Assembly (NCBI GenBank): GCA_016858145.1
Contig: JAEHOE010000071.1
Location: 248,001-312,000, forward strand
Direction of reading: 5' to 3'
DNA: 64,000 bases
Source of the DNA: Edaphochlamys debaryana
Lineage: Eukaryota > Chlorophyta > Chlorophyceae > Chlamydomonadales
The translations under genes were made by a program, and so were the position numbers. The notes beneath the pieces were generated by a model. The model saw only the letters and a list, made by a program, of their open reading frames with translations, was not told the DNA's origin and did not search any database. This document shows positions 1-64,000 of the stretch, piece by piece (position 1 is the first letter of the stretch; the number at the start of each line of letters is the position of its first letter).

Positions 1-528
1 GTGGGGCCCCGGGTGCCGCCGGGAGGAGCTGGTGGAGCGGTACGGGCACTGCTGGGAGGACGACCCCGTACGGATCATCCACCCGATCGACCCCACCTGC
101 AACATGGCCAGGCTGAGCAAGGGCGAGAGGTGTGCCGTACGAGGGAGTGTGAGCAGCCCCATGCACGCCGTAGCGGGGACCCGGGACCCGGGCCGTGACA
201 CGCTCTCGTGAACCCGCCTTTTCCCGTGCTTCATTCGTTCCCTCAGCCCCGCAACCGGGCCGACAAGCCGGAGCCCAAGTGGGGGCCCGTGGCGGCGGAG
301 GCGAGGTACCTGGCGCAACTGCTGGAGACGGGCACCCTGGTGCAGGTGCTGAGGGCGCTGCTACCAGCGGTGGAGATCTCGCACGAGGGCGTGCTAGCCG
401 CCCAGCGGCAGGCGATGGGGCTTCCGCCGTCAGCTCCGGGGGATCGGCCCAGGCTGTCACCGCTTAGAGTGCTACGGGCGCTTATTAGCACACTGACGAC
501 GCGGGGTCAGAGGGCTGCACCCGAGTAG
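1..528 (+). CDS. 3' end of a probable nucleotidyltransferase-fold (OAS-like) protein, partial
   Basis: Two exons can be read: one open from the window edge to 136, in the frame starting at base 2, and one at 247-528 ending in a stop. The junction GCC|GTACGA to CCTCAG|CCC keeps phase 0. The first exon contains EDDPVRIIHPIDPTCNMARL, and the second begins with a segment containing KWGPVAAEARYL. A motif of the form 'I-DP-x-DPT-x-N' followed by W-x-x-x-A-x-EA-x-x-L resembles the C-terminal part of 2'-5'-oligoadenylate-synthetase-like nucleotidyltransferases. The catalytic Asp residues would lie to the left of the window, so activity cannot be judged. The last about 70 residues look helical and end in a basic tail. 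Family assignment is tentative; the exon reading is more secure than the name. Confidence 0.42.
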
Positions 529-1819
529 CCGGCGGGAAGGGAAGCGAGCTGCTCTGGGACCGGGATAGGGGTTAAGTTGTCAGGTCAGGATCGTTGGACG
601 CGAGCGATGATACCCGGGCAACAGCGAGCGATGATACCCGGGATAGTGATGCGAGCAGACCTGAGCATGGTTGGCGTAAGCAGGGCTGTACGATAATTGA
701 GTGGACGGAGGGGAAGTAACGTGTGGTACCGCAGGGTGTGCGACGGGCACTTCTGGTTTATTTACTGATATGCACTGTGGACATGGGTCTATTGGGTCAG
801 CCGAAGGCAATGCTGAGGGATTATGAATGGCAGTCCGGCCTGTCGCACTCTGGGGGGGACGGATACATGGGCCCGAGCAAGCGGCCCTGGCCACTGCACT
901 GAGGGGGCCATACCGTGGCCTGAACCAGATGGGCGGGTCATGGGGATGGACGCGGTGTGCGTTCGCCTGGGCGGGCCGCGGTCGTGAGGGCAACCCGCAG
1001 CAGAGAGAAGGGCCTTCCCCACGGCCCGCACCACCGTCAACTGCTGTGGCATTGGGCATGTGCATGCAGCATGCCCCGAGTCGACTTGAGCATTTGTCTT
1101 CTGGGGGCGAGCGAAGGGGAGGTGTGTAAGGTGTGGGCCTAGCTGTTGTTACACGGACAAGGGCATCAGCCGTGAACTCCCATACGGGCCGTGGGCGAAG
1201 GGACATGTGCAAGCAAGGGACAGATGCATGCTGTCGAGTAGTGGTGTGGTCACCCATGGTGGCGGGTCTGGTTCATCGATCAGCATACACGCCTTTCCCC
1301 CTCAGGGGTCTGTGAAAGCCACCTTAGCCACCTGCCCGCACGCATGACTCTTGACCGTCAAGTTGGCCTCAAACACCTGGAAATCTGGAATTGCCGACAC
1401 TGCACATAGGTTGGACCTTTAGGGTTCCCACGTTAACACAGGTGCTGTCACGTGTCGCTTGAATCCCAACTGGTCCCCACCGCGGGAGCGGCCATCCGAA
1501 AGCCATCTCCCGCTATCACTCTCGAACCGTTGGGCTCGCGCCGAACACCTCAAACCACGTCACAGGGTCTGCCCCGCGCGCCCCTTTGGGGCCCCTACCG
1601 ACGACGTACTAACGCGTCCACATCTCACGTGAATCCCATCTGGCCCCGATCACGTGAACAGCCATCCGCGGAACAGCCAGCGGCCCGCATCGCCAGTGCA
1701 TGTCCAGAGAGTGCACGCACGTAATGATAATTTCGGCTTGCCAATTAATGAGGCGTACTTCAGCAAGCCCCTGCCCCCTGCCCCCTGCAGCGTGTGCCCA
1801 GGCACAGCTGATGTAATGC
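529..1819. other. Intergenic region, convergent 3' ends
   Basis: This spacer lies between the stop of the left-edge gene and the stop of kinase gene A on the other strand, so it should hold both 3' UTRs. Near its left end (about 602-642) a short direct repeat, GCGAGCGATGATACCCGGG, occurs twice about 22 bp apart. Open frames here are not supported by domain content. A TTACA at 1149-1153 could be the TGTAA polyadenylation signal of gene A read on the minus strand, but it is about 670 bp past the stop. Confidence 0.5.
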
Positions 1820-4800
1820 TCAAACGCACGAGCCGTGCGGTTCCACGTCAAGCGACGCCGTACCGCCACGCATCGCCAGCATGGGCGCCGTCTGCGCCTG
1901 CGCCTGGATCTGGATCTCGATCTGCGTCTGGATCTGTTCTGGATCCACGGATCCGCTGATCATGGCCTCTAGCGCCGCCACCACCTCGGCGGCGGCGCAG
2001 CGGGCGGCGGGCAGGCGCTGCAGGCAGCGCCAGGCCAGGTCGCGGAAGGGCTCGGGGCAGGAGGGCGGGAAGGCGGGGAAGTTGGTGCAGTAGCGGGGGC
2101 CCTGCGGGGTGGGAGGGGAAGGAGGGGCCACGTGTTACGGGGGCCGTGTCGTAGAGCGGAGACAGTTGCTCTCATACAGGACAGCGGTCAGGACCACGGG
2201 CGACACGACCAGACGGATGACACCAGCTGAAAACTGCAACTTCGAGCACGCCCACACAGCCTCTCAGGGCAGGGGCGCAGTGAGCACCGAGCAACGGTAT
2301 GCTCTTGCTCACCTCCTTTGTGTTGATGCCCGCCCTCCGGCCGTGGTAAAGCTCCCACAGGATGACCCCCAGCGAGAATATGTCTGCGGCCTGACCCACG
2401 TGGCCCTGCGGGAGGACGCGGCGAGGGAGGGGGGAGGGATTGTTTCAAGTGCAAGGCGGGGGCCCGCAAGCTGCGTGCTCGTCGCGCCCGCGACTCCTTC
2501 CCGTGCCTCGGTACTCCACGCTGCGCCCGACTTGGCTGACAGGGGAGGCGGAGACACGCACGGGGCAGTGGGGCAGAGTTGGGCTACCAGCACCAAAGAG
2601 CGCTCCTGGACCCTGGCTCCACGCGGCTGCGGCTCATCTCCCATGCGCCGGTCCATGGTTCTCCATGACAAGGGCCCGCCCGCATACCTTGACTGCCACT
2701 GCGGGGCAGATGTAGAACACGGTACCCATGCGCAGGTTTGACACGTGGGAGCGGCCCTCGGGCAGCACCAGGCTGCAGGGGGCGGGGAGGAGGGCCGGGG
2801 TCGCAGGGGGCTCACGAGTTCGGGACGGGCAGGTCACGGAAGGAAAGCGTGGGGGCAAACCCCTCGAATGCCAAGTGCGAGCAACGCACCGACCGCACCA
2901 TGGCCGCATTGCGTGGCGTGCCACCTGGCTCCGTCCTCGCGCCCAATCCAGCAACATCCTCACCTGAGCCCGAAGTCCGCCACCTTGGCTGTGAAGCCCG
3001 AGGGGGCCGCGTGGTCGCGGCGGAGCAGCACGTTGTTGGGGTTTAGGTCTGGGGGCAGGGGCGAGAGCAAAGGAGGGGTAACGGCCGGTTCGTAGAGGCG
3101 TCGTGGTGTGCCCAGCATGGCCGCAGTCAGCGGGGAGGAGGGCTGGGGCCGACCCGGGTGCTCGGCCGCATGGTGGCAACTCCTGCATGACCCCTGACCG
3201 CAAGCCCTCCGCCGACGGAGTGCAGCGACTCGCTTCTCGTGCCGCGAGGGCCCCCGCTCACCCCCGTGCACGATGCGCTTGGCATGCAGGTGCGCCAAGG
3301 CCCGGGCCAGGCCCAGCGCGAGAGGCAGTACGGCAGCCTGTACGGCAGGATTATGGCAGTTGTGTCAGCGGGACGGGCAGGGGTTGCGGCTCGCGCCGTC
3401 AAAGGCTTGCAAGGCAGGCCGCACGATGCCCTCACCAGGTCCACCTCCCCAGGCGCCGGCCACAGCGCCGGATTGCCGTACAGGCCCATCAGGGGCCCGC
3501 CGTCCGCAAACTCTTGAATGATCAGCAACCGCCAGTCCTAAGGTGGGAAACAGAAAGACGGGGAAAGGCACAGAAGACTCAAGCAAGCCCGTAGCCTAGC
3601 TCTTCAACTCGAGCGCAACCTGCTGCATGCAGTTAGCTGAGAACTGACCCCTCACAACCCACCATGCAAACGCCAGGGTCCGCGCCGGGCCCCTCCAGGC
3701 CCACGCAGGGCCCGCCCAGTGGCTGCAGCTCTGCAGCGTACGTGGCCTGGGGCAGGATGAGGGCAGGGGCCAGCGGGATCGGGATCAACACGTGCAGGCA
3801 TCATTAAGAGCCCCCCTGGCTTCGCACTAGGGAGGTGCACCATCCCATCAATATGTAAAATCCTGCGCACTAGGGGAGGCGCAGCGCTAGTGCTCACGAT
3901 GACGTTGGGGTGGGTGATGGACTGGCACAGCGCCGCCTCCTGCATCGCTCGTCGGCGGCTGTCGGCGCCGGCCGAGAAGGCCACCGCCTTGACGGCCACC
4001 GGGAGCCCCTGCCAGGTGCCTGCGGGGGAGGGCGCGTGTGCGGGTAAAGCAGATTGGGATAAAGCAGGGGTAGAGCGTGCGTGTGCATGGGCGACCAGGA
4101 GTGAAAAGCCCAGGTGCACCGCCTTGTGGGAGTTGTGCCCCTCCCTGGACGGGCTCACCCTTGTACACGGTCCCAAAGTTGCCGCACCCTGTGCCGTGAA
4201 GAAGGGCAGGCCGGAGCAGTTAATTGGGGGGCTAGCAAGTGGGGAAGACAGGATGGAAAACTGCCCGGGGCCTTTCCCGCCCGCGTCCCCTCTTTGACCA
4301 CCATGCTCAGCGCCCCTACGCCTCCTGGTTCCCCTAACCACCACGCAACAGCCGGGCCAACCCTTTCTTGGTTCGAGCACAAGTTGGAAAAGGCTCCGGC
4401 CTTCCCCCCTCCCTCCCTCCTTACCCAGCACTCCCTCCAGCCGTATCACCACGTCCCGTACGCTGCTCCGTATCTCCTGCGCCAACTGCCCTAGCTCCTC
4501 AAACACATCGCCAGCACACGGCGCCGCCGTACGGCACGCTGCCGTACCGGCGCCGTGCTGATCCCGTTTCTCATACGACAGCGTGCTGGCCGAGCAGACC
4601 ATCGTGATGCTCGGCCCGCCGTGCGGGGTGCCCGCGCTGGGCCCCGGCCCCCGCCGGGGCTGAGGTGCCCGCAATGCCCCCGACGCTGCTGCGGCGTGAA
4701 GGCTAGACGGAGGCGAAGCAGTGCCGGGGTCACCGCCGGCGGGTCCAGAGGTCCCACAGGAGTCAGGGCAGGAGCCCCCTCCCGCCCGTGCCCCCGCGTT

Positions 4801-7800
4801 CACTGCCACTGTAGCAACGGCGGCGGCCGTACAGCCCGCTAGCACGGCGGCATTGCGCAAGCCATCCTTTGAGGGCGCGGCCACGCCTCCGCTGCCTGCG
4901 CCGCGCCCCGCGCCCCCGCCGGCGGCCTGAAGTGCGACCCCACCGCCACTTCTGGCGCCCCCAGTCCCTCCTCCGATGCCCTCGCCGGGTACGGCGCAGG
5001 GGGGCATCTGAGTCAGGAGACCTCCTGTCGTACAGCTCCCGCTGCCGTACTCGCTGTCGTACGCGCCGCTGAAGTCGGCAGCTGCAGTAGCTGCCCCCGG
5101 CCCAGCTCCGGCCCGCGCCGCAGCGGGCGGGGAGAGGAGGGAGTCCAGGCAGCTGCTCGCCGTGTACGCCGTGTGTCCGGTGCGTGAGGTGTGCATCCTT
5201 AGCGGCGCGCCGTCGGTGTCGGCATGCAAGCCGGTAAGGGCTAGTGACAGGGCCGCCGGTAAGGCCGACGGCAGGAGGTGGATGTCGGGCGGTGGCCGCA
5301 GGCCCGCATCCTCGTCCACCTCATCCTGCGGAAGTGGGGAGCAACGGCAATACCGTCAGCGACAAATAGCTGAAGTGCTAGTCCAGGCTACTAGCCCCGC
5401 TAAGGCTCCGGCCACCCGACCAATTCCGAGCATGCTTCGCCCGTGCCGCTCATCTGAAAACACGCTTCTCCGCCTCCCCGAACCAACGGATACGCCTGCC
5501 CCGGCTCACCCGCTCGTGGTGTGCGTCGAGCCTCCATTCGGGCGCCTGCCCGCCCTCCCGCTCCACCCCCAGGAACAGGCCGCCCGTGCCGGCGTGGTGC
5601 AGGCCCCGCGCCTGGCCCAGAGACATGAAGAGATCCGTCCGGCGCGTGGCACCGCCGGTCCGGTCCGGTCCCGTCCGGTCCGATCCTGTCCGGTCCGGCT
5701 CGGCGCCGGTCCGGTCCGCGTCTGCACCGCTGCCTCCGCCGTCGCCGGGCGGGCAGGCGATGTGGCTGGTTGTGTCACTGGGGCTGTCTTTGCCCCCGCT
5801 ACCGCCGCCGCCCCTTGAGGCTTGTAGTTTGTTGCGCTCCGCCTCCGCTGCGGACGCAGACGCGGCTGAGTCGCGGGAGTGGCGCCGCCACACGGCGAAA
5901 GCGCTCAGCGCAGCTAGGAATACCACTGCCGGAACCACGACGGCCGGCACGACCTGTGGTGCCAAATTAGAGGCAGGCATGGGAGAGTGGATGGCGTTGA
6001 AAAGTGAGGATCAAGGCAGGAGGTTATAGGGCACAGGGCACAGCGCAGGGCTGAGTGGCAGCAGGGGTGCCCCTGGGTGGCAGCCACGGGCGGGTCGGTG
6101 GGGTCGGGGCTTGGGAGGCGGGACTGAGGGTTCGCGGGACTCTGCCTGCTCACCACCGCAGCCGCATTGGTCCTGCTTGGCGAAGGAGCGACCGCCGAGG
6201 GGTCCGTGACCTGGGGTGTCAAGGGCAAGTAGGGCAGCGACAAGCTTGAGTGAAGGGAGACAGGACAAGTGGCGAAGGCCTCTCGCTCTCGTGCGGTCGA
6301 GCGCACGAGCCGCGCCATGACATCCAAGCAGCCCGGCTGTACGGCACAGCCCGTCCGTACGCACGGCGTGGCACCAGTGAATGCGGCACACACGTGACGT
6401 ACCCAAACGGTGGCTGCGGGCCCGCGCCCGGCGATTGCGTCCGAGAGCGTTCGCTGCAGGCACTCCGCCGCCGAGTGCGCATGCAGACACGTCTCGGGAA
6501 CGGGGTAGTCTGGGGTTGCGGAAAGGGGGGGTTGCATCGAGTGGTGTCAACGATAGGAGTGAGTAAAGCACGCTGTACACGGGTGGAATATGGGATGAAG
6601 GCGATGGATTCCTGCGCTCCGGAACTCCGAAATTCCGCCCAGACGAGGCTGAAAGCTACAGGCCCATTCGGGCCCCGGCTCGCGCCCGAGTCTGGACCCC
6701 TGGATCCTGTGATCTCACCAACGATGACGAGGCTGTCGTACATCGCCATCGTGTAGCCCCCGCGCCGTCGCTCGCGGGTTCCCGGCGAGCTGAGGGTAGG
6801 GCGACAGCAAGACGGGGTTGAAACAAGGTATGGATGGTCTGAGAGCGTTGGCAACACACGCGGCAGCACTGTCTGTCATCTAGGCCCCCCCACCTGTCGT
6901 ACGGCACAAGCACCCTGTACTCTGTCATGTTGACACAGCCCGCGGACTGAAGTACGGCAGACGTGGTACGGAGGGAGATCCTGGTGTCCACGTGCTGTAC
7001 TGCCCGGGCCAGCCCGCCGTCATCGCCACCGCCGTGACCGCCGTGACCGCCGTCATCGTCGCCGCCGCCTGCCCGGGCCGCCTGCAAGTCCCCAGCGGCC
7101 ATAGCCTGGGAGGTGCACATTGCAGGGTTATGTCTAGTCCGAGAAGTACCGAGATATGGTTGGAACAGATGTTAAACCTAGTCCTGGGTAACATTGGGTA
7201 GTACTGTACCGAGAGGCGCTTGTACGGTAGCGCACCTTGTACGGCAGCCCCGCGGCGCCGTGCAGTACACAGCTGACGAAGGTCAGGCTGCAGTCGCCGT
7301 CGCAGCGCCCCAGAGGCACGAACGCGGCATCGCCTGTGACCGCATGGCACGTCTTGGCCTGCAGAGGTGCCGGAGGATCAGCGCAGGTGGGGGGCGCGCA
7401 AGGTGCTCGAGTAAAACCGCTCAGATACACTCACTACCCTGGCGCCTGCGCTCACGCAAGACCGCCAGATCCCAGATCCTGGTCCGGCCTGCATTGCCAC
7501 ATCCAAGCTTACATGGATGCCGATGAGAGTCAGAGAGGCGCCCCCCGTCAGGGAGATGACACGTGTCTGTTGAGAGGTCAGGGAGCCAAGGCAGAGGGGG
7601 CTAGATTGAGTCTTGTAACCGGCTTCAAGGCGGCCTGAGCAGGAGAGGATCCAGGCTGGATCCAGGCGTATCCAGGCCCCCAGATTGAATCCCATCCATG
7701 CCACAAAGACCTCACCTGCGGGCCCAGATCGATTGTGACGTACAGCTGTTGCTCCAGGAGCTCGCGCGTAGCACGAACGGTGACATTCCGAGCGACCGCA

Positions 7801-10800
7801 ACCTCGCCACCCCAATTGTCGCCGCTTGGGATCACGATGCTCGCGTTGACCACGATGTCACTGACGTTGACGCTCGTCAACGCGTCGCGAAGCTCGGCCG
7901 CTGTCGATACGAGCCGTGAAGTCGGAACGGGAAAGTCGTCGAACGGCGCCAGCGACAGAACGCCCGACGCTGGCCGACAGACCGCGCCCGACTCCGAGGC
8001 CTGGGCTGCGAGCGTCATGCACTCTATGCCGGGTGTGGTCGCAAGGCACTGACCAGAGACGATGTAGTCTGCGAAGGGCGAGGGCACCGGCGAGGGGGTA
8101 AAGTCCCGGGGGTTTGTCTTTGTGTACGGGACGGGGACGGGGACGGGGAACCGCGCCCCAGAGAGGAGTGGACCCGCACTCAGGATAGCCGGAGTTGCGG
8201 CCCCCGCCCTGGCCCCTGCACCGGTGCAGGAGGGCATTACCCACCCATCATGTAGACACACGCCGCCACGCTGCCCACGTAGCCGCCGAACCGCAGCCCC
8301 TGTGCAACCATGGTGCTGCGTGGGGGGGCGGGGGGTGGGGGGCAGAGGGAAGCAAGAGTGGCGGGTGGGGTAGGGAAGCCTCTACAAAAAGGGGAGGCCA
8401 GGGTGACCGCGCGAGGCCCAAAGCAGCAGGAAGGGTCGGTATCATTCGCGCCAGCACCCACCACGGGTCCAGGCCGCCACCCCCTCCTGTGATTGTTGCA
8501 TAGATGCGCCTCCCAATGCCCAGCCCACTGTCGACCCCACACCCCGCCACCCACACCTCCCCGCCGCCCCTCCCAATCCACGTGTCACCCACGTGTCCTG
8601 CGGGATCGCGCCGCTCCAGTCGTACAGCAGTACGTACTGCGTCAGCAGCGTGGGCCCCAGGGCGGTGGTGTCAACGAAGCGGGGCCGAGCGCTCAGCGCC
8701 AGCGACTGCCGCCGGCCGTCCTCGGGGAAGCGGGGGTAGTCGAGAGATGCCACCACCTCCGCCTGAGGTGAGGTGGGCATCGAAAAGGAAGAGTGGTTTG
8801 ATTAGAGGAAGCAAGACAAAGTGAGATGGATGCATGTAAGTTGGGGCCATGTGCTGTGCGCTGCAAGGCGGGGTTGCGGCCAATCAATCAAGCGGCGCGG
8901 CATCCCTACTGCGACTGCACGTACCGGGTACGGCGTCCCCACCACGCGGTGCACGAGGCAGGCCAGGAAGCGCAGGCCGCAGCGGTCGCACATGCGCAGG
9001 GGCCGGAACCAGGGGCCCAGCGTAACGTGCCGCGTCAGCGCCTTTGGTGGGAAGAGGGAGCGCAAGGGTGGGGTTTGCAGGGTTGAAGGGTCGTATCCAA
9101 GGTACGAAAGGCAGGTGACCAGGGCCGGCTCGAATGAGGCCAGGTGCGTGGCCCCGCAAGCACACCAACCGTCTAGGGAGACGGCCCTGCCGCTCTTTGC
9201 TGACAAGGGCTGGGACCATGCGGCCCCTCGAGCCAGGGGCCCCCACCGCTCCCCGCCGACCCACATCGATGCCGATGAAGGTCATTCCAACGCCTCGCGG
9301 CATGCTGAAGAGCATGTTCTGGGCGAGAGGGGAGGCAGAGAGGGCGGGGGGCGGGCACTGAGGGTGCACTGAAGCACGCAAACCTCGTACCTCAGACACC
9401 CAAACCCAACAACCGCACGGGACGCACGCCCATCGCACGCCCATCGCCGTGATCGAAAGCTTGGAGGTGGGAGAGCCGTACGCCATGTACGGCCATAACC
9501 TCACACACACCTGTGTGCCAAAGTCGATCGTGGCGTACTTCTGAGCGAGTAGCAGCGCCCGCGTCGGCCGGATCGTGACGTTTCGCGTCACCTCCACGGT
9601 GTCGCCCCAGGCGCTGCCGTTGCAGATCGCGATCGTGGATCCGACCAGGATCTGGATCACGCCTGGATCCGCCATCGCGTCGTGAAGCTGCTCCGGGCTT
9701 GTCACCAGGCGGCTGCCCGGCAGGCCGTCGTCAAAGGGAGACAGCGCCAGCAGCGATCCTGCCGCGAACGTGTCCAACTCTCGACCCGAAGCGATATCGG
9801 CGTTGAGTTGGGCTAGGCACTCATCCGCGGGGCGGGTGGCGAGGCAAGCAGAGGGGATGGCGTGGTCTGTCCTCAAGGCGGGGAAGGGACAAAGGGGATG
9901 TGGGGTTCAAACTGGCGGTGGGCTCGGACAGGTGCGGGTGCGGGTGCGGGCATTGAGCGAGAGGAGCGCAGAGGGGATGAGGTTCGGAGGGCTGAAGCGC
10001 ACCTGTGATGTACAATGAGTCGTGCACCTCAACCGCACAGCCGCCTGGCTGTGCCCCATTACTGGAAGCGAGAGTGCTGCGCAGGCGAGGGGAAGCATGG
10101 CTTCAGACGGTGAATCGGAGCAGAATGAGCCCACCCCAGCAGCTCCAAGGTCTGACCCTAAGCACCAAATACCGGCAATGCCGGCAATATTGAAGGCCCA
10201 GCGCACCTGCCCTGCGGCCCCAGTGCCACCACATAGTCGGTAAGCCGCAGGAACTGCGTGACCCACAGCGGCCCCGGGCGGGCGGTGGTGCTGAGGGTGA
10301 GCGGGTCTGCGCCGTCACCACCGCCGGCCAGGGAGACGCCCTGCTGGTCTCCGTTCGGCTGGGGTACGGAAGCCAGGCGGGCCAGGGCTGCCTGGGGAAC
10401 ATACCGGATGAGGCAAGGCTAGCTAGGTTAAACGGGGAGGCCGGCCCGGGTTAGTAAGCGGTGAGCAAGCAGGCAGCAAGGCGAACCCAGAGCCGCGTCG
10501 GCGTCGTAATCTGGTCAGGGCTGCTCGGGCGCAGGCACGCGTCGTACCTCGTACGGCAGGCCCGAGACACGATGCAGCAGGCAGCCCCGGAATACCAACC
10601 GGCCGCCGTCGCATGCGGCGAAGTATGGGACGAGCGGCTCGTCCAGTGGGTTACCGCTCGTGAGCACCTGCAATAAGTAATCATGTGGAGAGGGGGCGAG
10701 CGGAGGATCGAGGGCGGGGCCTTGTTTCGTGCACCTTACTCAAGGGCGCAACAGAGCACCCGCGGCACCTCAGCAGCGGTGCCGTATGACTAATGGTTTG

Positions 10801-11853
10801 CTCCGACCCACTTCAAGGGCTCCCATGTCACAGCACGCTGCCCCCTGGCCTCTGGTGGGTACCACCTGACCGCCCCTGACCCCCTCGACCCCCCCTTTCC
10901 CCCTGGTGTCCTGGCTCGACGGGCCAAAAGAGTCAAGCCCACAGCCCCGCCTCAATCTGCGAGACCCCTTGCCGCTGGCTGGTCTCCGTAGGCAATCACC
11001 CATTGCCAAAAGACCCGCAGCAGCTGCTTAGATCTAGTCCTTGCTGTACAGTCCTGAGCCCTGCGGTCCTTTAGGCTGGACCCACTCACATCCACGCCGG
11101 TGAACGTCACCGTGACACCCTGCGGTGGGGTGCGAGCGCAAGTTTTAAAGGGCAGGGGCCGCGGGTACCAACATGCGTGTGAAGATGACCTGAAGCACCG
11201 GGGGGCCTCCATGACTGGAAGACAGATCGGCTGCTTGTATGAAGAGGTGCCTGACTCTCTTGCCCGCGTCTTTCCCCTGCACCCTTGAGCTGTATGCTGG
11301 ACCCGGAGAGTCCGCCTGAACCTTGTGTCTCGCGTGTATGAGCACTGGTCTTCCCACGCGTCTAGCTTCGCCTCTCTCACCGGACCGAGGGAGAGCAAGG
11401 GTGAAGCCTGGGAAGGCGCCTGCAGCGAGACGGTGGGTAGGAGCAGGGGAGCGAGGGGAGCGCGGGAGAATTTGCGGGGTGCTTGGGCGGGAGTGGGGCG
11501 ACAGGACTGACATGCAGGTCAGTAGTTTCTGGTCGGCAGTTTCGACGTACCTGGTTCCCAAGGACAAGCGTCGCAAAGCGCTGTTTCTCCAGCAGCTCCG
11601 CGCTGGCCCGGACGTCCACATGGCGCCTAACATCCACCGACGGGCCCCACGCCTCGTCCAATATTATTGTGCTATTTAGGACAATGCTGATGATGGAGGG
11701 TTCTTCGAGCGCAGCGCGGAAGGCAGGTAAGCTTGACACAATGCGTTGCTCCGCAGCAGCGCCGTTGCCAGGGTCCGAGTCCAGGGCATAGAGTTGAGAG
11801 GTTTGACAGAGTACCGCTAGCACAAGGACTAGGCCGGCGCAGCCTCGGGCCAT
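1820..11853 (-). CDS. Gene A: receptor-like TKL protein kinase with triplicated ectodomain module
   Basis: About 1,630 residues in some 28 exons. It starts with a signal peptide (MARGCAGLVLVLAVLC at 11853). Three homologous extracellular modules follow: exons 11551-11853, 11090-11119, 10548-10667, 10207-10391, 10003-10061; then 9511-9866, 9265-9318, 8925-9041, 8593-8762, 8245-8315; then 7716-8068, 7513-7566, 7236-7358, 6894-7105, 6719-6789. Each has a segment of the type N-x-T-I-x(n)-W-x-x-V-x-V-R and a short exon (GVTVTFTGVD, GVGMTFIGID, GASLTLIGIH), which suggests a parallel beta-helix. A linker exon (from 6509) and 6154-6210 lead to a membrane helix (VVPAVVFLAALSAFAVWRR) in 5510-5953 and a low-complexity juxtamembrane exon, 4425-5325. 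The kinase occupies 4159-4188 (GCGNFGTVYKG), 3898-4019 (VAVK), 3663-3746, 3436-3537, 3262-3337, 2964-3048 (DLNPNNVLL, DFG), 2688-2772, 2313-2405 and 1820-2101. The C-terminal tail is Gln/Ile-rich. A split into two genes is possible but less likely, since modules, helix and kinase are in order on one strand. Confidence 0.8.
5640..5745 (-). repeat. DRTG-coding repeat in gene A juxtamembrane region
   Basis: Within the membrane-helix exon of gene A the plus strand is dominated by GGTCCGGTCC-type units. On the minus strand these encode several Asp-Arg-Thr-Gly copies just inside the membrane. The repeat keeps frame. It may be a flexible linker; I recognise no motif. Confidence 0.6.
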
Positions 11854-12417
11854 TCTCGCTGCAGAGCAGCAGGCTCCTAGCGTGGTCTACATGGGTGGGT
11901 ACACATATCTTCCTGAACGTGTGTTCACTGTGGTGCGCACCATACTGAGATGGCCATGATAAACCGCTTTCTGCGCAAGGCGTGCGGGTTTGGCACGCGG
12001 CTTTCCCCTCCCTTCCCGCGTCGCGCGACGTCCCAATCCTCCCGTGACGACCCCTTCACAATGCCGGCCGCACCCCACTGCATCATAACTCCAGGCTCTC
12101 CCCACCCTGTCCCGGCGCATCCGAGCGCACCGGCAAGCTCTTCCAAGGTGACAATCGCCATTGGTGAAGCCGCTGCAGGCGCGCGCTCCGTGGAGGGCCG
12201 CGGAGTGTGCTGCCCCTATCTTTGGCACCATTCAGCGATGTACTTCAAATGTGTACATGTGGGTAAGCCATTGAGATACGCCCTAACTTCAAGCAGGAAG
12301 CTTGCGCACCACGGCTCGTCCCGTACGGCACTGAGCACTTCGTCACGCACGTCACACGCAAGCGCAAGAGCAGAACGCATATAGCAAGCCTCAACCGAAG
12401 AGAGAACGCCAGAGCCC
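11854..12417. promoter_or_regulatory. Divergent intergenic region between gene A and gene B
   Basis: These 564 bp separate the start codons of the receptor kinase (minus strand) and the three-trefoil lectin (plus strand), so they must hold both promoters. A TATA-like CATATAG lies at 12378-12384, about 35 bp before the gene B ATG. No other motif is convincing. Confidence 0.5.
12378..12384 (+). promoter_or_regulatory. TATA-like element upstream of gene B
   Basis: CATATAG lies 34-40 bp upstream of the signal-peptide ATG in otherwise GC-rich sequence. Comparable AT-rich hexamers lie upstream of genes C, D, E and F. Confidence 0.35.
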
Positions 12418-15400
12418 ATGAGGAAGGGAGGTTTCGGCGTCGCGTGTCGACGCGGAATCGCTCGCTTAGCGTTGACAACAGCCTTTCTATGGACCGCGAG
12501 CTTGGTACATGCTTCAGGCAAGTTGTATGCAGATAGGAGTCAGCTCGCGGCTTGCAGGCAGGGAAAGCCGTCGCCAACGCCGAGGATGTCTCGCGTCTCA
12601 GCGCAAGCCCGCTAACCCGCGACGAGCACCGACTTATAGAAGAACGCGTCGTGTTTAAGATCAGAGCAATCAGCGGCCTGGCTCGTCGCGGCACGTCGGG
12701 GGACCCCGAGTAACGACGGCACACCGCGGGCGGCCCGCCAGGGGCGCGCCAGCCGCGACCAGGCCGCGACTTTTGACTCGCGCTCGGGTCCAGCATCTTC
12801 TGCCAGCTGCACGATGGGGTCACACGATACCAAGGGACGCGTGCACAGCCGATGCCCCGAGCGACAAATGCGCTCAGCCCGCGGTTGCACGAGCCACGCT
12901 TCTGGCTCACGCATCCGGGCTGTCCCCAGCTCACGGCACTGGCGACAGAGGGCAGCTTGTGCTTCCGTTACAGGGGACCTTGGCATCTCCCCGCTACCGT
13001 CGGCGCCGACCTGGGCCCCCGCCGTGCCTATCTCACACCAGCCCTGCGAACCGCGGCTTACGCCCTCACGCCCCATCCATCCCAACCGCAGTCCACGACC
13101 ATGGCAGTCTGCTGAGCCTCAGGGCGCTGCTGCAGGCGGGCGAAGATGACTTGAGTGAGTGTGGGCCTGCATGCCGAGGGGGGGTGACCCTGAACGGACG
13201 CGGGAGATACGGTACCAAGTGACTGGCAGCTCACACGCGCGTGTGGAGGCTGATACGCCCAGTACGATGCCGTGCTTGCCGATCATACTAGAGCAGCCTC
13301 GCGCACCCTCCCACACGCCTCACGCCCTCCCTGGCCTCCTCCTCCCCAGCTGCCGTCATCTTCCGGACCAACACCCCGGGCGCCGTCAATCAATGCCTGG
13401 GGACGCACGGGGGCTACGCCACGGAGGGGGCGATGGTGGAGCAGCGGTCGTGCACGGGGGGCCTGGCGGAGTCCTTTACGATCGATCCCCTACGTGAGGG
13501 GCCAGAGCGAGGGGCCGGGGGGCTGGGGCAAGCAAGGGACGGAGGCACTGCCGAAGAGGGAGGTGGGGCCCGGCAGAGTCTGTCACGGCCAAAGCGCCTG
13601 GTATGCGAGCGAGCGCCACGACTTTTCACGGGCACAGGGGCAACGCTCTCGTTTAGCCGAGAAGCCCCCTCTGCCCTCCTCCCTTTCGCCACTGCGCCAG
13701 GAGGCGGCTCGGACGGCACCTTCCTTTCCCGAACCCCTTCTACACCCTCTCGCTTCCCTTTCCCCTTCACCTCCCCTCAACAAATGCAGGCGACGGCTCG
13801 GACGGCACCTTCCTGATGCGGGCCGAGGCCGACCGCTCGCTGTGCTGGTTCGTCAACATGGCGGACATCGCCGGGGGGGCGCCCGTGACGCTGCAGCGGT
13901 GCGACGAGGAGTCGGAGGGGCAGGTCTTCAAGGGCGACCTCAAGACCCTCCCGGGGGGCGCCAGGGGGTGAGCTGGAGCGTCGACCTGCAGGGGGGAAGG
14001 GGGGAAGGGGGGAAGGGGGGAAGGGGGGAGGGGGGGAAGGGGGGAAGGGGGGAAGGGGGGAAGGGGGGAAGGGGGGAAGCCGGGGGATTGGCGTGGCTTG
14101 GGTGCGGCGGCTGCGGCAGTGCAGACCACCTGGGTTTGTTGCCCGTGAGGGGGGCCGTGGGCACGAAGGATGCGGCAGCCGAGGCAGTGTGGGCCATCTG
14201 GGCGCGGGCAGGGGCGGAGTTGGGCCCGTGCGGCGTCCTCAACTCACTCTGTACCCTTCTCTCTCATGTCCCGTCTCGACACAGGTGGGTGTTCCACTTG
14301 CAGGCCCTGTACGCGGGCTGCATCGATGTGCTGGACTCACTCACGCAGGGCAGCGTGCCGCTGCAGGTGCGACTGCTGGTTGGGTTCAGGGGCACCTATA
14401 AGGGGCGATGGGTTCTCGAACATGTGGGTAGCTGTGGGGAGTGAAAGGGGCGGCCTAGAGGGGGCCTAGAGGAGGGAGCGGGGGCTGTGACGCTTCATGA
14501 GCCCATGCCCGCTGGGGTCGAAGGAGAGGGTCTGGGACGTGGGAGGGCACAGGAGCAGTGCACGGCGGAGCATGGGGCGTGCGGCTGAGAGCTCGGAATG
14601 ACGGTCAAGTGGGGTCAGCGCGGTCTAGTTAAAGGTACCGATCGTGGGACCGTACAGCTGTAGGCCCATCCGCGTGGGGCTCTCGGGCGCTTTCTGGATA
14701 CCAACGCGCCTCGCCCACCCTGTGTCGCTCCGCCTGCAGCTGTGGGAGTGCAGCGCCGGCCTCAACCAGGTCTTCACCCCCGTGCTGCCGGGTGAGCCCT
14801 CATGAGGGCTGGCATGAGAGCTGCATCACCGGTTTTGTTGGGGGCCCCGAGTGTTGAAAGGCGTTGGTTCAAGTAGCATACCCCGGGCCTCACCACAAGC
14901 TGATGCATCTAGAACCTGATGTGCCCTCCTGCAGAATCGATCACACCCTTGCCCTCGCCGCCGAAGCGGAGTGAGTGCGCCGGGGCTGTAATGCTGGGGC
15001 TGACGGGACTCAGGCGTTGCGCCCAAGTGCACCTATCCTGCTGCACACCCTAGTGCTGACCCCATCCCTCGCCCCATGCAGGCCCACCGCCCCCGCGCCC
15101 GCCCCTCCGGCCCCTCATCCCCACCATCCCCCCCAAGCCCAGCGCCGCCTCCCCGTCTCCCCCCAAGCCGGCCTCGCCCCCTCCCACCAAGTCCCCGCCC
15201 CCTCCTCGGGTCCCCCGGTCCCCACGCATTCCAGCCAACCCGCGACCGCCGCCTCGCAACGCCCTCCACCCGCCGCCCCCCGACAGTCCGGTGCCCCTCA
15301 CCGAGTCACCACCGCCGCCTCGCTCGCCCCTCACTCCCCGAACGCCTCGGATCCCAACGATCCCCGGCACCCCCCCGGCCGAGCACCCCTCGCCGCCCCC

Positions 15401-18400
15401 GCCCAAGGCGCCTCGGAGCCCCAGAGTCCCTGCGACGCCCAAGCCCTCGCCATCCCCCATGCCGTCACCATCCCCGTCGCCCGCGCCTCAGCACGGTGGG
15501 TTGGGTCGCTTGCACGGTGGCTCGCTTCGGGAGGGGGCCTCAAGGCAGGTGACACCTGCAAGGGCGTTTGCAGCTTCCTGCACGCTAACCTTGCACACAC
15601 CGACCCCCGTCGCTGCCCGCTCGGCCCTGCCACCTGCCTTGATTCATCACTAAGCTGTGACCCCAATGCACGCACCCGGCGAACTGCCCCGTGCCCGCCT
15701 CCAACCCCCCCCCGCCTGCAGAGACCAGCGGTCGAGTGGTGGTGCGCACCTCTGCTGCGGGGCAGTGCGTGGCGGTGGCCGGCGGAGCCGCCAGCGAGGG
15801 GGCGCTGCTGCAGCAGCGGCCGTGCGACCCCGAGAGCGAGGCGCAGGCCTGGCTGCGGGAGCCGGCGGGTGAGCGGGGCGGCGTGCGGGCGGGCTTTACA
15901 TAGCGGGGTGTATTTACAGTGTATTAGGCCCACGGGCGCGTCTGACCCCGGCCCCCGCCACTTCATGCCTGAAGATCAGGGGCGCGACCGCGCTGGACCC
16001 CGCCATGTGACCCTTCATGTGACGCTGTAGTACTGCCCGCCATGACTCATCAGTCATCGCCCCTCCCCCCCCCCAGATGACGGCCACGTGGTCCTCCTCT
16101 CGGCCCTGGACCCCGCCATGTGCTGGGCGGTGCGGGGGGGCTGGGCGGACGACGCCTCGCCGCTCAACCTGGCGCCGTGCGACGCCGAGGACGACAGCCA
16201 GCTGTACAGGACCGCGGAGAACCCGCTGGGGTGAGTCATGCGTACGGCACGTACGGCGAAGCTGGTCCAGTCCCGGGATTACGGCACGCTGCTGGAGGCT
16301 GCTGGTGCCTCAGCACGCCCGGGAATGCCCGGCGTATGCTAGAGTGGGGCACTCAGGGACAAAGCTGTTTTTGCTTTTGTCGAAACCCTTCCTTTCCGAT
16401 CCCTCCAGGGTGTTCCTGCAGCCCAAGCACGCGCCGGGTATGTGCGTGGGCGTGGGCGCCAACGGGCGGCTGTCCATCTCGGCGTGCGAGGGCAGCCCCA
16501 CACAGGTCTTCAACATCGAGCCCGCAGGTGAGGGCCTGAATTGCTGTCTGTGCCAAGGCTCGAACACGCTTGCAAAGGCTTCCTTCTTCAGCTGCTTTAT
16601 ACCCCCTGGAGGCTGTCGTCGTACCTGAAGCCCGAGGGCACTGTAACGTGATGCCATTCGTTTGGCATCCACAATGCAGAGCCCGCGACCGTCGACTCGC
16701 CGCCTCCGGTTCGCACCCGGCCGCCGCCCCGCGCCCGGCCCCCGCCCAAGACCCCCCAAGTCCCATCGCCGCCGCCCCCCATCAAGGACAGCCCGCCGCC
16801 CCACTCACCCGACAACTCCCCGCCTCCGCCCACCGCCCCTTCCCCCTCGTCACCCTCGCCTCCCAAGTCCCGAACCAAGCCGCCCAAGACGCCAAAGGCC
16901 CCCCGGGAGCCGAAGAACCCCAGCAAGCGCCACCCGCCATCCCCCGCCCAGCCGCTCTCAGTGCCGCCTCCCGAGGTGCCGCTCGCCTCGCCCCCTCCCA
17001 AGCCAGCCTTGAACAAGCCGCCGAGGCCATCGACGGTCATCCCGGTCCCTCCAGGCACCTCGCCTGCCCTGGGTAGGCCCCTCGCACTAATCTGGGAGCC
17101 TCGGCATAGCTACGGCTGGAACTTCAGAGTTGCGCACCTCAGGCCATATCCGGCAGGTCCCGAGCAGCCTCTGCGGCTTCAAGCCCTCCCCTGGCGCCGT
17201 CCGCCGCTCCTCTCCTCACCACTCCACCTTCCCCCCTATTCCCCTCCCTTCTCCCTCCCTCCGCCCCCCCTGCAGCCACCCAGGTGGTGCTCCGCACCTA
17301 CTACCCCCGCATGTGCGTCACCCTGGCTGACGTGGACATGCAGCGGGGCCTGGCGCAGGAGGTTTGCGTGGGCTCGGCGGCGCAGGTCTTCAGCACGCAC
17401 GCAAACGGTGAGCACCTATCTATCATGTTTGTCTGCGGCCTTGGTATTTGAAAAGTCGGTAGAACTTAGCACCCTGGCGGGACAAGACAGGAGCAGCGGG
17501 AATGGACCCGTAGCCCCTCACGTCCATGGTCCACCTCCCTCGGCTCATGCCCCTGCATGCCGCATACCCCGATTCCAAACTCGTCGATCCACCCGCAGGC
17601 GACGGCTACACGCGCTTCCAGCCGCGCGCCAACGCCTCCCTGTGCGTCACCGCGCTGCCCAACGCCCGCAACGCCACGTGGGCCCTGGACCTGGTCGACT
17701 GCGCCCGGGGCGCCACCGCCAACCAGTTCAGGCTGCAGCCGCTGCGCGACGGGTGAGGCGCGCGCAGTGCGTGCTGTACGGCATGCATGTACGACATATG
17801 TGCGCCGTGCCGTACATACTGCATGGCATGCACGGGCCTCGGCAGCACGCGGGGGAATTGAGGGCCGGGAAGGGGTGGCATGGCTCGGGCCCAACACCTG
17901 ACGGTCACAGACCTCCTCCCGAGCCCCAGCCCCGCGCCCCCTTGCGTCCTCGCCCCTCGGGAGCGGGGGCAAGCCCGCTTGCCCGCATCTAACCGCCCGA
18001 CTCCCTCTCCCTTCCTCTTCCCCCCTGTCCCTGCCAGGTGGTCCCTGTCCCTGCGCCTGCAGCCCAGCAAGTGCGTGGCGGTGCGCCTGGGCGAGGAGGC
18101 GGACGGCGCGGGGCTGACGCTGGAGGAGTGCGAGGAGGGCAGCGTGCAGCAGGCGTTCGGTATTGTGCCGGCGGGTGTGTGCGGGGCAGGGCTGGGGAGG
18201 GCTGGGAGGGCTGGGGAGGGCTGGGGAGGGCTGGGGAGGGCTGGGGAGGGCTGGGGAGGGCTGGGGAGGGCTGGGGAGGGCTGGGAGGGCTTGGAGGGCT
18301 GGGGAGGGCTGGGGAGGCTGGGGAGGGCTGGGGAGGGCTGGGGAGGGCTGGGGAGGGCTGGGGAGGGCTGGGGAGGGCTGGGGAGGGCTGGGGAGGGCTG

Positions 18401-21400
18401 GGGAGGGCTGGGGAGGGCTGGGGAGGGCTGGGGAGGGCTGGGGAGGGCTGGGGAGGGCTGGGGAGGGCTGGGGAGGGCTGGGGAGGCTGGGGAGGGCTGG
18501 GAGGGCTGGGGAGGGCTGGGGGAGGGCTGGGGAGGGCTGGGGAGGGCTGGGGAGGGCTGGGGAGGGCTGGGGAGGGCTGGGGAGGGCTGGGGAGGGCTGG
18601 GAGGGCTGGGGAGGGCTGGGGAGGGCTGGGAGGGCTGGGGAGGGCTGGGGAGGGCTGGGGAGGGCTGGGGAGGGCTGGGGAGGGCTGGGGAGGGCTGGGG
18701 AGGGCTGGGGAGGGCTGGGGAGGGCTGGGGAGGGCTGGGGAGGGCTGGGGAGGGCTGGGGAGGGCTGGGGAGGGCTGGGGAGGGCCGGGGAGGGCTCGGA
18801 AGGCGTGCTGGTTATATCGTCTCACGACGGATCCCGCTCATTCAACCTGGGTGACCTTCAATCCGGAATCCACAGGCCTGCCCGCGGATCTGGTGCCCGA
18901 GTGCGCCTACTTCGATGCCCTCCTGGGCATTGACATCGACTGGGGCGTGGGTGAGTTGTAGTCAACACAGGGCTCGGTAGGAGCCTGGGTCCGGAGAGAA
19001 ATCCAGCGAAAAAGGGCCCCCTCTCCCTTTGGCATTGGGCGTGCTGCTTGATAAGCTATAGTTGGTAGCTCCAGTTGGTAGCATAATGATCTGCGCCGCT
19101 CCCACTGCCGCAGGCGAGGCACCTCCACCCGGCGAACCGGATGAGATCAAGGCCGATGACAGCGAGAACCGGGACAGCGTCGAGCTCCTGCGCCCGCCGC
19201 CGCCCCAGGGGGAGGTCATCCCGGACCAACCGCCGTACGACGTGCCCCCGCCCGCCGACGGGCCCTTCAGCTACCAGCTCAAGCCCCTGGGCTGGGCCGA
19301 CGCTGGAAACCCCCGCCAGGTACGACGGAATGGCTGCGTGTTTCAGGGCACTACTAATGCCATGTCATCTCAGATCTAGCCCGTATCCAGCCCTGGTTCC
19401 AGGTCCGGATCTGCGGCAGCAAAGAGACTTGCGGCGTGCCGAACGAGTTGGCTGGATGAAACGGGCGAATCATCTTTCCCTCCACGTCCGCAGGCGCTGC
19501 ATTTCACCGATGGCTGCCTGTACGACACCACGATCGGCGGAGGGTACGGCAGCATCCGCATGGACGGCGTGAGCTGCATGGCCGTACTGTCCGATGACGA
19601 CGCCGTACTGTCCGGCTGGAACGCGTCAGCGGAGGCGGCCTTTACGGTGGCCGTGATCTACAAGCTGGACTACGGCGCCAGGGACTACACCCTTGTGGAG
19701 ATCAGGTAGGAACTGACGGAGACGGTTTGGGGGCTTGGGGTGATAGCGCGGCCGCGGCAAGGGCGACAAGACAGGGCTAGAGGAAGCTAGAGGGGCCGTG
19801 AGAATCATGTGGCCGCGGCGATCGTGAGGGGCGAGCCGCCCGAGAGGACGCCGAGCACGAGATGAGGGATATTTTCTGCCCCGACCCGACCCGCCCCGCC
19901 ATCTGCAATGCTGTGCTCGCCAGCCGCGGCATCGCCGACGACGCCAAGGACGAGTTCTCGTTCGGCAGCGGTCCCGAGGCCACCTACCTGGAGACCAACG
20001 GCGTGTTCGCCTTCAAGGCCGACGGCCCCAGCCAGCCAAGCGGGCGCTGGGTGATGGACGCCTTCGTGCGGGAGGAGGGCGGCGAGAGCGGCGCCCTCTT
20101 CAGGTGAGGGAGCACGGCCGGGGACTTTGGAAGGAGGGCGCAGCGGGGTCGGACGGTTGGGGGGCAGCAGGGTTCATAGAGGGTAAAGGTCCAACAAGGC
20201 TTGGGCACGCCGGGGCAGCCTGGAGTGCTTCGCAGTGCCGCCCTGTGCCCAGCGTCTTTCTGATTTGCTGCGACTGTGCACGAGGCATCTATCCACCTCA
20301 ACACCCTCTTACCTGCCTTGTGCCGCTGCGCGCCCGCTCCGATCAACCCTCAGCAGCGCCAGGGCGGGTGGCGTGCGGCCGATGCGGCAGTTCGAGGGCC
20401 AGGCCCGAGTGCCCATCGGAGCGAACAACTTCACGCTGGGAGCGGACTACAAGAACATGTGAGACGGGGAACCGGGGGCGCGGACTAAAAGCATTTGAGG
20501 AAGGTGGTGTACTTGAAGTGGTTAATGGAAGTTGGGCGGGTGGGGAAGCCCGGCCCCTGCCCGGCCCTGCTGTTCTCGGGTGCAGAGGGTCGTGTCTCAA
20601 GGAGAGACAAGGAAGGCGCACGCCAACCCTCAAACCTTTCGGCAGGCTCGGGGGCCCGTAGGCACTGCAAGGGCCCCTGTCACCCCTGTCCAGAGGACAC
20701 GTCTGGGCACTGGTGCCATGCCCGTGCCACCCCATTCCTCTCGCCCTGCATCCTTGCTTAACTAAACCCTAAACTCTAAAACCGCTTGCTTGACCGACCC
20801 CTGCCAGGTCCCACTTCCTCAAGGGCCACGTGGCCGTGGTGCTGGTCTACAGCCGCGCCCTCACCGCCGCCCAGCTGGAGCAAGTCTACGTCACCTACGC
20901 CCCCCGCTTCAACTGGCCGCTGCCTTCAGGTGAGAGATCAGGCAGCGACCACGCTGTACCTTGCGGCAATGGCGGCCGGACAGCGTGCCGTACCGATGAC
21001 TGAATGGGCAAGGCGCAGGGCGGGATGCACGGCCTTAATCCTCCCTTCCCTCTGCCGCGGTTGCAATGCCGTTCACAGAGCCGGCACCGGAGCCACCCGC
21101 AATTGCGACCCCTACCGTCCAGCCGCCTCCTCCCAAGGATGACCCGAGCCCAAGCCCAAGCCCAAGCCCAAGCCCGAGCCCCAGCGCGGGGCCTGCGCCG
21201 CTCTGCGAGGGCAAAAGCCTGGTCCGCGGCCCCTTTGGGAACAAGACGGGCGGGGCCTCGTTCAGCGACTCGAGCGCTACCAAGAATGGAGCTCTGCCAA
21301 TCACGCGTATCGCCTGGAGCGCTGCCTATCAGCTGACAGGCCTGCAGGTGCGTTGCGTACCTCAGCTGCTAGGTCAGGACTTTGCTCAGGAGGGTTGGCC

Positions 21401-22107
21401 CTGCTAGGATCAACGTGTGGGGATAGCCGCGCGCATACAAAGCCGGCGCATTGCTTGATCGCGGGTTGACTCTGCCCCCTGGGCCTCCCTGGCCCTCCTA
21501 CTCTCTTCCACCCTTCCCTTTCCCCCAAGCTTGCGTACGGCGTCTACGCCACGGTCCGCCGCGGCAGCGATGAGGGCTTCGTCGCCAGCGATGTGGACCT
21601 GGAGCCGGGGGAGTTCATCACGGCCATTCGTGAGTGCCCTGAGCAGGAGCATGGGGCTATCAAACGGGGATGCGTGCCGCGCCAGGGGGGCTCATCTCAC
21701 CCTTAGTGCCCGAAGTTCTCAGCTGAGAAGCCACCCTTTCGCCTTTCGTTCATCGCTTCTGCCCCTTACCGGTATGCGAGTTATGCCACTTCTGCCCATG
21801 CGTTTCCGCCACAGGGGTTGCGCTGGGCGTGCGCGACGGCATCGAGACGGTGGATGGCCTTCGCCTCGACACAAACAAGGCGAGGCCCATCATCATCGGA
21901 TCGCTAACGGGCACCCCGACCGATCCCAAGGATCCCACCGTGCTGTGCGGCGAGGCATGCTCCTGGAGCGATAAGACCGTGGTCAACATTACGCCCTGCT
22001 CGTCCCAGCCAGGATCCATGGTCGTGCTTCGGCACGTGGGTGGACGAGCATCCTCAGATGCGATTGACCAGCTGTCTTTCACGTGGACCGAGATCCCCGT
22101 GCAGTAG
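12418..22107 (+). CDS. Gene B: secreted lectin with three beta-trefoils, LamG-like and jacalin-like domains
   Basis: About 1,290 residues in 24 exons. Exon 12418-12517 is a signal peptide; exon 13092-13154 is short. Trefoil 1 spans 13350-13493, 13790-13977, 14285-14366 and 14740-14791. Hinge 1 is 14935-14970 plus 15082-15495, rich in SPPPP and PSPSP. Trefoil 2 is 15722-15868, 16077-16230 and 16409-16527; hinge 2 is 16680-17072; trefoil 3 is 17276-17407, 17599-17752 and 18038-18174. Trefoil lobes show the ricin-B pattern C-V-x-V, Leu/Ala-x-x-C and QVF-x-x-x-PAG. Exon 18876-18950 has the family linker [18 protein letters not shown]. The LamG-like part is 19114-19319, 19494-19705, 19924-20103, about 20354-20458 and 20808-20929 ([20 protein letters not shown]). 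Exon 21079-21347 is a short SP hinge leading into the jacalin-like part, finished by 21530-21629 and 21815-22107. Predicted wall or matrix lectin; the ligand is unknown. Confidence 0.82.
13697..13728 (+). repeat. Partial duplicate of the start of a gene B exon inside the preceding intron
   Basis: The sequence from CAGGAGGCGGCTCGG onward repeats the acceptor and first bases of the exon beginning at 13790 (about 21 identical bases ending ACCTTCCT), roughly 90 bp upstream and in the same orientation. It supplies a second potential acceptor. Confidence 0.6.
13991..14081 (+). repeat. GGGGGAAG minisatellite in a gene B intron
   Basis: About ten tandem copies of an 8-9 bp G-rich unit with one GGGGGAGG variant, in the intron 13978-14284. 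G-quadruplex formation is possible. Confidence 0.85.
18177..18800 (+). repeat. 10-bp minisatellite (GGGGAGGGCT)n in a gene B intron
   Basis: Roughly 60 near-perfect copies of GGGGAGGGCT fill the intron between exons ending 18174 and beginning 18876. The unit has no stop in several frames on either strand, which creates long artificial open frames. A few 9-bp and 11-bp units interrupt the array. Confidence 0.95.
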
Positions 22108-23079
22108 ATAGATTTCCAAGGGCTCCAATGGGGCCGAGGGACGCCACGGCGACCTACGCAGGTGGTGTGCGTGGCCCCCTCTTCGGTTAGGGTTACTCGG
22201 AACGGGCTACTAAAGAGCGAAAGCCTAACAGAGTGAGTTGAATTGTCGGGCATGCATTGGTTGATAGGAGTTGTACGGACATCGTGCATGGCGGGCGGCC
22301 GCATGGGCGCTGCCCTGGCGTGGGGGATTGCCGTCGAGAGGGGGGGGAGGAGGGCAGGGCGGTGGTGGTCAGGGGCATACCGGTTTGGCAGTGATGGTAA
22401 CCGTTGCGTGACAAGGTGACATTTCACTAGGCATGCACCCTCATTAACCTGCGGTCGCGTACCAGGGAGGAAGACTCCGGCCGTGGAGGGAGGGTGCGCA
22501 GCGTTAGTAAGAGACAACGACCCTCAACGACCGAAGGGGTACCGGTACATACCAGACGCAAGCACACATTGTTGATATGCACTCTTTATTGTGTCGCCAA
22601 TTGGGCGTGTGAGAGTGCACGGAGGCTGCAAGCGACGCAAGGGGGCCGTGGGAAGGTGCCCGAGGCGCGGGAGGGGGAACGGCACGCAGGTGTAGCGAAA
22701 CTGGTAGCTCTGGTAGCGCGATCCCCTGCCGACTAAGTCGCGCGGAGTATTCTACTGTCACAACGCAGCACTGTAACAACTCTAGAGCTTCTCGAGGTTG
22801 AGCACAGCGTGTTCAAGCTTCCGCGCCCACCTCGTCTCCTACCCTTACACACTCGCCCCGGCCTGCGCATACAGCCTGTTCTTCCATACAGAACACACTC
22901 TACTTTTGATCGCGCTGGTCTTTAAGTCCAGTGGAGCCCCACACAACGCCAAGCAACGCGACTCACTCGCGGCGCACATATCAGCACCAGAGATGCCAGG
23001 ACGCATAGCTGCATGACTCTTATAGCATAGATCACATAGACAAGCCCGGGCGGCTCAGGTTCAGATAGGGAATAACGCC
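22108..23079. other. Intergenic region between gene B and gene H
   Basis: It should contain the 3' UTR of gene B and the promoter of the metalloprotease gene on the same strand. Apart from the TGTAA noted separately and a TTTAAG at about 22919, I see no structured element. Confidence 0.45.
22772..22776 (+). terminator. Candidate TGTAA polyadenylation signal of gene B
   Basis: TGTAA is the usual polyadenylation signal in chlamydomonadalean algae. This is the first one I found past the gene B stop, about 665 bp downstream. The distance is long for a 3' UTR but not unusual in this group. Confidence 0.3.
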
Positions 23080-26000
23080 ATGGGGAGGTGGACACAGCTT
23101 CTCCTCGTGGGCGTGCTTCTAGATTGTACATGCAAAGCCAATGCGCAAGGTGAGGTGCAAGGCTGACCGCGAGCGGTCGGTCGGCACCAGGGATGTGCTC
23201 GGGCCGAAGTTCGCGCTTCGGCGCAAGCGGTCTGGTGGCCTTGCTGTTCCGGAATACACATCAAGCCTTGTAAACCTACGCAATTCACTGCTTTTGCGGC
23301 TGCTCAGTTTCGCCCGCGCCCCTCCGCCTTCCCGCAGCTGTGTGCCCCTACCGCCATGTCAACCAGGCCACGGACATGTTCCCCTCCGGCCCCGGGACAG
23401 CGGACATGACGTGCAGGGGATGTCACCTCGACACGGGCCGGTACGTGATAGCGACAGCGGAACGCGGAGTCTGACCCGTTCGTAGATGCTCACATTGGAC
23501 TCCCCCTGGCCCCACCCTGCCCCTCAGATGCCGGCTCAAATGCAACGGCGGGTGTAAGCTCCCCGACGGGAGCCGCGGCCCGGCAGTTGGTCTGTCACTT
23601 TGGGGCTGTGACCCTGACGCAGCCAAAATTGACGTCACAGACACTGGGGACATGGTGTGCGCGGGCCCCAACCCGGAGCCCCCCAACCCAACGCAGCCGG
23701 CCCCAAAAACCAGCCCCAAGCCTCAACCCAGCCCCCGCCCTTCGCCCGTTCCAAGGCCCTCACCCAGCCCATCCCCCAGACCGTCACCCAGCCCCTCTCC
23801 CAGCCCTTCACCAAGCCCTAGCCCCATGCCTTCCCCAAGCCCGAAGCGCAGCCCCAGACCACGCCCGGCCCCTCGGCCCAGTCCCAGTCCCAGCCCAGCC
23901 CTCAGCCCGAGCCCCAGCCCGAAGCTGAGCCCCAGTCCCAGCCCCAGCCCGAGTCCTAAGCTGAGTCCATCTCCCAGCCCCAGCCCCAGCCCCAGCCCCT
24001 CCCCGCTACCGAGCCCCAGTACCACCCCCAGCCCCAGTCCTAGTCCCAAACCGAGCCCCAGCCCCAGCCCAAGCCCCAGTCCTTCCCCGCTCCCAAGTCC
24101 CAGTCCCAGCCCTAGCCCTAGCCCGAGTCCCAGCCCCAAACCCAGCCCAGTTCCCAGCCCAAGCCCTAGTCCCAGCCCCCAACCCAGTCCCAGCCCCCGG
24201 CCCAGCCCTCCGCCTGAGGAGACGGTCATCACGAACATCACGGGTGAGATCAGGGGACGGGCCCAGGGAGGTCCACACATGGCCATGCCGGGACCGGGGT
24301 GTGGGACGGGGCCTACAACTTGTAAGGCTGACCTTTATCCAGAATTTGTAGTTTGCTTGGCTGCGGGCTCTGGAAGCAGGCTCAGGTTGAAAGTGTTGTG
24401 TGTGACCCACGGAGCTGTCTGCTCACTCCCTGCCGTACAGGCGCCATCAACGTCCTGATGGGCCACAAGTACGGCGAGGATGCGGAGGTTGAGGAGGCCA
24501 CGTGGACGCTGCACGTGGGTGGCAGAAACTGGACCCAAGAGGGGGGGACAGAGGGGGGAGGAGGTGGCTAGAGAGGTGGCGGGCACCGGTGCTGTGCCGG
24601 ACACTTGGACCCATGGCAAGCTCGATGGCAGCAGCCGAATGACTGCACTTTCCTTGTACCCCCTCGTCGTGCCCTCCGTGTATAGACTACGGATGCTGGG
24701 TTGCCAACGGTTCTGGACTTTGGGGACGAGGTCCCGGAGGTGAGAGGGGCCCGGGGTTCGAAACGCGAATGGGCTTGGGGTTGCCGAAGAGCGCTCAGGG
24801 CTCAGCTTGAAAGGCCGTTGATGGGGGGCCTTGGGGAACCCGTGGGGTGGAAGGCCATGCATTCCATCGGCTCAGCCGGACACCCTGCATAAGGCCGTCC
24901 CTCGTGCCTCTTCCATCTGCCCGTCCACATTCCAGCTCATGACAGGGGACGAGGTAGTGCTGTCTGTGGAGGTCCCAGCATCTGCCGTACAAGGTAGGTA
25001 CCGTGCCGTACATCTGGCAGTTGCGGCGGTCCCTCTTGGGCCGACGAGTGCTGCCGCCCTGTGTCCATTTTGGGCGGGTCAGGGCGGCTTCACGAGCCAG
25101 GGGGAAGAGGTGGACACGTGCATGGGCTGCGCCCTTGCACTTGTACTTGACTGTAGTCACGCACCCGGGATCACCCCGGCAAGGCGCAGTCTGGCTAAAG
25201 TCGACCTCCGCCAACCTTTCTGCAGGGCCAGCCTCCGCTGGGCGCAGGCGGCTGAGTGACCTGCAGCTGGTGCCCGGGGTGCCGCTCAAGGTGGCGGGGA
25301 CGCAGCGCACCTCCATCGCGCTCAGCAAGGTACGGCGGCGGAGGACGTGGACAGGAGGCGGTGCAGCACGCTGGCAGGAGCGGGGGGTTGCTGGCCGGTC
25401 CCGCCTTGCTGTCTCGGCTTCATCGTCCTCTCCACCTGTAACGTCGGACCAGAGTAACCTCGCCACGCTTGTTCCTTGTCACCTTGCCGCCTCCTTTCCA
25501 CCCCTCACCTCTCCAACAGGATTTCATCGTGGGCGGAAAGCCGGTCAACCTGACGACTGCCATTTTCAGCTTTAGCTTCTGCGGCCGCAACCCGGACGTC
25601 ACTCCCGAGGTGGGGACACTGGAGAGCGAGAGCATTGAGCGAGGGACTTCTTCGCCCTCGGGATGTGGGAGAGGGGCGGATGCGACCCAAGGTCCACGCA
25701 CCAACCCACCTGGCTCCCTCCCTTCCATATGCCCTCTCCCGCTGACGCAGCAACTGCGGGCCGTGTTCTACAACAGCGCCTCGGCGGACCCCACCCGGAC
25801 GCCCACTATGGGTGAGTTCAGGCTCCTCCGGGGGCAGAGGGGAAGGGTCCGCTACCCGGAGCACATGTTTCACATCAGGCTCTCGCCTCTCCATCTCGGT
25901 TCTGACCACGCCCTGCCTTTCACGCTGCCGGTCCCCCGCATTCCCTCCACCCCCTCACCCCCACCCCCACTCCCACTCTCACTCCCACCCCCCAAAGCGC

Positions 26001-29000
26001 ATGTTGTCCAAATGCATCCGCCGCCCCTTCCACAACCCTTTGTTGAACCTCACCTCATGCCCATGCCCCTCCACACCCCTCCACCCCCCACCCCCACCCC
26101 ATCCCCCAGAGCGCATGTTCTCCACGTGCACCTTCAACAAGCTGCTCATGCCCGAGGCGCTCACCACAATCCTGCCCCTGGAGACCATCCCCTGCGGGGG
26201 TGCGTGTGTGGTCGTGACAAGGGAAAGAAGTCATGGACAGCCATCACGGCACAGCTCAGGGGAGACAGCTAGCGGGTAACGATGGGTAAGACCATACCCT
26301 GCGCGGGTACGTGTGAGAGTGGGAAGAGCTCACGGCTCACCACATGCTTACACCCCCACCCCCCAGGCTCGCACCTCGACGACAACATCGGCCGCACCAC
26401 CATCAACTTCGACTTTGCAAACAAATGCGACTTCCCCGAGATCGACACGATGCGGTACTACGCCAAGCAGCTCGCGAACGGCAAGGTGCGTGTGCAAGCG
26501 CGGGCGGGAGGGCATGGTATTGCAAGTCAATGGGGCTTATGCGGCGCCTGCCCTGGCCGCACAACAAACCTACCGGCACCCCTCTCGCTTGGCCCATATG
26601 TAACCTCACCGCCCCTGCCCGCGTCGTCCTGTCGCAGTACGCGTCCCGCCTGCCCGGCGGCTGGAACGGCATCAAGCGCATCGTCATGCTGGTGCCCAAC
26701 ATGGAGCAGTGCCCCTGGGCGGGCCTGGGGTCCACCGGCTGCTCGCCCGGCGTGCCGTGCACCAGCTGGATGCAGGGCAGCGTGGACCTGCCCGTCATGT
26801 TCCAGGTGGGCCGCGGGTTGGTTGGCGTTGGTTGGTTGGTTGGTCGGTTGGTTGGTTAGGAGCCTTCGGCTGGGTAGAACTGAAGAAGGGCGGCGTGGAC
26901 CTGCCGGTCATGTTCCAGGTGGGCGTCAGGTCTTTATTGCTTGGGAGAGGAAGACAGGACTCACCGTGCGCCAGTACTGACCCTCGAACCTATCCTCACC
27001 CTTTGCCCCCGTGCCGCCTGCCCGCCGCTCTGCAGGAGCTGATGCACAACACAGGTGGGTGACACGGGCGCGACCCGGGGCCTGTCGAAGCACCGCACCC
27101 ATTCTATGGCAGCCGGGGCGTCGTAAGGCGGCCCCCTTGATTGCCCAGCCCCTTGCCCACTTGCTTGCATGCTGCCCCCCTCCCTCCTTCACCCCTCAGG
27201 CCTCTACCACTCGGAGCGCCTGCCCCCCAGCCTGCAGTCCATACCCTATGGCGACAATGCTGACCCCATGGGTTCGCCCTTCTTCGACAACTCGATTGCC
27301 AACGGAATGGTCTGCACCAACGCAGCGCAGGTGCGGGGGCCTCGCCAGGGGCTACATGCGCAGACGAGCATCGTGTCGATCCATTGAGCACACAGGGGGG
27401 GTGGGGGTGATGATTGCGTGGGGTCTCGGCCAGTCCCCAGCAGCCCCTGCTGCGCCGGCGGGATGCTGATGGAGGGCGGCATCCCAGAACCCCTGTTTTG
27501 GATTCAGGACGTGTGCCGTGGGAATGCGCTGAGCACGCCGCCCCTCTCCTCGGATGGCTCCTGCAGGCCTGGAAGGCGGGCTGGGCGTCGGCTATTGAGC
27601 TCAATATCACGAGCCTCATTCCAGGTGAGACGACGGGGCTGTTAGGGGCTCCTCCAGCTTTCTCCATGAAGCAAAACCCCTTCTTGACACGGCTGACTGT
27701 TCCTTCCCTCCCTTTCCAATCCCTTTATTACTTGAAGGCACGCCCCTCACACGCGCCGTGCCCGCCCTGGGCTTCTCCAGCGGCAGCGGGGCCATGCTGC
27801 GAATCCGGCTGTTCGAGGACGGAATCCGGAGCGACGGCAAGCCCATCCGGCAGCGCGCGCTCTACGTGAGCTCGGGTACCTCCCTTTGCCTTTGCTCCAA
27901 GCAGTTGTGTTCGCTATCGGCTGATGAAGCGCCATGCCCCTTACCCTCTGAGCCAGCTCCCGTACCCTTACTCCTTACCTGCCTCTTCAACTGCTCGTAC
28001 AACAGGTGTCGTACCGCTCGCGCATGCCCGTCCCCGGCTTCGACAGCGGGCTGCATCCGACCTTCAACATGCGGGGGGCGGTGCACCAGGTGGGGGCTCG
28101 GTGCACGGCGCTGAGTCTTGGACGCACTTGGGGTGTGACACTAGACGTGCCCGCCTACCTACTCTCCCTCTGCCCCTCTCCCCCCCTCCTCCTCAACCCC
28201 CGCCCGCCGCCCCCGCCTCCCGCCCGTGCTGCCCCCCGCAGTTTGACGGCGTGTCCGTGCCCCGCGCCGACCCATGGATCACCCCCGCCTACCTGCTGGC
28301 CCTCCTGGACACCAACGCAACCGTGTCGGAGCTCACCAGCGTCTCGGGCGGCCGCGAGGCGCCCATACCCGTGGGCGCCACCTTCCTGTACTACCCGGGG
28401 GCTTACGTGGACCCCGTGGCTAAGGCCGACCTGTCGCAGGTGGGTTGGCTAGGGAGGGCCGTGGTTGAAGAGGGGTGGCGGGTCTTTGCACGGGGGTCCA
28501 GGCGTTGAGGAAGGATGCAAGGATGCAAGGGAGCGTCCATGGGTATGCGGGGCATGGGATTGTAAGGTGCGGGACCGTGAGCGATCGTGCCTTGGTAACA
28601 CATACACGACGACCTTCATGCTCCTCGCCTGCTTGCCCCATGCCCTGCTGCAGCTGGCCTGGGGCTTGGGCTTCCTCAACATCACCATGATCTCCAAGAC
28701 AGGCACCGGGGCGCTCTTCAGCCTCTGCAGGTGCGCAAAGTGTCTTGTTGGCGAGGTGCCGCGCGCGCACGCAGAGAGTGAGCGCCCGCAAGCGGAAGTT
28801 GCGTGAGGGGGTGATTCCCGAGTGACTGGCTGGAGGTTCTGGCGAAAGGTTGGTCATGCTGATATGTCTTATCGTTTCCCCGCCCTTCAGGGCCCTGGAT
28901 ACCACTGAGTCTGGATCGTACTGCGTGGATGGCATTGATAACGGTGCGCGGGGCTGGGACGGGGGACCCGATAGGTACCCGATCTGCCTCATCTGCCAGC

Positions 29001-29478
29001 CGAACACTCCGTCCCCCTAACGGTACCAACCAAATGGCATGCTCTTCGTGCAGATTGCGACGGCCTGGCGGACGAGAATGATCCGGACTGCGCTGACGAG
29101 TTTGAGAAGGGCGAGTACTCGGACCCGCCGCCCGGGACCAAGCGGCCCCCGCCCCGGCCGCCGCTGCCGCGCCCCCCGCGCCCCGCGCCGCTCTCACCAC
29201 CGCCCGGGAGGAAGTCGCCGCCGCCGCGCAGCCCCTCGCCCCGGCCGCCGTCGCCCGCGCCCCCAAAGCCACCATCCCCCGGGAAGAAGTCGCCGCCGCC
29301 ACGCAGCCCCCCGCCGCGACCGCCGTCGCCCGCGCCGCCCAAGCCTTCTCCGCCACCACCGCCGACTGTGCGGCGGCCACCGCCGCCGAGCCCCAGCCCG
29401 ACCTCGCCGAGCCCGATTCCGGAGCCTGTCAAGAAGAAGAAGCGGCCCCCTCCTGCCAGTGAACGCCGGCAGGGGTGA
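23080..29478 (+). CDS. Gene H: gametolysin-like matrix metalloprotease (peptidase family M11)
   Basis: About 960 residues in 21 exons. Exon 23080-23149 is a signal peptide ([18 protein letters not shown]). Exon 23338-23440 and the start of 23528-24243 form a Cys-rich segment; the rest of the latter is a long PSPSP hinge. The protease region uses exons 24441-24514, 24686-24739, 24936-24993, 25226-25329, 25520-25609, 25751-25811, 26110-26199, 26367-26485, 26638-26805, 27036-27054 and 27200-27330. The spliced zinc site reads [11 protein letters not shown], matching QExxHxxGxxH of gametolysin, and YGDNADPMG gives the Met-turn. Later exons are 27567-27624, 27738-27865, 28006-28089, 28242-28439, 28654-28730 and 28891-28943. 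The last, 29054-29478, completes a MopE-type putative metal-binding motif ([15 protein letters not shown]) and then encodes a Pro-rich, basic tail. Family members cleave hydroxyproline-rich cell-wall glycoproteins; the substrate here is inferred. Confidence 0.85.
26888..26926 (+). repeat. Duplicate of a gene H exon end plus donor within the next intron
   Basis: The last about 30 bases of exon 26638-26805 and its GTGGGC donor recur here (GGACCTGCCGGTCATGTTCC) with a few substitutions. The intervening intron holds a GGTTGGTTGG run at 26817-26857. Confidence 0.65.
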
Positions 29479-30203
29479 TCAGCGTGCCTTGGGTGCCGCG
29501 ACTCTGGTGCGGCGGCCGCCGAGTCCCAGCCCGAGTCCCAGCCCCAGCCCCAGCCCCAGCCCGAGCTCCAGCCCGGCGCGGCCTGCTGTATTTGGATCGT
29601 AATCGGATCTGAAAGCGAAGCCAGCAGTGGCCTGCGGTTCCGCACAGCAAGCCGTTGCCGTGTGTGTCGTCGACGACAGGGCTGTGCTCGGAGCACGCCT
29701 ACAGGTGTCGTCAATGCATCTGGCCCGGGAGCGTGCTGAGACAAGCGAAGCGGAGAGCCAGAACTACATACGCCAGGAAATCGCAGCTGAAAAAGGGCTG
29801 CCGCTAGCATTGATAGGGCAAGCCGCTAAGAGGCGCCGCAAGGGCCGTTGCTGTTGCTGAGCGGGAGTCTTGCATGGGGGGGTGGGACGGAGTTGGGGCG
29901 CGCAAGCTCAGCAGGCCGTAGGTCTCAGCAGGCCGGCAAGGACCACGAGCGGTCATACCACACCGGGGACGACCTCCTCTTCATGATGTGATGACGCTGT
30001 GGGAGGTTTGTGCACGCACCATTTTGAAATGCATGATGTATGCTACTATGAAACTGCATGGCTGATGTATCATGGGGCTGCCGGACGGACAACTAAGACG
30101 GGTCCCCGCACTAAGCAGAGCAATTGAGCAACCAGGTGCATGTGCTCAGGCCAGGGGGTAAGGGCAGCTTCTCGCTCATAACTGCCGATGTTACGACTCG
30201 GGT
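29479..30203. other. Intergenic region between convergent genes H and C
   Basis: The 3' ends of the metalloprotease (plus) and lectin gene C (minus) face each other here. Composition is noticeably less GC-rich around 29990-30070. I see no gene or repeat. Confidence 0.4.
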
Positions 30204-33200
30204 TTACTGAGGAGCTGCTGGTGTTACGAACTGCAGGCTGATCGTTTCGCCGCCGTGTTTAGGCCTTGACTGGGAGGCCACAACCGACCCGATACTGTCA
30301 GATCTGGTCAGAGGCGTTCTTGTTACACAGAAGCCCTTATGGATGTCGCAGCTCATGGCAAGCCGTGTCCCGCCATACATCACCAAGGGCAAAGAGTCCG
30401 CCGTGACGTTATCCAGCCATCCTAGCGTTCCTTCTGTGCCGCCCACACGCACGCATTGACAATTCGCAGTGGTACTGCACTTGGCGGCAGCTTCTCAGCG
30501 CCGTCATAAAGAATAAAGAACCGGAAATAGAATCCGTACATTGCTTCAGGCAGTCAGACAAAGATTAAGATTGAGATCCACGGCAGGAAGAAGACTTTCA
30601 GGGGAACACACAAACTGATGGGTTACATCCATGCATCCTCCATGGGAGGAGGGGTCGTGCTCCAGTCGCCTGCAACAGGGGCAACGCATGGAGCATTAAT
30701 CAGCAATGGCCGAAGGGCTTGGTTTGGGAGGTCCGTCATGCAAACAGCAGGTCGGCTTCATTCAATGTCGGCCCGCCATGATTGCCGTGTCCTACCTCTC
30801 CGGCCCCCATTTCGTCCTCTCTGCTCAGTCACTCCCTGCTCACCGAAGAGAGGGATCCAGTCGAAGCGGGGCGCGTAGACCTCAAAGATGTGGTTCAGCT
30901 GCGCAATGTCCAGGGCCCGGTTGTAGACCAGGGCCACGGCCACACGGCCCGCAAGGAAGTGGTCCCTGGGGAAAAATAGATGGGTGAATGTGGTGAATGT
31001 GGAGGATGAATTAGGACAGGGGTCAAGCTTTCCAGCTGTCCGAATGACGTTCCAAGGCCTGTACACAGCTTACCCTCCAATCATAAAGCCTCAACAGACG
31101 GCTAGCTACCCACATAAGGCCATTCGTTTGGGCGGGGGCCAGGCTGCTTGCGACACCCCTACCCCCAAGTCAAGCGACCGCCCAAGCCGTGCGTCCCACT
31201 AACCAGTCACGTGTGTCGGCTCCCAGTACGAAGTGGTCCGCGCCGACTGGAATCGGGTTCTGGTTGCGCCAGTCCCTGACGAAGTGAACGGCGTCGCCCT
31301 CGTTCTCGAACAGGGCTCCCGACCGGCCGCCCTCGTGGCGGACCAGGGCCGTCAGCTTCCAGATGTCGGGCCGCATCTCGGGTCCGTCGCCCTGCATGGC
31401 GTAGTTCCCCTGGTCGTACAGGTACGAGTTGGTGCCGAACTGCGGGCGGGGAGGGTTCGTGTGGGGCGGGGAGGCGAGGAGGGTTTGGGGAGCCAGAATG
31501 CGCGGGTTGGAAGAAGAGTGGATGACGGGTGCCAGCAGGTTTCCAGCAGGCATTTATCCCCATGCCATGCATGCACCCCGGCCTTACGTTCAGCTCGCTG
31601 TCAAAGTCCGACGGCGTACGGCTCATCTGTACAAACGACGTTTCCGTATCGTAGTTACCACCCAGCTTGTAAATGACCACAATGGTGAAAGCCGAGTCGG
31701 AGGAGTTGCTCCAGTTGGCGAGATCGTCCGGCAGGACACCGTAGCACTCACGACCGTCCATCAGCATGCTGCCGAACCCCCCCTCCACACTCGTGTCGTA
31801 CTTGCAGCCAGATCCCATGCCAAGGACCTGGGCCGGCCGAGCGGCGTCCGCCCAGCCGGTAACGATGGGCATGGAGAAGAAATCCTCGCCGGGCGGGGGG
31901 GCGGAGAAGTCATCGTGGAAGTGCGGAGGGGGAGGGGTGTGGTAGGTCGGGGGGCTGGGGTAGTTGCCGTACATGGGGGAGCTGGGGTAGTTGCCGTAGC
32001 TGTCGTACGCGGGGACCAAGGGCGGCTCCGAGGGAGGCCCATAGATGGGAGCAGGGGGCGGGGGAGGCGGGGGAGGAGGCGGCGGTGGCGGGAAGGGTGG
32101 GAAGGGGAACACATCGCCGTGCTCGGGCCAGGAGGGTTGCCCAGGCGCGAAGGGAGTGGGCGGAGGGGGCGGAGGCGGAGGGGGAACCGGCGGGGGCGGA
32201 GGCGGGGGCGGAGGCGGAGGGGGAAACGGGGGGAGGTCGGGCCAGTCCGAGGGCCGCGACTCGTCGGACGGCTGGGGCGGCGGCGGCGGAGGCGGGGGCG
32301 GCGGGGGCGGGGGCGGGTCAAGGAAGGATCCGGGGCGCGTCATGATGCCGCCGCTGAGGGCATCGAAGAAGCCGCACTCAGGGACCAGGGAGGGAGGCAG
32401 ACCTGTGCGTGAGGGAGAGGCACAGCATTGGCGATCAAGGGCAGCGGGGTTGAGCGGCGCGTATTGTAGTGTGCATGAAGGTGCGAGAGGGGTATTAAGA
32501 CGAGTTGGGGTGAGGTCGGGATGGACGCCAGCCGAGAGGGCGGTCGTGCTTCCCCCCCGCTCAAGATCCTTGAGTTTAAGACCGACCCATTCGTACCCGC
32601 GGGAATGATCTTGAAGGTCTCCGCATCAGTGCGCGTTGCATTGAACTGGAGGACCTGCGAGTCGATCTGCACGCCGAGGTACAGCCCTCCCTGCTGGAAC
32701 TGCCACCTGAGGGGCAGAGGGCAAGGACCGTACGGGAAAGGACAAGAGGTAGGTTATAGGGCCTCCAGACCAGACCAGACCAAACCAGACCGGACCAAAG
32801 TTATCGCAAGCCGTGCCGCACGAGCACAGTCCACAGGAGTACGTGAGGGAGTCAAGGCTTACTCGTTGAGGATAAAGGACATGTCGTCCAAGGGCTGCTC
32901 GTTGGCCATGGGAGGCGAGGCATCGTCACTCTCCTCTGGTACCGATGACCGCCGCCGCAGGCTGCGGCGTCTACCGATGGGGGACTGCAAGGCGACAAGG
33001 CGTGGGGGAAGCGGGGGGGGGGGGGATGGGCGGGCGGGGTCAAGCAGAGATGTCGGCAGGGCTAGGGGTAGGTGGCGCTGGGTCTGAATGCATGCATGCC
33101 GATGCCGTGGACCCAGGCTTACAGTTTCCATACTAAGCTCAAGCACATTCTTGTCCGCACATGACGCCAAAGCCAGCAGGGTGGAGTCCTCCAGCGCAGC

Positions 33201-34402
33201 CCAGCAGAGCGTGGGGTCAACGGAGCTCTTGAAGCGGTAAGCGCTGCCGGCTGCGGGAAATGGCGGTGGGGGATGAAGAGAGTTTTGCTGCTTGGAAGGG
33301 GAGAAGGGATAGAGGGGAGACGGGGGCAACACCACGTGGCTTCGCTGCCAACCTAGAGGCCCTTCTATGTAGCAGGTTATCGAGGAAGCGCGAAGCACCA
33401 TGGCCTCCTCGCCTAGCTTCCCGCTCCTCCACACCACGCACCCAACGCACCCGTGAGCTCGGGGACGAAGACCTGGTAGGGAGAGCCGTTACACAGGTCT
33501 TGGCCTAGCTGGGCACCGGGAAGATCCCCCCATGCCACGACGCACATGCCGTCAGCCGAAGTGCGGATCACGACCGGCGCCACTGCAAGCCAGGGGGGCG
33601 GGGCAGAAGGAGGCAAGAAGAGGGCGTCAAGTCCCACCCTGGCGGCGGCATATCATAACGCGCGCGTGGCAACGTGGGTGCCCCACGGCACAGCGCCATA
33701 ATGTGCCTGGACTGTGGCCTCAGGCTCGGCGACCCTTCTTGTCAGACATGGCCCTGGTCTGGTAGGTGGTCACCCAGCTCACCCAGAGGTGCGCCCGAGG
33801 GCATGGGCGGGACGCTGGGCGGAAAGTGGCGCCGGGTGCTGGGGGAGCGGGGAACTGCCGGAGTGGGGCCTGCGGGCGGCGGCAAGCGGCACCAGCAATC
33901 GGTGGAAGGGCAGTGAGCGCTGGGAGCCAACACCAAAAACGTCGAGCCAGGCTGCCTGTTCCGGCCTGGAGGGGACTACGGCCATTGCTCAGGGCGGGGA
34001 GAGGCTGAGCTGGGTCGTGGGGGTGGCGAGGCTTTGGGCGCCTATGCAGAGACGACCGGCCCCATGTGGCGGGTCCGAGCTTTACGCAGTGTGACCTTCT
34101 CCAAGCGGTTTCCGTTTTCTCCGAGCCGCGACCACCTCTCCCGCAACCGAGGGATCGCAAGCTTGAATGACTCGCTGGGGTCTGGCGGCAGAGCTCTTCA
34201 GAGCCAGGTCGGCCGATGACGAGCGAGCGCGCGACGCCCAGTCGCTGAACTTAGCGAGGACAGGTTGAGACCCCTCGCCCCTGTGGAGTAACTTACTTGG
34301 AGGATCCCTCGCTGAGCTGACAGCGCCTAGCGCCGCGACGCTGAGCAACATGGCGAGCATGGCGCCGGGCGCCGCGAGGCGCGCCGACCCTAGTTTGCAC
34401 AT
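30204..34402 (-). CDS. Gene C: trefoil-LamG lectin lacking the jacalin domain
   Basis: About 695 residues. Exon 34297-34402 encodes a signal peptide (MCKLGSARLAAPGAMLAMLL) and ends in phase 1 at GTAAGT. Exon 33783-33869 is Pro-rich with the family motif RHFPPSVPPMPSGAPLG. The single trefoil uses 33451-33582, 33123-33250, 32863-32984 (a basic, RRRS-containing insertion) and 32597-32706. Exon 31588-32402 starts with the GLPPSLVPEC linker, runs through long polyproline stretches and enters the LamG-like domain, finished by 31204-31439 and 30844-30965 (VAVALVYNRALDIAQLNHIF). In D, E, F and G a jacalin part follows. Here the only phase-compatible continuation is 30204-30433, whose product (starting EGTLGWLDNVTADSLPL) I do not recognise. 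The last exon is therefore less certain than the rest. Confidence 0.75.
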
Positions 34403-34471
34403 GCCACTGCTGCCTAGGTGTTGCGTACAGGTTGAAGTGAGTTGCCGTGTGTCTGCAGGGGCCGTGCCCTG

Positions 34472-34480
34472 CATTTTAAG
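34472..34480 (-). promoter_or_regulatory. TATA-like element upstream of gene C
   Basis: On the minus strand the sequence reads CTTAAAATG, about 72 bp before the start codon. Genes D and E have AT-rich elements at nearly the same distance. Confidence 0.35.
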
Positions 34481-34998
34481 GGCGCCCGATGCCGCCGCCG
34501 TACGCGGGCCTCATGCTGCTGCTGCCGCACGCCGACTCCCGCCCAATTGTTCCGCGGTGAATTTGGACGGCTGCTTTTGTGCTGCTAGAGAGTTTGGCGA
34601 GGCGATGTATGCCCGCAGAGTTTTGTCAACGGGCGCGACTGTCCGCGGATTCTTTGGCGCACGCCTGCGGACTCGCAACTTGCGGACGTTGTTGCATACT
34701 TGCGACACACGAGAAGGAGCAGGGTGACAGCAACCCTCGGTTTAGCGTCATAAACGCGCGGTTAGGTCATCAGTGAATCCGGCGCCAGCAATACCCACCT
34801 GGCAACCCCGTCCGGCCCGAGGCCCAGCGCCGGCGCCCTGGCAGGTACCCGCAGAGCCCAGTAGATACGTATCCCTCTTGAGGACCAAGGGCTCCCATGA
34901 CGTTGCGATGGCCGCCGACCTGGGTGGATGGATTCGGTCTGCCAGGTAGAACCGTGCTGTGACGTGCGTTTATGCCCGTCGGCGCACTGCTGGTGCGA

Positions 34999-35078
34999 GC
35001 GGCTCGCTCGTATGCTCACCGCGAGCTTTGACACCAAGTTAGTCCTCCAAGCTCGCGGTGAGCATACGAGCGAGCCGC
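34999..35078. repeat. Perfect 30-bp inverted repeat with 20-nt loop
   Basis: The arms 34999-35028 and 35049-35078 are exact reverse complements, and the spacer between them (35029-35048) is 20 nt. A transcript from either strand would fold into an uninterrupted 30-bp stem. It lies about 600 bp upstream of gene C. It could be a small-RNA precursor, a foldback element remnant or an extruding cruciform; the sequence does not decide. Confidence 0.9.
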
Positions 35079-36588
35079 CGGGCCCCCCTCCGTGCCCCCC
35101 GCCCCCGCCGGGTATTTGAGCAGTTCAGCGGGTTCCCCACCTCAGCCCATTGCCCCCCGCGACCCCCCGCGTGGGCCAGAGAGCAATTCCAAACATTGAA
35201 GCCGAGCCGTGAAACAGCTGGGACGTGCCAGGCGGGTTCCACTCCCGGATCACGCACCCCTGATCCCGTGGAGTAGCATTTGTAGGTGTTTGGGAGTAAC
35301 TTCAAGCGGAGCACGGCTCGCGATGCCCAGAACGGACCGTTGATGACTGACGGGCAGCGATCATCCGCAAGCGCTTTGAAGCGCGACGCTAATTTCGTAC
35401 GGCTAGGCTCGACTTATGACAAGGAGGTCACCCGCCCAAGCTTGTCGGCCGACATGCGCCCGCGACCGAGTGCTTCTATGCCCCCCAAGGCCTGTAACTG
35501 CCCCCTACATGCATACCAAGCACATATGATTATTTTGGGGTGGGAACCCGCCTGGGACGTGAAACGCACTCGCGGGGGCGGGGGGGTGGAACACCACCCG
35601 CGATCAGGTGTTACAAATCTCCCTTGAGGAGATAGATGAAGGACGCCAGATAACAGCATCGCGCTCGGTCCGGGCTTGAGCGGCGAGGTTTGGCCGAAGT
35701 CGGCACCGCAACATTCTCTGTCATCAGCTGCGCGCAAACTTGCCGAACGAACTCTCTTTCGCTTCAGAGTGTGAGCTGTCATGTAGAACGGATATCTGCG
35801 TCGCTCATCGGGCTATGGGGGTGACTTGGTGCGAGCTTACTTCTCAACATGCATGTTGAATTCGCGCCGGGCCGACATCATTTCCGCCCTCAAGCAATGC
35901 TCGACACAGGGCAGCAATGAATGCATTTCAGCGCGTGGTACCTCGGGATTGGCGTGACGTGCAAGGTTGTGAGTTGCTCCATGACCCCACAGTACGCCGC
36001 GGTGTAGAAGAGGGTAGAAGCCCAGCGTGATGCGTGATGAGTGGTAGCCTAATTGCTAGAACGGTGGCAAAAGGGGTCAGAGGGCTAGCTAACGCTGCAT
36101 TCTCGCAGCCCTCTTTGTCGGCCAGCCAAGAACCTCACTCATGGGAGTAAATAGGAGCACTATGCCTGGGCTACCGAGACCCGCCCCTCCTGTGGATAAG
36201 GGTAGCTCCGGCCCAAAGTAGGAGGTGCCTTGAGCCCCCCGCCAACTCGTCCTTCCCAATACCACCAACGCATGATTTTACCCAGCTCCCGTATCACAAT
36301 GTGTCAACCAACTCTACATGTATGTTGCATCTGTCTAGCTCAGACAATGCCTCACTCTCAGACTACGGTATTTCACTTTGCTCACTCAAAACCTCCTGCC
36401 GCCAAGATGCGGTGCATCGCTGCTATAATCAATCTCTTTGCCCTGCTCCTACCCTAGTTCCCCCGCCAGCCTAAGGCGAGGAATCAGACAAGCCCCGCTA
36501 GCGTATTCCCTTCAAGTACCCTTGCTAGGGGCCGGCATGCACGCAGCATTGTTCTCCACCAGAGCATGCGCCGGACAGTTCTTTATAC

Positions 36589-39500
36589 CTATTTCTCCAA
36601 GTGAACAACATTGTTGGTATAGACCCACTCAAGAACGAGCGAGTCAAGGGAGTCCCTTGACGCGGTACCAGCAATGTGGTACAGGACAAGGGTGGAGCCA
36701 GGATCACCGGCGTGTGGGCACGGTGTGGCATTAATGGTCTCCTTGCCCTCTGTGTAGAGGTCGGCGCCAATAACGATCTCACGCCCGTAGCTTGTGAACA
36801 TGTACAGGCCGTCAAGAGTCTCAACGCCGTCGTCACTCGTGCCAAGAACCACCAGCGCTTCAATGATAAACTCCCCCTCCCTCAGGTTGACGGCATCGTA
36901 CGTCTCAGCGCTGCGCCAGTCGCCGTGCTCAGGAGCGGAGAAGGCGCCATACGCGACCTGTGTTGGCGGCGGTGACGGGCGCGCGGCGAGGGACGGGGGT
37001 GAGGGATGAATTGTCGGCGGTGACGATGGTGGAAGGAAAGGAGAGGGCAACGGCAGGATGAGGCAACGGGCAGCAGGAGTGAGGAGCCGGCCCCCACAAC
37101 AGCTCTGCCGCTAGCTTGCATCTCTCGAACAATGCTCACTAGCTAAGGTCTCATACCTGCAGGGCCGTGATGGTCCCATTGCTGGTGGCCCAGGCGATCC
37201 GCTGAATGAAGTCCCAAGCAGCCTCAGCGTACTCCACGTCCGTGAACTCCTCTCCGCCGGCGGTGCGGTTGCCGTACGGTCCAGTCGTCAGGCCAGGCCC
37301 GGCACACAGGGGCGGCCCTGCAAACGGAAGGCAAGAGCAGCTCTCACGCAAGTCGAGGAGTAGGAGCGCTGGATCCCTGGCGTTTGGCAAGGGCAAGGTG
37401 CGGTCAATGCAGCCACAACCCCACCATCGGGCCCCAGGTCCTCGGGCGGGGGGGCGTCGTGGTGGTCGAAGGCGGGGGGAGGGGTCGTTGTCCACTCGCC
37501 TGTGGAAAGCGGCAGCAAGGAGGAGATTGACGACACTCTGCCTGTCATCACACGCTCCAGCCCTAGTCCAGCCTTGACTCACAAAACTGCCAACATCCTA
37601 GCTGGTTGCGGTGTCCTTGCTGACCAAGTAACACAAGCCCCCGCCCCATAATAACATCTCCCCTCACCAAACTCGGGAAACCAGTTGAAGCGAGGGGCGT
37701 AGACCTCAAAGATGCGGTTCAGCTGCGAAATGTCCAGTGCCCGGTTGTACACCAGAGCCACGGCCACACGGCCCGCCAGGAACTTGTCCCTGGGGGCAGG
37801 AGGGGAGGAGGAAGGGGAAGAGGAAGGGGAAAGGGAAGAGAGGCAGGTAGGGGGCAGAAGGCGAGGGCAGAAGGTGAGGTGTGCGTGAGAGTAAGCGAGT
37901 GCAACTCCGCATAGACATGGATTGGTTGAACTGGAAGGGCCGAGGCTTAGAGCACGGAGAGCAGGATCTTGCAACGGCCACCTGACCCCTACCAGCCGCC
38001 GCCCACCGAGTTGTGCGTAAGGCCATGCCCCTCACTCACCAGTCCCTGTAGTCGGCTCCGAGCACGAAGTGGTCAGCGCCGATTGAGATGGGCTCCTGGT
38101 CACGCCAGGTCTTGGTGAAGTGAACGGCGTCGCCCTTGCTCTCGAACATGGCACCCGAGGTTCCGCCCTCGTTGCGGACAAAGGCGTTGAAAGACCAAAA
38201 GCCCGGCCGCAGCTCGGGGCCGTAGCTCCCCATGGCAAAGTTGCCGCGGTCGTGCAGAAACATTTCGCTGCCAAACTGCGGGGGGTGGGGGACGGGTCGT
38301 ATTGGGAGGTGGGTGGTGTTGGGTTGAGGCGGCGGCAAGGGGGTGTCCGGGTAGTTAGGGAGGGCTATCAGGGCCAGGTGCAGACGCATCACAAGCTTGT
38401 GATGCGCTGAAGCGCATGGCGAATGCTGCTGACAGTGCGGCATGCATAACCTATACCCTATGTATGCTGCCCTTCCTCTCCCCTTCCAAGCGAGCGCCAA
38501 GCAAGCAGGGAGCGTCGGCAGGGCCTGAGGCCATGTTCCCATCCGCCTGTGTACACACACACCCTCTCTCATGCCGACGTGACCACAGCCTCCAGAGGAG
38601 GCAGGCGCACGCAGTACGGCACATACCGCGCCATAACCCGCATGCCTCACCAGCAGCTCACTGTCGTAGTCCGAGGGAGAGCGGCTCATATGTACAAATG
38701 CAGTATCGCCGTAGTTGTAGCCCAGCTTGTAAATGACCACGATGGTAAACGCCGAGTCGGAGGAGTTGCTCCAGTTGGCGAGATCGCCCGGCAGCATGCC
38801 CAAGCAGTCGCGACCATTCATTAGCAGACTGCCGTATCCACCCTCATCGCTCGTGTCGTACTTGCAGCCAGATCCCATGCCCAGCACCTGAGCCGAACGT
38901 GCGGCATCCGCCCACCCGGTAACGGAGGGCATGTTGAAGAATTCCTCGCCGGGCGGGGGTGCCGAGAAGTCATCGTGGGGGCTGTTGTAGGGCGGCGGGC
39001 GGGGAAAATCGCCGTGCACATGCGTGGGGAACGAAGGCGGGTCAAAGGGATCGCCGTGGAGTGGAGAGGGAGCATCGAAGACGGGCGGGCGGCCCGGGGG
39101 GGGTCTCCTCGGTCGCATAGGGTCGCTTTCCATGGGGTACCAGGGAGGGTGGTCGTGCGTGTGGTCAGGTACCGACGGGCTGGGGGGTCTGGTAGGTCGC
39201 ATAGGCCTTTCGAGAAGGCGGCGGGCGATTCTGGACTTGGGAGGCGACGGGGGCGGGGGAGGCGGGGGCGGGGGCGGGGGTGGGAAGGGTGGCAAGGGGA
39301 AGGCATCACCGTGATCGGGCCAGAACGGGGGCATCGGCGGAGGGGGCGGAGGGGGCGGTGGCGGAGGGGGGAACGGCGGCAGGTCGGGCCAGTCCGATGG
39401 GCGCGGCGGCGGGGGAGGAGGCGGCGGGGGAGGAGGTGGGCTCGGCGGGAAGCTAGGCCATGACGGCTCGCCTCCGGGGGAATGATGGTGGCTTGTCATG

Positions 39501-41873
39501 ATGCCGCCGCTGAGGGCATCGAAGAACGCGCACTCAGGGACCAGCGAAGGCGGCAGACCTGTGATGAGTAAGCGAGCGAGGGGCACAGCACAGGCAAGGG
39601 GCAACGGGGTTGAGGAGCACGGCTTGCTCGAATGGGCGGGTGTGGAGAGCGAGTAGGAAGCCACGTGTACAGCACGTTTAGGCACCCTCGTTTTGCTTGC
39701 AATATGCGGCAGACGCACCCGCAGGGATGATAGTGAAGACACAAGAGGGCGCCATGAGTGTCGAGTTGAGCCCAAGGGGCTCCCCACCGAAGGACCCGCC
39801 CTGCACACCAACACACGAGCTTCCAAGCACAAACCGCCACCTAAGGTTGCCATGGGGCAAGACAGAGGCAAGGGGCGGTCAGTGTGGGTGAGTGCGTGGG
39901 AGAACGTTAGGTGAGGTACTTCATGGATGCCCACTTCGATGGGTGTCGCCTAGAGCTGAAGGCGGGTAACTGCTTGGGGGGCTTAGTATTGGGGAATGGC
40001 TCACTCGTTCAAAATGATGTCGTCGGAAGGGGGCGCATTCTCGTCCGGAACCGATGCCCGCCTCGCAAGGCTGCGGCGGCGACCGTCGTCCTTGGCCTTG
40101 GGTAGAGAAGATTTGGGTTGTTGGGAGGGGCAGGGGGGGCAGCGCCGGGGGCCGACAGGGTAAAGCGGAGAGGGTGGAAGGGCCGCGGGTTCGGGTGCTT
40201 CCTGGCGGCATGCAAGCCATCGTGGCGGTGAGCGAGTGGGGTCGAGATGTGATGAGACGCATGCATGCGGGAAAGCGGTCCTGATGAGCTACTAGCGCTA
40301 GTAGCGCCAGCAAACCGCCCAGGGCTTACTTCTTGCGGAGTAAGCTCGACCACACTCCTGTCCGAGCAGGAAGCCAGGCCCAGGGTGGACTCATCCAGCA
40401 GAGCCCAGCAGAGCGTTGGGTCCACGGTGGCCTTGAAGCGGTAAGCGCTGCCGGCTGAGGGCGGAGAATCGAAGGGCAAAGGTTGGCAGACCGGGGGGTG
40501 GCGTCGCCATAGAGGAGTGCTCGCTCCGCTAGCTCGCGTGTCCCGCGTGATCCTCAAGCAGCTGATGAGCTGGACTGGCGTTCCAGCAACTTGCTTTCTG
40601 AAGGGGAAGCGGACTAACTTGCACCCCCTACCGCACTTACCCACGAGCTCAGGAACGAAGACCTGGTATGGCGAGCCGTTGCACGCCATCTGGAGCAGCG
40701 GGGACCCGGCCTCGGCGCCCGACGCAGTGGCACACATGTCCTTGGCTGAGGTACGGATCACCACCTCAGCGACTGCATGCAGTACAGGAGGGCCGCCGAG
40801 AGAAGTGGACAAGCAAAAGTCATGGCCATGGACATCAGTCGGCATTGGCGCGGCTCATGCTGACGAGCCCCGTGGACGGGCCATTCGATGCGGCGGCACG
40901 TGCTGCCTTAACCCACCCATGGGCTTGCTGTGCCTTGGAGGCAGGTAGGGCCTCACAGTTTTGCAAGTGCTACCTTAGCCCACCTACTCAGCTCACCCAG
41001 CGGTGCCCCCGAGGGCATGGGTGGGACGCTGGGTGGGAAGTGGCGCTTGCTTGGCGGCCGGCCTGCAGGAGAGGGGCGAAGAGGCACTGGTTAAGTACAG
41101 GCAGGTGCACTGAAGGATCACCTGGCAAAAGAATGGGAAAGGGCAAGAACCTGCAAGACCCCGGGCCCTCTCTTTGCACAACCCTAGCCTCATACCATAC
41201 TCACGGGGGTACCCGGGGTTGAAGGGGTACGTGGGCTCCGCCGGAGTCTCCGGCGTTGGAGGCAATTCCGGAGCAGGAGGGGCCGAGGGATCAATGATGA
41301 CCGGGGGCCCTACGGGCGGAGAAGGGCGGCGAATTCGCGTGATCAAGCGTCAAGGCTACTAGCAGCAACGATGTGGGCTCGGTGGGCTGGTGGGGAGTTG
41401 TTGCGAGTTGTTGCGACGCAGGGGAGACCCGCGACCTTCGGTCGCTCGGTCAGTCGCTCGGCTGGACGACAAAACCCGGACGGCTCATTCAGATGCCCTC
41501 CCAATCAAAGCGTCTATTGGTGCCACGATGACCCAGGTGAGCAGGAGGCACGTTTGCGTCGCTTGGAAGGTGTGACCATCCCAATGGATTTGCGCGCGGT
41601 CCTTGTGGTGCCACCCGCTTCACCCTCGCGCTACACTCGCATTGAATCCTGAAAGCAGTTGATGCTGCCAAAATGGCAAATAGCGATGACTGCCTGAAAA
41701 CTCTGAAAGGCGATGTCGCAGGCCTGCCCCGCCACGGCCCGGATTCTTTCGTGACTGAACTTACTTGACGGCAATGTGTCTCCAGCAACCATGCCGACCG
41801 CCGCGATGCCGAGCCACAAGGCGATGAGCATTGCGCCGGGCGCCGCGAGGGGCGCCGACCCTCGTTCACGCAT
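36589..41873 (-). CDS. Gene D: secreted trefoil-LamG-jacalin lectin
   Basis: About 870 residues in 13 exons, the cleanest copy of the family. Signal peptide exon 41765-41873 (MRERGSAPLAAPGAMLIALW) ends in phase 1; an in-frame ATG at 41894 is an alternative start. Exons 41215-41309 and 40997-41062 are Pro-rich. The trefoil uses 40641-40772 (VVIRTSAKDMC), 40330-40454 (AYRFKATVDPTLCW), about 40005-40090 and 39719-39840. Exon 38651-39558 has the linker LPPSLVPECAFFDALSGG, several polyproline tracts and the first half of the LamG-like domain; 38040-38275 and 37668-37789 complete it. Exon 37425-37499 (GEWTTTPPPAF) is a short Pro spacer. The jacalin-like domain is 37157-37317 (GPYGNRTAGGEEF) and 36589-36957, with the EGEFI and TLDGL segments. 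No frame break was seen. Confidence 0.85.
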
Positions 41874-41942
41874 ACCAAGCCTACTGACTTCCACAGTCGA
41901 GGATATCGAAAGCAGTTTGAGCAGCTGGGAGGCGAGGCGAGG

Positions 41943-41950
41943 CTATAATG
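41943..41950 (-). promoter_or_regulatory. TATA-like element upstream of gene D
   Basis: The minus strand reads CATTATAG here, about 70 bp before the proposed start codon at 41873, a position equivalent to the elements of genes C and E. Confidence 0.35.
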
Positions 41951-42855
41951 TGGCTGCCCGTGCAGGTGCCGCCGTACGCGTCTTCCCGCCCAGTTTTCCT
42001 CCTGCGGCGGTCCTGTGCGGGCTGCTCGATGTAATAATCATGTTGAACAGCTGTAGCAGCCAGAGGCACCGCAGCGAGCACCCACGATTGTGACGTCGCA
42101 CAATTGCCCGTCCCAGAGCACCCCGCGATGGATTTGCTGTAACGCGTATACAGTCAGACTGGCTGAGTTTTCTATCAATGGGTTAACCTTAGAGGGCAAA
42201 CCGTCCCTCCTGACCCCGCCGTGCTGCCCCCCGACGACCCCCCGACGATTCCCCGAGCGACCACCCCCGGGCGCAGACGCAGCTCATCCCCAAGAGCACG
42301 GATGGCGGGAGCCGTCAATGTGTCACGGCATCCGCCCTAACCCCTATCCCGTTGCCGGCCTAAGCGAGCATCTGCTGCTCGCGGGCCTGCCGAGCTCTGG
42401 GGATGGATCTGAGGGAGGTTCCGGGGCTCGGTGAAAGGCACGCCCGGGGCCTGTTCGACGCAACCCTCAAGCCCGAGCTGAGTCGGCGCTCTCGGAGGCC
42501 CTCTGGGGGCTCGCTCAACGGCCTCCGGAAAATGCCCAGGCCCTGCGCACGTAAACCCTCGGGGGCACTTGAGCGAGGGCAGTGCCATGCCATTCATGTC
42601 AACACTTGGAGGGCTCTGATTCGCTGGGTCGGCGGGGCTTAAGGCCCCAGGGCTGGTAGGTGACACCAGACCCGTGACGGCATGAGCGGTACAGGGCGCT
42701 CGAGCCTTGGAGTCAGTCGCAGCCTTCATGTTACGGAGGGATGACACGCCCCCTTGGGCCGACCGAACCCTGGGAAGGACGGTGTCACGAATCCGCGCTG
42801 AGGATCTGAAGAAGTTGGTATCCGGATACCGCGGGCGACAAATCCCGCCCCCTAG

Positions 42856-42965
42856 GAATCCCGTCCCCTCGGAATCCTGGTGCCGCCCCCTCGGAATCCT
42901 GGTGCCGCCCTCTCGGAATCCTGGTGCCGCCCCCTAGGAATCCAAGGACACCCCAGCCCGAATCC
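42856..42965 (+). repeat. 22-nt-period array with GAATCC core, copy 1
   Basis: GAATCC occurs at 42856, 42872, 42894, 42916, 42938 and 42960. The central units are nearly identical (GGAATCCTGGTGCCGCCC). After the first step the spacing is exactly 22 nt. Confidence 0.85.
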
Positions 42966-43745
42966 AATATGGCCAAGCCCCGCTACTTTTCTCAGTAGCC
43001 CCACCGCAGCCCAGCTACAGAGGGGTGAGGCTGCTCGCAGCGGGGTGTGGGTACGTGTGCGACGCGGCACGCTTGAACCTGACGCCGTTGACCTTGGTCA
43101 AAGCAGTCTGCTCTTCTCGGCTCTTATCGACAATGCCTCAAAAGGAACAGTAGTCAACCGCGATATGCTTTAGCGCCAAGGCGCAGTGCTGGTTTGGCAA
43201 GAATGGCCCGCATAGTCGCGCTTCCGCCGGCTGGGCACTCGAATGCAAGGTCGTAGACCTCTATCCTGGCTTGATATGCTACCAAAGAGCATGAACTGGG
43301 GCAGACGCACGCCTAGTGACGAGGGCGGCTTTCTTCCAGCGCACTCTCTGGGCCTCCGGCCCTCATAAATAGGTCCCTAGGATAACATACAAGTTTCTGG
43401 GGCGAAGATGGGGGCCAGGGAAGGCCGAGCCGCTAGAAATTATGACGGTGGCGCTGGGTGCGCCAATTGGCGCACCACCCGGAAGCGGGCCAGAACGAGC
43501 TAGAACGGGCCCCGCAGTTATCCTAACAATATGTCACATGTTAAGGCACTGCTAAACGCCAAGCCGGAGTCCCGTCGAGGTGTTCGGCACAGCTTGAAGT
43601 CGGCTCGCGCTCGCACGGCACCGCACGCGCTCGTCCTGGCACGAACCCAAGCGTACTTACCCCACACAGTGCTAGGGTGAAGACCCGAGGGAGCGTGCGC
43701 AACGCAGCCCGTGTGCCTGGACGATATCCAAACGTGTCCCCCTTG

Positions 43746-43909
43746 GAATCCTCACTTGGCCCGCTTGAAATCCATACCCGACCCCCTTGGAATCCCGATG
43801 TGGCCATGTCGAAATCCAAACATGGCCGCGGCCGAATCCATCTGTGTCCCCCTCCGAATCCAAACGTCTTCCCCGACGAATCCCCGTGACACGAGGGTCC
43901 GCCGAATCC
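43746..43909 (+). repeat. 22-nt-period array with GAATCC/GAAATCC core, copy 2
   Basis: Cores occur at 43746, 43767, 43790, 43811, 43834, 43856, 43878 and 43904, spaced 21-26 nt. The sequence between cores has diverged much more than in copy 1. Confidence 0.75.
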
Positions 43910-44671
43910 TGCCCGCGTGTCATCCCTCCTCATGTTACGTGTACAGTTTCCCCTACAAATACTTCAACCCAGTCCCTCCTGTCACTGGTACTCCTCCCGC
44001 ACTATACCGTACTCAACTGCGCGCGTACCAAGGTGATCCCTATGGTACTGCATGAAGGGAGGCTCGAGCCTGGAGGCTGAGTTCAGCGCCTTACGTGTTC
44101 CCCATCACGTACGCCCTTGCTTCCAGCCCTATCCGAGCGAGCCCTTGCCTCCAACCCCCCCCCCGCACCACGGCCCAGACCCCCCGTGTCTCGGCCTCCC
44201 CCGTTGCACAACCCCCCCAAACCGTTACACGGACCCCTCCCGCCCTTACCCGGCCCACTTGCCCCAGACACCCGAAGCCAGAACTTCGCGCGCGCAAAGT
44301 TCAAAAGAAAGCACGAGCCGCACTGGCGAGGTGTGGGCCCCCGCATCCCTTGTTTTGGTGCTCTACCAAGCTATCATGGAAGCACAACAGTCTGATCACC
44401 TTGCTTGACGGCGATCCCTGGGAGCATCCCCCGAGGACAGCAGCCCAGTGCGTCTTTAAGCAGTGGCCAATACGTCTTGTTATTGTCGCATGTTATTTGT
44501 TTTGCGCATAGCATCTTGGGTAGCTGTCGCGCAAGGTTCAACCTCGCAAAGTTTGCGAAAAGAAAGCCCGGAGCTGGACCGCCAAGCGCACAATAATGTT
44601 GGCTTAATAGTGGGCAACTCTTACTGCAGCGACGACGAGGGGATAAGCCAGTGTTCCTCCCGTACAGCGGA

Positions 44672-47600
44672 CTACTTGGAACGGGGATAGGGCACCTCGC
44701 TCCACACTAAGCCGAGGGAAGCAATTGAGCCCTCCAAGGTTGTGCCAGCAATGTTCTGTAGCGTCATCATCATCGCTGGGTCCTCCGAGGGGCACGGCGT
44801 TGCGTTGGCCGTTGTGGTGCCCTCAGTGAGCGGCTCGGCTCCAATCTGGACCTCGCGCAAGTTCGTTGTGAGCAGGATCCCGTCAACCGTCTCGTAGCCG
44901 TCGTGCATGCCCAGCACCACCACAGCGAAGATAACGTACTCTCCCTCCCTCAGGTTGACAGCGTCTGAGTCAGAGTCTTCGCTGATGCCGCCTCGAATGG
45001 GGGCAGAGAAGGGGCCGTAGGCAAGCTGAGGGGAGGAAGGGACCGGGTCATGAGTTTGGGTGCGTGGTAGATCAGCGATGCTGACAATGAATGACGCTCG
45101 TGCGCACCTGAAGGGCAGTGATGGACCCGTTGATAGCCCAGGCGATGCGCTGAATGGGCTTGGCAAAGGCATCGGCGTAAGAAGAGTCGTCAAAGTCGGT
45201 AGTGCCTCCCGTGCGGTTGCCGTACGGTCCACTGACCAGGCCCTTGATTGAGCAGAGGGGCCCTGCGCAAGAGCGAGACAACGTGTCAGCACAGCACCGT
45301 CAACTTGGCATGGCCGACAGTTGCTCGTAACTGCGGATCTTACCCAGGGGGTACGGGGCTTCGGGTGGCGTCGCATCCATGTCACCCCCAGCCGGAGGAG
45401 GGGTCGTGGTCCACTCACCTGTGATGTGCGCGGCAGGAGCGGCGGTGTGGGTCAATTGACGTGGGCCGTCTTTCTTGCGTAGCTACCGTGCGCGTCTACA
45501 TCCGTCTCAAAGACCAACTCCAGAGAGAGCATGGTGGACAGCATCCATGTACCGGCCATCGGTCCCCCTAGTCACCTAGCTGGGGCATCCAGTCGAAGCG
45601 GGGCGTGTAGACCTCAAAGATGCGGTTCAGCTGCGCAATGTCCAGGGCCCGGTTGTAGACCAGAGCCACGGCCACACGGCCGGCAAGGAAGCGGTCCCTG
45701 GGGAGTCAAGGAGGGAGGTGGGACCATGCATACATGGGTGAGAGCCGTCAGGCGGCAATCGGCCAGGGCCAGGGCCCCGCTGGTGGCGGCGCAAGCAATG
45801 AGCCACGCACCAACGGTCAACCACCACCCACCAGCCACCCACCAGCCAATAATGCCTTGCCCCTCACTCACCAGTCCCTGTAGTCGGCTCCGAGCACGAA
45901 GTGGTCAGCGCCGATTGAGATGGGCTCCTGGTCACGCCAGGTCTTGGTGAAGTGGACGGCATCCCCCTTGCTCTCAAACATGGCACCCGAGGTTCCGCCC
46001 TCGTTGCGGACAAAGGCGTTAAACGCCCACACGTCGGGGCGCAGCTCGGGGCCGTCGCTCGTCATTGAAAAGATGCCCTCATCGTGTAGGAAGGTCTCGC
46101 TCCCAAACTGAGGGGGAAGGGGTAGGTGGACGGGGTGGGGCTACTTAGGGTGCTGGCATCAGGCGAGATCGAGTGTGGGGCCACTCCGCGCGTGGATGGG
46201 AAGGGAAGGAGCCTCCTACGGCCTTGAGGCTCCGAGCCTTGGCTCCGAGCCTTGGCTCCGAGCCGACTCTATGGAAGTGGGATGCTGGAGAGCCTATCTG
46301 AGATAGGAGAGGGGAGGCTACGCCCGCACGCCCCCGCCCTCACCAGCAGCTCAGAATTGTAGTCCGAGGTAGAACGGCTCATCTGTACGAGCGCAGTATC
46401 ACCGTAGTTGTAACCCAGCTTGTAGATGACGACGATGGTGAAGGCCGACTCGGAGGAAGTGCTCCAGTTGGCGAGATCGCTCGGCAGCATGCCCAAGCAC
46501 TCTTTGCCATCCATAAGCAGACTGCCGTACCCGCCCTCCGCACTCGTGTCGTACTTGCAGCCCGAGTTCATGCCGAGCACCTGTCGTGGCTGTGCGGCGT
46601 CCACCCAGCCGGTGACGGAGGGCATGGAGAAGAACTCCTCGCCGGGAGGCGGGGCGGAGAAGTCATCGTCGAAGTGGGTCGGGGGCGGGCGGGGAAAGTC
46701 ACCATGCATGTGGGGGCTGCTGGGCGGAGATCCCAGAGGATCGCCAGTCACGGGGTGCGACGGCGGCTTGTAGGGGTCAAAGTGGATGGGAGCGGGGGCG
46801 TCGGGCAGTGAGTCAGAGTGATCATCGATTGCCGGGGACGAAGGCGGCCTGTAGGGGTCCACGTGGAGGGGAGGGGGAGCGCCGGGCGTCTTCCCTGCGA
46901 GGTTGCGACGGCGGCCGTTCCTGGACGAAGGCGGGGGGCTTCGGGGAGGCGGGCTCGGAGAGTGGAGGGAGGGCCAAACGGGGGGGCGTGGCGGCGGCGG
47001 GGGGGGAGGGGGAGGGGGAGGGGGAGAGCTGGGCGACTGGGGCGGCCATGAGTCAACGTGCATGGGCCAATGCGGCACGGCGGCTGTGATGATGCCTCCG
47101 CTGAGGGCATCGAAGTAGGCGCACTCGGGGACCAGGGAGGCAGGCAGGCCTGTGAGGAGCACAGCATACATAACACGGGAGAGGGCAGCGGGTTTCAGGC
47201 GCGAAAGCAGTGAAGTTGTAAACAAAGTATATTTCTATGTTGGGGGCGCTCAGATGATCGAACTGATCATGATCAGCTGGACCATAGTAAGCAACAGGCT
47301 CACCGCGCCATTGCCATCGGGGCGGGGTGGTACACGGCACGTACAATGTACGGCGCCCAGATTACTCAAGCGGACCGCTCACCCGCTGGGATGATCTTGA
47401 AGACCGATGTTGTCGCGTTCAGCGTCTGTGTTAGCTCCAGGGGTACCTGCTCCAGCGGCAGGGCTGCGCCCGATTCGTCGGTAGTGACTGCTACGCAGGC
47501 CGTCTCCGAGGGGCTCTGCAGAAGCCGCCACCTTTTGGCACAGAACAGGGGCACGGGCGGGGGGCGAGATTGCGGCCCGCTGACTTCCGCGGGTTCATCG

Positions 47601-50600
47601 CCCGTAAAACGGCCGGCATTATCACGCGTGCCGTCAGCACAGGTCATCCACCTTGCGCCCCCTGCAGCAACCTCGGCTCTCACTCTACTCACTCGTTCCA
47701 GGTCGAAGCCGTGGAGGCGTGAGGCATGACCTCGACGACATCCTCGCTTTCCGCGCACGAGGCCAGGCCCAGCGTGGACACATCCAGCAGAGCCCAGCAG
47801 AGCGTGGGTCAACGGAGGCCTTGAAGCGGTAGGCGCCGCCGGCTGAGGGCGGCGGCGGGAAGGGGCAATGCCGGCAGGCGTCAATCAAAGCGGGCCAACA
47901 CGCCGGGCAGACACAGGCCTGTGTCCCCTAGGGGACTGGAGCGAGGTCCCGCCCCCTCAACGACGAGAATACTATCCATGCAATGCCCCTCTATCAAGCC
48001 GAATGAACATTGTGGTGCCCAAGCTAGCACGGTGAGTGCGCGCATGCCTGCCTGAACCGGCCCCTCAACAACAACACCACCCAACAACCTCAACAACCGG
48101 CCCCTCGAGCCACCCAACGCACCCGTGAGCTCGGGGACGAAGACCTGGTAGCGAGAGCCGTCGCACTTCTGCTGCACGAGGGGAACTCCGCTCTCCACCG
48201 CGGCGCCATCTCCAGTCTGGAACACAGCGACGCACATGCCGGACTCAGAGGTGCGAAGCACCACTGCGGCAGCTGTTGGGAAGAAGGGAACGGGCGGGTG
48301 TGTGGGCGGGTGGCATGGCTTATATGGCAGCCCAAAGGGCCTGCTGGCTTGGAAGTCCAACATGACGCAACCCGTGCTCGCAGGGATAGGCGCAACGCAA
48401 AGCCAACAGCTCACCCAGCGGGGCGCCGGAGGGCATGGGCGGGACGCTGGGCGGAAAGTGGCGCTTGACCGGCGGGCTGAGTGCTGAAGAGTGACAAGGA
48501 ATGAGAGCAAGGGGAAAAGCCTACTGTTAACGGATGGGGCGTTGGTGAGGGTCGCTACCGTATCTGCAAGGGTCGTCAATATCTGCCGCGTGGTCTGGGG
48601 TGGCGTGATTCATGATCTGACCCGCCCGCCGGCCGGTGACTCACGGCGGAAGAACTCGGGTATGAAGGGAGCGAAGGGCGGTGGTGGAGCGTCGGGTTGT
48701 TGGGGTTCCCGCGGCATCCCAGGTCCTGCAGGGGCGGCGAGTGAGGCGAGTGCGGGGAGCGAGGGCGGGGAGCGAGAGGCGTGTCGTCACGTCACCAGGC
48801 ATGTCAAGGAGGGATGCGATGGTTACAGCAGGAACCGCCTCCAGAAGGGGAGGGGTTGAGCGAAAGCGCCACCTACTGGGTGTGCCACCTGCACACCGAC
48901 ACCCACGCAACGTGACTGACTTTCGGTCGTCACACCACGTTGCTAGGGCCGGGCCCGTAGAGCCCCCCTCAGTACTATTCCACTAATTCCGCTGTGCCTT
49001 TAATCATCGTCAATCAAGGCCAGGACGCCTGCAGGCCCCCCAGCTGGGGGCTCCTGCACAGTCAATCTGCCACCTGAGACTCGCAGGAAAGGGTGGTCCG
49101 CCGGTATTGTCTCCCAGCCACTTGGTGGCCTGAGCGCAGCAAAAGAGTGAAGCGCTCCCCAAAACTCAGCTGACACCAACACACGTCCACGGTTCAGCAC
49201 CCCGAGGCGATTCCCATTCTCCCTTGTCGCGTATAGATATCGGCGTCCCTTCTCCATGGCTGTCGTGGCTGCAAGACACACCACATCCCACACTCTCTGG
49301 TCAACTCCCTCCGTTGGTCGAGCCAGCCAAAGATTGAACCGGCGAAGTGGCCAGGTCCATGGCATGCCCTGCTCGCCCCCTAGACACGCGCACATCTCAT
49401 CAACCAGGCCCTCAGCCAAGTAGCATTTCCAAAAGTGGTGCAATCTGTCCCCTCCGTGCATCGCAATCTCACATGGGCACGTGGCCGTTCCTTCATGTGC
49501 CGAAAAGCCAGTAAAGCCGTTGAGCGCCAAGCGCCAGAAAGCTTCCTTCCACACGTTCTCCCAGCGCAGGGCCCACAGCCTGCGCAAGGTGGCTTGTAGG
49601 TCCAACAGGTCTGACTCGTCCCCTACCCCACCACTCAGCGCCTCTGCCACAAAATTCAAATGCTTGCCTTTCACATACTCGAAAGCGGGCTCCATCTGCA
49701 GGGCCGTGGCAAGGCTCACCGACAACCTAGCCACTGGCACAAGCGTCTGTCCGGCACGCCAACCTATGCATCCCAAGAGTTCTTTCCATGCCTCCTCCTC
49801 TGGGCAGGCCAAGTCCGGGTTCTCTTCCACCTCCGTTGCTGCTTGCACCCACGGTACGGGAATATGGCCCATCAAGCTATCGATCCTCCCTAGGAGCGCA
49901 GGGCCATTGCGTAGCGCTGCGGGTAGAGACTCATACCCCCCTCGTCCCCACAGACCAACTACGATGTTCTCTTTCACCTTCCTTGAGCACTCGCTCCTAG
50001 CCATCGGTGGCAGCCTGCCCCCCTGGGCTCCACTGAGCCCCGCCCTTGCTCCCGCCCCTGCCCTATAGGCTCTTACTAGTTGGCCAACAGTCCTCAATTC
50101 ATTGATACCCATCAGGTCCGCATACATGCTTTCCAGCCCCCCACGGCCTGCTGCTGCGGGTCTGAGGGCCGGATTTCCCCATACTGGCGCGCTGTGTACC
50201 CACGGCCCCACCGCGGGGCTCTTGATCAACTCAACCCGGGGGAGATGGAGGAGTGCCCCCGTTATCATGTTCAGCGTCGGGCAGGGGCTGTTTGCCGTGG
50301 TCCCCAGCACCTTGGTGGCGGCGTTGGGGCCTGCCCGCTGGGCTGTGAAGAGGCAGAGGGGGTGTACGGCCGGGTGCGTTCGTCGGAGGAGCTCCATTGC
50401 GACCGTCGGCCACACTGGCCTGAAGCGGAGGAGGTTCGGGCAGCTGCCCAGCACGCAGCGTGTCGCCAGCACCGCTTGTCGGGCCCGTACGTGTTCTACC
50501 ACCGGGAGGAGGCCGAGTCCTCCGTCCTCCGGGGGGACGCACATCGCCTTGTAGCCTATCCCCGGCAGGCGAGCGTGTGGGTTACTGGCGTGTGCCGCCG

Positions 50601-53600
50601 GCGTCATGCTGCGGTCCACCATGGCTGCGACCGTGCTGCAGAGTCGCTGCAGCTCGGGCGGGGGGGGGAAAGCGAATTCCAGGTGGTACAGGACCTTGGA
50701 GATTGCGTAGCCAGAGGCCGTCGACGCTCTCCCAAAGGCTGAAAGATTCAGGGACACCAGCTTGGTTAGAGCCGAGTAGACTCCATCCAGGGCGATGGCC
50801 GGCTTGCACAGGGCGGCGGTGTTGGCGACTGTTACCCCCAGGGTCTTGGCCTTCACGACGGTTCGCAGTGAGGTATCAGGGGGTGGCGGTGCGGGCGGCG
50901 GGCCGGGCGGCGGCTCAGGCGGCGGCGCGGGCGGCAGGCCAGGCGGCGGCGCGGGCGGCAGGCCAGGCGGCGGCGCGGGGGGCGGGCCAGGCGGCGGCGC
51001 GGGCGGCAGGCCAGGCGGCGGCGCGGGCGGCAGGCCAGGCGGCGGCGCGGGCAGCAGGCCAGGCGGCGGCGCGGGCGGCAGGCCAGGCGGCGGCGCGGGC
51101 GGCAGGCCAGGCGGCGGCGCGGGCGGCAGGCCAGGCGGCAGCGTGGGCGGTGGATCTGGTGGTGGGTCCAGCGCCGGTGCGGGCGGCGGGCCGTGCGGCG
51201 GCGCGGGCGGTGGGCCGGGCAGCGGCGCGGGCAGCGGCGCAGGCGGTGGGATCAGGCCGACGGGGAGCAGCTCCGACTTGCTGGCGTTCAGGCGTTGTCC
51301 ACTTGCTTGCGCAAAGGTCTCCATGGCTGCAGCGAAAGCGGCGGCTGTGTTGGGTCGCAAGATTTGCGTGTAGTCGTCTGCGTATTGGGAAGCTCGGAGG
51401 ACAAGCTGGCGGCCGTTGGGTGAGAGAGCAATCTGGAATCCCTGTTTAGCAAGCCACGATAGTAGCGCTTGAGCGGCCGCCAGGTAGAGCAGCGGCGCTA
51501 ATGGGCAGCCTTGCCGTACCCCTGCTGTTATCTCCAGGTGACCTGATACGTCGCCGTTGACTAGGGCCGCGGATCTTGTGCCCTGGTGCAGAAGCCGCAC
51601 CCACGCCAGGAAGCCATTGCCAACCCCCAGCGCTTCCAGGCACTCAAACAGGAAGCCCCGGTCCAGCGTGTCGTACGCCTTGTGGAAATCTAGGAAGGCC
51701 ATGAGCCCCTCCTCACCTGCCACTCTTAGCAGCTCTGGTGTCAGCTGCATGAGCATGATGTTATCAGCAATCCGTCGACCTGACAGAAAGGCGGTCTGCT
51801 CGGGGCTGATAATGGCGGCGAAGGCTGGTTGCAGGCGGGCTGCCAGGACGCGGGCCAAAGTTCGGTAGTCCGTGTCCAGCAGCGTGATGGGCCTATAGTT
51901 GGCGGGCTGGGTTGGGTCGCCTGACTTGAAGAAGCACGAAATCACACCGTCAAGAAAGCCACGAGGCGCTGTACCAGCCGCCATTGCCGCTGAGAACACG
52001 GCTGCTAGGATGCTCGAGAACTGCCCGCTATATGCCTTGTACAGCTCCATGGGGATGCCGTCCGCGCCGGGGGCTTTGCCTTGCGGGGCGGCGGAGATGG
52101 CCGCTGCCACCTCCGTCGCAGTCACCGTCGGCTCCCCCATCTTGGTGACTGACTCCTCAGGGCAGTTGAGCGCTGCCTCCCGAAGCGCCTGGAGCACCTG
52201 TGCACGGGCGGTATGGTCAACTGGGCTGGGTGTGCTGACTCGCTGCCAGAAGCGGGCTACGCTGTGTGCCATCTCGCGGGGGGTGGAGGTGAGGGTCCCG
52301 TCAGCTCGACGGAGTGCGCAGATTCGGCGGCAGGCGGCTGGTGGTCGCAGAAGGTGGGAGAGGAGGGGTGAAGGTCGTTCGCCTGCATGGATCCAGGTGT
52401 GGCGAGTCTTCCGAGCTGCCCGTGCTGAGGCCCGGCATGCCGCCCTGGCCGCTGCGCTCCTTGCCGCAACCGCCTGCGCAGCTGCGGCTTCGTCGCCTGC
52501 CTCCACTGCCGCCATGGCGGCTTCGGCTGACTGTGCGGCTGTCTGTTCTGCTGCTGTAGCGCTGACGGAGCGCTGCTGTGCTATCTGGTTGAGCGCCCGC
52601 AGTTCCCTATTAATGCCTGCCTTCACCGCTGGCCACCAGGAGAGCACCTGTCGGCTGTCCGTTGGCATCGAGGCACGCTGGGAGTCAATCCATTCGCAGA
52701 AGCTCTCGCGCAAGTCGGTGAAGTCAAGGAAATGCATCCTGACCCTCGGCAACCCTTTGCCCGGGGGCTGGGCGGCGGGGGATGGTGAGAGGCGTAGCAG
52801 CACAAGTCGGTGGTCAGCGGGTCTGCCGCACTCAATGCGGCACGATGCCACGTTCGCCGCCAGGTCGGAGGAGACGTGAAAGCGGTCCAGGCGGGAGGCT
52901 CCAGACGGATAGAAGAAGGTGAAGCTGCGGACGGTTGGGTGGAGGCTGCGGAAAGCGTCCGTAAGCCCTGGGCAGGCGGCGCTGAAGACCCCCGCCGTCA
53001 AGGAGGTGTCAGGGCGGCGATCGCGTGTGTGGGCCGTGTGTTTCCACGGCCACAAGGCCTCACAGCAGGAGCTGCGGTGGCAGATGCGGCAAGGTTAACC
53101 CGCTGCCGTCTTACAAGCTGCGATGACGGCCGGCGTTAGCGGCGTTGGCCGGGCGCCCCCCGCGTTGGAGGGGGCCATCCATGGCCATGGAGCGGGTCCC
53201 GAGACGCCCGGCACCCACAACCTCCCCGCAGAAGTGCAGTACCAGCAAGCATGTATGAATCTAAAAAGATAGCAGGTAAACGCTACTCTTCTGCGCGTCT
53301 CCGCATGCCGAAACGACAAATGACGAATGGCTGCACGCCCCGACAACTCGATTTATGCCATTGTCACACTCATACATTCCCATTACTTGTAGCGATAGCG
53401 AGGTTGCGCTGTGCCAAAACGCCACCCGGGGTTGCTCTGTACCGAGCGAGCTCAGACGGCGACCCGCACCAGAACGCGGCAAATGCTCACTCACCAAAAG
53501 GTGTAAGAGCTGAGGCAGCGCAGAGGCCCACGAGAGCGAGCCACGCGACGACCGTCATGGTGCCCGCCGATGCTCGGCGCGCCAAGCCTCTTTGCCGCAT
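44672..53600 (-). CDS. Gene E: trefoil-LamG-jacalin lectin, frameshifted and split by a LINE in intron 1
   Basis: Same plan as gene D. The signal-peptide exon lies far upstream at 53495-53600 (MRQRGLARRASAGTMTVVAW, phase 1, GTGAGT donor). The next exon, 48645-48725, is Pro-rich and phase-compatible, so intron 1 is about 4.8 kb and holds the retrotransposon. Trefoil exons are 48415-48476 (family Pro motif), 48123-48272, 47693-47842 and 47383-47531. Exon 46344-47149 has the linker [19 protein letters not shown], polyproline and LamG start; 45872-46107 and 45576-45697 follow. Exon 45344-45418 is the GEWTTTPPPA spacer. Jacalin exons are 45108-45262 and 44672-45025. In 47693-47842 one G is missing near 47807 compared with genes C and D, which breaks the frame before LCWALLD. 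Either a pseudogene in the making or a sequence error. Confidence 0.75.
49000..53055 (-). CDS. LINE ORF: endonuclease remnant, reverse transcriptase and zinc-knuckle
   Basis: One frame is open for about 1,350 codons; the first codon shown is TTG and the frame stays open to about 53091, so the true start is missing. Residues about 55-92 match the end of an APE-type endonuclease (RLDRFHVSSD, ADHRLVLLRL). The reverse transcriptase spans about 325-600, with GADGIPMELYK, NYRPITLLDTDYR, FLDFHKAYDTLDR, GVRQGCPLAPLLY and the catalytic YADD at 51371-51385. A Pro-rich repeat insertion follows, then a thumb-like region. A C-x-C-x(9)-HHFWKC element near residues 1190-1209 resembles the RT-associated zinc-binding domain. 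This is the order of L1-like non-LTR elements. No stop interrupts the frame, which suggests a young copy. Confidence 0.9.
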   Translation of the reverse strand: MWPWKHTAHTRDRRPDTSLTAGVFSAACPGLTDAFRSLHPTVRSFTFFYPSGASRLDRFHVSSDLAANVASCRIECGRPADHRLVLLRLSPSPAAQPPGKGLPRVRMHFLDFTDLRESFCEWIDSQRASMPTDSRQVLSWWPAVKAGINRELRALNQIAQQRSVSATAAEQTAAQSAEAAMAAVEAGDEAAAAQAVAARSAAARAACRASARAARKTRHTWIHAGERPSPLLSHLLRPPAACRRICALRRADGTLTSTPREMAHSVARFWQRVSTPSPVDHTARAQVLQALREAALNCPEESVTKMGEPTVTATEVAAAISAAPQGKAPGADGIPMELYKAYSGQFSSILAAVFSAAMAAGTAPRGFLDGVISCFFKSGDPTQPANYRPITLLDTDYRTLARVLAARLQPAFAAIISPEQTAFLSGRRIADNIMLMQLTPELLRVAGEEGLMAFLDFHKAYDTLDRGFLFECLEALGVGNGFLAWVRLLHQGTRSAALVNGDVSGHLEITAGVRQGCPLAPLLYLAAAQALLSWLAKQGFQIALSPNGRQLVLRASQYADDYTQILRPNTAAAFAAAMETFAQASGQRLNASKSELLPVGLIPPPAPLPAPLPGPPPAPPHGPPPAPALDPPPDPPPTLPPGLPPAPPPGLPPAPPPGLPPAPPPGLLPAPPPGLPPAPPPGLPPAPPPGPPPAPPPGLPPAPPPGLPPAPPPEPPPGPPPAPPPPDTSLRTVVKAKTLGVTVANTAALCKPAIALDGVYSALTKLVSLNLSAFGRASTASGYAISKVLYHLEFAFPPPPELQRLCSTVAAMVDRSMTPAAHASNPHARLPGIGYKAMCVPPEDGGLGLLPVVEHVRARQAVLATRCVLGSCPNLLRFRPVWPTVAMELLRRTHPAVHPLCLFTAQRAGPNAATKVLGTTANSPCPTLNMITGALLHLPRVELIKSPAVGPWVHSAPVWGNPALRPAAAGRGGLESMYADLMGINELRTVGQLVRAYRAGAGARAGLSGAQGGRLPPMARSECSRKVKENIVVGLWGRGGYESLPAALRNGPALLGRIDSLMGHIPVPWVQAATEVEENPDLACPEEEAWKELLGCIGWRAGQTLVPVARLSVSLATALQMEPAFEYVKGKHLNFVAEALSGGVGDESDLLDLQATLRRLWALRWENVWKEAFWRLALNGFTGFSAHEGTATCPCEIAMHGGDRLHHFWKCYLAEGLVDEMCACLGGEQGMPWTWPLRRFNLWLARPTEGVDQRVWDVVCLAATTAMEKGRRYLYATRENGNRLGVLNRGRVLVSAEFWGALHSFAALRPPSGWETIPADHPFLRVSGGRLTVQEPPAGGPAGVLALIDDD
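50870..51262 (-). repeat. 24-nt repeat coding Pro/Ala/Gly in the LINE ORF
   Basis: Tandem 24-nt units (core GGCGGCGCGGGCGGCAGGCC) encode LPPAPPPG-type octapeptides and keep frame throughout. They lie between the palm (YADD) and the thumb-like part of the reverse transcriptase. Confidence 0.85.
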
Positions 53601-54581
53601 GTTGCTTGACATGGTTTGTCAGGTTTGTTTATGAGGGCTTGACAAGAGTTCCACAAGAGGCCATATATGGGCCGGCCGCGCGCCTACCTGCCGTACGGCG
53701 GGTTTTGGCTCGTGTGCCTGTCTTCGCGTCGCTTCCCCGGCTCCCGTTCTCACTTGTCAGGCGTCCCGTGGCGGGCCCACCAACCGCGACGTGTTAGCAA
53801 AGTCGCAAGTCGTATACGATAATGGCAGGAAGCTCCGCACCCTTGCACCTTTGCGGCCGCAGCCATCCATCGGCTCTTCGGGTTGTCCGCGCACATCCTG
53901 CGTACCGCCAACCCCTGCTTCAGCGGAAGAAAACGGGCGCGTTTTGGCACCAGCGAACGTCTAGAGTGTTGTGTTCATGTTGCTGCAACCGCATGTGTGT
54001 CACTATTGCTGCTTGCGGCAAACAGCAAACAGTTTTGGGGTTTTGCTGCGGATTTATTGCCTGTAACCCTGTCGGTTCAACCGCAAGTTGCACGGCGGCT
54101 TGCAATGATGAAGCCAGCAATCCCGCTCAGCTCATATGCAGGCAGCGCCCCTCAGAGAACGCACGCCGCGAATCCCCAACCCCACCACCCCCCGCTGCCC
54201 CCAATTAACAGAACACGGAGCGGCTGCACGGAGGCACGCGGGCAGCGGTAGATCCCCTTCCCCTCGCCACCGGCGTAACCCCCAACCTAATCTATGAAAG
54301 TACAAACATAAATCTTAGCCTGAGATATGTGGGCTGGCTCCAGACACACACAGAAGCGCTAGCAGCCAAGGGAAAGTCAATCAAGCAGTACATACAGTAG
54401 CCCTCGAGCTATCTAATGCAAGGGCATACCCCAGTGGGCATACCCCGGTGGATCATGGGTACACAAAAATGGTGCTTGTTGCAACGCGCAACAGAAAGCC
54501 TTGCGGCGGTATGTGTGTCGTTGCTTAGCTTGGGCACCCATGCGCAAATCCGGTCACATGAAAAACCGATAGACGGCACAA
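53601..54581. other. Intergenic region between gene E start and gene F end
   Basis: It holds the gene E promoter, including CCATATATGG at 53661-53670, and the 3' UTR of gene F. No gene or repeat is evident beyond a short duplicated GGGCATACCCC near 54421-54450. Confidence 0.4.
53661..53670 (-). promoter_or_regulatory. TATA-like palindrome upstream of gene E
   Basis: CCATATATGG is 61-70 bp upstream of the gene E start codon, in line with the AT-rich elements of genes C and D. Confidence 0.4.
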
Positions 54582-57500
54582 CTAAGACGCACGCTCCTCG
54601 CCCCACACAAGACTCAAGCTGTCGACCGATGTATTTGATGCCGTACCCGTAATGTACCTGAGCACAACGGTCGTGTTGTGATCGGTAGGGCAGGGTGTAA
54701 CCTCAACCCATGTGTCGAAGCGCCAGGAGCAATCCAGGCCACACAGCGTTGGAGGGTCTGTGGCAAGGGGCGTGTTGGGCTGCGCCCCCACGAGGATGAC
54801 GCTCATCTTGCTGGTCTCGAGCCAGATCCCGTCAATCGTGTCGTACCCGTCATGGGACCCGACCGCAACACGTGCGTGTACGACACGATCCCCCGCCTCA
54901 AGGATATTGACGCCCGATGCGAATCCGGCGTCACCGCCGCGCAGGGGAGCGGCAAAGATGCCGTACGACATCTGTAAGCGAGAGGGCAAGGGGGAGGGTG
55001 AATTGGAGGGAGAGTCGGGGTCTGACATGTCCGTAGCCCCTCCTCCCCTAGCTGCGCGACCCTCATAGTCTAGAGTTAGGCCAACCCCCGTCTACCATGC
55101 TGGGCCTTTGACCCGAAGTCCGCCTGCCAAACTCATCTACCCCTCACGTGAATCCCCGCCAGGGAGCACCCAGCCGACCTGCCTCGACCATGCCGCCACA
55201 CCGCACCTCTTCCCTTTCTTATACCCATCGTTTGCCCCCGCTCTCTCCCCACCCAGAGCCTCACCTGTATCCCCGCCAGGGAGTACCCAGCCGACCAGGC
55301 GATGCGGCTGATGGGCAGACGGCCCCCGCCACTGGCGGCGGAGTCGTTGAAGGGAGCGCCGCCGGGGCGGGTGCCGAACGGGCCGCGAACCAGGCCCGTG
55401 CCATTGCACCACGGTTCTGCAAGGGTGTGTGTGCGGGGGGGGGGGGCGCAAACCTCAATACATGCGGCGTACAGGTAACCAAACGGGGGGCATGCCAGTT
55501 GAGAGGGCGGGGACAGCCACTGAGGGGGTAGAACTTGCGCCTCGCCCCTCTCACTAGAGGGGCTGGGCGGAAGCCCCGGCGGGGGACTCGGTGGGAGGTA
55601 AGGAGGCCGCGTGGGAGGGGCAGTGGGCGCGATGGGGATGGGGGCTGGCTCCGGTGAGTCCGGCTCGGGAGCTGGGGGCGGCGGGGGCGGAGACGGGATA
55701 TGTGGCACGGCGGACGGGGAGCTTGGGACGGCGAGAGGCGGCGGGGGTGGAACGTCTTCCTCCTCCTCCTCGTTCGGGGGCGGGTAGTCCAGCACAGCAC
55801 CTGGCCGGAGGGGAAGCGGGAGCGGGAGCGGGATGAGCAGTGCACCTCAACTTTGCCCGGTCAGCTCCTTGCTTCAGACCCAAGCAACGGCCCACGGTTA
55901 GGGCGCCAGCCCTCGCTATCTGTGCCCCATGTGTTCCCCAGGTCCCCGCCCAGCACCCTCGGCTTTACCCTTCCTGGACCCGAACACGGTCAGCCTGCCC
56001 ACGCTGCTCACGCACAGCAGCTCTCCAGCCACCCACCCGACATGGGGCTCCAGTCAAAACGGTGCGCATAGGTCCGGTAGATGCGGTTGAGCTGCTGGAT
56101 GTTGAGGGAGCGGTTGTAGACCAGAGCCACGGCGATGCTGCCCTTGAAGTAGTCATCCCTGCACGAACGTTGGGTGCAGGCGCGCAGCAGCAGTTGAGTT
56201 CGGGAGCCGGCAGAGAGCGGTGGGCTGTTTGGCCCATGCCAAAGCCCTCTGGCTGGTGCTTGGTTTCTGAGCTCCCGGCAACGGACCGCCCCAGCTCACC
56301 ACTCCCGGTAGTCTGCGCCAATGGCCAAGTCGTCAGCGCCCACTGAGACCGGCTCCCGGTCTGACCACGTGAGCGTACGGCGCACCGCGCCGTACTCGGA
56401 CATGTACACCGATCCGCGCCTGCCGCCCACCTGTCGTACATACGCCACGAGCGTCCACCGACCCGGGAGCGGCAGGCTGTCGAAGAACCACCCAGCGCTG
56501 TTAACGCTTCGAAAGGAGCTTTCGCCGAACGAAGGTGAAGGAGTCGGCATCGCTGGCACGGTCGTACGGCGTACGGCTGAGTGAGGCGAGCACGTACGAC
56601 GCCGACCCGTCCTCGTCGTACACGAGCTTGATGATCATGACGATTGCGAAGCCGGCGGTTGGCGCCGTGCTCCATCCGGTTAGGTTGCCCTCCAGGTAGC
56701 CGAAGCATTCGTGGCCGTCCAGGCTCAGGCTGCCGTACCCGCCCTCCGTACTCGTGTCGAACGTGCATCCGTCAGTTGTCAAAAGGACCTGCCTAGGGTT
56801 TGCACTGTCAGCCCAGCCTAGGACATAACGTGACGTGTCGTCGAGCCCTCCAGGTAATGGCGGAGCTGGTGGAGAGTCTGGACCGTCGAGCAGGTCCGGA
56901 GGTGACCAGTCCGGGGGGTCGCCGTAGGTGGGTGGCTCCTCCCAGGCATCTCCGTAGGTAGGGGGCCAGGCGGGATCGTCAGGCGGGAAGAAGCCATCCG
57001 GTGGCTCCAGGTCGTTCGGTCCAGGGGGGTCGGAGGGAGCCCAGGGAGGCACGTCCTGAGGCGGCTGGTCCCCTGCGGGCGTGGGGCGTCACACAGGTGG
57101 GGTTCAACACCCAAGCACGATGCAAAGGCTACGGCAGGGACCACCTCAGAGCCAGAGCCGGGAGGGATTACAATTACTATGCTGGGTTGAGCGCTAAACC
57201 CTGGCGGCTGTATCTTAAAAATTGCTAAAGGCAAGCCGCGCGGCCCACCTTCATCCGGACGGAGGAGGACGATGCCGCTGAGGGCGTCGAAGTAGGCGCA
57301 CTCGGGGATCAGATCCGCGGGCAGGCCTGCGAGGTCCGGACAGGGGTGATGACTTGGATAAGAATGGGGCCCGTGGAGCCCAAGCATATCGCGGGCCACT
57401 GCACGTCCAGGTGGGATGGACGGGGTCCAAGCTAACAGAGTAGAGGAGGGTTTCGAAGCTTTAAGCACCCGGCGCCTACTACCCAGGCCCAGGGTCAGGC

Positions 57501-60500
57501 CCACGTCTAGGTGGGATGGCACCGTCCGTAGTCCCTTGGCCGCACCTGCGGGTATGACATCGAAGATGCTGGATGCCGCTTCTTGCACCGTCCGTTGCAA
57601 GAGCGATCCAGACCACACCACCAGCGGTGCGCCCTCCTCCGGGATGGCCTCGCCGCCGCTCCCCGGGCTGTGCAGCTGCACGCCCAGGCACAGCTCCCGG
57701 TCCCCGCTGCTGCCGCCCACGAGCGCAGGCTTGAAGGTCCACCTGAAGGGACGGAGTGGCCGCGTGGAGGAGAATGGGTCATGTGTGCACAGCGGTACAT
57801 GTACAGAGCGAAGGGGTATCGAGGCCAATGATGAGGGCACGCCGACTACCCAAGGGTCAAGGGCATCAGGTCAGAAGGTTCAACGCCATCCACATCAGCA
57901 CCCCAGCGATCCGCTTCCTCTGCGGGAGCTAGCGCTCACCCTCGCCGCCGCCGGCCCTACCCGGACACGAAGTTCGAATCGTACGAAAAGGACACCCGGT
58001 CCGCGATAAACCCCGGCTCCCGGCCGCCGTCTGCGCACGGCGCCAGTACGAGCGGCGTCAGCTGGACAGCGCCCACGGTTGGAGAGCCCGCGCCTCCCAG
58101 GGGCGCCCAGCAAAGCGAGGGGTCCGAGGCGCTCTTGAGGCGGAATGCGCCGTCGTCTGGGCGGAGGGGGGAGATAGGAAAGAAAGGAAACGTCACGAGG
58201 ACGGTAATGGTCATCCGAGCCCTGCGGATAAGGGGCTCTACAGTACTAAAGGCGACGCCGTAGGGCTGCGCTGCCCCCATGGAATGTACGTGCACTGCTG
58301 ATCAGGGGCTGGAACCCCTAGAACGTGCCCAGCCGCTTCAGCCTTACGACACGTCCACGCCATTGACTTGTACCCTGCCAGCCGGGCTCACAAGGGCCTG
58401 GGGCAGCAGCCGCTAGACGCAAGGCACCCACCCGAAAGCTCGGGCAGGAAGAGCTGCGCCGCCGACCCGTCGCACGTGCGCTGCTGCAGCGGCGCCCCGC
58501 TGCCGCCCCGCTCGCCCGCGGCAACGCACATGCCCGGGACCCACGTGCGGAACACGACCCGGGCACCTGCACGGGGGCACATGGTGCACACGGTCAGAGG
58601 ATGGCCATCGAGCTTCGGAGCGGTAGGGCCGAGTACAGGTGCAGCACTTGCGTGCCGGGCCATGATACGGCCCTGTACGCGTACCGTCGCTTGCCGTACG
58701 GTACGGCAGGTGACTCACGTAAGGGGGGCCCGTAGTTCGTGGGCGGGGCGCTGGGGGGCCACTGCAGGTCGGGAGGGCGGCGCGGCTGGCGGGGAGGGCC
58801 TGCAAGCGAGGAAGATGTGAGCCAGGCACTGCTGGTTTGCAATTCGGTCACCGGCTGTGCACGCACGCCGGTGCGCGCCTCCATGTTGCCCGTCAAGGGC
58901 CCGCCAACAGGCCCACCCAAGCGGTACTAATGCCCCACATGTGCCCGTGCGGAAGGCTTACTCGGCTCTCGTGGTAGAGCGGGCGGGGCAGGGGGCAGCC
59001 CCGGTGGCATGGGCGGGGTGCCGGGCCAGCGGGGGCCGAAGGGCACCCAGGGGACCCAGGGCGAGTAGGGTGGCGAGTAAAAGGTATCTGCGGCAATGGC
59101 CAGGGGAGCTCTTGTGGGTCGGGATGCGGGTCAATCGGCCTGCCCTGTTCCATAGCGGTTGAGCTATGCATGCCCAGCACGAGCGCGACCGCCGAAGTAA
59201 ACACTCACTTGCGCAAAGTACTTCGGGTGCCCCCTCTTCAATGAAGAGGAAAGACACAGTGCCGGAGGGAGCCAGACGTAGCACGTCCGCCCATTCCCTG
59301 GAAACGGCAGGGCAGAGGGGTGGGAAAGATGTAACGCCGATTGGGTACGGCTTGATGGGCAGGGCCCCAGCCAGTTGCTGGGGGGTAAGGGGATCCACCA
59401 AGGGGGCCGTGCAGAGCAGCTCTCAATGCCTGGGTATGGGTAATAAGTAATGGGAACTTACGAATAGGAACTCCGCACTCAGGCTCCATGCATCCGTCCC
59501 TAGTGCTGCAGCATGAGCTGGCTGCTGCCCCCCGGCTTTCTGTCGTCCGAACCAGCACTCACTGGTCCATGCAGCTGAGGTTCCTCTGCTGGAGCACAAA
59601 GGCCTGGAGGAGGGGGGTGCGACAAGACGAGACCCAGTTTCTTCGGCTGCATGGACTGCCTCGCAGGTTCCCAAGGACTTGGTACTCCATAGCACCCACC
59701 ATTGCCCTTGCCCACAAGGTTGCCCTTTACCGCGTACCTGGCCGGGCTCCAGGGTCACAGAATAGTCGAGTTCGATGTAGATCTGGGGCCTGCGGTAAGC
59801 GCTATCGTCGCATCTCAGGATAAGCGAGCCGCTGCCACTGGTCTTCGTGCCGTTCGTGAAGCCGAAAACCAGGCGGTACTCGACATGCATGCTGCCCATG
59901 CCGGTCATCCAGGGACAGTCACTGTACATGCCAACGCAGACCCCGTTGCCGTGCATCCCGGGCGTGTGACCGGCCCAGCCGCATTGCGCCTTGTAGCCAC
60001 GGACCGGCGGCTCGAGTCCGCTGTCCTCGGTCGCGCGCCTGGCAGCAATCCTGGCAGGAGACTCTGCAGGCATCGAAGGGGGCAGGCAGGCATCGAAGGG
60101 GGCAGGCAGGTCGGCGGGGGGAAGAGGGTTCCGGGATGCTCAAAGGTGTGCCCTGCACCGTGCAGTCGAGCGCCCTGGCTCGTGCCCCGTGGTCGCCCGT
60201 GGCTGCCCGTGGCGTGGGGGTGGGCGGCGGGGATGCACGCGGGTTCGGGGCGGGCCCGCGTGTCGACAGACTAACAGCTGTCGAGTTCCTCGTAGGGCCT
60301 CTCACGCCACCTACCTTGACATGACTTGGTGGTGTTCACCCATCGCAGCGACGAGTCCGCGCAGGAGCATGCGTAGGAATCGCCGTGTTGACTGCAGACT
60401 CCCTCTCCGCAGAGTCCAGGCGGGCATTCTCCTCCAGGTCCACCTGCATAATGATGTTCCTTTTGCTTTTGCTTGCACGCGACGGTTGCTCGCTAAGCGG

Positions 60501-60644
60501 AATGCCCGCCAACAACGCTGCTGGCCAAGTGCCCATCCTACCTGTGGAACTGATTTCATCACCGTGAGAGAACGTCGCAACAAGGCCCAGCCAAGTTAAG
60601 AGGATGGCGTGGCGATTCGCGGGCCCCGATACGCACCATGGCAT
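54582..60644 (-). CDS. Gene F: EGF-trefoil-LamG-jacalin secreted lectin, with an apparent frameshift
   Basis: About 1,095 residues. Signal-peptide exon 60542-60644 (RHAILLTWLGLVATFSHG) ends in phase 1. Exon 60315-60443 is an EGF-like unit with six Cys (ECPPGLCGEGVCSQHG then CSC and a last Cys). Exon 59738-60063 encodes a Cys-containing module (AQCGWAGHTPGMHGNGVCVG) I cannot assign; 59563-59603 and 59209-59297 may continue it. Pro-rich exons 58962-59087 and 58719-58799 lead to the trefoil: 58432-58566, 57961-58156, 57546-57742. Exon 57249-57326 has the linker [18 protein letters not shown]. LamG is 56300-57072 and 56037-56158. A CGAACGAA duplication at 56526-56533 shifts the frame; removing four bases joins SFTF to GESSF. 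Pro/Glu-rich exon about 55454-55800 and jacalin exons 55265-55416 and 54582-54971 complete it. Confidence 0.75.
55138..55181 (-). repeat. Duplicate of a gene F exon end plus donor within the next intron
   Basis: On the gene strand, the 3' end of jacalin exon 55265-55416 and its donor recur about 125 bp downstream in the intron. The shared core is CCCGCCAGGGAG followed by ACCCAGCCGACC on the plus strand, with scattered substitutions. Confidence 0.65.
60064..60112 (-). repeat. 20-bp direct repeat at a gene F acceptor
   Basis: GGCATCGAAGGGGGCAGGCA occurs twice in tandem on the plus strand. On the gene strand it is pyrimidine-rich and lies immediately before the acceptor of exon 59738-60063, duplicating the polypyrimidine tract. 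Confidence 0.7.
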
Positions 60645-61548
60645 TATGGTCTACATATGTACGGTCTTCCGTGACTGCATAATAGTATGGGTGCAGTTTT
60701 CGCCACGTGGTGATCCGGCATCACTCCGACCGCACGGCAGGCACGAACCCCGTACGACCGTTTGCAAGCCCCCGCGAGCCCCTGTGCAGGATCTCTCGAC
60801 AACAACAACAAGGTACGCGGTCCACAGGTCTGCGTCTACGCCCCAGCACGGAAACTTTGCGCCGGGCACTCCGCAGGACCCCCCACCCGATGCACTACGC
60901 CCCGTTGTCTATAATAACCCACATGCAGCGCTGGGCGATGGCGGCAGCAGGCCCGTCGGCTTCAGCAAGGTGTTCTGAGACGGCTTTGGTGAGGCCAGGG
61001 TGGACAAGCTTCACGGATGTCGGGATGTGGCACGCATGAAGCAACCCTACACTGTCGGACTAGATGCGAAGTGCTGACACGAGGGCAAATCAGGCTCCGG
61101 GCCCCTAGTCACCAAGAGGCCATAACATCGCGCCAAATGACATCGCGCCAAGTGCGTACACGGGGGCGGGGCTGCTTGCAGCACCGGCGTGTGCAAGCCG
61201 ATTCACCCATTATTTGCGTCATGGATAGACCTAGGATGCACAAGCCCACCAGTTGGCTATTGATCCTAAGCAGAGCCGTTCGGAGCCACATCACACGCTC
61301 GTCCTCGACACCACCCCCCCCTCTCTCCCCAGTGCACCGAGAGCAAGGAAGACAGAGGGTGAGGCAGCAACCATCGTGCCCGTACCTTAAATGCAGTACA
61401 CCAGCCAATGCAGAAAATCTAGCCCACACCCACAGGGGCCACAGCGTTGCTTGCGCACATCAATGAATCACAATGAGGTAAACCCATGCAAGTCTCCCAG
61501 ATGAAGCCCCCAATCAAGGCAAAGACGTACACGCCAACACGTGGGCGA
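60645..61548. other. Intergenic region between gene F start and gene G end
   Basis: It contains the gene F promoter and the 3' UTR of gene G. The minus strand has an AT-rich CATACTATTATG near 60678-60689, about 35-45 bp before the gene F ATG. Nothing else stands out. Confidence 0.4.
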
Positions 61549-64000
61549 CTAGCTAGTGTGCACAACCTCTGGCACCTCCTCCCAGTAGAAGGTCAGGCTG
61601 TCTACCGACGAATCCGTTGCTGTGCCTGAGATGTCCGTGAGCGCAACTGAGGTGTTTGGCTTGGAAGGGCAGGGGGTGATGTTGATCCATGTATCGAAGC
61701 GCCCGGAGCAATCGAGGCCACACTTCGTTGGCGGATTTGTGGGTAGGAGCGCATTTGGCGTCGCCCCCGCAACGAGGATGCTCATCTTGCTGGTTTGAAA
61801 CCAGATCGAGTCAATCGTGTCGTACCCTTCATGGGATCCGATCGCGACACGTACCCAGACGATGCGATCCCCCTTCTCAAAGTCCTTGGCGCCAGACGCG
61901 AAGCCCGTGTTGCCGCCGCGCAGGGGCGCAGCGAAGATGCCGTACGACAACTGCAAGTGGCGGACGGGACAGCGCGTCAGATGGCCGAGGCTGTTGGGAC
62001 AATGCATGGGGCTCAAACGCTGGGGATCAGGCCCTGCACAGGTCGACCCTCCATCCCTTAACCATGCCGCACCGGAGCTCCGTCCCACTGACCCCCTCCC
62101 TCGCCCCCTCTCTCCCAGGCCAGCCCCTCACCTGTAACCCCGCCAGGGAGTATCCCGCCGACCAGGCGATGCGGCTGATGGGCAGACGGCCCCCGCCACT
62201 GGCGGCGGAGTCGTTGAACGGAGCGCCGCCGGGGCGGGTGCCGAACGGCCCGCGAACCAGGCCCGTGCCATTGCACGGCCCTGTCGAGCAAAGGGCAGGA
62301 GCGTACACACAGTGCAGCGTCAATCAAGCCTTCCTCACTTCGGCATTGCAAACCTAGTCACGATGTACGGCTTGCATTAGAAGGGAAAGCGGCAGGCGGG
62401 TGCTTACAGACGAATGGCGGCTGGGGAGGGTACGGGGCTCGGGGCGGGTAGGTGGGGGGCGGTTGGGCAGGCTGGCCCGGGGGCGGGAGAGCTGGGAGCA
62501 CGGGCGGCGGTGGCGCATCCGGGGTGGACGGCGCGTCATCTTCCGGCGGTGGCGCGGCAGCATCTGCATGTGGGGGGGCGCAGTGTGGGACAGTGGGCGA
62601 GGATGGAAACAACCACTCGATTCCCGTTCCACTGCAACAGGCTTCAGCAGGCCAAGGGGCCAGGGGTGTGGCAATGCAGCATAGGTCCCAAGGGGGCCAG
62701 TCTCTTGCATCCATGGCCGGGTTGTATCGTGAGAGCGAACAAGAGCAATTCCTTCGCGCAGACGTCTTAGCCCCCGGCTTCTGGGTCGCACCAGTCCTTC
62801 CTAGATGCCCCCCCCCCGCGAACAATCATGGGCCGCATCTTTGCAGGTGTGTCAGTAACTATCCTCACCTGGCCCTTCCTCCCAGTAGCCGAACCGCGGT
62901 GCGTAGCTGTCGTACAGCATCCCCAGATCCTCCTGGTCCAGGACGCGGCTGTAGATGAGGACCACTGCGAGGCGGCCCTTGAGGTACTTGTCCCTGGGGG
63001 GGTTGGAGTTGGCGGTTGGGGGTTGGCGGTTGAGGGGTGTAAGTTGGGGGTGGGGGTTGCAGGTTGGGGGTAGAGGTTGGGGGTGGAGGTTGGGGGTGAA
63101 GGTTGGGGGTGGAGGTTGGGGGTGGAGGTTGGGGGTGGAGGTTCGGGGTGTCCCCGCGGGGCTTTGGGTTTGGGGCCGGCGGGACGGGGCCTCTGGACAT
63201 GGGCTACACCCAGTACAGTGCTGCGCGCGTATAGATCTACCGGTAGTGCATGACTCACTCGTCTCGCCAGTCCGCACCGAGGATCAGGCTGTCAGAGCCA
63301 ACGGGGATGGGCGTCTGGCCGGTCCACTCCTGCATGGGGCATGCTTAGGGGTTACCCCAGACCAAGTCACGGATCAACTTCGGTCTCGCAGGCGCAGCCT
63401 CGTCCTAGACCGAGTATGTACTTCCCCAATTCGCTGCCCCAAGGACAAGCAGCAGTGCCGCCCTCCCCCGTTCTCACCTCGACGAGGTCCAGGCCCATCT
63501 GCCCGAATCTGCTGCCGTACAGCGCTCCCTCCGTACCGCCCTCCTGCCGTACGTACGCGTCCATGACCCAGCAGCCGGCCGGGTGCTGCGGGCCCGTGTT
63601 GTTCAGCGCCAGGACGCCACGGTGGTGCAGGAAGGTCTCCCCGCGGCCCAGCAGCAGCTCATCGTCATAGTCCCAGGGCGAACGGCTGTGGGAGTGTGGA
63701 TGTTGGGATACGAAGGGTGAAGGGGCAGTAATACTAAGGTCAGGGAGAAGCTGGGGAAGGGGTCCACTGGGAGAGGACGTTAAGGCGGGAAGTTGCCCCG
63801 TGCTTGCCACGCACGCACCTGAGGTGGACCAGAGCGTAGTCACCCGCACCGGGGTCGAGTTTATAGATCACGACAACCGTGAACGCCGACTCCGCCGACG
63901 TGTTCCACTTGGCCAGAGACGGCGCGCTCGCGAAGCATCGCATCCCGTCCATCAGGATGCTGCCGTACCCGCCGTCGGCAGATGTGTCGTACAGGCAGCC
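61549..64000 (-). CDS. Gene G: LamG-jacalin part of a further lectin paralog, 5' end outside window
   Basis: The readable part begins inside the LamG-like domain. Exons: 63819-64000 (GYGSILMDGMRC, FTVVVIYKLDPGAGDYALVH), 63478-63685, 63259-63329 (PIPVGSDSLILGADWRDE), 62879-62993 (LAVVLIYSRVLDQEDLGMLY), Pro-rich 62408-62573, and jacalin exons 62132-62280 (GLVRGPFGTRPGGAPFNDS) and 61549-61950. The intron before the SPWDYDDELL segment matches gene B rather than C, D or E, and the jacalin exon is almost identical to that of gene F. The trefoil and signal peptide would lie beyond 64000. No frame break was seen in this part. Confidence 0.8.
63000..63155 (+). repeat. GGTTGGGGGTGGAG minisatellite in a gene G intron
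   Basis: About ten imperfect 13-14 bp units fill most of the intron 62994-63258. The array is G-rich on the plus strand. Confidence 0.85.

Follow-up and report, generated by a model that had tools for sequence, protein, structure and literature searches.

The window, the whole 64,000-nucleotide stretch of Edaphochlamys debaryana DNA analyzed here (C71:248001-312000, from a genome of 141.9 Mb in 502 contigs), contains six genes, B to G, whose spliced models follow the order of a trefoil, a LamG-like jelly roll, and a jacalin-like domain (Table 1). Gene B lies on the forward strand and genes C to G on the reverse strand. Exon-level matches place the trefoil, LamG, and jacalin pieces in order in five of these genes, with trefoil and LamG in B, C, D, E, and F and jacalin exons in B, D, E, F, and G. 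In the sixth gene, G, which the window end truncates, LamG is followed by jacalin; trefoil-like exons lie upstream, outside the window, and the two pieces of G scanned gave no Pfam match. The protein of gene C ends in ...GDWSTTPPPMEDAWM* at 30623, a clean stop ahead of jacalin. The tandem family extends past the window: five further copies (H, I, J, K, and M), whose models have the same plan as the window genes, bring it to 11 copies in about 108 kb, and genome searches traced the LamG, jacalin, and F N-terminal modules to about 368 kb of C71.

Table 1. Features of the lectin-fold genes in the window (window positions; exons in order of transcription)
Feature	Position	Strand	Remarks
Gene B	12418..22107	+	Signal-peptide-like start, Met at 12418 (by eye)
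B trefoils	1: ~13349-13847; 2: 15733-16529; 3: 17281-18174	+	Trefoil 1 partial
B LamG	Start ("linker") 18876-18931; exons 19494-20955	+	
B jacalin exons	21123-21347, 21530-21629, 21815 to 22107	+	Stop at 22107
Gene C	30623..34360	-	
C N-terminal part	Signal peptide exon 34360-34297; Pro-rich exon 33869-33783; trefoil exons 33583-32597	-	
C LamG start, Pro-rich insert, LamG	32402-31588, 31439-31204, 30965-30844	-	
C last exon	30669-30623	-	Stop included; no jacalin
Gene D	36589..41831	-	
D N-terminal part	Signal peptide exon 41831-41765; Pro-rich exon 41062-40997; trefoil exons 40773-39719	-	
D C-terminal part	LamG 39558-38651, 38275-38040, 37789-37668; spacer 37499-37425; jacalin 37317-37157, 36957-36589	-	
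Gene E	44672..53558	-	
E N-terminal part	Signal peptide exon 53558-53496; Pro-rich exon ending 48415; trefoil exons 48272-47383	-	Signal peptide exon likely
1364-residue ORF	49000..53094	-	Reverse-transcriptase match, RVT_1 28.9 bits (cut-off 29.6)
E C-terminal part	LamG 47149-46344, 46107-45872, 45697-45576; spacer 45418-45344; jacalin 45262-45108, 45025-44672	-	
Gene F	54582..60435	-	
F N-terminal part	EGF-like exon 60435-60313; N-terminal domain 59983-59209; Pro-rich exon 58799-58719; trefoil exons 58566-57546	-	
F C-terminal part	LamG start 57326-57178; Pro-rich + LamG 57064-56300, 56158-56037; Pro-rich spacer from ~55800; jacalin 55416-55265, 54971-54582	-	
Gene G, C-terminal part	61549..64000	-	LamG exons 64000-62869; spacer 62563-62502; jacalin 62280-62132, 61950-61549

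Models were built by protein-to-genome spliced alignment, with gene D as the first template and introns limited to GT-AG and GC-AG. Those of B to G agree in the place and phase of their junctions and bear out the tandem family of six genes with an ordered plan proposed in the sequence-only reading, C lacking jacalin. Small exons are doubtful, above all in B, F, and M; in B this concerns some between the trefoils and LamG. Frameshift steps in the models, which fall within LamG in F, where jacalin begins in G, in the Pro-rich part of J, and at the end of C, are taken for unmodelled introns. In gene E, the second trefoil exon contains a 1-base frameshift near 47802, which may be real or an assembly error. 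The signal exon of E was assigned by likeness to that of D (tblastx E 8e-4), and if this exon belongs to E, the 1364-residue ORF, probably a retroelement, lies in the first intron.

The deposited E. debaryana proteins from the array contig (HYH03_011905, HYH03_011906, and HYH03_011909) include E from the Pro-rich insert onward (HYH03_011905) and F with a shortened jacalin (HYH03_011906). Among the deposited predictions, copy I has all three folds, and F and H have part of one fold missing. UniRef names two copies jacalin-type lectin-domain proteins, and no deposited protein was returned for B, C, D, G, K, or M in protein searches that scored about 8000 candidates of limited length. Separate, adjacent trefoil, LamG, and jacalin genes could look fused through proximity alone, a reading favored by the nature of the gene structures, which are homology-guided models and deposited predictions only, and by the deposition of E and J without one end. 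However, the order and junction phases are identical copy after copy, the sole stop between modules is the end of C, and the deposited I, F, and H fuse modules. We thus regard such an artefact as most improbable, and the proposal that three folds share one chain holds.

Pfam profiles recognize these folds in some copies only (cut-offs of 29 bits for PF00652, 25.6 for PF14200, 22 for PF01419, and 27.6 for PF13385). Trefoils exceed the PF00652 cut-off in B (33.9 and 32.2) and M (30.5) and the PF14200 cut-off in B (39.3), H (39.0), and M (30.4), while those of D, F, and I remain under both. Three trefoils had been proposed for B; the two PF00652 matches confirm two of them, and the first is partial and weak. 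In the first lobe, the trefoil motif QxW is present in the second trefoil of B, is replaced by QxF in C, D, E, F, H, I, J, K, and the third trefoil of B, and is absent in M. The Jacalin profile PF01419 matches I (31.6), B (27.5), deposited I (30.2), and deposited H (22.5) over its cut-off. D, E, F, and G have no Jacalin match of their own, and the call is made there because they align with B, H, and I. By profile, gene B alone supports the three-fold claim, with Jacalin at 27.5, trefoils at 33.9 and 32.2, and Laminin_G_3 at 25.0 against a cut-off of 27.6. The jacalin domain of D by itself had 0 matches among PDB sequences at E<=10.

The usual sugar-binding loop motif of jacalins, GxxxD, varies across the nine aligned copies (J left out): it is exact in G only, reads GxxxE in E, has its Asp shifted one residue later in B and D, and is absent in I, F, H, K, and M. 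A genome search with the jacalin of D returned at least 14 matches, 13 on C71 and one on contig C141, a lower bound because the jacalin exons of three copies (B, G, and M) escaped this query. The locus on C141 contains neither trefoil nor LamG in its 3.3 kb.

Where seen, Laminin_G_3 (PF13385) scores of array copies lie just under the cut-off (F 26.5, B 25.0, and G 18.0), D and E have no match of their own, and a stand-alone LamG relative (L018) scores 29. LamG is a genome-wide family, with 53 of 81 exon-level matches on contigs other than C71; the comparison covered 19 stand-alone loci from among these matches. In 13 of the 19 (12 places, as L015 and L019 share one), an LPxDLxPECA(H/Y)FDA-type motif leads in one open frame to W-x-D-V/M, which corresponds to TGWADA of the array; the pattern had no match in the other 6. 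The "conserved linker" that had been placed between trefoil and polyproline is therefore rejected as a separate element. It forms the beginning of LamG itself, which places the Pro-rich stretch inside that domain; as far as the sequences can tell, this stretch is a loop within the jelly roll, between its first strands. The stand-alone genes share with the array the same LamG and its PECA(Y/H)FDA-type start, but their start and next strand are unsplit, with no Pro-rich insert (13/19 loci). In five array copies measured, the insert ranges from 34 (J) to 190 (D) residues. Proline makes up 44% of the 190 residues in D and 10% of the 77 in K; with K so poor in Pro and J so short, the rod is not universal. 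Eight of the 19 stand-alone loci, covered over 3.5 kb each, had no match to jacalin, trefoil, EGF, or the N-terminal domain.

This N-terminal domain, an extra module of roughly 100 to 135 residues ahead of the trefoil, is common to F, H, I, J, K, and M, and the two examples scanned had no Pfam match. Relatives occur elsewhere in the genome (L053 on contig C5 and L061 on C163). C, D, and E have a short Pro-rich exon in its place, and J has an in-frame stop within it. The EGF domain noted for F does exist as an EGF-like exon, with weak Pfam EGF-type scores, but it is not peculiar to that copy: I, J, and K carry it as well, making it a subfamily trait. None was found in the 1.6 kb upstream of H. 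Signal-peptide-like starts were recognized by eye in eight copies; of the signal peptides proposed earlier, those of B, C, D, and E are among them, and none was located for F.

The predicted structures have mean pLDDT values of 48 and 58 and are weak outside LamG, with low confidence in the first half of jacalin, the N-terminal domain, and the first strand of LamG. They recover the jelly-roll fold of LamG, which fills the fold-search results; no jacalin or trefoil is among the matches listed, which decides nothing. Many of the LamG fold matches are receptor-binding parts of clostridial toxins at low identity, reflecting a common jelly-roll fold with no bearing on function. The proposed folds are thus corroborated by profile matches in some copies and by the LamG prediction, while other copies are only aligned and the models are weak. 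Domain order, exon structure, and profile matches in some copies, with the rest aligned to these, establish the architecture at the level of sequence.

Searches for relatives returned E. debaryana proteins only, whether the query was the LamG-jacalin part of D, a nine-copy LamG-jacalin profile, or a six-copy full-length profile (about 8000 candidates of limited length scored in each). Both profile searches missed deposited copy E, although it fell within their range and was part of the query or close to it; the lack of matches outside E. debaryana is therefore weak evidence. Copy I found no relatives among prokaryote genome contigs or viral contigs, a comparison sensitive to close relatives only, and gene D DNA found none among plasmids, an uninformative negative. 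The combination of a trefoil, a split LamG, and jacalin was not met in the literature surveyed, which consisted mostly of titles and abstract starts, and the part of PMC11766507 consulted has nothing on it. The protein and literature searches are consistent with the earlier statement that no three-fold family had been described, weak as they are as evidence of absence.

We assessed selection in D, E, G, H, I, J, K, and M, leaving out B and F (a frameshift step in their codon models) and C (no jacalin). dN is lower than dS in 56 of 56 domain comparisons (28 pairs, two domains each), although dS is saturated, with values above 1, in many of them, and the values for the I-J jacalin are nearly equal (0.032 versus 0.034). 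Positive selection finds no support at the domain level, which carries no site-level resolution. The copies nonetheless differ in their domain histories. I and J have a LamG dS of 0.65 and a jacalin dS of 0.034, with 444 bp at 98.9% identity reaching into an intron. Between F and G, the first jacalin exon matches over 174 bp (93.7%) and the second over 365 bp (76%), but LamG gives no blastn match of at least 60 bp. For D and E the pattern is the opposite (LamG dS 0.43, jacalin dS 1.26). These discordances strongly suggest that jacalin modules have been exchanged among copies independently of LamG, the likeliest mechanism being gene conversion or unequal exchange at this end of the genes. The "diversifying" repertoire suggested earlier thus finds no support as positive selection, but the strong copy-to-copy exchange of jacalin ends stands. 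With C lacking jacalin, E carrying a frameshift and a probable retroelement, and J a stop, the array shows birth, exchange, and decay. Because LamG and jacalin differ in history inside a single array, gene conversion can be tested directly at the level of domains.

Such exchange could also serve a soluble recognition or defence repertoire, in which secreted lectins with copy-specific glycan specificity act against bacteria, viruses, or competitors and conversion shuffles the jacalin tip. The independent exchange of jacalin in I-J and F-G fits this scenario, as do a tandem array so far found in one species and the report that SRCR and C-type lectin domain genes form the most expanded orthogroup of the same genome (PMC8226300). 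However, dN is below dS throughout, and conversion raises the likeness of jacalins between copies, and we consider a defence role unlikely. A more specific version, an algal recognition repertoire of secreted EGF - new domain - trefoil - LamG - jacalin proteins whose terminal jacalin is swapped by gene conversion while the rest diverges, is more doubtful still; if true, it would provide combinations of lectin specificities.

We favor, at somewhat better than an even chance, the reading in which 11 or more tandem genes encode modular lectin-fold proteins that look secreted and would bridge glycans at the wall. Each protein would begin with a signal peptide, followed by the N-terminal domain (F, H, I, J, K, and M, with the EGF-like exon in F, I, J, and K) or the Pro-rich exon (C, D, and E), then a ricin-type beta-trefoil (several in B), a LamG/ConA-like jelly roll whose first strand is followed by a Pro-rich insert, and, except in C, a terminal jacalin-like beta-prism. 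The signal-peptide-like starts and Pro-rich rods point to secretion into or onto the wall as a pherophorin-like dumbbell, and by analogy with pherophorins the rods may carry hydroxyproline-type glycosylation. With several lectin folds per chain, the separated globular modules would be expected to bind different glycans, so that one molecule may bridge wall glycoproteins, secreted polysaccharide, or microbial surfaces, while duplication, gene conversion, and loss would keep the gene set turning over. Large, Pro-rich, adhesive-looking proteins that appear secreted could instead act in mating or cell adhesion, in the manner of volvocine agglutinins, but nothing in the analyses run links the array to mating, and we find this improbable. 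The array offers a concrete case for asking about the role of lineage-specific lectin arrays in a unicellular Volvox relative, be it in wall building, adhesion, or microbe recognition.

Parts of this architecture have counterparts in known systems. The Vibrio cholerae cytolysin carries a trefoil and then a jacalin-like beta-prism lectin in one chain (PMC12355970), but as the tail of a pore-forming bacterial protein, with no LamG and no Pro-rich rod, so that the likeness is one of arrangement only. Chlamydomonas reinhardtii combines different lectin domains per chain, as the array does, but in other pairs (hevein with jacalin, LysM with a fucolectin-type domain, and LysM with two C-type domains); the part of PMC6362431 that describes them does not name trefoil, LamG, and jacalin together. 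Pherophorins, a large volvocine family of extracellular matrix glycoproteins with strongly variable rod length (PMC9818292), likewise have globular parts separated by a Pro-rich rod. The array pieces scanned, a subset of the domains and copies, had no Pfam match to this family, and in the array the rod splits a LamG domain. The array adds an architecture that was not found outside this alga in limited protein searches, a trefoil, a LamG split by a Pro-rich insert, and jacalin, often with a Pfam-less domain. It is best read as a set of lineage-specific, putatively secreted chimeric lectins with Pro-rich rods that would act at the wall, of a known kind but in a new combination.

The pieces on the minus strand at window 2300-12000 possibly represent a receptor-like kinase and putatively belong to a single gene. 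Joined by hand, the kinase pieces match Pfam Pkinase at 37.4 bits (cut-off, 31.7); as plain unspliced exon frames, the same region gives 14.3 bits in one frame and no match in the other. The region also holds a hydrophobic stretch near window position 5950 and repeated, secreted-looking exons at 7.6 to 11.9 kb, two scanned pieces of which lack a Pfam match.

The gene-like stretch carries a long (Ser-Pro)n region at approximately 23.5 to 24.3 kb and ends Pro-rich, and its scanned piece has no Pfam match. The reverse-transcriptase match of the 1,364-residue open reading frame (ORF) falls slightly below the Pfam cut-off. This ORF, whose region includes a tandem repeat with a 12-base unit around 50810-51289, probably sits in intron 1 of array gene E.

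Beyond the array, the new N-terminal domain has two relatives, and the 3.3 kb examined around them gave no match to LamG, trefoil, or jacalin. A jacalin-like exon is likewise located away from the array.

Features in the window and at loci elsewhere in the genome
Feature	Location	Strand	Remark
Possible receptor-like kinase pieces	window 2300-12000	-	Pfam scan and sequence features
Gene-like stretch	window 23100-29480	+	between genes B and C
ORF, 1,364 residues	window 49000-53094	-	reverse-transcriptase match
N-terminal-domain relative	L053 (C5) 1366-1770	+	
N-terminal-domain relative	L061 (C163) 1573-1902	-	
Jacalin-like exon	L046 (C141) 1501-1848		Pfam Jacalin, 30.2 bits
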